42,044 bases of DNA from a virus. A program made the position numbers and the translations under genes. A model generated the notes under the pieces. The model saw only the letters and a program-made list of their open reading frames with translations, had not been told where the DNA came from and searched no databases. Below, one piece after another: positions 1 to 42,044 of this stretch; position 1 is the first letter of the stretch, and each line of letters begins with the position of its first letter. The stretch is from the IMG/VR virus record IMGVR_UViG_3300034050_000953, positions 1 to 42,044 of that record; one strand, 5' to 3'.

Positions 1-155
1 TCTTTAGTAGTACAAATTGAATCTAATTGGGAATTTGTAATTTTGTCCTGTTTTTCAATTTTAGAAAGTCGACTAGAATTATTACACTGTTGAACAAACA
101 CGATTAGCATAAATGCTAATATAAATTTTTCAAAATGAAGTTTAATAAAATTCAT
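1..155 (-). CDS. Lipoprotein-like protein, 5' part only (runs off the left edge)
   Basis: An open frame starts with ATG at 155-153 and stays open to the window edge, giving 51 residues. The N-terminus has lysines, then a hydrophobic stretch (FILAFMLIVFV), then QQC, which reads as a signal peptide II with a loose lipobox and Cys24 as the lipidated residue. The residues that follow are polar and Lys/Gln rich and could begin a coiled coil. A small secreted lipoprotein at the end of a phage block could be an outer spanin or another lysis or envelope protein, but too little is visible to decide. An ATAAATAA element lies about 20 bases upstream of the ATG, as before the baseplate gene. The hydrophobic leader and the upstream element are seen; the function is unknown. 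Confidence 0.5.
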   Translation of the reverse strand, partial: MNFIKLHFEKFILAFMLIVFVQQCNNSSRLSKIEKQDKITNSQLDSICTTK

Positions 156-174
156 GGTTAAAATATCTTTTTGG

Positions 175-186
175 TTATTTATTTAC
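175..186 (-). promoter_or_regulatory. ATAAATAA promoter-like element before the lipoprotein-like gene
   Basis: On the minus strand this reads GTAAATAAATAA and sits about 20 bases upstream of the ATG at 155, overlapping the stop codon of the preceding gene. The same A/T element recurs upstream of other genes here and resembles the TATAAATA core of T4 late promoters. The A/T-rich background makes chance occurrences likely. Confidence 0.3.
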
Positions 187-689
187 TTGGTAGTTAGTTT
201 ATTTGTTATCCACAGTTGCACATCAGCATTATTGTGATAAATCCACAGCCCGGTGCTAATTGCATAATATAAAGCAGCACCAAATACAATAACTCTAAAG
301 AAATCTGACCTTTCTGAGAAGAATTTACACTTTACCCAAACTAAATAGGCATAATAGTCGGCAGATTTAATTCGTTTTGTTGAAATATCTACTATCTCAG
401 TAAGATTTAGGTCTGCGAATTTATTTTGAAATTTAGAAACTGAGTCAAATACTCTACTTTTTTCAAGATCAATTAAATCGCCAGTAGCCAATAGGGTTTC
501 TGGCTCCAAGTTAATAACATAATATACTCGCTTTAACAAATCAGCTCGCATCTTAAAACCTTTAATAAAACCAGACTCTTCCAGCCCAGTTATTTTCTTT
601 CGGTAAAAAAGATAATTGCTAATGTCCTTTGCAATTAGTTTAGCTGAACTAAATGCATCAATCGGGTTTAAATAGTTAAGTAGTTTCAT
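183..689 (-). CDS. Hypothetical protein with a C-terminal membrane segment
   Basis: The product has 168 residues and belongs to no family I recognise. The first 125 residues are mixed charged and helical (for example the KRVYYVINLEPETLLATGDLIDLEK region). A hydrophobic segment around residues 132-151 (FRVIVFGAALYYAISTGLWI) could be a single transmembrane helix, leaving a short polar tail of about 17 residues. This suggests a tail-anchored membrane protein facing the cytoplasm. It begins two bases after the stop of the sigma-factor gene and is probably co-transcribed with it. A role in lysis, superinfection exclusion or membrane-associated assembly is possible, but nothing in the sequence selects one. 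Confidence 0.75.
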   Translation of the reverse strand: MKLLNYLNPIDAFSSAKLIAKDISNYLFYRKKITGLEESGFIKGFKMRADLLKRVYYVINLEPETLLATGDLIDLEKSRVFDSVSKFQNKFADLNLTEIVDISTKRIKSADYYAYLVWVKCKFFSERSDFFRVIVFGAALYYAISTGLWIYHNNADVQLWITNKLTTK

Positions 690-691
690 AA

Positions 692-1318
692 TTAAAAATA
701 TTCTCCTAGTTTATCAACCATGTGAGGATTTTTAGTCAACACGGCCTCTTTTAACATTTTACGAGCTTTTCTGATTTTGGTTTTAACCGTATTCAAATTC
801 ATTTCATATTTCTCAGCAATCTCATTACCTCGCATATGATGTAATTCTTTATCAATTAATATCGATTTTTCAATACATTCAGGCAGCGCATTAATTTCAA
901 ACCTGGTCATATTATATAAATCATCAAAATATACTTCCTTTTCAAAAGTATAAGCCGAGTCATCTGGTATATTTAATGGTTTGGTTAAATTATCTAAACT
1001 TGTTGCATATTGCTGCTTTAATTTATGTTGATGAAGTAGTGCCTCATTCTTTGCAATTGTATAAATCCAAGTAGTAAACCGATAATTATCACTATATGAT
1101 GCAATTCCTTTAAATATTTTAAACAGGGTATTATGCAATACCTCGTCAGTTTCATCCGAATCATTAAAAAATTTCCAAATAAAATATTTTAATTTTGGAT
1201 ACATGATTGAGGCTAAGCGGTTTCGATCCTTTTCTGTATATTTGCCTGACTTAATAAGTTCAGCAAGGCTTTGCATTTCGTCATTTAATTGCTTATTCAG
1301 TAGATCGTATGCGCTCAT
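692..1318 (-). CDS. Sigma-70-family (ECF-like) RNA polymerase sigma factor
   Basis: The 208-residue product has the two-domain layout of small sigma factors. Region 2 (about residues 35-100) contains FNDSDETDEVLHNTLFKIFKGIASY followed by the region 2.3/2.4 signature RFTTWIYTIAKNEAL. Region 4 (about residues 145-192) contains a helix-turn-helix, NEIAEKYEMNLNTVKTKIRKARKML, for binding a -35 element. Sigma factors direct host core polymerase to chosen promoters. In T4 this late-gene role belongs to gp55, which is also small and divergent. Its place beside PhoH and terminase suggests control of late or structural genes, and the ATAAATAA elements in this window are candidate targets. The fold is clear; promoter choice is inferred. 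Confidence 0.88.
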   Translation of the reverse strand: MSAYDLLNKQLNDEMQSLAELIKSGKYTEKDRNRLASIMYPKLKYFIWKFFNDSDETDEVLHNTLFKIFKGIASYSDNYRFTTWIYTIAKNEALLHQHKLKQQYATSLDNLTKPLNIPDDSAYTFEKEVYFDDLYNMTRFEINALPECIEKSILIDKELHHMRGNEIAEKYEMNLNTVKTKIRKARKMLKEAVLTKNPHMVDKLGEYF

Positions 1319-1327
1319 GTAGTTGGG

Positions 1328-2050
1328 TTAGTTGGTGTATTTATTTGGGTTAGCGGATTTCCATTTATCATATCTTTCGGTTATCTGGATTAGTATTTTA
1401 TTTCTCACAATATCTTCATCTTTAAATGTATGCACACTTAATCCATTAATTCCACTGAGCAATTCAATAAAATCAGGTAAAGCTACTTTACTCTTTGCGA
1501 TATCATATTGGCTTACATCTCCGCATATTAATACCTTAGAATCTTTACCCATCCTAGTAATGAATAGCATTAACTGTTTAAAATCAGCATTTTGAGCTTC
1601 ATCTAAAATCATTAAGCAATTATCAAATGTTGCACCTCTCATATATGCAAGAGGCCTAAATTCAATAACTCCAGCAGTTTCTAACCAACCAACATTATTG
1701 GGATCATTTAATAATTTTACCAAATTTGATCGATAACTTTCCATAAATGGATCAATTTTATCTTTTATTTCTCCAGGTAAAAAACCAAGCTTCTCTCCAG
1801 ACTCTTGGATAGGTTTAGATAAGATAATTTTTTTAATTTTTCCACCTAAGTAAAGTTTTAGTGCAGCTAGACATGCAGTAAACGTTTTACTTGTCCCAGC
1901 AGGTCCATAACACAAAGTTATGTCACTAGACATAATCTTTTGTAAATAATCAGCCTGTGAAGGTTTTAAGCTAATTTGCCTTAACTCCTTTTCCGTTAAT
2001 TCAGGTTTAAAAGATTGAGTTTTTCTCTTTGATTGCGGTCTTTCAGCCAT
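1328..2050 (-). CDS. phoH: PhoH-like P-loop ATPase
   Basis: With the ATG at 2050 the protein has 240 residues. Walker A is GPAGTSKT (about residues 49-56) and Walker B is CLMILDEAQN (about 145-154). The stretches ILSKPIQESGEKLGFLPGEIKDKIDPF and TRMGKDSKVLICGD are typical of the PhoH family, which is common in phages, related to superfamily 1 helicase ATPase cores, and of uncertain function (RNA or phosphate-stress roles are proposed). The reading frame extends upstream to another ATG at 2158, but that segment overlaps the preceding gene by over 100 bases. The ATG at 2050 overlaps the preceding stop by only 8 bases, so I chose it. It ends nine bases before the sigma-factor start. Confidence 0.9.
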   Translation of the reverse strand: MAERPQSKRKTQSFKPELTEKELRQISLKPSQADYLQKIMSSDITLCYGPAGTSKTFTACLAALKLYLGGKIKKIILSKPIQESGEKLGFLPGEIKDKIDPFMESYRSNLVKLLNDPNNVGWLETAGVIEFRPLAYMRGATFDNCLMILDEAQNADFKQLMLFITRMGKDSKVLICGDVSQYDIAKSKVALPDFIELLSGINGLSVHTFKDEDIVRNKILIQITERYDKWKSANPNKYTN

Positions 2051-2354
2051 TAGATTTAGTGATTCTTTTTTTTGGTTTAGGTTTAGTATTGATCTTATCC
2101 AATAATTTTTGGCATTTTGAACAAGATTCATAATCTTCAATTTGCTTGTAAAAGGCAAGCGCTTTTGTTAAGCAATCTGGCCAATCTTTACTTTCTGCAA
2201 TAACGTCTAATTCTTCATCAACGATTTTTAGTTTTTTAATATAGATGTGAGGCCTTTTTTCTGAAAGGGCTACATCTATTTGGGCAACTACTATATCAAA
2301 AATTTGCTTTTTGTTAGTGCCATAGTCGAATTTTAAAAAATCATCATGTTTCAT
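2043..2354 (-). CDS. Small hypothetical protein between terminase and phoH
   Basis: The product has about 103 residues from the ATG at 2354. A GTG at 2390 would add 12 residues and overlap the terminase gene by 47 bases rather than 11. The protein is charged, with a central KKLKIVDEELDVIAESKDWPDC segment, a CSKC pair that might contribute to metal binding, and a very basic tail (KPKPKKRITKSNG). No family is recognised. Overlaps with both neighbours imply translational coupling in a compact operon. A small nucleic-acid-binding or packaging accessory role would fit the basic tail, but that is a guess. Confidence 0.7.
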   Translation of the reverse strand: MKHDDFLKFDYGTNKKQIFDIVVAQIDVALSEKRPHIYIKKLKIVDEELDVIAESKDWPDCLTKALAFYKQIEDYESCSKCQKLLDKINTKPKPKKRITKSNG

Positions 2355-4314
2355 AGCCTGACTTTGAATTATTTCCGTAAAAGGTGTCACGGGTTCTTTT
2401 TATTTGATTTATTGTCATTTCATCAAATACATTAATTAGTTTACCAGGTTTTTTAACCTCAGCTGTTGTATTTAATTCTCGTAAGGCAGAGTGATCGTAT
2501 CCTGACGAATTTCCAAGATAAGCTTCTCCTAAATATAATGAATATACTTTTGACAAATACTCTTTAGGTAATCTGTCAAGTTCTTCATTTACTAATTCCC
2601 AAAAATTTGGTGATTCAAAGAATGCGGCGGTTTCAACACATGTGATTGCTAAATCGTCATTTCCGCTTTGACTTCGGTAATTACCATTACTTGATCGGCC
2701 AAATGCACCAAGCTCATGAACTGTTTTATGTTCATTTGGTAAAATTTTATTTACAGCAGCTAAATATTTAAAACGTTCGCAATATTTAGTCTTATTTGTC
2801 TCTGTCATCTTTAATCCAGGTTTCCAATTTATAGAAGTGGTTGTGTGCTTTGAATGAATTACTTGACCTGGCCAAAAATCCTCGTTTTGTGTTAGTTTAT
2901 CCATTACCCATTCTCCTTTATGGTTAAGCTCAATTAAAAGTTTAACTTTTTCAGGATTAAAGATATTATACAACAAATGTTCTAAAGTGTTACAATATTC
3001 GTTAATATCTTTTTTGTTTGATCTAAACGTTGCAACTTGTACTAGTGTAAAAATATCGCCTTCATTTTTAATAAAGTCTTTTACTTGATCTAGCATTTTT
3101 AATGGAAGTGCTGCTAACTTAAAAATATTAATTACTGAATAATCTCTACCTAATCCATCAGCTGTATCAATTGCAAAAATATAATTATTACCATCGTTTT
3201 TAATATCATCTGGTGTTAATTTGGCAAGGTTTGGATGAACAGTAAAGCCATCTAATATTGCTAAGTGATCTGGGCTTTGAGCCCACTCTGGGATGACGTA
3301 TGATGTGCGTAAGTTAAATATTTTCTTAAGATCTTTAGACGGTAACAGTAACTTATCTGATGAAAAGAATTGTAGCCCATATTCTTGGTTAAAGTCTTCT
3401 TCTGATCCTAAGTTTGCAATTGTTGATTGCTTCCATGCATCATCACGACCTGGAACTTGCCACCAATCTACTCTTAATGGAACATACGTATTTGCACCGT
3501 TCATTGCATCCATGTAAATATCGTAAAAGCGGTTCATACCATTTGGCGTGGACGTTATTATAATCTTTGAATTGGATGAGGCTGAAATTGTAGGATAAAT
3601 TGCTCGATAAAAGAAGTCAAGATACGATGGATTAATATGTGCAAACTCATCAATATATAATACATGAATTGTAAAACCAATACCTGTATTTTTAGTGGTA
3701 GTACGTCCAATTAATCGACAGCCATTGTCAAATTTCATTGACATTACGTTATTTGAAATACAGCCAGGTTTTAAGAAGAATGGTAAATTTTCAAGTACTG
3801 ATTTAATCTTATCCAAAACCTCTTTAGTAGTTGATGCAATATTCGCTACAGCCAGAACATTTTTATCAGTATGGAAGATTAGGTACCATGCAATAAATAC
3901 ACCGGACATTACAGTCTTTCCAATTTGGCGACTTGCCATCAGGCAATTAAATCGATTATTCTTAAATGACCTGATAATTTCTTCTTGATAGTCACGCAAG
4001 ATAATTTGCTCAATACCTTGCTCCTGCATTACTTGAGCATATTTACCAGCAAAATAAACTGGGTCAGCTTTACATTTTCGGATTTCTTCAAGTTCTTCTG
4101 GCGTATATTCAAATACAATATTTGCCTTCTTCCAAACTGGATCATTGTCTTTAAATGGAGAATTTTTGATTGTTTTAATATCAATTGCCCCATTTTCAAA
4201 ATCATCAAGTAATTGTTGCACCTTAACTGTTGTCCAAATCGCACTATTCTCTTGGTCAAGGTCAGAAAGCTTCATCTGAGTTCGACTTCCACTATTTGCT
4301 ATAAAATCTTTCAT
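2344..4314 (-). CDS. terL: Terminase large subunit (T4 gp17-like ATPase/nuclease)
   Basis: The 656-residue product drives DNA packaging into the prohead and cuts the concatemer. The ATPase domain has a variant Walker A, SRQIGKT (about 128-134), as in gp17-type terminases, and Walker B with catalytic Glu in VLYIDEFAHI (about 218-227). The ATPase coupling motif is IIITSTPNG (about 251-259). The RNase H-like nuclease domain shows AIDTADGLGRDYS (Asp near 383), LLIELNHKGEW (Glu near 462) and GNDDLAITC (Asp near 553-554), matching the expected acidic triad. Length is slightly above the T4 protein. The start overlaps the preceding stop as ATGA. All motifs look intact, so this is the strongest marker that the window is tailed-phage DNA. 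Confidence 0.96.
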   Translation of the reverse strand: MKDFIANSGSRTQMKLSDLDQENSAIWTTVKVQQLLDDFENGAIDIKTIKNSPFKDNDPVWKKANIVFEYTPEELEEIRKCKADPVYFAGKYAQVMQEQGIEQIILRDYQEEIIRSFKNNRFNCLMASRQIGKTVMSGVFIAWYLIFHTDKNVLAVANIASTTKEVLDKIKSVLENLPFFLKPGCISNNVMSMKFDNGCRLIGRTTTKNTGIGFTIHVLYIDEFAHINPSYLDFFYRAIYPTISASSNSKIIITSTPNGMNRFYDIYMDAMNGANTYVPLRVDWWQVPGRDDAWKQSTIANLGSEEDFNQEYGLQFFSSDKLLLPSKDLKKIFNLRTSYVIPEWAQSPDHLAILDGFTVHPNLAKLTPDDIKNDGNNYIFAIDTADGLGRDYSVINIFKLAALPLKMLDQVKDFIKNEGDIFTLVQVATFRSNKKDINEYCNTLEHLLYNIFNPEKVKLLIELNHKGEWVMDKLTQNEDFWPGQVIHSKHTTTSINWKPGLKMTETNKTKYCERFKYLAAVNKILPNEHKTVHELGAFGRSSNGNYRSQSGNDDLAITCVETAAFFESPNFWELVNEELDRLPKEYLSKVYSLYLGEAYLGNSSGYDHSALRELNTTAEVKKPGKLINVFDEMTINQIKRTRDTFYGNNSKSGYET

Positions 4315-5057
4315 ATTAATGAATTGACGTCATCCATATAATCAATATCGCTATCTTCTGTAATAATAACATTGGATACGCCTCTTTCTATCATAACTTC
4401 AGCTTTTCTACCTGGGTGAGTTAAGTGTCTTGAATCAGAAGTATCTTCTTCTATTTCAAGAGCGTCAATTTCTTTTATTAAATTTTTTGTACCGGCTGTG
4501 ATGTAGTAATCGCTTGAACTTTGCGGTATTGCTCTTGCTTGTGGGCCGGTTCCACCTAATTCTTTTTGTGATATATCTTGATTTACCTTTTTATAGGTAT
4601 CTTCTAGAAATAACATATAATTTGCTTGAGTTTTTACAACAGCTGTTAATTTATCTTGTAGTTGTCCAAATACTTCAAATAGTCTAGGATGAGTATTTCC
4701 TTGATTAATTTCTTCAGCAATTTTTTCAATTGCCATTCGAATGGTTTTTAATTGAAAGAAAATATTTTGAATACTTGAATTATCAAGAACCTGTTTCTGT
4801 TTAATATATTCATGCTTGTCTAGTACGCCAAGATCAACATAAAACGAAAGAAGAGAGTCGGTAATATTTTTAGCCTGCTTTTCAAAACCTGCATTCATTT
4901 CAATAAAATCCAATGGAGGTGCTGCTGCAATTTCAGCAAGTTGCTCATCAATATTATCGTCTTCCTGATTAGGTCCACCTGAGTAGCTACTCAATAGTGA
5001 TTCAAGTTCGCCCTTAATTTGAGCCTTTTTTTCCTTTGAGAATACTGGTCCAGCCAT
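4311..5057 (-). CDS. Hypothetical protein upstream of terL, possible small terminase subunit
   Basis: The 248-residue protein is largely helical. It has an acidic N-terminal third (PNQEDDNIDEQLAEIAAAPPLDF), a long central helical region (about residues 70-165, with coiled-coil character around QNIFFQLKTIRMAIEKIAEEI), and an acidic tail ending DSDIDYMDDVNSLI. Its stop overlaps the terL start as ATGA, so translation is probably coupled. In T4 the small terminase gp16 lies directly upstream of gp17 and is helical and oligomeric, and position and composition fit that role. I see no diagnostic helix-turn-helix, and it could equally be a portal or head accessory protein. The assignment rests on position only. 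Confidence 0.7.
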   Translation of the reverse strand: MAGPVFSKEKKAQIKGELESLLSSYSGGPNQEDDNIDEQLAEIAAAPPLDFIEMNAGFEKQAKNITDSLLSFYVDLGVLDKHEYIKQKQVLDNSSIQNIFFQLKTIRMAIEKIAEEINQGNTHPRLFEVFGQLQDKLTAVVKTQANYMLFLEDTYKKVNQDISQKELGGTGPQARAIPQSSSDYYITAGTKNLIKEIDALEIEEDTSDSRHLTHPGRKAEVMIERGVSNVIITEDSDIDYMDDVNSLI

Positions 5058-5060
5058 ACA

Positions 5061-5306
5061 TTAGTTTAGTCGATTTTCATTCTTATCTAGCGCTGGATTT
5101 GCAAATATTTTAATTTGTTTAACTGCCTCAATATGCTCGTATATGTAAGCTTCAATATATGCAATAAACGAATCTAGTATTGGGTTTGCTCCAAACATTT
5201 GATTTGAAAGGACTCGCTTCATTAAGTTATCTTTATACATATAACCTAAATGAAGACGTTTGTCTTTTCTATTATACACCTTTTGGTATAGAGAGTTTCT
5301 TATCAT
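5061..5306 (-). CDS. Small hypothetical protein
   Basis: An 81-residue protein with a basic N-terminal half (NRKDKRLHLGYMYKDNLMKR) and a helical stretch, NPILDSFIAYIEAYIYEHIEAVKQIKIF. No family is recognised. Its ATG overlaps the baseplate gene stop by four bases and it ends three bases before the next ATG, so it belongs to the same operon. Its size and position between a baseplate wedge protein and terminase would fit a small baseplate or head-completion component, but nothing in the sequence proves this. Confidence 0.65.
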   Translation of the reverse strand: MIRNSLYQKVYNRKDKRLHLGYMYKDNLMKRVLSNQMFGANPILDSFIAYIEAYIYEHIEAVKQIKIFANPALDKNENRLN

Positions 5307-6997
5307 ATAATTCCAGTATTTTTACGAGCAACTTGTGCTTTAATTGAAATATTTAGTGCGCCTAGTGCCGAGTCGGATAAACCTTCGGCATACTTATTAC
5401 CTTGAGAATCAGTCCAACCTCCACGTACTACTGGAAATTCGTCTAACCCAATAATAATATCGTTAAAATCATCAAGCCCTACTAGAGTTTCACTTGCTGG
5501 ATTTGCAGTTCTATAAAGTTCATTAAGCTCGCTTAGCATATTAATACTAACTGAATCAACTCCATTAATTGCTTCAACTACTGTAATTAAATCACTTTTT
5601 GGAACACGATCTTGGCGTTTTAATTTAATGAAATATTTACCTAGAGCATCAGCAATATCAGACTTAACAATATCTTGAGAAACATCATCAAACGCAATAA
5701 TACTTAGATTAATAATGTATCTGGTAATTTTTGGATCAACTATTTTTAAGTCAGTTGAAATCATTTTTGTTCCAGATTTTTCAACATATTTCATTAACTC
5801 GTTCTTTTGAAAATTTGTTAACTTAAAATTGCTGATTGGTAAATTAAAATAATCAGTTCCATTTTTAAACATTTGGGTAACATCTGGTACTAAGAATAAA
5901 TTAATCATTCTAGAATCTAGGATATTGCCAGTTGAATCTTGATCTAGAAATACTTTAATTGTTGAAAACATTTGCATTTTTTGCAATAGAACTTCATAAT
6001 TATCTAGATTAACTAGTGCAAAACTTTTTGATGCTCGCGGTGCAATTAATCGGGTTAAGGTAGGATCCTCTGGGTCTACTCCAAAATTTGGAGCACTTAT
6101 TGTTACAATTGTAAAATAGTCACTCATTATAATTTCTTCCCCAATTGGAGAAAATCCAGTATCAACAAAAGAAAATACTACTTGTGCATTATTATCAACT
6201 TTAACATTGCCAGAAGAACCGTCAGTATTTAAGTATTCAACCACAATGGTTGACCCGGTATTTGGAATTTTACCAAATGATCCATTACCAAAATAGATGT
6301 CTAATCCATTTGTTATACCGGTTTTTGCAAGAAAACCTTTTGCTCCTCTTGGAATATCTAATAAGGACTCGTATTTGGTCCATTTCTCTCCATTAACGTA
6401 TACATTAACGATAAAATTATCAATATAAAAATTGTTTGGTGCTCCCATTTGATAGCTTTCAAATGCAATACCTTTTGCTGTAAATGTTTGGGATTCAATT
6501 TGGCCTTGACGAATACTAAAAATTGCAGTAGTTTCTGCACCACTTAGTGCAAGTCTAACTTCTTCTTGAGTAAGTTCAATTGCATAGGTAAGTCCATTAT
6601 TTTCACAACGAACTCTAAATAGGTTATTAAGCACAACTTTAGTGGCCGGCGCTGTAATATTGGGTTTTCTAACAAGTCGGATTTGACCAGTTGCACCAAT
6701 TGCTCTACTTGGGTTATGGCCAGCCAAAGTGGCTAATGAATAGATTGATGAAACTCGACTTGCTTCATTTATATTTAGTTCAGTAATTGAGTCTTCAATA
6801 TAATAAAAAATAAGTTGACTTAAGTTTTCTACAACAATTAATAGCTGCCCAAATGGAGAAGCTGCAGTAAATACAGAACGGCTCTGTTTAAACTTTGTTT
6901 GTAAGAACTGTATAGTTTCGCTAAGAATATCTCTAACTCGTATATTTAAACTAGTAAAGAGCCTTAGACTGGTATTTTGTTTAGTAAGGTTTGCCAT
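5303..6997 (-). CDS. Baseplate wedge protein, gp6/baseplate-J-like
   Basis: The 564-residue product has the hallmark of the baseplate J/gp6 family around residues 200-262: FIVNVYVNGEKW, then DIYFGNGSFGKIPNTGS, then VVEYLNTDGSSGN. The family usually reads as V-x-F-G-(D/N)-G-x-x-G-x-x-P followed by Y-x-x-T-x-G-x-x-GN. N-terminal helices (about 20-90) are followed by beta-rich arms, and the C-terminal third carries YIINLSIIAFDDVSQDIVKSDIADALGKYF, as in wedge proteins that build the inner baseplate ring. This implies a contractile-tailed virion. It is the first gene of the leftward operon after the tmRNA gap, with an ATAAATAA element 20 bases before the ATG and no Shine-Dalgarno sequence. Confidence 0.85.
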   Translation of the reverse strand: MANLTKQNTSLRLFTSLNIRVRDILSETIQFLQTKFKQSRSVFTAASPFGQLLIVVENLSQLIFYYIEDSITELNINEASRVSSIYSLATLAGHNPSRAIGATGQIRLVRKPNITAPATKVVLNNLFRVRCENNGLTYAIELTQEEVRLALSGAETTAIFSIRQGQIESQTFTAKGIAFESYQMGAPNNFYIDNFIVNVYVNGEKWTKYESLLDIPRGAKGFLAKTGITNGLDIYFGNGSFGKIPNTGSTIVVEYLNTDGSSGNVKVDNNAQVVFSFVDTGFSPIGEEIIMSDYFTIVTISAPNFGVDPEDPTLTRLIAPRASKSFALVNLDNYEVLLQKMQMFSTIKVFLDQDSTGNILDSRMINLFLVPDVTQMFKNGTDYFNLPISNFKLTNFQKNELMKYVEKSGTKMISTDLKIVDPKITRYIINLSIIAFDDVSQDIVKSDIADALGKYFIKLKRQDRVPKSDLITVVEAINGVDSVSINMLSELNELYRTANPASETLVGLDDFNDIIIGLDEFPVVRGGWTDSQGNKYAEGLSDSALGALNISIKAQVARKNTGII

Positions 6998-7016
6998 TTA
7001 AGGAGTAGCTTCTTTT

Positions 7017-7028
7017 AGGTTATTTATC
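7017..7028 (-). promoter_or_regulatory. Promoter-like element before the baseplate operon
   Basis: The minus strand reads CTGATAAATAAC, ending 20 bases upstream of the baseplate gene ATG. The same 12 bases occur before the 644-residue fibre gene at 39175-39186. It resembles the T4 late-promoter core TATAAATA. No -35 partner is evident, as is normal for sliding-clamp-activated late promoters. Confidence 0.4.
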
Positions 7029-7062
7029 AGCAGAGTAAAACGTTTATGAAAGAGACCACCTG

Positions 7063-7082
7063 TATAAATAATTAGGTATAAT
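7063..7082 (+). promoter_or_regulatory. Putative tmRNA promoter
   Basis: TATAAATA lies at 7063-7070 and TATAAT at 7077-7082, 11 bases before the mature 5' end of the tmRNA at 7094. The second would serve as a sigma-70 type -10 box with a start near 7089 and a short leader for RNase P to remove. The first matches the T4 late core. I see no convincing -35 box, so which one is used is open. Confidence 0.35.
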
Positions 7083-7093
7083 AGTTATTATAT

Positions 7094-7460
7094 GGGGATA
7101 ACCGGTTTTGACAGAAATTATCGGTTACGCTTGCACGCCGAGGATGATGCTAAGACTCGTTAAAATGTATTACAAACAATAAGTGGCAACACTACTTTCT
7201 GGAGCCTAGTTAACCAAGGCGTTAACACTCCTGTTACTGAAGAGCTTTTAGCTGCATAAGTAACCAAGCGGCAACTGCTTGACTAACCAAAGTTGCAAAA
7301 CCAGCATGGCGTAGCGGCCAAGTCGAACCGTTACCGACTTTAACTTTAAGTCGTTAAAGAATAAGATATTTCGTCCAATTAGAAAAATGGACTAAGCGTG
7401 TAAATGAAAGTTTAATTAGAGGTTTTTTGGACGGCGGTTCGATTCCGCCTATCTCCACCA
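7094..7460 (+). ncRNA. ssrA: Transfer-messenger RNA (tmRNA)
   Basis: This 367-base RNA has all the main tmRNA parts. The acceptor stem pairs GGGGATA (7094-7100) with TATCTCC (7450-7456), followed by discriminator A and an encoded CCA (7458-7460). The 5' D-like segment CCGGTTTTGACAG resembles the bacterial consensus. The T-arm is GGCGG-TTCGATT-CCGCC, and GACTAAGCGTGTA just before it matches a conserved tmRNA segment. PK1 can form from CGAG 7139-7142 with CTCG 7156-7159, and TGATGC 7145-7150 with GTATTA 7167-7172. A second clean pseudoknot pairs CAAGC 7265-7269 with GCTTG 7277-7281, and GCAACT 7271-7276 with AGTTGC 7291-7296. It would rescue stalled ribosomes and tag their products for proteolysis. 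Confidence 0.95.
7185..7259 (+). other. tmRNA tag-peptide reading frame (24 codons plus TAA)
   Basis: The resume codon is read as GGC at 7185, 12 bases after the predicted end of PK1, close to the spacing in E. coli. The frame gives a 24-residue peptide that begins GNTTFWSLV and ends TEELLAA before TAA at 7257-7259. The LAA end is the classic ClpXP-type degron. The tag is much longer than the 8-11 residues common in bacteria. Gly as the first tag residue also occurs in some Bacteroidota tmRNAs. The resume position is inferred from structure and from the frame ending in LAA-stop. Confidence 0.75.
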
Positions 7461-7461
7461 C

Positions 7462-7493
7462 AAAAAGGTATCCAGCATTGGGTACCTTTTTTA
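7462..7493 (+). terminator. Rho-independent terminator after the tmRNA
   Basis: A 12-base stem, AAAAAGGTATCC (7462-7473) with GGGTACCTTTTT (7480-7491), has one G-U pair, closes a six-base AGCATT loop and ends in a T tract. It starts two bases after the tmRNA CCA end. The A tract on the other arm could also let it work on the opposite strand. Confidence 0.85.
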
Positions 7494-7516
7494 TTTTCTA
7501 AGAGTTGAGTCTGGAC

Positions 7517-7530
7517 ATAAATAAATAAAC
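7517..7530 (+). promoter_or_regulatory. ATAAATAAATAAAC leader element before the gp15-like gene
   Basis: The repeat ends only three bases before the ATG at 7534. It may be a promoter for a nearly leaderless message, or an A-rich translation enhancer of the kind used where Shine-Dalgarno sequences are absent. A similar AAATAAATAAAA precedes the small gene starting at 16317. Confidence 0.35.
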
Positions 7531-7533
7531 CAG

Positions 7534-8289
7534 ATGAAAACATTAAACACAGACGATATTTTTCTAAGAAATTTAACAATTGCCTTGCTTGATTTGTTAA
7601 ACGGAGAAATGGAGATTATTATTGCAAGGAATGATCATAATGAAACTTTTAAAGTTCCATTTCTTTATAATTATGGAACAGATGAAGGCTTCTTAAAGGA
7701 TTTTTATATTGGCCTGCCAGATAACTGTCGCATTCCAGCAGCAGAAGGCACCTATGATATTATTCCTAGAGGAATTGTAACTTTGTCAAGCTTCCAAGTT
7801 AAACCTTCTGATATTACAAATAAGTTTGTTAGGGGTAGTTTTACTGAACCTGAAAGAGGAGAAAATGATGAAAATATCCTAACTGGCTATTCAGCTCAGC
7901 TATTTTCTTTTCCAATGTCAATTAAATTCGATATTAAAATTATTTGTGATAACTTAAATAAAGCATTTAAGATTGCTGAAAATATGTTACATATTTTTTA
8001 TTCAAACCGGGTAATGTATTTTCAATATCACGGAGTAAGAATTCCTGCTCAATTTCAATTTCCGGCAAATGAAACAGTTGATAAGACTTATAAGTTTACA
8101 ATGCTTGAAAATAATAAACTAAACGTTATTTTATCAGTTGACGTTGAGACATATTTACCTAGTTTTGAACATACTTCTAAACGTAAAAGTTCAAATGTTA
8201 TTGAAAGATTTGAAGTTAATCGTAAAGGCCCAGGTGGTGATAAATTAACTAAAACTGAATGGGTTGATCAAAACAGTCCAAATACTTAA
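7534..8289 (+). CDS. Tail completion/sheath stabiliser-like protein (T4 gp15-like)
   Basis: The 251-residue protein resembles T4 gp15 in length and pattern. Near the N-terminus, a segment on a helix and strand (FLRNLTIALLDLLNGEMEI) is followed by FKVPFLYNYG, comparable to the gp15 IRVPITYAS region. Near residues 128-170, MSIKFDIKIICDNLNKAFKIAENMLHIF resembles the gp15 strand and helix around the Y-E-L-S-I segment. A beta-rich part then ends NVILSVDVETYLPSF. In T4 this protein forms a hexameric ring capping the tail tube and sheath and joins the tail to the neck. The similarity is remembered and partial, so a different tail or neck protein remains possible. It starts a two-gene plus-strand unit. 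Confidence 0.62.
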   Translation: MKTLNTDDIFLRNLTIALLDLLNGEMEIIIARNDHNETFKVPFLYNYGTDEGFLKDFYIGLPDNCRIPAAEGTYDIIPRGIVTLSSFQVKPSDITNKFVRGSFTEPERGENDENILTGYSAQLFSFPMSIKFDIKIICDNLNKAFKIAENMLHIFYSNRVMYFQYHGVRIPAQFQFPANETVDKTYKFTMLENNKLNVILSVDVETYLPSFEHTSKRKSSNVIERFEVNRKGPGGDKLTKTEWVDQNSPNT

Positions 8290-8306
8290 AATAATAAAAT
8301 AAACAA

Positions 8307-9167
8307 ATGTCAACTTCAAAATCATTTGCATACAATACAGGTTCTCCAATTGCTGGAACTGACCAAGTTGGAGATCTAGCAATTAGCGTAGACGCCCAAG
8401 ATTACACAACTTCACCTGGTGGAGTTCAATGGTGGCAAGGTCCTGATGAAGATTTGGGATATGTTATTGCGTATTCGCAGCCTGATGGACTACACCCAAC
8501 TCCAATATTCGGTACAACTGCATCAGTTGGATTTAATAGAGCAACCTCATTGACCGAAGCAGCTTTCATTAACGTTGCAAATAGCGTAAGCGGCCAAGTT
8601 TTTATAAGCGGCAATGCTGCAAGTACCTGGTTAACTGATAACGGATATTGGAATAATTGGTCAAGTTTTGGAAGTTCAGGATTTCAATGGATGACAATTA
8701 GTTCAGTTACCGGAAGTTCAGCATCAGGAGTAGGTCAAAACTCAATTGGAATTACAATTAGTCAAAGCGCTGGAGGTATGGAACAGCATACTGGTATGTA
8801 TGCGGCAAATACATTCCCAGAAGAATATGGAGTACCGTTTGATGGTATTCAAATTTTAAATCAATCAGCTGGAATATTTACAGCAATATTTAGCCAACCT
8901 GTTACAGATCCATTGGTTGCATTTGCCAGCGTAGGTAATCCTGGATTACAGGTGCCAGTTCAAGTATCTGCGCCATTTACTCCAATTTGGGAAACTGCTA
9001 CCACTTATCAAAATGCAGTTAATGGAACTCAATACACTCAGTTTACTGGACAAGAAGGATATAATATTATTCGAATAGACGGTACCGTAAGTATGGTAAG
9101 TTTTAATTACACCGTGTCGGAATACTATTGTACAGTTTGCTTTGGATTTGTTGATCAAAATGCATAA
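8307..9167 (+). CDS. Virion structural protein, beta-rich (decoration or fibre-like)
   Basis: The 286-residue protein is Gly/Ser/Asn rich, with low lysine and no predicted membrane segment. The N-terminal part (residues 1-60) has a module, SFAYNTGSPIAGTDQVGDLAIS, followed by WWQGPDEDLGYVIAYSQPDG. I associate this module with phage and Bacteroidota surface proteins, without a firm family name. The central region is Ser/Gly rich, and the C-terminal half (about 185-286) alternates hydrophobic residues in an Ig-like beta pattern (GIFTAIFSQPVTDPLVAFASVG). It lies 17 bases after the gp15-like gene with an A-rich spacer. Its stop touches the stop of the opposite-strand gene. A capsid decoration, whisker or tail adhesin role is plausible; none is proven. 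Confidence 0.7.
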   Translation: MSTSKSFAYNTGSPIAGTDQVGDLAISVDAQDYTTSPGGVQWWQGPDEDLGYVIAYSQPDGLHPTPIFGTTASVGFNRATSLTEAAFINVANSVSGQVFISGNAASTWLTDNGYWNNWSSFGSSGFQWMTISSVTGSSASGVGQNSIGITISQSAGGMEQHTGMYAANTFPEEYGVPFDGIQILNQSAGIFTAIFSQPVTDPLVAFASVGNPGLQVPVQVSAPFTPIWETATTYQNAVNGTQYTQFTGQEGYNIIRIDGTVSMVSFNYTVSEYYCTVCFGFVDQNA

Positions 9168-9785
9168 TTAGTCAAAATCTAATTCCAGATCAAAATTATA
9201 ATATTGGAAAGTTGCAGTGAAAGTTGTAAACTGCGGAGTTATTGATGAATATGATAGATTCATTTCACTTAATGACTTTAGCATTGGTCTATTAAAAATA
9301 ATAGACGAAACTGCATAACCTTCATTATTTAAGAGAGTTAATCGGATTGGATGAAAGAATGGATGATTTACATTTGAGATTGGATTTACCGTTAACGCTT
9401 GGCCTAATGAATTATTGCCAAGATTCTCTGGATTAACATTTGCTGGTTCTAAATAATTTAGCGCATTATCTAAAAATATAAAATAGTTTAGGTATGCATC
9501 AGTTAACTTAAAAGTTAATTTAAGCTCTCTAGTAAATTGATCAGCTATTGGTTTTGCACTCTGTAATTCTTGAATCTTGCCAAGTGTTCGGATTTGAGTT
9601 GGTAAAGTTGAAGAAAATCCTGGAAAATTCACAGTTTGTATAGTTGATGCCATAAAATCAGATAATGACTTATATGGCAATAGCAGACTTCTATAATATT
9701 TGTTGTACTTTTGCTGTACTACATCATTAAAGAAGTCCATTGGTAAGTTTATGAGAAAACTGTTTTGTCTGGCGTTTAATAGCAT
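9168..9785 (-). CDS. Tail-tube-fold protein (gp19/gp54-like)
   Basis: The 205-residue protein begins with FLINLPMDFFNDVVQQKY and has TVNFPGFS, comparable to the strand and loop where tube proteins of the gp19 type carry their central sheet. The middle ELKLTFKLTDAYLNYFIFLDNALNYL resembles the gp19 T-V-x-V-x-N-D helix region. The C-terminal half (IRLTLLNNEGYAVSSIIFNRPMLKSLSEMNLSY, then FTTFTATFQYYNFDLELDF) matches the alternating strand, L-x-S-L-x-x-x-x-L-x-Y, strand pattern of tube proteins. It is longer than gp19, so it may be a tube initiator or baseplate hub-tube adaptor such as gp54. It is the last gene of the long leftward operon, 10 bases after the 910-residue enzyme. The fold is inferred from pattern only. 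Confidence 0.6.
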   Translation of the reverse strand: MLLNARQNSFLINLPMDFFNDVVQQKYNKYYRSLLLPYKSLSDFMASTIQTVNFPGFSSTLPTQIRTLGKIQELQSAKPIADQFTRELKLTFKLTDAYLNYFIFLDNALNYLEPANVNPENLGNNSLGQALTVNPISNVNHPFFHPIRLTLLNNEGYAVSSIIFNRPMLKSLSEMNLSYSSITPQFTTFTATFQYYNFDLELDFD

Positions 9786-9795
9786 ATAGAATTAT

Positions 9796-12528
9796 CTATA
9801 TTAGAATTGTCTTTAACTTTTCAATTACCTGATCAGCAGTGATTAATTTTGAACATTCGAATTGACGAGGTGTACCTTTTTGATCTGGGCACCAATTCCA
9901 ATCACCAGCATTAAGCCTTAATCGGTTTGCGCAACCTGAACAAGCTCCAGTTGGTGCAGCTAATTTAATAATATCGCCATCTGGTTCATTATAAGGTTCA
10001 GTAAAACCGGAGATTTGAATACTTGGAGTATTTGTTACCCAAGCTAGCCAAGTTAATCCACTACTTATTCCAATAAATGCTGCGCATTCAGTTAATTCAG
10101 TAATTACTCGGTCAATTGTACCAGCTTCAAGTTTAGCAGCTCCAACCGGATTGCGGTTTCCCATATAACCGTCTTCTTCTCTAGATAATATTACAGGTTC
10201 ATAACCATTTGCAATTAACCAATCTGTAACTTCTTGCCAGCCGGTTGGATTATTCCAATATTTTGCTTGAGCAGTACTATGAATTCCAAGGCCTACTTTT
10301 TTCTTAACTATTGGACCAGTTGGATAATTAATAATTGGTTTAACCTCTTTATATTCCAAACCTAAAATATCGGTTGCAGTTCTTTGTAATGGACCTAATT
10401 TAAAATCTCTAGGATTTTTTTCACGATCAATATTATCTCCATTATGGAACCATCCAATTCTGTACATTGCATGTAAATTAGTTACCATTTGGCCAGGTTC
10501 AATTAATTCAATATTTGGATAAGTATCTTTAAATAGTTGATTCCAAAAAGTTGAACAGATTATAATACAATCGTGCTTCTTTCTAAATTCTTCAACATAC
10601 GGAAACCATGCTAAAGTATCGCCTAGTGCTTTTGACTCTAGTGGAATATAGACACGCTTGCCTTTTAGGTCAGTATTAAATATTATTACTGGATTTCCGT
10701 TCTGGTCCGTAACTTTAATTTTCCAATCTTTAAAATATTTGATTGAACTTTTTGCCCACGCTCCGCCGCTTAATTTTGTTGAATAAACTAATTTGTCAGT
10801 TTCATTATCAATAAAGTCTACTTGATATTTCATTGGACTTGTAGTTTTTAATTCAACAAACGGTCCATCTACTAAATTATGATTTACGGTAGGTAGTGCC
10901 TGAACTCCATCAATTGTTACATGATTCATTTTTGCAAAATTTTGGAAGTCATCATTTAAAAATTGAGTGAATGCGCATTTACCTAAATAATTAACAGTTA
11001 CTGTATAACCTTTACGATATTCGCCTAATTTAATAAGTAGAAAGTCTCCCTTTTTAAGAGTAGTAAACTGCACTGTTCCATTATACTTAATTTCAAGTAG
11101 GTAATCTTTGGTTGCAGGTTCATCGTGAAATCCTGAAACTAGATGTAAATATAAATTATTAAAATCGTCAGCTGCTGTATAAATTTGAAATTTAGCATCG
11201 TCTCTTAGGATACCATCTCTATTCCAAACAGCTTGTGTATTTAATTCATTTGAATTTGCAATATAATTAGTTACCCAAATATCCTTAGCGTGTTTTTCTA
11301 AATAGTGTAAAAATACTCTTTCTAATTGCCAACCATTTGGGCGATCCATAAAGTAATCCTTTTTTGTTTTTACTTCATTTATAATATTTAGGGCAACCTC
11401 AGTTTTAATTGAGAAAATAAAGGTTGCCATAAATTTAGCTAGGTGAGTATCAGTTACCGAGCCTTCATGATATTCATAAATTACGGCATCATGCTGATGA
11501 GCTCTTTCTAAAAAGGCTTGGCGATATTGAAAGGTATCAAGTAGATTATCATATTCCATAAAGTGAATCATCTTCTTTCCTAGATATTTACAGAAATTAA
11601 AAGCATGTGTCATTGATCTCCAAATTGCATAGTCATGGTGATATTCCATTTCTGTATCAACTCTAGTTTTTCCAAATGTACACCATCTACCGCTGCCTAC
11701 TTTATATTCTTCAAATTCAGAATTTAATAGCAGTGGATTTTCTTTATCATACAAATAATAGTCAACTAATTTTTGAATTTCCGGTTTAATTGCATAATGC
11801 GAAACCAATAAGATTGGAATTCCTGAAAATTCTCTAAGTTTTTTAATACACTCAATTAGGTCAGATTCTTTTTCTGGAGTATTTGGCCAAGTATCAACAA
11901 CAAAAATATCATCAGGATATTCATTCGGCCTAATTATTGAAGGTCTATTATCTACTGAGTATTTTATGTCATTTGCAATTCCACCTTTAACTCCAAAGAA
12001 ATATAGATCGCCTGGGTTTGAATTATATTCAAAAACTCCATCTGGAAAAGCTTCGTCAAAACCTTTTACTTTATGAATATCTTCTTCGGTTAAGTTCTTA
12101 TAATAATCAGACCATTCTTCTGAAATATTTGCAAGCAATGGAGCTGCCCAACTTCCATCTGACTTTCTGGTTCCATGTTCAGGTCTTCCAATTGAAGCAC
12201 ATGTAAATATAAATGCTCCACCAGGTTTTAGCATTCGAATAATGTTTTGTAATGACATTTCATAGAACATATCATGTTCAAATACTTCAGTTGAAATTAT
12301 CAAGTCAAACTGCTCGTCTGGTGCATCATATAAATGAGCAACTTGGATAACATCAACATTTTGGCCTTCTCCCACGTCTAATCCAATATAATTACAGTTG
12401 GTTAGCATAAATCGGTTATTGCCATTTATGTCCAATGATCCAATATCTAAAACTTTTTTGCCAGTGAAATATTTTGGGAAAATACCACTCATTTTTTTAC
12501 AAAATTCTTGCTGTTGAGGATGTGCCAT
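9796..12528 (-). CDS. Fusion: methyltransferase, GT-A-like domain, BAHT-type heptosyltransferase
   Basis: The protein has 910 residues. Residues 1-180 form a class I SAM methyltransferase: motif I KVLDIGSLDING near 24-35, acidic strand IGLDVG, and FDLIISTEVFEH then MLKPGGAFIFTC. Residues 200-460 resemble a GT-A fold with KKMIHFMEYDN as a possible metal-binding motif. Residues about 590-910 match the autotransporter O-heptosyltransferase family (Aah/TibC): a VDGPFVEL entry segment, GKRVYIPLESKALGDTLAWFPYVEEF, CSTFWNQLF, GLGIHSTAQAKYWNNP and GISSGLTWLAW. The cysteines CSGC, NWC and FEC near the end match the iron-binding Cys set of that family. These enzymes O-glycosylate serines of repeat-rich surface proteins. 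Ser/Thr-rich fibres encoded just upstream are the obvious candidate substrate. Confidence 0.85.
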   Translation of the reverse strand: MAHPQQQEFCKKMSGIFPKYFTGKKVLDIGSLDINGNNRFMLTNCNYIGLDVGEGQNVDVIQVAHLYDAPDEQFDLIISTEVFEHDMFYEMSLQNIIRMLKPGGAFIFTCASIGRPEHGTRKSDGSWAAPLLANISEEWSDYYKNLTEEDIHKVKGFDEAFPDGVFEYNSNPGDLYFFGVKGGIANDIKYSVDNRPSIIRPNEYPDDIFVVDTWPNTPEKESDLIECIKKLREFSGIPILLVSHYAIKPEIQKLVDYYLYDKENPLLLNSEFEEYKVGSGRWCTFGKTRVDTEMEYHHDYAIWRSMTHAFNFCKYLGKKMIHFMEYDNLLDTFQYRQAFLERAHQHDAVIYEYHEGSVTDTHLAKFMATFIFSIKTEVALNIINEVKTKKDYFMDRPNGWQLERVFLHYLEKHAKDIWVTNYIANSNELNTQAVWNRDGILRDDAKFQIYTAADDFNNLYLHLVSGFHDEPATKDYLLEIKYNGTVQFTTLKKGDFLLIKLGEYRKGYTVTVNYLGKCAFTQFLNDDFQNFAKMNHVTIDGVQALPTVNHNLVDGPFVELKTTSPMKYQVDFIDNETDKLVYSTKLSGGAWAKSSIKYFKDWKIKVTDQNGNPVIIFNTDLKGKRVYIPLESKALGDTLAWFPYVEEFRKKHDCIIICSTFWNQLFKDTYPNIELIEPGQMVTNLHAMYRIGWFHNGDNIDREKNPRDFKLGPLQRTATDILGLEYKEVKPIINYPTGPIVKKKVGLGIHSTAQAKYWNNPTGWQEVTDWLIANGYEPVILSREEDGYMGNRNPVGAAKLEAGTIDRVITELTECAAFIGISSGLTWLAWVTNTPSIQISGFTEPYNEPDGDIIKLAAPTGACSGCANRLRLNAGDWNWCPDQKGTPRQFECSKLITADQVIEKLKTILI

Positions 12529-12534
12529 TTTTAC

Positions 12535-13200
12535 TTATCTTTTTGTTATTATTGTTATTCCATTTAGGAAATTTACTGATTCAATATCAGTGCGAATTGT
12601 TAAACCTTTTTCTTTTGTCTGTTTAGTTAAGAAGTCTTCTCTTCTAGCATGCACGTTCCAAAATTCTTCTTGCATTTGCCCATTAAAATTAATATCATCT
12701 ACTAGATTTTTTGTAAATTCAATAGAGGAACCTGGGTGTTTAAAACCGCCTTCGTAATCTTCCCAATACGACGTGCAAGTATCTTCAATTACATATACTC
12801 CTTCCGGTTTTACGTGGTCAATTAAATGATTAAATGAGGTAATTACATGACGGTTAATGTGAGACCCATCATCAAGTACCATATCAAATGGTCCCCATTT
12901 TTGGGCAACCCATTTTAAAAAATTAGCATCATCTTGAGACCCAATTTCTACAAAAACCTTTTTATCTGGATTTTCGTATTGTTTGCATGAAGGTTCAATA
13001 TCAATGCCAATAATTGTTGCATTTGGATAGTATTCTCTCCAAGTAGAAAGAGACTCTCCATGCAATACCCCAATTTCAAGAATTTTTAAAGGCTCTAATT
13101 GGTTAAATGGTAACCACTTCTCGTATTTTACACAATAGTTGTGAATTTCAGAAGATTTGTCAGTGCCTTTAGAAAGGGCAATTGTATTTAGTGATCTCAT
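12535..13200 (-). CDS. SAM-dependent methyltransferase (sugar O-methyltransferase-like)
   Basis: The 221-residue class I methyltransferase has motif I LEIGVLHGESL near residues 41-51, the adenosine-binding acid at the end of ATIIGIDI, and FDMVLDDGSHI near 103-112, followed by VIEDTCTSYW. This pattern resembles the macrocin/mycinamicin/novobiocin O-methyltransferase and cephalosporin-hydroxylase-like group, whose known members often methylate sugar hydroxyls with a divalent metal (DDGSH would supply ligands). It sits six bases from the 910-residue glycosyltransferase and two bases from the 936-residue one, so a role in finishing a fibre glycan is likely. The substrate is inferred from context. 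Confidence 0.82.
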   Translation of the reverse strand: MRSLNTIALSKGTDKSSEIHNYCVKYEKWLPFNQLEPLKILEIGVLHGESLSTWREYYPNATIIGIDIEPSCKQYENPDKKVFVEIGSQDDANFLKWVAQKWGPFDMVLDDGSHINRHVITSFNHLIDHVKPEGVYVIEDTCTSYWEDYEGGFKHPGSSIEFTKNLVDDINFNGQMQEEFWNVHARREDFLTKQTKEKGLTIRTDIESVNFLNGITIITKR

Positions 13201-13201
13201 A

Positions 13202-16012
13202 TTATTTCCAAAAATAAATTAATTGTAGTGCATTATTAGGGCCGCAAAATAGTAAGTATGAATTAAAACCTAATCTGTTAAATCTGACAATAAATTCATC
13301 ACGTAATTCTTCATTAAAATTAAGGTGTTCATGATGATATTCAACTGCAACATTTCGAATCTTAGCTAAGTTAGCATCACTAATGCCTTTTAGTGCAATA
13401 ATTTCAGAACCTTCAATATCTACCTTTAAGAAGTCAATTCGGTCAATTAAACCATTGTCTAAAATATAGTCTAGGGTATATAGATTAACGTCGTATTGAG
13501 TAACAGTTGGATCTTTTTGATGCCATAAGTTAGAGCCACCTAAGTGAGAACTTTCAGTTAAGGTTAAGGTTCCTAATTGATCTCCAATTGCTGCATTAAA
13601 TAGGACGGCATTTGCTGGCGCATTTTGTTTTAGGATCTCAAAATACCTACGATCAGGTTCAAAGGTTACAATTTTACTTGCTCCCATATGATATGCATAC
13701 CGAGTAAAGATTCCAATATTTCCACCAAGATCAACCACTACATCTCCTGGTTGGATTTTAACAACTGGATTTTCTGAGCGGTGTGGATGTTCATAATCAG
13801 TTAAGTTATAAATTTCATGATAAATTGCATAATCCCATCCGTATTTATAGGCAATATCCATTGTACCACCTTGTACTTGTTTAATTGAACCTAAATTTTT
13901 AATTTCGTCCTTAGCAACAAAGAAATATTCAGTATCATGGAAATTTTGGTCTCTTTGAGCTTTAATATGGTCAATCATGATTTGAGCAAAGCCTAGATTT
14001 TTATTTCCATGAAAGTATAGAATTTGGTCTTTATTCTTTGGGATAAATTGCCAGCCGTATACTTTTCCAAAATTCTTAGGGCCTTGATCTCTCCAAAAAG
14101 AAATAAAGTGTTCCATTGCTTTGCCAGTTGTTCCAAGTAAATCGCCGTCCCATTCAGAAACATCAAAATTTGAAATTGGTAAAAACCTATTATAACCATA
14201 TTTGCATCTTAGGTAATTATCAATACCTTCATCATTCCATTGTAATAAACTTGGATAGTCCGCAAGATCAGTTTCTTTATATACTGTTAAGATTTCATTA
14301 AACCACCATTCGCAATTTCGATTGTATACGTACATGCAAATATGGGCTTTGGTAGCAAGACGCTTAACTCCTTTGGCTTTGCATAAATTTTCATTAAATA
14401 ATTGCTGACCTCTTGAACCGTCAGGTTTTGTATAATATCCAATAAAATCTTCCTGTACATGAATATCAGCTAATGGATAGTTTTCGATATTTGCAAAATG
14501 CTCTGATAATTTATCGATTGTATGGTTTGCAATAATATCACCATCCAACCAAACAAAATTTTCAAAACTTTCTTCAAAGGCTGCAAGACAGGCATATTGC
14601 TTCCAATACCATTTATCATAGTTTGAATAGTAGGGAATTGTTAATTTTCGGGCAATTACATTTGGCAAATAGTCAAACGGAACATCACAGTCAATTCCAT
14701 AAACAATAAGTTTACGGTTTGAGAATTCCAATAGCGATTCAGCTAATTTCTGAATGATCGGCATATAGGCCAGGTTACCGCAGGTCACCCATGCAAAGTC
14801 AGTTGAGTATTCATTTACCTCAGGTTGAATGAGGTCCTGGATGTGATCTTGTGCGATTTTTGCTGCATTTTCCCAAGTGAATTGGGTTCGGATTTGTTTT
14901 GATTCCATTAGCGCGGATTTTTTATAAATTTCATAATTATCATAAACTTCTCTAAGTCTAAGCTTAAGATCTTCAAAGTTTGGCTCAACGAAATTACCTG
15001 GAGCATTTGGATTCCAAGATTCGTCATTTGCAACACCAGCTGGAACTTCTCCATGGGTTGCTACTGGTAAACCTTTACCTGCAGCAAATTCTAATTGAGC
15101 TCCCCAATCAGAATAGATTGATGGGGTACCGCAGGCCATTGCCTCAATTAGTGGAAGATTCCAACCTTCACTACGAGCACAAGAAACAAATACATCAGCC
15201 GTTTGTAATAAGTTGACATAGTCAGCTTTGCTTAAATGAGTAAGTATTTTAATGCCTTTATGAGTTAAGCCAAATTTGGCAAGACGTTCTTGAGTATTTG
15301 AACAGTCGTCATTTGCAAATGGATTTTCAACATTTAGGATAAGTTCAACATTTTCATCTTCTGAAAAGGTATCAATGAATGCTTTTATAATTTCTTTAGT
15401 AGATTTGCGATATTCCCAGCGGCCAACTACAACAAATCTAAATGGGCGACCTTCTGGAAATGAGGTCTCTCGAGAAATGGGTTTAAACATTTGGGTATCA
15501 ACTCCCTCAGGTACAACCTTTACTTTATCGGCTCGAATTCCTTGGACAATTGTGCACTCTTTTTGCCAGCTGCTTGGAACCCAAACTTGGTCAAAGGTTT
15601 GTAAGTGTTTAAAAAAATCTTCTGGATATTTAGTAGTTTCCCAAACATTATAGGCAATTTTTGGGCCATCATACTTATCACCAAAATATTTATGATTAAC
15701 ATCATTTAAGACAATGTGAACATCAGGTTTTCCAGGATTTGGATAGTTTTGATATAGTGGAAACTCTTGTGAAAGGTTTGGGGTCTGTAAAGTTTGTTGA
15801 GTTAGGATTGTTTTTAACTCAGTATCAATATAATACTCATCATTATGAGGTTCATCATTATTATAACCCGTCCAGGTTGAACCTACTGTCCAATTTCTGA
15901 CATCAACTCTTAAATCTTCTAGAGAATTTAGGGCTTTAAAGAAATTTCTAGAATGACAATTGTATCCAGTTTCCCCAATAATTGAGGTGTGCGCTTTAAT
16001 TTTAATCGACAT
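13202..16012 (-). CDS. Fusion: GT4 glycosyltransferase, GT-A-like domain, FkbM methyltransferase
   Basis: The protein has 936 residues in three parts. Residues 1-400 form a GT-B, family 4 glycosyltransferase: VQGIRADKVKVVPEGVD, then FVVVGRWEYRKS for donor binding, and the EX7E motif EGWNLPLIEAMACGTPSIYSDWG near 286-294. Residues about 410-690 look like a GT-A domain, with FVWLDGDIIAN near 489 as the metal-binding DxD-like motif. Residues about 735-936 form an FkbM methyltransferase: VVDLGGNIGIFTRYA near 757, IVTFEPD, and IDFLKVDIEGSEIIALKG. One chain could thus add two sugars and methylate the product. The start follows a perfect 12-base inverted repeat, and AAAAGG before the ATG is one of the few Shine-Dalgarno-like sequences here. 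Specificities are unknown. Confidence 0.87.
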   Translation of the reverse strand: MSIKIKAHTSIIGETGYNCHSRNFFKALNSLEDLRVDVRNWTVGSTWTGYNNDEPHNDEYYIDTELKTILTQQTLQTPNLSQEFPLYQNYPNPGKPDVHIVLNDVNHKYFGDKYDGPKIAYNVWETTKYPEDFFKHLQTFDQVWVPSSWQKECTIVQGIRADKVKVVPEGVDTQMFKPISRETSFPEGRPFRFVVVGRWEYRKSTKEIIKAFIDTFSEDENVELILNVENPFANDDCSNTQERLAKFGLTHKGIKILTHLSKADYVNLLQTADVFVSCARSEGWNLPLIEAMACGTPSIYSDWGAQLEFAAGKGLPVATHGEVPAGVANDESWNPNAPGNFVEPNFEDLKLRLREVYDNYEIYKKSALMESKQIRTQFTWENAAKIAQDHIQDLIQPEVNEYSTDFAWVTCGNLAYMPIIQKLAESLLEFSNRKLIVYGIDCDVPFDYLPNVIARKLTIPYYSNYDKWYWKQYACLAAFEESFENFVWLDGDIIANHTIDKLSEHFANIENYPLADIHVQEDFIGYYTKPDGSRGQQLFNENLCKAKGVKRLATKAHICMYVYNRNCEWWFNEILTVYKETDLADYPSLLQWNDEGIDNYLRCKYGYNRFLPISNFDVSEWDGDLLGTTGKAMEHFISFWRDQGPKNFGKVYGWQFIPKNKDQILYFHGNKNLGFAQIMIDHIKAQRDQNFHDTEYFFVAKDEIKNLGSIKQVQGGTMDIAYKYGWDYAIYHEIYNLTDYEHPHRSENPVVKIQPGDVVVDLGGNIGIFTRYAYHMGASKIVTFEPDRRYFEILKQNAPANAVLFNAAIGDQLGTLTLTESSHLGGSNLWHQKDPTVTQYDVNLYTLDYILDNGLIDRIDFLKVDIEGSEIIALKGISDANLAKIRNVAVEYHHEHLNFNEELRDEFIVRFNRLGFNSYLLFCGPNNALQLIYFWK

Positions 16013-16017
16013 GCCTT

Positions 16018-16053
16018 TTGCTAAACTTTTTATTTTATACTAAAGTTTAGCAA
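16018..16053 (-). promoter_or_regulatory. Perfect 12-base inverted repeat in the leader of the GT4 fusion gene
   Basis: TTGCTAAACTTT (16018-16029) and AAAGTTTAGCAA (16042-16053) pair perfectly around a 12-base spacer. The spacer reads AGTATAAAATAA on the minus strand, similar to a promoter core. No U tract follows on the minus strand, so it is not a standard terminator for the gene ending at 16078. It may be a processing or stability hairpin, an operator, or a mix. Confidence 0.5.
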
Positions 16054-16077
16054 TAAGGTTATGTAATCTTAAAAAAA

Positions 16078-16317
16078 TTATGCAGCAGTTAAGCCTAGGG
16101 CAGTTAAGACTTTGGTAACAATAACACTATCATTTGTACCCCAATCAGATATATCAGTTAACCGAACTGCACCACTACAGATAATTGCATTGCCGCTATC
16201 CATTAATTGATAAATCACAGAAACTGAGGTTGCGCCTAATTCATAGGTCATGGGTATAAATTTAATACTGGTTGCAGTTTTGCCGAGTATTGAATAGTTT
16301 TGAATATTAGTAGTCAT
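16078..16317 (-). CDS. Small hypothetical structural-like protein
   Basis: A 79-residue protein with alternating strands (SIKFIPMTYELGATSVSVIYQLMD, then AIICSGAVRLT) and a C-terminal helix (DSVIVTKVLTALGLTAA). No family is recognised. The compact beta pattern, low charge and place directly after giant fibre genes suggest a small virion or fibre-associated protein. The ATG follows an AAATAAATAAAA leader but no Shine-Dalgarno sequence. It could also be a small chaperone or adaptor for the fibres. Confidence 0.65.
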   Translation of the reverse strand: MTTNIQNYSILGKTATSIKFIPMTYELGATSVSVIYQLMDSGNAIICSGAVRLTDISDWGTNDSVIVTKVLTALGLTAA

Positions 16318-16345
16318 GATTTTATTTATTTTTGTTTTTAACTAA

Positions 16346-17038
16346 TTATGGAGCAATTTCAATTGTAATAGAATATCTTCTAAAAAATGGTAATCCAGGG
16401 GTGAAAAACGAGATCGGGCCTGGAGGTATCGATATTGGAGGTCCACCAACAAAGTCGGCAATATTAAAGCCAGTATCAATGTCAGTTAGCCGAAGCTGCA
16501 CTAAGTTTACTGGGAATGGTGCACTATTGTCTAAATTAATGGTATGCTCAAAGTCTGCATTTGGCATGAAGTGCTGATAGTAATATGTAACTGGTCCACC
16601 GTTTATACTCGTGAGGCCAGTACTAAATGGGGTATTAGTAAAATAGGTATAAGGACCACTGGTTCCATCGTTTATCACTAATTCAACCATTATGTCAAAC
16701 GAAGAATTATTCATAACTTCGCCGTCATATGTGTGCTCATCAGTCCAGTGTCGATAATTATAAAACTGGTCAAATCCAATTGCACCTGCAACTGCGTTGG
16801 CTGCAGCCCAATAGCTTAATCCTTGTGGGTCATTTCGGTTGATGTCATAAGTACCAGCATATGTACCACTGAGTATTTTCCATCTAAACTCAGGAGCGCC
16901 CGTCTTATCTGGGTAAATCTGATTCCCGACACTGGCAGAAGCCCCAGACTGTTGAGTTAATAGTGCAGCAATCGAAGATTTGTCGTCTGGCGCCCAAACG
17001 ACCGCCATTACTCCAGTTGGTGTTCCGTCTATCGGCAT
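16346..17038 (-). CDS. Hypothetical virion protein downstream of the giant fibre
   Basis: The 230-residue protein is rich in aromatic residues, Gly, Pro and Asn. The first half has AVVWAPDDKSSIAALL and TYDINRNDPQGLSYWAAANAVAG, and the second half is beta-like (FDIMVELVIND, then YYYQHFMPNADFEHTINLD) with a proline-rich loop, GGPPISIPPGPISFFTPGLP. It has no cysteine, membrane segment or signal peptide. It starts three bases after the stop of the 4244-residue fibre, so it is translated from the same message. An adhesin tip, fibre cap or fibre chaperone is plausible from position. I do not recognise the family. Confidence 0.68.
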   Translation of the reverse strand: MPIDGTPTGVMAVVWAPDDKSSIAALLTQQSGASASVGNQIYPDKTGAPEFRWKILSGTYAGTYDINRNDPQGLSYWAAANAVAGAIGFDQFYNYRHWTDEHTYDGEVMNNSSFDIMVELVINDGTSGPYTYFTNTPFSTGLTSINGGPVTYYYQHFMPNADFEHTINLDNSAPFPVNLVQLRLTDIDTGFNIADFVGGPPISIPPGPISFFTPGLPFFRRYSITIEIAP

Positions 17039-17041
17039 TAC

Positions 17042-20000
17042 TTATAATAATTTTTCAATTTGATCCCGTAAGTCATCAATTTGGTGCTGTTGCTGCTTGA
17101 TTGCCTCAATTAGGACTGATACAAGTGCTGGATAGGCAACTGCCTTGGTGCCATTCTCATTTTCAAATACAACTTCCGGAAATACTGTTTCCATTTCCTG
17201 TGCAATAACACCCGCATGAACTCGAGTCTTATCCTCTTGATCATTTCTGGTGAAGGTAACTCCTCTCATTGATGTTACCTTAGCTAGAGCATCAGTGATG
17301 GTCTTCACATTATCTTTAACTGATCTATCTGAGTATGCTATAATATTAGCAGTTGCATAAATATCGCCGCCTACTTCTAATCGATAAGTTGGACCGGTTC
17401 CATTAGCAATAGATAGTCTGCCGTTTGTAACATCGTAGTGCATATTTGTTGCAGCTATGGTAGTTGCTGCAGAGAAGTAGGCTATTCGGTCAACTGTACT
17501 TGATGTAATAGTTCCAGTAGTACCGCCTGAAGTTCCAGAAGAACCAGTAGTTCCGGATGTTCCGCTTGAACCAGTTCCACCAGTTCCACCGCTTGTTCCG
17601 GATGTTCCAGCCGTACCTGATGCACCAGAAACTCCGCTTGTTCCACTAGTTCCAGAAGAACCAGTTCCACCAGTAGCGCCGCTTGTTCCAGAAGTTCCAC
17701 TTGAGCCATTAGAACCTGATGTTCCAGAAGACCCATTAGAACCAGACGTACCTGAGGTACCTCTTGTTCCAGAAGTTCCAGAACTTCCGTTTGAACCATT
17801 AGAACCTGATGTTCCAGAGCTACCATTTGAGCCGGATGTACCGCTTGTACCTGATGAGCCATTTGATCCATTAGAACCAGAAGTTCCAGAAGAACCGTTT
17901 GAACCGGATGTACCAGAAGTACCAGATGATCCATTTGAACCAGAAGTTCCAGAAGTACCTCTTGTTCCTGAAGTTCCAGAACTTCCATTTGAGCCATTTG
18001 AACCAGAAGTTCCAGAGCTACCATTTGAGCCTGATGTACCACTTGTACCTGATGAGCCGTTTGACCCAGCAGATGCCATTAGCGTCCATTGCGCTGGACT
18101 AGTAGACGGGTTATTTCCTATATTACTTGATACTATAGAAATATAAGAACTTCCGTTAAATGAAATTACATCATTAATCGCATAAAGAGTACCACCAACC
18201 CAAATACCTTTCCATATAAAACTTGTACCACTAGTACCAGCTGATCCTGAAGTTCCTGATGTACCTGAGCTGCCATTAGAACCTGAAGTACCTGATGTTC
18301 CAGAAGAACCGTTTGAACCAGATGTACCAGAGGTTCCTGACGTACCTCGTGTTCCAGAAGAACCAGAGCTACCGTTTGATCCGTTAGAACCTGAAGTTCC
18401 AGAAGAACCATTAGAACCTGATGTACCCGAGCTTCCATTTGATCCATTAGAACCTGAGGTTCCAGAAGAACCATTTGAGCCTGAAGTACCTGAAGTACCA
18501 CGTGTTCCTGAAGTACCAGACGAGCCTGATACACCTGCAGCAGATATGTCAACAATAATATCAGTGCCAGCAGATGGCGTCCAAGGTGTACCTGAAACAT
18601 AAGTTACTGGAAATTCCCAATATATTCCAGTATCAAAACCTACACCAGTTGTTCTATAATATACAATTTGACCACCAATTCCACCATTTGTCTTAATTAG
18701 TGTGCCAGTACCAATTGATGGATACACTCCACTATAATTGGTTGAAGTTAATGAAACTTCCGCTATGTTTAATAGAGAAGTTGCAGCATCTAAATTACCA
18801 TTATTACTATAAATTTTAGTACTGGCTAATGGAGTACCCCAATCCCAACCGTCACTAATTGCTGCTCCACTTGCTCCAGTTGAGCCTGATGTGCCGGACG
18901 TTCCTGAGCTTCCATTAGAACCGGATGTACCAGAAGTACCACGTGTTCCTGAAGTACCGGAACTGCCATTTGAACCAGAAGTTCCACTAGAGCCGTTTGA
19001 GCCGTTTGAGCCGGAAGTTCCTGAAGAACCATTAGAACCTGATGTACCAGAACTTCCGTTAGAGCCATTTGAACCTGATGTACCAGAACTTCCGTTAGAA
19101 CCATTTGAACCTGATGTACCTGAAGATCCATTTGAGCCATTTGAACCTGATGTACCAGAACTTCCGTTAGAACCATTAGAACCTGAAGTACCTGAGCTTC
19201 CATTTGAGCCAGAAGTACCGCTTGAACCGTTTGAACCATTTGAGCCGGATGTTCCTGAGCTACCGCTTGAACCGTTTGAACCAGAGGTTCCTGAGCTACC
19301 ATTTGAACCAGAAGTTCCCGAAGAACCGTTTGAGCCAGACGTACCGCTTGAACCGTTTGAACCATTTGAGCCGGATGTTCCTGAGCTACCGTTTGAACCA
19401 GAAGTACCTGAAGTACCTCTTGTTCCAGAAGTTCCTGAAGAACCATTTGAGCCGGATGTTCCTGAGCTACCATTTGAGCCGTTAGAGCCTGAGGTACCTG
19501 AAGTTCCACTAGAACCGTTTGAACCATTTGAACCAGAAGTACCGCTTGAACCGTTTGATCCATTTGAACCTGATGTTCCTGAAGAACCATTTGAACCTGA
19601 TGTTCCACTTGAGCCATTAGAACCATTTGAACCTGAAGTACCTGAAGTTCCTGAGCTTCCGTTTGAACCAGATGTTCCTGAGCTACCATTTGAGCCGTTT
19701 GAACCTGAAGTTCCACTTGAACCATTTGAGCCGTTTGAACCTGAGGTTCCGCTTGAGCCGTTAGAACCGGAAGTACCTGAGCTACCGTTAGAACCTGAAG
19801 TTCCAGAAGAACCATTTGATCCATTAGAACCAGAAGTTCCAGAAGAACCATTTGATCCATTAGAACCTGAGGTACCACTTGAGCCGTTAGAACCATTTGA
19901 ACCTGATGTTCCGCTTGTTCCCGAAGTTCCAGAAGAACCTCTTGTTCCTGAAGTTCCAGAAGAACCATTAGAACCTGACGTTCCACTTGAACCGTTTGAT

Positions 20001-23000
20001 CCATTTGAACCAGATGTTCCTGAAGAACCATTTGAGCCGGAAGTACCAGAGCTACCGTTTGAGCCATTAGAACCTGAAGTACCAGATGTTCCAGAAGATC
20101 CATTAGAACCTGAAGTTCCACTAGTTCCAGAAGAACCATTAGAACCATTAGACCCTGAGGTACCAGAGCTTCCATTTGATCCATTAGAACCTGAAGTTCC
20201 TGAACTACCATTTGAGCCATTAGAACCAGAAGTACCGCTTGATCCATTTGAGCCATTAGAACCTGATGTACCAGAACTTCCGTTTGATCCGTTTGAACCG
20301 GAAGTTCCGCTTGTTCCAGATGTACCAGAAGTACCTCTGGTTCCTGAAGTTCCAGAAGAACCATTAGAACCTGATGTGCCAGAAGAACCGTTTGAACCTG
20401 AAGTTCCTGAGCTTCCATTTGATCCATTAGAACCTGAAGTTCCACTTGAACCGTTTGAACCGCTTGTTCCTGAAGTTCCAGATGAACCGTTTGAACCTGA
20501 AGTTCCACTAGTACCAGAAGTACCTGAAGTACCTCTTGTTCCTGAAGATCCTGAAGTTCCTGAGCTACCATTAGAGCCATTTGAACCAGATGTTCCTGAG
20601 CTACCGTTTGATCCATTTGAACCAGATGTTCCTGAGCTACCGTTAGAACCTGAAGTTCCAGAAGAACCATTAGATCCGTTTGACCCTGACGTTCCTGAAG
20701 AACCGTTAGAACCGTTTGACCCTGACGTTCCTGAAGAACCATTAGAACCGTTTGAACCTGATGTACCACTAGAACCATTAGAACCGGAAGTTCCACTAGT
20801 TCCTGAGCTACCAGTTAAGCCGGAAGAACCTGAAGTTCCGCTTGACCCGTTTGAACCGTTTGAACCTGAAGTTCCTGAGCTTCCATTTGATCCATTAGAA
20901 CCAGAAGTACCGCTTGTTCCAGAAGTACCAGTTGAACCTGATGTACCTGAGGTACCACTAGTACCTGAAGTACCTCTTGTGCCAGAAGAACCGGATGTAC
21001 CGCTTGAACCAGAAGTTCCTGAAGAACCGTTTGATCCGTTTGAACCCGACGTTCCTGAGCTTCCATTAGAGCCTGAAGTTCCTGAGCTTCCGCTTGAGCC
21101 ATTTGAACCAGATGTACCAGAAGTTCCAGAGCTTCCATTTGATCCGTTTGAACCAGATGTTCCACTTGAGCCATTAGAACCTGAAGTTCCTGAGCTTCCG
21201 TTTGATCCATTAGAACCAGAGGTACCAGAGCTTCCATTTGATCCATTTGAACCAGACGTACCACTTGTTCCAGAAGAACCATTAGAACCGGAAGTACCAG
21301 AAGTTCCAGAAGAACCATTAGAACCGGAAGTACCTGAAGTACCAGAAGTTCCAGAAGTACCTCTTGTTCCAGAAGTACCAGATGAACCGCTTGAACCATT
21401 AGAACCAGAAGTTCCAGATGAACCATTAGACCCTGAGGTTCCACTAGTTCCAGAGCTTCCATTTGAGCCGTTTGAACCTGAAGTTCCAGATGTTCCAGAA
21501 GAACCATTTGATCCGTTTGAGCCTGATGTTCCTGAAGTTCCACTAGTACCAGAAGTACCAGAAGTACCTCTTGTTCCAGAAGAACCTGAAGTTCCTGAAC
21601 TACCATTTGAACCATTAGAGCCGGATGTACCGCTTGAGCCATTAGAACCAGAAGTTCCAGAAGATCCATTAGAGCCTGAAGTACCTGAAGAACCATTTGA
21701 TCCGTTTGAACCAGATGTACCTGACGTACCAGAGCTGCCGTTTGAACCTGAAGTTCCTGAGCTTCCATTTGATCCGTTTGAACCAGATGTACCGGATGTT
21801 CCGCTTGATCCATTAGATCCATTTGAACCTGATGTTCCGCTTGAACCGTTTGATCCATTTGAACCTGAAGTACCTGAAGTTCCACTTGAACCATTTGAGC
21901 CATTTGAACCTGAAGTTCCTGAAGAACCATTTGAACCTGAAGTTCCTGAGCTTCCGTTTGATCCATTAGAACCAGAAGTTCCACTTGAACCGGAAGTTCC
22001 ACTTGATCCATTAGAACCTGACGTTCCTGAGCTTCCACTCGATCCATTAGAACCTGATGTTCCTGAGCTTCCGTTTGATCCATTTGAACCAGAAGTACCA
22101 GAAGAACCATTTGATCCATTTGAACCAGAAGTACCAGAAGAACCATTTGAGCCGTTTGAACCTGATGTTCCAGAAGTTCCTAAGCTACCGCTTGTTCCAG
22201 AAGAACCATTAGAACCTGACGTTCCTGAGCTTCCACTCGATCCATTAGAACCTGATGTTCCTGAGCTTCCGTTTGATCCATTTGAACCAGAAGTACCAGA
22301 AGAACCATTAGAACCAGATGTTCCAGAAGTTCCAGAAGAACCATTTGAGCCGCTTGAACCTGATGTTCCAGAAGTTCCTAAGCTACCGCTTGTTCCAGAA
22401 GAACCATTAGAACCTGATGTACCTGAGCTTCCGTTTGATCCATTAGAACCTGAAGTACCAGAAGAACCATTTGATCCATTAGAGCCAGATGTACCAGAAG
22501 TACCTGAACTACCATTAGAACCAGATGTTCCAGAAGTTCCAGAAGAACCATTTGAGCCGCTTGAACCTGAGGTTCCACTAGTTCCTGAGCTACCATTAGA
22601 ACCTGAGGTTCCACTAGTACCGGAAGTACCTGAAGTACCTCTTGTTCCAGAAGAACCTGAAGTTCCCGAGCTACCATTAGATCCATTTGAGCCTGACGTA
22701 CCTGAGCTACCATTAGAGCCGTTTGAACCTGAAGTTCCTGAAGAACCGTTTGATCCATTTGAACCTGAAGTACCTGAGCTTCCATTAGAGCCGTTTGAAC
22801 CTGAAGTTCCTGAAGAACCGTTTGATCCATTTGAACCTGAAGTACCTGAGCTTCCATTAGAACCCGAAGTTCCTGAGCTTCCATTTGATCCATTAGAACC
22901 TGAAGTTCCAGAAGAACCGTTTGAACCGGATGTACCTGAAGTTCCACTAGTTCCACTTGTTCCAATTGATCCACTTGAACCTGAAGTTCCGCTTGTTCCA

Positions 23001-26000
23001 GTTGAACCAGTTGTTCCGCTTGTTCCTGAGGTTCCAGAAGTACCAGAAGAACCATTTGATCCATTTGAGCCGGAGGTTCCGCTTGTTCCAGAAGAACCAT
23101 TAGAACCAGAGGTACCAGATGTTCCAGAAGATCCATTAGAACCTGAAGTTCCAGAAGAACCATTTGAGCCTGATGTTCCACTTGAACCATTTGAGCCATT
23201 TAAACCTGATGTACCGCTTGAACCATTTGAACCTGAAGTTCCTGAAGTACCGTTAGAACCTGATGTACCTGAAGTACCAGTTGAGCCTGAAGTTCCAGAG
23301 CTTCCATTTGAACCATTAGACCCTGAGGTTCCACTAGTTCCAGAGCTTCCATTTGATCCATTAGAACCTGAAGTTCCAGAGCTTCCATTTGATCCATTAG
23401 AACCTGAAGTACCAGAGCTTCCATTTGATCCATTAGAACCTGAAGTTCCAGAAGAACCGTTTGAACCAGATGTACCACTTGAGCCATTAGAACCAGAAGT
23501 TCCAGATGAACCGTTTGATCCATTAGAACCTGAAGTACCAGAAGAACCATTAGATCCATTAGAACCTGAAGTACCTGAACTACCATTAGAACCGGAGGTT
23601 CCGCTTGTTCCAGAAGAACCATTAGAACCGGAGGTTCCGCTTGTTCCAGAAGAACCATTAGAACCTGAAGTTCCAGAAGAACCGTTTGAACCAGATGTAC
23701 CACTTGATCCATTAGAACCTGAAGTTCCAGATGAACCGTTTGATCCATTAGAACCTGAAGTTCCAGAAGAACCATTTGAGCCTGAAGTTCCAGAAGAACC
23801 ATTTGAACCTGAAGTTCCGCTTGAACCATTTGATCCATTAGAACCTGAAGTTCCTGAGCTACCGTTTGAACCTGATGTTCCACTTGAACCATTTGAGCCA
23901 GTTGAACCTGAGGTTCCTGAAGAACCATTAGAACCAGAGGTACCAGATGTTCCAGAAGATCCATTAGAACCTGAAGTTCCACTTGAACCGTTTGAACCAT
24001 TTGAGCCTGAAGTACCATTTGATCCGTTAGAACCAGAAGTACCAGATGTACCGGAACTACCATTTGATCCATTTGAACCTGAAGTTCCAGAAGAACCATT
24101 TGATCCGTTTGAACCTGAAGTACCAGAAGAGCCATTAGAACCGGAAGTACCTGAGGTACCGCTTGAACCGGAAGAACCATTTGAACCTGAAGTACCACTA
24201 GTACCAGTTGAGCCTGAAGTTCCAGAAGTACCGCTTGAGCCATTAGAACCGCTTGTTCCAGACGTACCTCTTGTTCCAGAAGTTCCTGAGCTACCGTTTG
24301 AGCCGTTAGAACCTGAAGTTCCACTTGAACCGTTTGAACCTGATGTACCACTTGTTCCAGAAGTTCCAGAAGAACCTGACGTTCCAGAAGAACCTGACGT
24401 TCCAGAAGTTCCAGTTGAGCCGCTTGTTCCAGAAGTACCAGTTGAACCAGATGTTCCTGAGGTTCCACTTGATCCTGAAGAACCATTAGAGCCAGATGTT
24501 CCGCTTGTTCCAGAAGATCCATTCGAACCTGAGGTGCCGGAGGTTCCTGATGTACCATTAGATCCATCTACTCCGCTTATTCCACTTGTTCCTGAGGTTC
24601 CAGTAGATCCGCTTGTGCCAGAAGTTCCAGAAGAACCGGCTGTCCCTGACGTACCTGATGTACCACGAGTTCCAGAAGTTCCACTTGAACCTGATGTTCC
24701 TGATGTACCAGTTGAACCTGATGTTCCAGAAGTACCAGAAGAGCCATTAGAACCTGAAGTACCTGAGCTACCGTTTGATCCATTAGAACCAGAAGTTCCA
24801 GAAGAACCGTTTGAACCGGAAGTGCCTGATGTTCCAGAAGAACCTGAAGTACCGGATGTTCCTGATGTACCACTTGTTCCCGAGCTTCCATTAGATCCAT
24901 TTGAACCTGATGTACCTGAACTACCATTAGATCCATTTGAGCCTGATGTTCCTGAGGTTCCGTTAGAACCTGAAGTACCTGAGGTTCCACTTGAACCATT
25001 AGAACCTGAAGTTCCTGAGCTACCGTTTGAGCCGTTTGAACCTGAAGTACCAGATGTTCCACTTGAACCATTAGAACCTGACGTACCTGAGCTTCCATTA
25101 GAACCAGAAGTTCCCGAGCTTCCATTTGATCCATTAGAACCTGAAGTACCGCTTGATCCATTTGAACCATTCGAACCGGATGTTCCTGAAGTACCTGAGG
25201 TTCCGCTTGATCCATTAGAACCTGAAGTTCCGCTTGAACCATTAGAACCGCTAGTTCCGCTTGTTCCATTTGAACCTGAAGTTCCACTTGTACCAGAAGA
25301 ACCGTTTGATCCATTTGACCCTGAAGTTCCAGAAGAACCGTTTGAGCCTGAAGTACCAGAAGAGCCGTTAGAACCGGAAGTACCTGAGGTACCACTTGAA
25401 CCAGAAGTTCCTGAGCTTCCGTTAGAACCATTTGAGCCGGATGTTCCAGAAGTACCTGATGTACCAGAGCTACCATTTGATCCATTAGAACCTGAAGTAC
25501 CAGAGCTTCCATTAGAGCCATTTGAACCGGATGTGCCACTAGTTCCTGAGCTTCCATTTGATCCATTAGAACCAGAAGTACCACTTGATCCGTTTGAACC
25601 AGATGTACCGGAAGTACCGGATGTTCCAGAAGAACCATTAGAACCTGAAGTACCCGAAGTTCCTGAAGAACCGCTTGTTCCTGAGCTGCCGTTTGAACCT
25701 GATGTTCCAGAAGTTCCTGAGCTGCCGTTTGAACCTGATGTTCCTGAAGTTCCAGTTGAACCAGAAGTACCAGAGGTTCCACTTGTTCCAGAAGAACCAG
25801 TTGAACCTGAAGTTCCAGAGGTTCCACTTGTTCCAGAAGAACCAGTTGAACCTGAAGTTCCAGAAGAACCATGTGATCCGTTTGAACCTGAAGTACCGGA
25901 AGTTCCACTTGAACCATTTGAACCTGAAGTACCGGAAGAACCGTTTGATCCGCTTGTTCCAGAAGAACCAGCAGTACCGCTTGATCCATTTGATCCTGAT

Positions 26001-29000
26001 GTTCCACTTGTTCCTGAAGAACCGGTTGATCCGCTTGTGCCGGAAGTTCCAGAAGAACCATTTGAGCCATTAGAACCGGAAGTTCCAGAAGAGCCATTTG
26101 AACCTGATGTTCCAGACGTACCTGATGTACCTGATGTTCCTGAACTACCATTAGAACCAGATGTTCCAGAGCTTCCATTTGAACCTGAAGTTCCTGAAGT
26201 ACCAGATGATCCATTTGAACCGCTTGTTCCTGAAGTACCAGAGCTTCCATTTGATCCATTAGAACCAGATGTTCCAGATGATCCATTTGACCCGTTAGAA
26301 CCTGAAGTTCCAGAGCTACCATTTGAACCTGATGTACCTGAGCTACCGTTTGATCCATTTGAACCACTCGTTCCAGAGCTACCATTTGAACCTGATGTAC
26401 CAGAAGTTCCGCTTGTTCCAGAGCTACCATTTGAGCCGTTTGAACCTGAAGTACCACTAGTTCCAGAAGTTCCATCTGACCCAGAAGTACCAGATGTTCC
26501 ACTAGAACCGTTTGAACCTGAAGTACCTGAGCTACCATTTGATCCGTTTGAACCTGAAGTTCCTGAAGTACCGGATGATCCGTTTGAACCATTTGAACCG
26601 CTTGTTCCAGAAGAACCATTTGAACCAGAAGTACCGCTAGTACCGGAAGAACCGTTTGAACCTGAAGTACCTGAACTGCCATTAGAACCTGAAGTTCCTG
26701 AAGAACCATTTGAACCAGAAGTTCCAGAAGTACCACTTGTACCAGAAGACCCATTAGAACCAGAAGTTCCTGAGCTACCATTTGAGCCATTCGAACCTGA
26801 AGTACCACTAGTTCCTGAAGAACCATTTGAACCTGAAGTTCCAGAGCTTCCATTTGATCCATTAGAACCTGAAGTACCAGAAGATCCATTAGAACCTGAA
26901 GTACCAGAGCTTCCATTTGAGCCATTAGAACCAGATGTACCAGAGCTTCCATTAGAACCGGAAGTTCCGGAAGAACCATTTGAACCGCTTGTACCTGAAG
27001 TTCCTGAAGTACCAGAAGTTCCGCTTGTTCCAGTTGAACCTGAAGTACCGCTTGTTCCAGAAGTTCCATTTGAGCCAGATTCGCCTGATGTACCAGAGCT
27101 TCCATTTGATCCATTAGAACCAGATGTTCCAGAAGAACCTGAAGTTCCGGAAGAACCGTTTGAACCAGATGTTCCAGAAGATCCATTAGAACCACTAGTC
27201 CCAGATGTTCCTGAGCTACCATTTGAACCGCTTGTTCCGCTTGAACCATTTGAACCTGATGTACCTGAAGTACCTGAGCTACCGTTTGAACCTGAAGTTC
27301 CTGAAGAACCATTTGATCCGGATGTACCTGAGCTTCCATTTAAACCGTTTGAACCAGATGTACCGCTTGTTCCTGAGCTACCGTTTGAGCCATTAGAACC
27401 TGATGTTCCTGAGCTACCGTTTGAGCCATTAGAACCTGATGTTCCAGAGCTTCCATTAGAACCAGATGTACCGCTTGAACCATTTGAGCCGGAAGTTCCA
27501 GAAGTTCCTGAGCTTCCATTAGAACCATTTGAACCTGAAGTTCCTGAGCTACCGTTTGAGCCGGTTGAACCAGAAGTACCTGAAGTACCAGAAGAGCCAT
27601 TAGAACCTGAAGTACCTGATGTTCCAGAAGAACCGTTAGATCCATTAGAACCAGAAGTTCCTGAGCTACCGTTAGAACCTGATGTACCTGAAGAACCGTT
27701 TGAACCTGATGTTCCGCTTGTTCCAGTTGAACCAGAACTACCAGAAGTTCCACTTGAACCATTAGAACCAGAAGTTCCAGAGCTTCCACTTGAACCATTA
27801 GAACCAGAAGTTCCAGAGCTTCCATTTGATCCATTAGAACCTGAAGTTCCAGAAGATCCATTAGAACCTGATGTACCTGACGTACCAGAAGAACCGTTAG
27901 AACCAGAAGTTCCTGAGCTTCCATTTGATCCATTAGAACCTGAAGTTCCACTTGATCCATTTGAGCCGGAAGTTCCACTTGATCCATTAGAACCACTTGA
28001 ACCTGATGTTCCTGAGCTACCATTAGAACCACTTGAACCTGAAGTTCCGCTTGATCCATTAGATCCGTTAGAACCTGAAGTTCCACTTGTTCCTGAAGAA
28101 CCATTAGAACCTGAAGTTCCGCTTGAACCATTAGATCCGTTAGAACCTGAAGTACCTGAGCTACCATTTGATCCGGAAGTACCGGAAGTACCTGAGCTAC
28201 CATGTGATCCGTTGGAACCTGAAGTACCCGAAGAACCATTTGAGCCGTTGGAACCTGAAGTTCCAGAGCTTCCATTAGAACCAGATTCACCAGAAGTTCC
28301 AGAGGTTCCGCTTGATCCTGAAGAACCGTTAGTTCCATTAGATCCGCTTGAACCAACTGTCCCTGATGATAAGTTTGAATTATTATATAAAGAAAATAAA
28401 TTGTTTAGAGTAACTCCGTTTAATGTAGTAAAAGCTCCGCCTACCAATATTAAATTATTCTTAAGTAAAATTGTATTAATTTGAGATCCACTTGGAGAAC
28501 CTGGGCCTACGGCGCTTCCTAATGCGGCATAGAATCTAATATCTTCTGTACCATCTGCAAATAATCTAACTAACTTATGACGAGTACCTCCATTAAATGA
28601 ATCAAAACCTCCACCTACAAGTATACGACCGTCTGATTGAACATTTATTGTGAATCCAAGTGGGGTAAATGCTCCAGTAAAACCTGTTCCTATTTTAGTA
28701 TAAAAAGCAGTATCTTCCGTACCATTTGAATTTAATCGGATTAGACCATTTTTAGTAGTTCCATTAAATGTAGTAAATCCGCCGCCGACTAATATTAATC
28801 CGTCGGCTTGACACGCAATTGCAAGTATATCAACTGCATTTGAACCTAAGTTTGAATTAAATGCTGAGTCTAATGTTCCATTTGCGTTTAATTTAATTAG
28901 GCCAGCTGCTGTACCGATTAATATAGAATTATCAGATTGAATTGTAATTGCATTAACTTGAGAAGTAATACCTGAGCCTAAGTTTGTATAGAATGCAGTA

Positions 29001-29776
29001 TCTTCTGTACCATCTGAATTTAATCGGATTAAGCGGTTTCGGGTATTTCCATCAAATGTGGTAAATACTCCACCTACTAAAATCTTTCCATCGGCTTGAA
29101 CAGCGGATTGAATAACTGTTCCATTAAATCCCAAACCTAAGTTTGTATAGAATGCAGTATCTTCTGTACCATTTGAATTTAATCGGATTAAGCGGTTTCG
29201 GGTATTAGTATTAAATGTGGTAAAGTCTCCACCTATTATAAGTTTTTCATCCGCTTGAACACTAACTGTTTCAACATAAGTTCCAGCACTAAAACCTGTA
29301 CCTAAATTTGAATAAAATCCAATATCTTCAGAACCGTCAATATTTAATCTAACTAAACTCTTTCGGGTAGCACCTTTAAAAGTTGTAAAATATCCACCAA
29401 TAACAATTTTAGTACTTAATTGATTTACAATTGTAATAACTTCGCTATCATTAGTGGTATTAGTAAATGCAGTAACTAATGAAGAATTAAACGACTCATT
29501 TGAAATACCATCAATTGCACTAGAACCTGAAGTACCAGCAGTTCCGCTTGAACCAGATGTACCGCTTGTGCCTGAACTACCAGCAGCTGACTCCCAGGCT
29601 GCACCAGTAAACCTATAAATATTATTATCTAATTTATTATAGATTACAGAACCTTCTTTAGCTGATCCACTTGCATTGGTAATATCGTCAATGGTTGGAA
29701 TTAGTAATCCTAGCTTTGGATTTGCACTACTATCGTTAAGTTCAACACCACCTGGCGAAGTTATTTTATATGACAT
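17042..29776 (-). CDS. Giant collagen-like fibre with delta-60 repeats and S74 chaperone end
   Basis: The protein has 4244 residues. Residues 1-92 form an attachment-like head. About 93-460 hold several delta-60/beta-propeller-like repeats (VQADGKILVGGVFTTF, then RLIRLNSDGTEDTAF). About 470-3637 form one Gly-X-Y tract with no proline, built from GTS, GSN, GSS and rare GTR, GES, GID triplets. A globular insert of about 110 residues, more repeats, a CBM5/12-like domain near 3852-3902 (WKGIWVGG, then INDVISFNGSSY), and further repeats follow. The C-terminus carries a peptidase S74 intramolecular chaperone domain with SDRSVKDNV near 4147 (Ser/Lys dyad) and a short coiled coil. Such domains trimerise tail spikes and then cut themselves off. 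This is probably a trimeric tail or head fibre that binds host glycans. No internal frameshift is seen. Confidence 0.88.
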   Translation of the reverse strand: MSYKITSPGGVELNDSSANPKLGLLIPTIDDITNASGSAKEGSVIYNKLDNNIYRFTGAAWESAAGSSGTSGTSGSSGTAGTSGSSAIDGISNESFNSSLVTAFTNTTNDSEVITIVNQLSTKIVIGGYFTTFKGATRKSLVRLNIDGSEDIGFYSNLGTGFSAGTYVETVSVQADEKLIIGGDFTTFNTNTRNRLIRLNSNGTEDTAFYTNLGLGFNGTVIQSAVQADGKILVGGVFTTFDGNTRNRLIRLNSDGTEDTAFYTNLGSGITSQVNAITIQSDNSILIGTAAGLIKLNANGTLDSAFNSNLGSNAVDILAIACQADGLILVGGGFTTFNGTTKNGLIRLNSNGTEDTAFYTKIGTGFTGAFTPLGFTINVQSDGRILVGGGFDSFNGGTRHKLVRLFADGTEDIRFYAALGSAVGPGSPSGSQINTILLKNNLILVGGAFTTLNGVTLNNLFSLYNNSNLSSGTVGSSGSNGTNGSSGSSGTSGTSGESGSNGSSGTSGSNGSNGSSGTSGSNGSHGSSGTSGTSGSNGSSGTSGSNGSNGSSGTSGSNGSSGTSGTSGSNGSNGSSGTSGSSGSNGSSGTSGSSGSNGSSGTSGSNGSSGTSGSNGSNGSSGTSGSNGSSGTSGTSGSNGSSGTSGSNGSNGSSGTSGSNGSSGSSGTSGSNGSSGTSGSSGSTGTSGTSGSNGSSGTSGSNGSSGTSGSNGSNGSSGTSGTSGSNGSSGTSGTSGSTGSNGSSGTSGSNGSNGSSGTSGTSGSNGSSGTSGSNGSSGTSGSNGSNGSSGTSGSNGSNGSSGTSGTSGSNGLNGSSGTSGSNGSSGTSGSNGSSGTSGTSGSNGSSGTSGSNGSSGTSGTSGSNGSSGTSGSNGSSGTSGSSGTSGSNGSNGSSGTSGESGSNGTSGTSGTSGSTGTSGTSGTSGTSGTSGSNGSSGTSGSNGSSGTSGSNGSNGSSGTSGSNGSSGTSGSNGSNGSSGTSGSNGSSGTSGTSGSNGSNGSSGTSGSNGSSGTSGTSGTSGSNGSSGTSGSNGSSGTSGSNGSSGTSGTSGSNGSSGTSGSNGSNGSSGTSGTSGSNGSNGSSGTSGSNGSSGTSGTSGSDGTSGTSGTSGSNGSNGSSGTSGTSGTSGSNGSSGTSGSNGSNGSSGTSGSNGSSGTSGSNGSNGSSGTSGSNGSNGSSGTSGTSGSNGSSGTSGTSGSNGSSGTSGSNGSSGTSGTSGTSGTSGSNGSSGTSGSNGSNGSSGTSGTSGSTGSSGTSGTSGSNGSSGTAGSSGTSGSNGSSGTSGSNGSSGTSGTSGSNGSHGSSGTSGSTGSSGTSGTSGTSGSTGSSGTSGTSGTSGSTGTSGTSGSNGSSGTSGTSGSNGSSGTSGSSGTSGTSGSNGSSGTSGTSGTSGSNGSSGTSGSNGSNGSSGTSGTSGSNGSNGSSGTSGSNGSNGSSGTSGTSGTSGSNGSNGSSGTSGSSGTSGTSGSNGSSGTSGSNGSSGTSGSNGSNGSSGTSGTSGSNGTSGTSGSNGSSGTSGSNGSSGTSGTSGTSGSNGSNGSSGTSGSNGSNGSSGTSGSNGSSGTSGSNGSSGTSGTSGSNGSNGSSGTSGSNGSSGTSGTSGSNGTSGTSGSNGSNGSSGTSGSNGSNGSSGTSGTSGTSGTSGSSGTSGTSGSNGSSGTSGSNGSNGSSGTSGSNGSSGTSGTSGSTGTSGTSGSSGTSGTRGTSGTSGTAGSSGTSGTSGSTGTSGTSGISGVDGSNGTSGTSGTSGSNGSSGTSGTSGSNGSSGSSGTSGTSGSTGTSGTSGSTGTSGTSGSSGTSGSSGTSGTSGTSGSNGSSGTSGSNGSNGSSGTSGTRGTSGTSGSNGSSGTSGTSGSTGTSGTSGSNGSSGSSGTSGTSGSNGSSGTSGSNGSNGSSGTSGSNGSNGSSGTSGTSGSNGSNGTSGSNGSNGSSGTSGSNGSSGTSGTSGSNGSSGTSGSTGSNGSSGTSGSNGSSGTSGSNGSNGSSGTSGSNGSSGTSGSNGSSGTSGSNGSNGSSGTSGSNGSSGTSGSNGSSGTSGSNGSSGTSGTSGSNGSSGTSGTSGSNGSSGTSGSNGSNGSSGTSGSNGSNGSSGTSGSNGSSGTSGSNGSSGTSGSNGSNGSSGTSGSNGSNGSSGTSGSNGSNGSSGTSGTSGSNGSNGSSGTSGSTGTSGTSGSNGTSGTSGSNGSSGTSGLNGSNGSSGTSGSNGSSGTSGSNGSSGTSGTSGSNGSSGTSGTSGSNGSNGSSGTSGTSGTSGTTGSTGTSGTSGSSGSIGTSGTSGTSGTSGSNGSSGTSGSNGSNGSSGTSGSNGSSGTSGSNGSNGSSGTSGSNGSNGSSGTSGSNGSNGSSGTSGSNGSNGSSGTSGSNGSNGSSGTSGSSGTRGTSGTSGTSGTSGSNGSSGTSGTSGSSGSNGSSGTSGTSGSNGSSGTSGTSGSNGSNGSSGTSGSNGSNGSSGTSGSNGSSGTSGSLGTSGTSGSSGSNGSSGTSGTSGSNGSSGTSGSNGSNGSSGTSGSNGSSGSSGTSGSNGSSGTSGSLGTSGTSGSNGSNGSSGTSGSNGSNGSSGTSGSNGSNGSSGTSGSNGSSGSSGTSGSNGSSGTSGSSGTSGSNGSNGSSGTSGSNGSSGTSGSNGSNGSSGTSGTSGSNGSNGSSGTSGSNGSNGSSGTSGTSGSNGSNGSSGTSGSNGSSGTSGTSGSNGSNGSSGTSGSNGSSGTSGSNGSSGTSGSNGSNGSSGTSGSSGTRGTSGTSGTSGTSGTSGSNGSNGSSGTSGTSGSNGSNGSSGTSGTSGSNGSSGTSGSNGSSGSSGTSGTRGTSGTSGTSGTSGSNGSSGTSGTSGSNGSSGTSGTSGSNGSNGSSGTSGSNGSNGSSGTSGSNGSSGTSGSNGSNGSSGTSGTSGSNGSSGSSGTSGSNGSSGTSGSNGSNGSSGTSGSSGTSGSSGTRGTSGTSGTSGTSGSTGTSGTSGTSGSNGSNGSSGTSGSNGSNGSSGTSGSSGLTGSSGTSGTSGSNGSSGTSGSNGSNGSSGTSGSNGSNGSSGTSGSNGSNGSSGTSGSNGSSGTSGSNGSNGSSGTSGSNGSNGSSGTSGSSGTRGTSGTSGTSGTSGSNGSSGTSGTSGSNGSSGTSGSNGSNGSSGTSGSNGSSGTSGSNGSSGTSGTRGTSGTSGTSGTSGSNGSNGSSGTSGSNGSNGSSGTSGSNGSNGSSGTSGSNGSNGSSGTSGSNGSNGSSGTSGTSGSNGSSGTSGTSGSNGSNGSSGTSGSNGSSGTSGSNGSNGSSGTSGSNGSSGTSGTRGSSGTSGTSGTSGSNGSNGSSGTSGSNGSNGSSGTSGSNGSNGSSGTSGSNGSSGTSGSNGSSGTSGSNGSNGSSGTSGSNGSNGSSGTSGSNGSSGTSGTSGSNGSNGSSGTSGSNGSSGTSGSNGSNGSSGTSGSNGSNGSSGTSGTSGSNGSNGSSGTSGSNGSSGTSGTRGTSGTSGSNGSSGTSGSNGSNGSSGTSGSNGSSGTSGSNGSSGTSGSNGSSGSSGTSGSNGSNGSSGTSGSNGSSGTSGSNGSNGSSGTSGSNGSNGSSGTSGSNGSNGSSGTSGSNGSNGSSGTSGSNGSSGTSGSNGSNGSSGTSGSNGSSGTSGTRGTSGTSGSNGSSGTSGTSGSTGASGAAISDGWDWGTPLASTKIYSNNGNLDAATSLLNIAEVSLTSTNYSGVYPSIGTGTLIKTNGGIGGQIVYYRTTGVGFDTGIYWEFPVTYVSGTPWTPSAGTDIIVDISAAGVSGSSGTSGTRGTSGTSGSNGSSGTSGSNGSNGSSGTSGSNGSSGTSGSNGSNGSSGSSGTRGTSGTSGTSGSNGSSGTSGTSGSNGSSGTSGTSGSAGTSGTSFIWKGIWVGGTLYAINDVISFNGSSYISIVSSNIGNNPSTSPAQWTLMASAGSNGSSGTSGTSGSNGSSGTSGSNGSNGSSGTSGTRGTSGTSGSNGSSGTSGTSGSNGSSGTSGSNGSNGSSGTSGTSGSNGSSGTSGSNGSNGSSGTSGTRGTSGTSGSNGSSGTSGSNGSSGTSGTSGATGGTGSSGTSGTSGVSGASGTAGTSGTSGGTGGTGSSGTSGTTGSSGTSGGTTGTITSSTVDRIAYFSAATTIAATNMHYDVTNGRLSIANGTGPTYRLEVGGDIYATANIIAYSDRSVKDNVKTITDALAKVTSMRGVTFTRNDQEDKTRVHAGVIAQEMETVFPEVVFENENGTKAVAYPALVSVLIEAIKQQQHQIDDLRDQIEKLL
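17515..18525 (-). repeat. C-terminal Gly-X-Y repeat blocks of the giant fibre (two blocks around a CBM-like domain)
   Basis: Two blocks of nine-base-derived Gly-X-Y coding repeats (about 17515-18064 and 18226-18525) flank the carbohydrate-binding-like domain at about 18070-18220. They contain GTR triplets that the N-terminal part of the main tract lacks. Confidence 0.85.
22008..22405. repeat. Tandem duplication with 198-base offset inside the giant fibre
   Basis: Bases 22008-22111 are identical to 22206-22309 (104 bases), and the segment from 22156 to about 22199 matches from 22354 with the same 198-base offset. Both copies carry the otherwise rare GSLG triplet. The offset equals 66 codons or 22 triplets, so the frame is kept. 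Confidence 0.85.
22711..22854. repeat. Perfect 72-base tandem duplication inside the giant fibre
   Basis: Bases 22711-22782 and 22783-22854 are identical over all 72 bases, equal to eight Gly-X-Y triplets. Perfect identity amid codon-scrambled neighbours points to a recent event. Confidence 0.9.
25771..25860. repeat. Perfect 45-base tandem duplication inside the giant fibre
   Basis: Bases 25771-25815 repeat as 25816-25860 with a 45-base offset (15 codons, five triplets), keeping the Gly register. Confidence 0.8.
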
Positions 29777-29833
29777 CTAGCTTAATTTCTTTTTTTTGAA
29801 TAGACTGAATCTTAGCCTATTTACTGATCAATA

Positions 29834-29843
29834 TTATTTATTT
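29834..29843 (-). promoter_or_regulatory. AAATAAATAA promoter-like element before the giant fibre
   Basis: The element lies in the 81-base gap between two fibre genes, 57 bases upstream of the ATG at 29776 and just inside the start of the gap. This is one of the wider gaps in the operon, which supports an internal promoter. The 3' end of the 2448-residue gene lies immediately upstream. Confidence 0.3.
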
Positions 29844-29857
29844 AAGATAGGCCAGTA

Positions 29858-32800
29858 TTATATCAATCCATCACTAATTATTTCAACTCGTGCAGCAATT
29901 GCGATTTGGTCAGATGTATTATTTGCAATATTAATAAGTAAAATTGCTCCACTTATTGTAAAAGTTGGGATAGATACCCAAAGTACTGAATCTTGAGCAA
30001 GCGTAATTTCAGTAAATCCATTTCCAACAATTGAAACAGTTCCAGCAATATTTTTAACAGCTCCGCTATACATTCGATAATCAACCTCATTAGAGCCTCC
30101 CGCACTACCTATCATATAAATTTGAATACCATATATTCTATCCACTGTATTAAACTCAAATGATTTATTATTTACAATATCAATTTTTAAGCCAGCAGAG
30201 CCAAAGGCTGAAATTGGATCAGAGTATAAAATATTTGAATGAGCCTGTTTTACTCCAGTCGTTATATTTTGATGGCGGCTGTATACTACTTCATTTGGCA
30301 TTTCAGCAACAGCCTGGGTTCCAATTAATAGGGCATCTAGTGTAGTATCTTCAAATATACCAAAGGTTGAATCAACTACAGTGGTTCCACCTGCACCAAA
30401 TACCGTATATTGAGATTGAGTACCGGATACTGAAACCGAAGTTCCGCTTGAACCAGATGTACCGGAAGTACCACTTGAACCGTTTGAGCCTGAAGTACCA
30501 GTTCCACCAGAAGTACCGCTTGAACCGTCTGAGCCCGAAGTACCAGTTAAACCCGACGTTCCGCTTGAGCCGTTTGTTCCAGAGACTCCATCAATACCTG
30601 ATGTTCCAGATGAACCATCTGAACCAGAAGTTCCGCTTGTTCCAGTTGAACCTGAAGTACCAGAAGTTCCGCTTGATCCATTAGAACCTGAAGTTCCAGA
30701 AGAACCATTTGAGCCTGAAGTTCCGCTTGATCCATTAGAACCTGAAGTTCCGCTTGATCCATTAGAACCTGAAGTTCCTGAAGAACCGTTTGAGCCATTT
30801 GAACCAGAAGTTCCGCTTGAGCCGTTTGAACCAGAAGTTCCTGAAGAACCAGAGGTACCAGAAGTACCAGATGTTCCGCTTGTTCCAGCTGAACCTGATG
30901 TACCTGAGCTACCATTTGTTCCTGAGACTCCATCAATACCGGACGTACCGCTAGTACCAGAAGTACCGTCTGATCCACTTGAACCAGAAGTTCCTGATGT
31001 TCCAGTTGAACCTGAAGTACCAGTTGAACCCGATGTACCAGAACTACCAGAAGTTCCGCTTGTTCCAGTTGAACCTGATGTTCCCGAAGTTCCAGTTGAA
31101 CCTGAAGTTCCAGAAGTACCGCTTGAACCGGAAGTACCGCTAGTACCAGATGTACCAGTTGAGCCAGAAGTTCCAGATGTACCAGTTGAGCCAGAAGTTC
31201 CAGATGTACCAGTTGAACCGGAAGTACCAGATGTACCAGTTGAGCCTGATGTTCCTGAACTTCCAGTTGAACCAGAAGTTCCCGAAGTTCCAGTTGAACC
31301 GGATGTTCCAGAAGTACCGTTTGAGCCTGATTCTCCCGAAGTTCCTGAGCTACCGTTTGTTCCAGAGACTCCATCAATACCAGAAGTTCCGCTTGTTCCT
31401 GATGTACCATCAGAACCTGAAGTACCGCTTGTGCCTGAAGTTCCACTTGTTCCGCTTGTGCCTGAAGTTCCAGTTGAACCGGAAGTTCCGCTTGTACCCG
31501 AAGTACCAGTTGAACCGGAAGTTCCGCTTGTACCCGAAGTACCAGTTGAACCGGATGTACCAGAAGTACCAGAAGTTCCGCTTGTTCCAGTTGAACCTGA
31601 AGTACCGCTTGTTCCAGAAGTTCCATTTGAGCCAGATTCGCCTGATGTACCAGAGCTACCGTCTGTTCCAGAGACGCCGTCTATTCCAGAAGTTCCGCTT
31701 GTGCCTGATGTTCCATCTGACCCAGTTGAACCAGAAGTTCCGCTTGTTCCAGAAGTACCAGAGGTTCCGCTTGTGCCGGTTGAACCAGAAGTACCGCTTG
31801 TTCCGTCTGAACCTGAAGTACCGGAAGTACCAGTTGTTCCGCTTGTACCGGAAGTTCCAACTGAACCATTTGAACCTGAAGTACCAGAGGTTCCGTCTGA
31901 ACCTGAAGTACCGGAAGTACCAGTTGTTCCGCTTGTACCTGAAGAACCATCTGTTCCTGAGACTCCATCAATACCGGAAGTACCTGAAGTACCGCTTGTT
32001 CCGTCTGAGCCTGAAGTACCTGATGTTCCGCTAGTTCCATTTGACCCAGTTGAGCCTGAAGTACCGGAAGTACCAGTTGAACCTGAAGTTCCTGAAGTAC
32101 CAGTTGAGCCTGAAGTACCGCTTGTGCCACTAGAACCAGTTGCAGCAATTATGGCTAAGAAAATTTCATGATTATTTGCAAACTGTGGAGTACCACCAGA
32201 ACTAACTAGTGCAACTGGAACAGTCCAGTAATTGGAGGCTCCAGTAATTAAGGTAGTTGCTCCATTAATAACCCATACTTGATAATTTGCACTATTGTTT
32301 CGATCTTGAATTGTTAATTGTTGACCTACTTGTAATAGAGCTAAAAATATATCAATATCAGTTATTGGAGCATCCGTTAAATGATTTATGTTTATTTGGG
32401 TTGCACTAATTTGTGTTGCATTATTCCAAAGAATATGACCATCTCCAGGATTACCTGATTGTGCATTATTGTTAGCTTCATAATAGAATACACTAGTTGA
32501 AATACCATTTGCACCGGAAGTACCAGAGGTTCCATCTGAACCGGAAGTTCCATCGGATCCATTTGTTCCATCAATACCTGAAGTACCTGAGGTTCCGTCT
32601 GAACCGTTTGAACCTGAAGTTCCACTTGTTCCAGAAGTACCATTTGAACCTGATTCGCCAGAAGTTCCAGAGCTACCATCTGTTCCAGAGACTCCATCAA
32701 TACCGGAAGTACCGGAAGTACCAGAGGTTCCGTCTGACCCTGAAGTTCCGCTTGTGCCTGAAGTTCCATCTGAACCAGTTGAGCCTGAAGTACCTGAAGT

Positions 32801-35800
32801 ACCAGTTGAACCAGAAGTACCAGAGGTTCCGTCTGAACCAGAAGTACCAGAGGTTCCGTCTGAACCAGAGGTGCCGCTTGTTCCAGAAGTACCGTCTGAA
32901 CCGCTTGTGCCTGAAGTACCGCTTGTTCCATCTGAACCTGAAGTACCAGAGGTTCCACTTGTACCTGAAGTACCATTTGAACCTGATTCTCCTGAAGTTC
33001 CTGAGCTACCATCTGTTCCAGAGACTCCGTCTATTCCTGAAGTACCTGAGGTACCGCTTGTTCCATCTGAACCGCTTGTTCCGTCTATTCCCGAAGTTCC
33101 TGAAGTTCCGTCTGAACCTGAAGTACCGGAAGTACCGTCTGAACCTGAAGTACCAGAAGTACCGTCTGAACCTGAAGTACCAGAAGTACCGTCTGAACCT
33201 GAAGTACCAGAAGTACCAGTTGAACCTGAAGTACCAGAAGTACCGTCTGAACCTGAAGTACCAGAAGTACCGTCTACTCCGCTTAGACCTGAACTACCAG
33301 AGGTTCCACTAGAACCATCTGTTCCATTTATACCATCTGTTCCAGAAGTACCATCTGAGCCTGAAGTACCTGACGTACCATCTGAACCATTTGTTCCATC
33401 TATTCCTGACGTGCCGCTTGTTCCATCTGATCCGTTTGTTCCATCAATACCAGAAGTACCGCTTGTACCTTCTGAACCAGAAGTTCCACTAGAACCATCT
33501 GTTCCAGAGACTCCATCAATACCAGAAGTTCCAGAAGTTCCATCTGATCCGTTTGAACCTGAAGTACCGCTTGTTCCATCTGAACCTGAAGTTCCACTTG
33601 TACCATCTGAACCATTAGTTCCATCTATGCCTGAAGTACCAGAGGTTCCATTTGAACCTGATTCTCCAGAAGTTCCTGAGCTACCGTCAGTTCCAGAGAC
33701 TCCATCGATACCTGAAGTTCCGCTTGTACCTGAAGTACCGTCTGAACCATTTGTTCCATCAATTCCAGAAGTTCCACTTGTACCGTCTGATCCTGAAGTA
33801 CCAGAAGTACCATCTGAACCAGAAGTTCCACTTGTTCCTGACGTACCATCTGAACCTGAAGTTCCTGAAGTACCATCTGAACCTGATGTACCACTTGTAC
33901 CATCTGAACCTGATGTACCAGAAGTACCGTCTGAACCGGAAGTTCCTGAAGTTCCATCTGACCCGTTTGAACCTGACGTACCGCTTGTTCCATTAGAACC
34001 TGATTCGCCAGAAGTTCCACTAGAACCATCTGTTCCAGAGACTCCATCAATACCGCTTGTACCTGAAGTACCATCTGAACCATTAGTTCCATCTATACCT
34101 GAAGTACCTGAAGTTCCATCTGAGCCTGAGGTACCGCTTGTTCCATCTGATCCGTTTGAACCTGAAGTTCCACTTGTTCCATTTGAACCTGATTCGCCAG
34201 AAGTTCCTGAGCTACCATCTGTTCCTGAGACTCCGTCTATACCTGAAGTTCCGCTTGTACCGGAAGTACCGTCTGAACCATTTGTTCCGTCTAATCCAGA
34301 AGTACCGGAAGTACCATCTGACCCGCTTGTTCCTGAAGTACCATCTGACCCGCTTGTTCCAGAAGTACCGTCTGACCCGCTTGTTCCAGAAGTACCATTT
34401 GAACCAGAAGTACCATCTGACCCTGATGTACCTGATGTACCGCTTGTTCCAGAAGTTCCAATAGAACCGGATGTTCCAGAAGAACCATCTACGCCACTTA
34501 AACCAGAGCTACCACTTGTTCCAGAAGAACCATCTGAGCCTGAAGTACCATCTATTCCTGATGTACCAGAAGTTCCATCTGAACCACTAGTTCCATCTGA
34601 GCCTGAAGTACCGCTTGTACCATCTGATCCATTTGTTCCATCTATACCACTAGTTCCAGAAGTACCATCTGAACCGGAAGTTCCGCTTGTGCCTTCTGAA
34701 CCGGAAGTTCCACTAGAACCATCTGTTCCAGAGACTCCATCAATACCGCTAGTTCCAGAAGTACCGTCTGATCCGTTTGAGCCAGATGTACCGCTTGTTC
34801 CATCTGAACCTGAAGTTCCACTTGTACCATCTGAACCGTTTGTTCCGTCTATTCCACTTGTACCAGAAGTTCCATCTGAACCATTTGAACCTGATTCTCC
34901 AGAAGTACCTGAGCTACCATCTGTCCCAGAGACTCCATCGATACCAGAAGTACCCGAAGTACCATCTGAACCATTAGTTCCATCTATTCCTGAAGTACCT
35001 GAAGTACCATCTGAACCTGATGTACCATCTGATCCTGAAGTACCAGAAGTTCCATCTGAACCATTTGAACCTGATTCGCCAGAAGTTCCGCTTGAACCAT
35101 CTGTTCCTGAGACTCCATCAATACCTGAAGTTCCACTAGTACCACTTGTTCCATCTGAACCATTAGTTCCATCTATGCCTGAAGTACCTGAAGTACCGTC
35201 TGACCCATTAGTTCCATCTATACCTGAAGTACCTGATGTACCGTCTGAACCATTTGAACCTGATTCTCCTGAAGTACCTGAGCTACCATCTGTCCCAGAG
35301 ACTCCATCGATACCAGAAGTACCAGAAGTACCATCTGAACCATTAGTTCCGTCTATACCCGAAGTTCCACTTGTTCCGTCTGAGCCTGAAGTACCGCTTG
35401 TTCCATCTGAACCTGAAGTACCTGAGGTACCGTCTGACCCATTTGAACCTGATTCTCCAGAAGTACCTGAGCTACCGTCTGTTCCAGAGACTCCGTCTAT
35501 TCCTGAAGTACCTGAGGTACCGCTTGTTCCATCTGACCCATTAGTTCCATCTATACCTGAAGTTCCACTTGTTCCATCTGACCCATTAGTTCCATCTATA
35601 CCTGAAGTTCCACTTGTTCCATTTGAACCTGATTCGCCAGAAGTTCCAGAGCTACCATCTGTTCCAGAGACTCCGTCTATTCCACTTGTTCCTGAAGTAC
35701 CGTCTGAACCGTTTGTTCCGTCTATTCCGCTTGTTCCAGAAGTTCCAGCAGTACCGGAAGTTCCACTTGTTCCATTTGATCCTGAAGTTCCACTTGTTCC

Positions 35801-37204
35801 ATTTGAACCTGAAGTACCATCTGAACCAGTTGAGCCTGAAGTTCCGCTTGAACCGTCTACGCCGCTTAGGCCTGAACTACCACTTGTTCCAGAAGAACCA
35901 TCTTCTCCATTTGTACCATCTATACCGGACGTACCAGATGTTCCATCTGATCCTGAAGTTCCATCTGATCCTGAAGTTCCGCTTGTTCCATCTGAACCAT
36001 TTGAACCTGATTCTCCTGAAGTACCTGAGCTACCGTCAGTTCCAGAGACTCCATCGATACCTGAAGTACCGGAAGTTCCGTCTGAACCATTTGTTCCGTC
36101 TATTCCAGACGTACCAGAAGTTCCATTTGAACCTGAAGTTCCGCTTGTACCATCTGAACCGGAAGTTCCAGAAGTTCCATTTGAGCCTGATTCTCCTGAA
36201 GTTCCACTAGAACCATCTGTTCCAGAGACTCCGTCAATGCCTGACGTACCCGAAGTTCCGTCTGACCCGTTTGAGCCATTGGAACCAGAAGTTCCAGAAG
36301 TACCGTTTGAACCTGAAGTACCACTAGTTCCATTTGAGCCTGACGTACCGGACGTACCATCTGACCCGTTTGAACCTGATTCGCCAGAAGTTCCTGAGCT
36401 ACCGTCTGTTCCAGAGACTCCATCAATACCGCTTGTACCGGAAGTTCCATTTGAACCATTTGTTCCATCTATACCTGACGTACCGCTTGTTCCATTTGAA
36501 CCTGAAGTACCACTTGTTCCATTTGAGCCGGATTCTCCTGAAGTACCACTTGTTCCATTTGAGCCGGATTCTCCTGAAGTACCTGAGCTACCATCTGTTC
36601 CAGAGACTCCGTCAATACCTGAAGTACCACTTGTTCCATCTGATCCTGATGTTCCAGAAGTTCCATCTGAACCATTAGTTCCATCAATTCCAGAAGTACC
36701 TGAAGTTCCGTCTGAACCAGTAGTTCCATCAATTCCAGAAGTACCTGAAGTTCCGTCTGAACCATTAGTTCCATCTATACCTGAAGTACCTGAAGTTCCA
36801 TCTGAACCATTAGTTCCATCAATTCCAGAAGTACCTGAAGTTCCGTCTGAACCATTAGTTCCATCTATACCTGAAGTACCTGAAGTTCCATCTGAGCCTG
36901 AGGCTCCAGAGGTTCCGCTTGTTCCTGCACTACCGGCTGTGCCAGCAGTTCCACTACCTGATGCAAATTCTACTAAATCTGTATCTAATACTCCATCACG
37001 GTACCAATATTTATGAGAGCTGCCGCCGAAGATAAGGCGGACTTCCATTGATTGAAAACGGATGGCTGAAAGGATCGCTGTATTTGCTGCAGCAATCGCA
37101 GCAGTTTCGTTTGCCCCGGTATAAGGTCCGGACCAAGCATCTACTGGTACTGGGTTAACCGGCTGTATACCATACGGTAATTGTAATCCTGGAGTTAATG
37201 ACAT
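29858..37204 (-). CDS. Collagen-like fibre protein, 2448 residues
   Basis: Residues 1-85 form a non-repeat head (GIQPVNPVPVDAWSGPYTGANETAA, then FGGSSHKYWYRDGVLDTDL). Residues about 86-1565 are Gly-X-Y repeats dominated by [12 protein letters not shown] and GVS. About 1566-1690 form a globular insert (FYYEANNNAQSGNPGDGH, then LLQVGQQLTIQDRNN). About 1690-2255 are further repeats richer in GST and GTS. Residues about 2256-2448 form a beta-rich C-terminal domain (FEFNTVDRIYGIQIYMIG, then FTEITLAQDSVLWVSIPTF) that looks like a receptor-binding or trimerisation knob. No proline is seen in the repeats. The Asp content gives a strongly acidic shaft, unlike the near-neutral giant fibre. It starts six bases after the 644-residue fibre gene and is probably a virion fibre. 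Confidence 0.88.
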   Translation of the reverse strand: MSLTPGLQLPYGIQPVNPVPVDAWSGPYTGANETAAIAAANTAILSAIRFQSMEVRLIFGGSSHKYWYRDGVLDTDLVEFASGSGTAGTAGSAGTSGTSGASGSDGTSGTSGIDGTNGSDGTSGTSGIDGTNGSDGTSGTSGIDGTNGSDGTSGTSGIDGTTGSDGTSGTSGIDGTNGSDGTSGTSGSDGTSGTSGIDGVSGTDGSSGTSGESGSNGTSGTSGESGSNGTSGTSGSNGTSGTSGIDGTNGSNGTSGTSGIDGVSGTDGSSGTSGESGSNGSDGTSGTSGSNGTSGTSGSNGTSGTSGSNGSNGSDGTSGTSGIDGVSGTDGSSGTSGESGSNGTSGTSGSDGTSGTSGSNGTSGTSGIDGTNGSDGTSGTSGIDGVSGTDGSSGTSGESGSNGSDGTSGTSGSDGTSGSDGTSGTSGIDGTNGEDGSSGTSGSSGLSGVDGSSGTSGSTGSDGTSGSNGTSGTSGSNGTSGTSGTAGTSGTSGIDGTNGSDGTSGTSGIDGVSGTDGSSGTSGESGSNGTSGTSGIDGTNGSDGTSGTSGIDGTNGSDGTSGTSGTSGIDGVSGTDGSSGTSGESGSNGSDGTSGTSGSDGTSGTSGSDGTSGTSGIDGTNGSDGTSGTSGIDGVSGTDGSSGTSGESGSNGSDGTSGTSGIDGTNGSDGTSGTSGIDGTNGSDGTSGTSGTSGIDGVSGTDGSSGTSGESGSNGSDGTSGTSGSDGTSGSDGTSGTSGIDGTNGSDGTSGTSGIDGVSGTDGSSGTSGESGSNGSDGTSGTSGIDGTNGSDGTSGTSGSDGTSGTSGSNGSDGTSGTSGIDGVSGTDGSSGTSGSEGTSGTSGSDGTSGTSGIDGTNGSDGTSGTSGSDGTSGSDGTSGTSGIDGTSGSDGSSGTSGSSGLSGVDGSSGTSGSIGTSGTSGTSGTSGSDGTSGSNGTSGTSGSDGTSGTSGSDGTSGTSGSDGTSGTSGLDGTNGSDGTSGTSGTSGIDGVSGTDGSSGTSGESGSNGTSGTSGSNGSDGTSGTSGSDGTSGTSGIDGTNGSDGTSGTSGIDGVSGTDGSSGTSGESGSNGTSGTSGSNGSDGTSGTSGSDGTSGTSGSDGTSGTSGSDGTSGTSGSDGTSGTSGTSGSDGTSGTSGSDGTSGTSGIDGTNGSDGTSGTSGTSGIDGVSGTDGSSGTSGESGSNGTSGTSGIDGTNGSDGTSGTSGSDGTSGTSGSNGSDGTSGTSGIDGVSGTDGSSGTSGSEGTSGTSGIDGTNGSDGTSGTSGIDGTNGSDGTSGTSGSDGTSGTDGINGTDGSSGTSGSSGLSGVDGTSGTSGSDGTSGTSGSTGTSGTSGSDGTSGTSGSDGTSGTSGSDGTSGTSGSDGTSGTSGIDGTSGSDGTSGTSGTSGIDGVSGTDGSSGTSGESGSNGTSGTSGTSGTSGSDGTSGTSGTSGSDGTSGTSGTSGSDGTSGTSGSDGTSGTSGSTGTSGTSGSTGSDGTSGTSGTSGSDGTSGTSGTSGIDGVSGTDGSSGTSGESGSNGTSGTSGTSGSNGSDGTSGTSGIDGTNGSDGTSGSDGTSGTSGANGISTSVFYYEANNNAQSGNPGDGHILWNNATQISATQININHLTDAPITDIDIFLALLQVGQQLTIQDRNNSANYQVWVINGATTLITGASNYWTVPVALVSSGGTPQFANNHEIFLAIIAATGSSGTSGTSGSTGTSGTSGSTGTSGTSGSTGSNGTSGTSGTSGSDGTSGTSGTSGIDGVSGTDGSSGTSGTTGTSGTSGSDGTSGTSGSNGSVGTSGTSGTTGTSGTSGSDGTSGTSGSTGTSGTSGTSGTSGTSGSTGSDGTSGTSGTSGIDGVSGTDGSSGTSGESGSNGTSGTSGTSGSTGTSGTSGTSGTSGSTGTSGTSGTSGSTGTSGTSGTSGSTGTSGTSGTSGTSGTSGTSGSDGTSGTSGTSGIDGVSGTNGSSGTSGESGSNGTSGTSGSTGTSGTSGSTGSSGTSGSTGTSGTSGSTGTSGTSGSTGTSGTSGSTGTSGTSGTSGSSGTSGTSGSTGTSGTSGSTGTSGTSGSSGTSGSTGTSGSTGTSGTSGSSGSDGTSGTSGTSGIDGVSGTNGSSGTSGSAGTSGTSGTSGTSGSSGTSGSNGSSGTSGSNGSNGSSGTSGSNGSSGTSGSNGSSGTSGSNGSSGTSGSNGSSGTSGTSGSTGTSGTSGSDGSSGTSGIDGVSGTNGSSGTSGLTGTSGSDGSSGTSGGTGTSGSNGSSGTSGTSGSSGTSVSVSGTQSQYTVFGAGGTTVVDSTFGIFEDTTLDALLIGTQAVAEMPNEVVYSRHQNITTGVKQAHSNILYSDPISAFGSAGLKIDIVNNKSFEFNTVDRIYGIQIYMIGSAGGSNEVDYRMYSGAVKNIAGTVSIVGNGFTEITLAQDSVLWVSIPTFTISGAILLINIANNTSDQIAIAARVEIISDGLI
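30440..36955 (-). repeat. Asp-rich Gly-X-Y coding repeats of the 2448-residue fibre
   Basis: Two arrays, about 32510-36955 and 30440-32135, flank the coding region of a globular insert. Units such as [15 protein letters not shown] and GIDGVSGTDGSSGTSGESGSNG recur many times. Local 27-base and 63-base periodicities are visible, for example near 33120-33270 and 36640-36900. Confidence 0.9.
36783..36880. repeat. 98-base block identical to 38451-38548
   Basis: All 98 bases match a segment in the neighbouring 644-residue fibre gene, in the same orientation. A second 59-base match links 36696-36754 with 38409-38467. Confidence 0.9.
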
Positions 37205-37210
37205 ATTCTA

Positions 37211-39145
37211 TTATCTAGTTATTTGGTGTCGATGCGATGTTCCATAAGGAGTCGCATTTGTCATGGTATAGTTACGATACGATACGTTAGTACCGTAGGA
37301 GTCAACTACATTAAATGTTGATAAAACATAATTTCCAGTAATATCTGCGTTTAATGCATCTAAGTCAACTACACTGCTTAAACTTAGTGTAGCTGGCATT
37401 GCTGCTGTAAAATTGATTTGAGTAGTACCCGTTAATAAATTAAATGGATTACTTCCATCCGTAAATATTCGGGATCCTAGTGCTCTAATATCACTTGAAG
37501 TTGTTGGAACTGCGGATGATGGTCCGTAAAATATTAGATTTAAAAAACTAACTGTGGTATTTCCACCAGTTGCAAAACTTGATAAGGATGTTTGATATGC
37601 ATCAATTACTTTTACTCTATAATAGATGGTAGTTGACGCAAATAACGTAATATCATTATGATTAGTTAATGTAATGCTTGAAGTACCTGGACCAATTGAT
37701 ACCTCTGATCCAATATCTACCCATAAACTATTATTTAATGAGTATTGTAAAGTATAACTAGATAAGGCACTGTTTACACTATTTCTGGTAATAGTTCCGC
37801 TTAAATTAGTATTAATATTTCCTTTTTCTCTTTTTGTATTTGTTTCAGGTGAAGTACTTGAAACTGCAGCAACTGTTAAGGAAATTGATGGTGCTGAATA
37901 TGCGATTGGCGTAATATTTAAAGTAGCAGTCGCAGTTGCACCAATTGAATCAGTTACAATATATCTGTAATTAAAAGCAGAGGTATTATAATTAGTATCG
38001 GTGAGTGAATGTGTAAATGTACTTGGCGTAGTAGTTGAGGTTGATAAAACTACCCATGAACCTGCACCGCCTCTTCGCCATTCAAGAGAAACACTACTAA
38101 TTGTTGCTCCTAAACTATTTATAGTATGACTAAAATTTAGAACATTACTAATTGCTGTTTGATTAAACGCAATTGATGTGCTAGAAGTTAGAGCAACAGT
38201 TGGAGTAATTGGCTCAGCAATTGCTAAACTAATTACCTCAGCTGCAGTTTTTCCAGTTGCTGGAATAGTACTACCGCTTACATAACGTCCAAAAGTTCTA
38301 CCTCCAGTTAATGAAACAATTAAATCAGTTGGATAAGTAAAAGTATCACCACTTGTTCCAGAAGTTCCGTCTGAACCAGAAGTACCAGTTGAACCGTCTT
38401 GTCCGCTTGTACCTGAAGTTCCGTCTGAACCAGTAGTTCCATCAATTCCAGAAGTACCTGAAGTTCCATCTGAACCATTAGTTCCATCAATTCCAGAAGT
38501 ACCTGAAGTTCCGTCTGAACCATTAGTTCCATCTATACCTGAAGTACCGCTTGTTCCGTCTGAGCCGGAAGTACCAGTTGAACCGTCTTGGCCACTTGTA
38601 CCTGAAGTTCCATCTGAACCTGAAGAACCTGCTTCTCCGCTTGTACCTGAAGTACCGTCTGAACCAGATGTTCCATCTGAACCAGAAGTACCAGAAGAAA
38701 AACCTAATGGACTTGTTCCAGAAGAACCGGACGTACCTGACGTACCGTCTGAACCAGAAGTACCAGTTGAACCATCTTGACCGCTTGTACCTGAAGTACC
38801 AGAAGTTCCATCTGAACCAGAAGTACCAGTTGAACCATCTTGACCGCTTGTACCTGAAGTACCAGAAGTTCCATCTGAACCAGAAGTACCAGTTGAACCA
38901 TCTTGGCCACTTGTACCTGAAGTACCAGAAGTTCCATCTGAGCCTGATGTACCAGTTGAACCGTCTTGGCCACTTGTACCTGAAGTACCCGACGTACCAT
39001 TTGAGCCAGAACCACCAGAACCGGCACCAGGAGAATCACTATAATAAGCGTTACCAGCAGCATCAACTACCAAAAACTTATTTAATGAATTATCTTGACT
39101 TAGGTTGCTAAGATCAACCTGTTTTATTTTGAGTTTATTAGACAT
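37211..39145 (-). CDS. Collagen-like fibre protein, 644 residues
   Basis: A 46-residue N-terminal segment ([19 protein letters not shown], then [17 protein letters not shown]) resembles the attachment motifs of phage fibres. Residues about 47-266 are Gly-X-Y repeats (GTS, GSD, GQD, GST, with GID/GTN near the end). Residues about 267-644 are beta-rich, beginning [38 protein letters not shown], followed by Ig/fibronectin-like strands with many Ser/Thr ([17 protein letters not shown], then [21 protein letters not shown]). It has no cysteine or signal peptide. It is the first of three collinear fibre genes, with a promoter-like element 30 bases before the ATG. It is likely a short fibre or an adaptor between the virion and the longer fibres. 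It shares identical DNA blocks with the next gene. Confidence 0.86.
38451..38548. repeat. 98-base block identical to 36783-36880
   Basis: This is the partner of the block in the 2448-residue fibre gene. It encodes GTS, GID, GTN and GSD triplets and would allow recombination between the two genes. Confidence 0.9.
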
Positions 39146-39174
39146 TATACTGGACTTGCATTTTTCTACCTACA

Positions 39175-39186
39175 GTTATTTATCAG
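39175..39186 (-). promoter_or_regulatory. Promoter-like element before the first fibre gene
   Basis: The minus strand reads CTGATAAATAAC, identical over 12 bases to the element before the baseplate operon at 7017-7028. It lies about 30 bases upstream of the ATG at 39145, in a 70-base gap. It resembles the T4 late core. Confidence 0.4.
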
Positions 39187-39215
39187 TATACTGTATGCGA
39201 TAAGGCAGATCCGGT

Positions 39216-40169
39216 TTATCTATTTTCTTTTGCGTAAATTATTGCATCTACGTACTTAGCAGAAGCTGTATTAGGTTTAATATTTGAAAGATCCGCATTA
39301 AACGGGCTTGATTCTCGATAATCTGCTTTATAAAAAAGATCAGGTTTTCTATCATCTGTTACTCCAGCGTTATGCATAATTGTACAACGGTCATAATCCT
39401 CAATTGAGGAAGTTCCCCAACTAAAATTTAAGTCAGGTGTAATTATTGTTTGTGCACCAATTTTCCAGCCACCCCAAAGAACTGCCCACATATCCGCACA
39501 CCATTTTTGTACAGGATTATAGATTTTTAACTCTTCTGGTGTTAATGTATTGCGTTCTTGACTTTCTCTATCTGCCATATACTTATACATAGTTAATGAA
39601 TCTGAAATTACCTCTTTCCAAAAGTCAGAAGTAACGCCTTTCATTAAATATTGAGCACCGCCTGACCCTTCTTGATTTTTTTCTACTATTTCAGGAGAAA
39701 TTTTTGTTAAACTACAAAGGTCAATGAATAGGTCTTCTGATTTACTTTTAATATAATTTGCGCCAATATAAGAAACGGTATCACTTACATACCAATATAA
39801 ATTGTCATGCATTGAGTCGAAATCTGGAAGTTCTCTAAAGATAATATCTGAATCATGATAAAAAACGGTTTCACCACGTAATTCTGGATATTTTATCCAA
39901 TGCTGTTCAAGAATATCAGGCCTAAGAATTGGAATGTATCCAAAGTTTTGAGTTATTCTTTTTTTATAGAAAAAGAATCTAACCATTGGATATTTTCTAG
40001 CTAGGGCAAGACCTTCTTGGCTAGGCTCGTCATTATAGGCAAATAGAATTTCTATCCAATTTGGATTAATTCCATTTTTCATAAAATTGTGGATTACCAC
40101 CTCAACTTGCCAATGGAAGTATTGATGGTCAGGCTGTGCTGATATAAAAATAGTCTTCTTTGTTAACAT
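39216..40169 (-). CDS. Glycosyltransferase, GT-A fold (HPAT-like)
   Basis: The 317-residue protein begins TIFISAQPDHQYFHWQVEVVIHNFMK. It then has WIEILFAYNDEP, a GYIPILRPDILEQHW segment, and YHDSDIIF near residues 105-112 as a DxD-type metal-binding motif. WCADMWAVLWGGWKIG and the late His in TIMHNAG fit a nucleotide-sugar GT-A enzyme. The order of W-Q near the start, a strand, R-P then D-x-D-x-x-F recalls hydroxyproline O-arabinosyltransferases, which modify repeat-rich extensin-like proteins, but the resemblance is loose and the fibres here lack proline. It lies between the Thr-rich protein and the first collagen-like fibre, both possible acceptors. No signal peptide is seen, so it acts in the cytoplasm. 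Confidence 0.75.
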   Translation of the reverse strand: MLTKKTIFISAQPDHQYFHWQVEVVIHNFMKNGINPNWIEILFAYNDEPSQEGLALARKYPMVRFFFYKKRITQNFGYIPILRPDILEQHWIKYPELRGETVFYHDSDIIFRELPDFDSMHDNLYWYVSDTVSYIGANYIKSKSEDLFIDLCSLTKISPEIVEKNQEGSGGAQYLMKGVTSDFWKEVISDSLTMYKYMADRESQERNTLTPEELKIYNPVQKWCADMWAVLWGGWKIGAQTIITPDLNFSWGTSSIEDYDRCTIMHNAGVTDDRKPDLFYKADYRESSPFNADLSNIKPNTASAKYVDAIIYAKENR

Positions 40170-40208
40170 AATAAATTATACTAACTACCTTAATAGAGTT
40201 TAGGTAAG

Positions 40209-42044
40209 TTATGGTCGCCTTGTTGTAGTTGTAGTAGTTTCACCAATTACGCAACTCCAAATTTCTCCATTAAATGCACAACTTCCGCTTGGGGTAACAT
40301 TAAATATTGCATTATCCGGATAGCTAAGTACACATAAACTAACTGTAGTAAATGCTGCAATTTGAGTCATTTGTAAATTACCGTCACAGTCTGTATAGTC
40401 AAAGTCGTTTGGTCCATCCATTGTATTTTCAACGGATACACAGTTGCAAGGATTTGCGGTAGTCGTAGTTGTAACTTCTCCATCAAATACCGTTGTAGTG
40501 GTAGTTGTAGGCTCAGCTGTTGTGGTTGTAGTAGTTTCAAATTCAGGCTCAACGGTTGTTGTACTAGTTGTAGTAGGGGCTATTGTTGTTGTACTAGTTG
40601 TAGGTTCAACCGTTGTTGTACTAGTTGTAGTAGGGGCTATTGTTGTTGTACTAGTTGTAGGCTCAACCGTTGTTGTACTAGTTGTAGGCTCAACCGTTGT
40701 TGTAGTTGTAGTAGGGTCAACTCTAGTTGTTGTACTAGTTGTAGGCTCAACCGTTGTTGTAGTAGTCGTAGGTTCGGATATTGGTTCAGTTGTGGTAGTT
40801 GTAGTAGGCTCAACCGTTGTTGTAGTAGTCGTAGGTTCGGATATTGGTTCAGTTGTGGTAGTTGTAGTAGGGTCAACTCTAGTTGTTGTAGTAGTTGTAG
40901 GTTCAACCGTTGTTGTAGTAGTCGTAGGTTCGGATATTGGTTCAGTTGTGGTAGTTGTAGTAGGCTCAACCGTTGTTGTGGTAGTTGTAGTAGGCTCAAC
41001 CGTTGTTGTACTAGTTGTAGGTTCAACCGTTGTTGTACTAGTTGTAGGTTCAACCGTTGTTGTACTAGTTGTAGGTTCAACCGTTGTTGTACTAGTTGTA
41101 GGCCTAGGTTCAGCGGTTGTAGTAGTGGTAAGCCCAGGCTCTAGTGTTGTAGTAGTCGTAGGTTCGGATATTGGTTCAGTTGTGGTAGTTGTAGTAGGGG
41201 CTATTGTTGTTGTAGTTGTAGTTGGTAGACAGCTCATACAGTCAGCAATAGGATCGCTTGCTGTATTTGCAATACGATTAGCAGTTCCAGTAGCACTTGA
41301 CAATATTGTATAACAACCCTCGCTACTGTCGTCAAATGTTAAGTAATAAACTTGTCCAATTTCTGGAGTTATTGCTAATATTGTAGTAAAGTCAATATTT
41401 ATAACAGTTGAAGTTTCGCAATTTATACTTCTAAATATTTCCGTCAGTGTTGTTGTAGTTGTAGTAGGTTCAGCCTTAGTTGTGGTACTCGTAGTTGAAG
41501 CCTCAGTTGTTGTTGTTGTAGTAGGAGCTACCGTTGTTGTGGTTGTAGCTGGCTCAGGAGCGGCAGTTGTGGTACTAGTAGTTGCAGCCTCAGTTGTCGT
41601 TGTAGTAGTTGATCCAGTAAATAACTCCCAAGTCCCTAAACCTTCGTCAAATGCATAGGTAAATACGCATCCATTCGCTAACGTAATTGTTAAAAGCTTT
41701 TCAATTGCTAATCCGATTCCAGGTAAAGAATCCGGTAGAGTACCGGATGTAATATCTGAGCCATCTTGTGTAATTGTATATCCAATTCCATCAAAGCCAT
41801 CTAGTATTATATCAAATGGACCAGGTCCATTAATAGTTGCAATAAATCCATCACAACTAATTGTGGTAGTTGTAGTTATTTCGCCTGACCTAGTTGTAGT
41901 AGTGGTAGTTCTTTCACCTACTGTTGTTGTACTAGTAGTTTCAGCAACAGTTGTTGTACTAGTAGTCGGAGCCTCAGTTGTTGTAGTAGTAGGGTCAACT
42001 CTAGTTGTGGTAGTTGTAGTCGTAGGCTCAATAGTTGTTGTAGT
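40209..42044 (-). CDS. Mucin-like Thr-rich modular protein, C-terminal part (runs off the right edge)
   Basis: The frame is open from the right edge to the TAA at 40211-40209, giving at least 611 residues with no start in the window. A TTG at 41303 is only an internal Leu codon, because the frame continues upstream with sensible protein. Three small domains with cysteines (about 41880-41610, 41440-41225 and 40465-40230) are separated by linkers of runs of Thr with EP, AEP, VDP or SEP spacers. The middle domain reads IGQVYYLTFDDSSEGCYTI and ends ADCMSCLP. The last ends SCAFNGEIWSCVIGE and a TTTTTTRRP tail. Thr-rich linkers are typical O-glycosylation substrates. It is probably a virion surface or adhesin protein, first in the glycan/fibre block; the family is not recognised. 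Confidence 0.8.
   Translation of the reverse strand, partial: TTTTIEPTTTTTTTRVDPTTTTTEAPTTSTTTVAETTSTTTVGERTTTTTTRSGEITTTTTISCDGFIATINGPGPFDIILDGFDGIGYTITQDGSDITSGTLPDSLPGIGLAIEKLLTITLANGCVFTYAFDEGLGTWELFTGSTTTTTTEAATTSTTTAAPEPATTTTTVAPTTTTTTEASTTSTTTKAEPTTTTTTLTEIFRSINCETSTVINIDFTTILAITPEIGQVYYLTFDDSSEGCYTILSSATGTANRIANTASDPIADCMSCLPTTTTTTIAPTTTTTTEPISEPTTTTTLEPGLTTTTTAEPRPTTSTTTVEPTTSTTTVEPTTSTTTVEPTTSTTTVEPTTTTTTTVEPTTTTTTEPISEPTTTTTTVEPTTTTTTRVDPTTTTTTEPISEPTTTTTTVEPTTTTTTEPISEPTTTTTTVEPTTSTTTRVDPTTTTTTVEPTTSTTTVEPTTSTTTIAPTTTSTTTVEPTTSTTTIAPTTTSTTTVEPEFETTTTTTAEPTTTTTTVFDGEVTTTTTANPCNCVSVENTMDGPNDFDYTDCDGNLQMTQIAAFTTVSLCVLSYPDNAIFNVTPSGSCAFNGEIWSCVIGETTTTTTRRP
40478..41223 (-). repeat. 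Thr-rich linker coding repeats
   Basis: This is a long array of units coding TTTTT-V-EP and TTSTTT-V-EP, with SEP and RVDP variants. A unit of GSDIG-reading antisense sequence, coding EPISEP, recurs at least four times (near 40771, 40832, 40928 and 41160). The array is low complexity at DNA level and prone to slippage. Confidence 0.85.

Follow-up and report, generated by a model that had tools for sequence, protein, structure and literature searches.

Does a bacterial virus that encodes giant collagen-like fibres beside a set of glycosyltransferases and methyltransferases use these enzymes to decorate its own fibres? The question is raised by a virus record of 42,044 nt, the whole stretch analysed here and referred to as the window, in which an ORF check placed the following genes, all on the minus strand:

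40209-42044, minus strand, Thr-rich mucin-like protein (41% Thr), small domains between Thr tracts, continuing past the window end
39216-40169, minus strand, predicted GT-A glycosyltransferase, 317 aa, PHROG 4417 (AlphaFold model and alignment)
37211-39145, minus strand, collagen-like fibre, 644 aa, 73 Gly-X-Y triplets, tracts within 38342-39016
29858-37204, minus strand, collagen-like fibre, 2448 aa, 684 Gly-X-Y triplets, tracts within 30437-36952
17042-29776, minus strand, giant collagen-like fibre, 4244 aa, 1159 Gly-X-Y triplets, main tract 18860-28363
16346-17038, minus strand, 230-aa protein without family match, between fibre and enzyme genes
13202-16012, minus strand, GT4/GT-A-like/FkbM fusion (P0012), 936 aa: GT4 14813-16012, GT-A-like 13808-14812, FkbM methyltransferase 13202-13807
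12535-13200, minus strand, sugar O-methyltransferase-like protein (P0011), 221 aa, Methyltransf_24 (Pfam)
9796-12528, minus strand, methyltransferase/GT-A-like/BAHT fusion (P0010), 910 aa: methyltransferase 11986-12528, GT-A-like 11179-11928, BAHT 9796-10887

Coordinates, tracts and Pfam Collagen matches agree with the initial annotation, in which three Gly-X-Y fibre genes and a Thr-rich gene shared one leftward block. The Thr-rich gene (40209) lies just beyond the end of the 9796-40169 region, and in several relatives a Thr-rich ORF precedes the homologue of the 39216-40169 gene. The 4244-, 2448- and 644-aa fibres scored 1471, 907 and 105 bits against Pfam Collagen (PF01391), respectively, all over the cut-off. 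Their tracts follow the pattern Gly-(Thr/Ser)-(Ser/Asn/Asp), the X and Y positions of the three fibres together present 3060 Ser/Thr side chains, and proline makes up 0.4-0.5% of the two large fibres and 2.5% of the 644-aa fibre. In the 4244-aa fibre, the longest unbroken Gly-X-Y run comprises 1056 triplets (residues 472-3639), and a C-terminal S74 chaperone domain lies at 17168-17332. These tracts are beyond chance, because a Gly-X-Y ORF of at least 12 triplets was found in just 7 of 120 random viral loci. One caution is that the lengths of the repeats were read from a metagenome assembly; in another contig of this virus the fibre block agrees, over 23 kb, to about 200 bp. Promoter and terminator scans of 28500-42044 gave matches no commoner than in shuffled sequence. 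Among near relatives, identity of the 230-aa protein ranges from 100% down to 45%, and no BLAST match to it was found beside the enzymes in the relative locus L021 or in more distant relatives.

Judged by its sequence, the 9796-10887 domain of P0010 (residues 548-908) is a member of the BAHT (protein O-heptosyltransferase) family, as had been proposed: it scored 267.4 bits against the curated TIGR04414 equivalog cut-off of 200 and matched TibC with an E value of 2e-50. The catalytic Asp-110 of TibC is kept as Asp637 (10618-10620), Cys339, Cys342, Cys358 and Cys370 as the iron-finger Cys863, Cys866, Cys880 and Cys892 (Cys863-Cys892 at 9853-9942), and the sugar contacts Thr226, Lys230 and Trp305 as Thr752, Lys756 and Trp827. 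The catalytic Asp and the four Cys are invariant in an alignment of 14 phage BAHTs. The adenine-contacting Arg-286 of TibC, reported as highly conserved, is lost in P0010, where Val808 is aligned and Arg807 lies one column off, and this column is variable among phage BAHTs. Arg-286 is a feature of the donor site and does not define the family; since it is lost, the donor may be other than ADP-heptose. In the P0010 domain, position 300 is Ser, like that of AAH, which accepts both ADP-heptose epimers according to PMC4358343. Besides the kept residues, the phage enzyme shares with TibC and AAH a gene close to a repetitive Ser-rich partner. Unlike them, it is phage-borne, lacks Arg-286, has a methyltransferase and a GT-A-like domain fused to it and is partnered by a Gly-X-Y protein instead of an autotransporter; no autotransporter gene was found among the neighbours of the phage enzymes, which comprise Gly-X-Y fibres, other enzymes, virion genes and a few genes without family match. 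Known BAHTs form a dodecameric ring and transfer heptosyl to Ser, and the phage domain may do likewise.

As to the sugar donor, no sugar-nucleotide gene was found within the window, and a self-contained system is not established. Of 50 BAHT records, 13 gave HldC-like matches, all of which stayed below the curated cut-off and one of which was weak (E 6e-5); GmhA-like matches were obtained in 2 of 18 records, both below the cut-off. No sign of a heptose donor made by phages of the window's lineage was found, HldC-like matches being present in 0/5 near relatives searched.

The five glycosyltransferase and three methyltransferase domains attributed to the fibre block by the initial annotation are present, two of the GT-A assignments being made by motif. 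The GT-A fold of the 39216-40169 enzyme is backed by its AlphaFold model (pLDDT 93.2), which resembles glycogenin (Z 14.4, with an rmsd of 3.6 over 226 aligned residues) and LgtC (Z 13.8), and by Tyr104-x-Asp106-x-Asp108, invariant in its family (alignment, n=21), of which D106-x-D108 is the DXD motif. In P0012, GT4 and FkbM were assigned by Pfam, and the middle domain (13808-14812) had no significant Pfam or PDB-sequence match and carries an invariant D-G-D motif (n=7). The GT-A-like domain of P0010 similarly had no significant match in Pfam or PDB sequences and carries an invariant Y-D (n=11). A predicted structure of P0010 residues 187-579 (pLDDT 65) was set aside, its nucleotidyltransferase and GT-A matches being too weak and the collagen-modifying LH3 being one of many. 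Nor was homology among the three GT-A-like domains supported, a profile comparison having given no match. The PDB sequences nearest to P0011 are 3ssm (MycE; E 1.7e-27) and 8ia9, a demethylmacrocin O-methyltransferase (E 2.2e-22); P0011 thus shares sequence homology with macrolide-sugar O-methyltransferases. BAHT and 3ssm-like domains are not known to act on DNA, and fibre and tail genes surround the block. Hence, although some phage glycosyltransferases are known to glucosylate DNA (PMC12619734), we regard it as highly improbable that the glycosyltransferases and methyltransferases modify the phage DNA.

The expected co-occurrence of BAHT with Ser/Thr-rich Gly-X-Y genes was supported by a survey of phage loci, in which BAHTs were clustered at 70% identity (n=34) and a cluster was counted as positive if at least one member has a Gly-X-Y ORF. 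Such an ORF was found within 10 kb in 28 of 34 clusters, compared to 7 of 120 random viral loci (the random loci being shorter), and within 2.5 kb in 16 of 34. An E-value filter removed four minus-strand ORFs from two clusters (long branches, E about 1e-12); together with the addition of L210 this brought 36 clusters to 34 and 29/36 to 28/34. All 13 clusters with a P0010-type GT-A-like domain had a Gly-X-Y ORF nearby. Collagen exceeded the cut-off in 38 of 50 BAHT records versus 6 of 35 random records, which are shorter; clusters and, more so, records are non-independent, several records being near copies. The pair is also carried by an isolate, Microcystis phage Mel-JY01. In the 28 BAHT clusters Ser and Thr made up a median 0.83 of the X/Y positions, compared to 0.26 in 117 phage collagen loci taken without selection (p 7e-13), and the medians for proline were 0.00 versus 0.13 (p 3e-8).

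A Gly-X-Y ORF was also present within 2.5 kb of 15 of 31 bacterial BAHT loci, the other 16 being without. Thirteen of these 15 partners are small secreted-looking (GTS)n/(GSS)n proteins with a signal- or lipoprotein-like start. At several loci, among them L215, L224, L227 and L228, the partner consists of such a start followed by a tract of (GTS)n or (GSS)n and little else; the partners at L212, L214, L216 and L219 have an additional domain, and Pfam scans of those at L212 and L219 gave Collagen alone over a cut-off. Entries labelled as cultured methanotrophs, e.g. Methylobacter luteus, carry the pair. Strong bacterial matches (L211-L231, 15/21) differed from weak ones (L232-L241, 0/10; p 2.5e-4), a contrast not relied on because the split was post hoc, L238 and L241 are partial and 2.5 kb on both sides is available in 5/10; weak loci with both flanks gave 0/5 (p 0.007). 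Scans of five neighbours of the weaker matches gave no autotransporter partner, and one of the five was without any family match.

GT4, GT-A and FkbM domains are common in surface-polysaccharide pathways, and sugar dehydratase-type genes (PF16363) were found in 8 of 14 related records. The enzymes could then remodel host surface glycans, for instance to block superinfection, their nearness to fibres arising from host-recognition islands that gather such genes; glycosyltransferases of the pelagimyophage host-recognition cluster have been read in this way (PMC7029224). However, characterised BAHTs are protein O-glycosyltransferases (PMC4358343), the link is specific to Ser/Thr-rich, proline-poor Gly-X-Y genes and does not extend to collagen at large, and it recurs with small secreted-looking (GTS)n proteins in some bacterial genomes. 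Moreover, another phage glycosyltransferase family, that of 39216-40169, had a Gly-X-Y ORF in the available flank of 0/31 loci at 42-63% identity (L078-L109 minus the truncated L090). Host-glycan remodelling is therefore an unlikely explanation. Some of these 31 records carry collagen elsewhere, and at 58-100% identity (L045-L077) a Gly-X-Y ORF lay in the available flank of 30 of 33 loci; with close loci positive and distant ones negative, a tie of this family to collagen as such is not supported. Collagen exceeded the cut-off in 12 of 13 records with this family and BAHT, and in 7 of 26 with the family and without BAHT.

The pairing is not universal. No Gly-X-Y ORF lies within 10 kb in 6 of 34 phage clusters. 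That the enzymes occur regularly without a Ser/Thr repeat protein, named beforehand as contrary evidence, was found in part: a Gly-X-Y gene was near 1 of 30 members of a stand-alone phage BAHT cluster, 18 of which are flanked by 5 kb on either side, and a 636-kb phage record with BAHT had no Collagen match. The claim that the enzymes act on Ser/Thr-rich fibres is thus strengthened by the recurrent, composition-linked nearness and the bacterial pairing, and weakened by the 30-member cluster. Conversely, a BAHT match was present in 4 of 20 collagen records rich in Ser/Thr and in 2 of 30 that are poor in these residues (p 0.2), one of the latter two matches being weak (E 3e-6) and one lying with a proline-rich collagen. 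That Ser/Thr-rich collagens usually have BAHT is not supported, 16 of 20 such phage records, many of them fragments, being without it. Some stand-alone phage BAHTs adjoin HldC/HldA-like genes and a giant fibre that is not collagen-like and that, in the one case checked, has S74 at its end, and according to PMC4358343 characterised BAHTs modify beta-helical autotransporter repeats; the acceptor of BAHT might accordingly be a different virion protein (the 230-aa protein, the Thr-rich protein or non-collagen domains of the fibres), the Gly-X-Y tract being a mere neighbour. Yet Ser/Thr enrichment at X/Y follows BAHT presence and several bacterial partners offer hardly more than a (GTS)n/(GSS)n tract, which makes this account quite doubtful.

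Taken together, what is observed comprises the domains, the retention of the iron-finger and catalytic residues, and the way in which BAHT genes of phages and bacteria recurrently lie close to Gly-X-Y genes of Ser/Thr-rich composition. In near relatives, the BAHT is 95% identical and the methyltransferases are down to 67% and 35%. This is the basis of the reading that we favour as probable, namely that the block is a fibre-glycosylation module acting on the fibres' own Ser/Thr. The recurrence of the pairing in many viruses and some bacteria suggests that the enzymes coat Ser-rich fibres with sugars. From this basis we infer the reaction, acceptor residue, sugar, step order and effect on stability or recognition. 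In the cytoplasm of the infected cell, the BAHT domain would put a sugar, a heptose provided that it acts like characterised BAHTs, on Ser along the fibres, probably at Y of Gly-(Thr/Ser)-Ser triplets; the Ser-at-Y pattern is present in generic Ser/Thr-rich tracts too. The glycan would be lengthened by the GT4 and GT-A-like domains and receive its O-methyl caps from three methyltransferases (N-terminal, FkbM and 3ssm-like); the 39216-40169 enzyme would more likely target its Thr-rich neighbour. Dense O-glycans would replace proline/hydroxyproline and stabilise or shield the fibre, the main tract of the giant one reaching about 0.9 micrometre if it is a triple helix.

Known systems offer partial parallels. 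A064R of the chlorella virus PBCV-1, a GT-GT-methyltransferase, builds and O-methylates the virion glycan end (PMC9614988); P0012 is laid out analogously as a virus-encoded three-domain fusion of two glycosyltransferases and a methyltransferase, but A064R serves N-glycans of an algal virus. Mimivirus encodes collagen-like proteins and the collagen-glycosylating L230 (PMC9614988), a pairing that resembles the one proposed for the phage; L230, however, is a giant-virus lysyl hydroxylase/glucosyltransferase acting on Lys, a different enzyme family and acceptor. The stability of Riftia cuticle collagen is associated with abundant glycosylated Thr (PMC11766948), but this is an animal protein, and the phage tracts carry mostly Ser at Y, with Thr at X. 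Virion proteins of mycobacteriophages are reported to bear glycans (PMC12619734, PMC12894461), as is proposed for the phage fibres; there, the glycans sit at the C-termini of capsid and tail-tube subunits. Among the open-licence papers listed, none described a phage BAHT or a BAHT paired with a collagen-like protein, which is weak evidence of absence.

If true, fibre glycosylation would supply an acceptor for a large phage glycosyltransferase family, explain the cohesion of proline-free collagen-like fibres hundreds of nanometres long, give a bacterial and phage parallel to the collagen glycosylation of animals and giant viruses, and open up a genetically encoded way of making collagen-like material that is glycosylated. 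More tentatively, and with somewhat less than an even chance, this BAHT branch may be a dedicated Gly-(Ser/Thr)-Ser collagen-like glycosyltransferase common to bacteria and phages, whose ring would processively decorate the Y serines, with O-glycans in place of proline/hydroxyproline and swappable methyltransferases varying the virion's outer cap.

The fibre and enzyme genes lie in one leftward block, as the initial annotation had proposed, and follow each other from 42044 to 9796 in this order (the middle domains of the two fusions are candidate GT-A-like domains, assigned from motifs):

Thr-rich gene
39216-40169 (-), P0017, GT-A enzyme, 317 aa
37211-39145 (-), collagen-like Gly-X-Y fibre, 644 aa
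29858-37204 (-), collagen-like Gly-X-Y fibre, 2448 aa
17042-29776 (-), collagen-like Gly-X-Y fibre, 4244 aa
gene of 230 aa, unknown
13202-16012 (-), P0012, GT4/GT-A-like/FkbM fusion
12535-13200 (-), P0011, sugar-methyltransferase-like
9796-12528 (-), P0010, methyltransferase/GT-A-like/BAHT fusion

The 4244-aa fibre carries 1056 Gly-X-Y triplets without a break. Of all triplets in this protein, 98% have Ser or Thr at X and 95% have Ser or Asn at Y, and proline is near nil. As the collagen triple helix rises 0.286 nm per residue, the unbroken stretch would measure about 0.9 micrometre. The fibre ends C-terminally in an S74 chaperone domain, a type that acts on trimeric phage fibres. Antisense to it runs a 3197-aa open frame (18891-28484, +), which is a by-product of the repeat; in the GenBank record Mel-JY01 such an antisense frame (739-2298, -) is annotated at the place of the fibre frame. 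Repeat number differs among almost identical strains, the 37211-39145 gene and its L047 and L048 homologues having 73 and 80 triplets (644 and 665 aa), respectively.

The BAHT (protein O-heptosyltransferase) domain of P0010 scores over the curated family cut-off, and its alignment with TibC has an E value of 2e-50. Of the functional residues of TibC and AAH described in PMC4358343, it retains the catalytic Asp, the four iron-finger Cys and three that contact the sugar. At TibC Pro-300 it has Ser, a residue shared with AAH, which takes both heptose epimers (PMC4358343). At TibC Arg-286, the adenine contact, it has Val, and an Arg stands one column off; an alignment of 14 phage BAHTs shows an invariant Asp, four invariant Cys and a variable Arg column.

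To determine how often BAHTs accompany collagen-like genes, IMG/VR was scanned with a BAHT alignment: at least 599 stretches matched and 591 were confirmed. Together with the earlier loci and L210, which is read as a phage contig assigned to a bacterial bin, the best 80 yielded 140 BAHT ORFs; some of these are a single gene retrieved in overlapping pairs of loci. At 70% identity they form 34 clusters. A Gly-X-Y ORF (at least 12 triplets) was found within 10 kb of BAHT in at least one member of 28/34 clusters, in at least half of the members of 26/34, and within 2.5 kb in 16/34, compared to 7/120 viral loci drawn by random 14-mer, which are shorter than the BAHT loci (median 8.8 kb). Two of the six remaining clusters (L134/L138/L139 and L146/L147) have Pfam Collagen over cut-off elsewhere in the record. 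Across whole records, Collagen passed its cut-off in 38/50 with BAHT (hand-chosen, favouring longer contigs and including near relatives of the window) versus 6/35 random ones (those of at least 20 kb among 80 random-locus rows listed). Among 39 P0017-family records, the values were 12/13 with BAHT versus 7/26 without, although the BAHT-bearing records are longer on the whole, several records nearly duplicate one another, and the BAHT-less ones include a piece of the window's own virus (G128).

Tract composition is a sharper test of the link than nearness. For comparison, 120 viral loci were drawn by 19 Gly codons at Gly-X-Y spacing with X and Y free, and 117 of the 119 new loci had a measurable tract. 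Taking the longest tract per cluster, the median Ser+Thr fraction at X/Y was 0.83 in the 28 BAHT-linked clusters versus 0.26 in the 117 generic loci (p 7e-13), and median proline was 0.00 versus 0.13 (p 3e-8). Ser holds the majority of Y positions in 24/28 clusters, and Thr occupies at most 13% of them in 26/28. Since the 11 generic loci with Ser+Thr of at least 0.6 likewise show this Y pattern, it does not prove which residue is the acceptor. Conversely, BAHT matches in Ser/Thr-rich (4/20) and Ser/Thr-poor (2/30) collagen records, many of them fragments, did not differ significantly.

Against the pairing of enzymes with Ser/Thr-rich repeat genes expected by the initial annotation stands one cluster of 30 stand-alone BAHTs (350-385 aa): a Gly-X-Y ORF is near 1/30, and 18/30 have flanks of 5 kb on each side. 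Neighbours were listed for six members (L170, L174, L183, L190, L201, L203). In all six, BAHT is preceded by a gene of 723-749 aa, with GT4 and methyltransferase in L201, the one scanned, and in five a fibre-like gene of at least 1150 aa lies upstream, with S74 in the one scanned; from this gene context, phage BAHTs may therefore serve other fibres too. Adenylyltransferase- and kinase-like genes follow BAHT in four (L170, L174, L201, L203), with HldC and HldA as best families, under curated cut-offs, in the two scanned (L174, L201), which suggests that heptose enzymes are phage-supplied in some cases. HldC-like matches occur in 13/50 BAHT records and GmhA-like ones in 2/18.

In species genomes, the BAHT alignment gave 32 loci, or 31 excluding L210. 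A Gly-X-Y ORF (here at least 10 triplets) lies within 2.5 kb of BAHT in 15/31, the negatives including short flanks and partial BAHT matches, and at 8-176 bp in 10/15. Thirteen of the 15 partners (L212-L216, L219, L223-L225, L227-L230; Methylobacter, Methylomicrobium, Methylococcaceae, one Polaromonas bin and gammaproteobacterial bins) are small proteins that begin like a signal peptide or a lipoprotein and carry a (GTS)n, (GSS)n or similar tract; four scanned partners passed the Collagen cut-off. The other two (L211, L231), like L218 and L220 with tracts 5 kb off, look phage-derived. In a quick tree, a gammaproteobacterial group (Gly-X-Y 7/7, support 83) branches apart from a group in which phages, methanotrophs and Flavobacteriales contigs are mixed.

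Taken together, the best reading, and a reasonably probable one, is the central proposal of the initial annotation, namely that the neighbouring enzymes glycosylate the fibres. Virus-made glycans on virion proteins are known: PMC9614988 describes PBCV-1 A064R, a comparable GT-GT-methyltransferase fusion acting on a virion glycan, and mimivirus L230, which glycosylates collagen; in worm collagen, stability is associated with glycosylated Thr (PMC11766948). What appears to be new is BAHT as likely initiating enzyme of Ser/Thr collagen, its spread in phages and its chromosomal counterpart in bacteria.

As for the other enzymes, the P0017 model (pLDDT 93) has a GT-A fold nearest to glycogenin, with LgtC and others close. 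P0017-family homologues adjoin a major capsid or major tail protein gene in the Enterococcus phages Planchet and phiFL1A (L004, L005), and the family is a candidate for glycosylating virions in phages that infect Gram-positive bacteria. P0011 is related to a demethylmacrocin O-methyltransferase and to 3ssm (MycE). Compared to the window, L017 and L018 show 95% identity in BAHT, 67% in the methyltransferase domain and 35-36% at the P0011 position, and L030 and L031 are without a P0011 gene at the corresponding place. In these four loci BAHT and GT domains are retained and the module's methyltransferase genes are missing or diverged, a pattern that fits an exchangeable outer methylation of the glycan.

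Judging by large terminase, tail-sheath stabiliser, baseplate wedge and tail tube matches, the window, a 42,044-base IMG/VR virus record, is a fragment of a T4-like phage. Its terminase is closest, among the isolates listed, to Sphingomonas phage PAU and Tenacibaculum phages PTm1 and pT24 (30-33% identity); some metagenomic phages of 460-640 kb rank closer, and the window's near relatives reach 271 kb. A BAHT 76% identical to the window's is found on a contig from the bin of an uncultured Bacteroidetes genome, so our guess for the host is Bacteroidota. The phage also has a tmRNA gene (7094-7460, +; tag peptide GNTTFWSLVNQGVNTPVTEELLAA) and encodes a sigma-70-type factor (692-1318, -) adjoining a PhoH-like gene.
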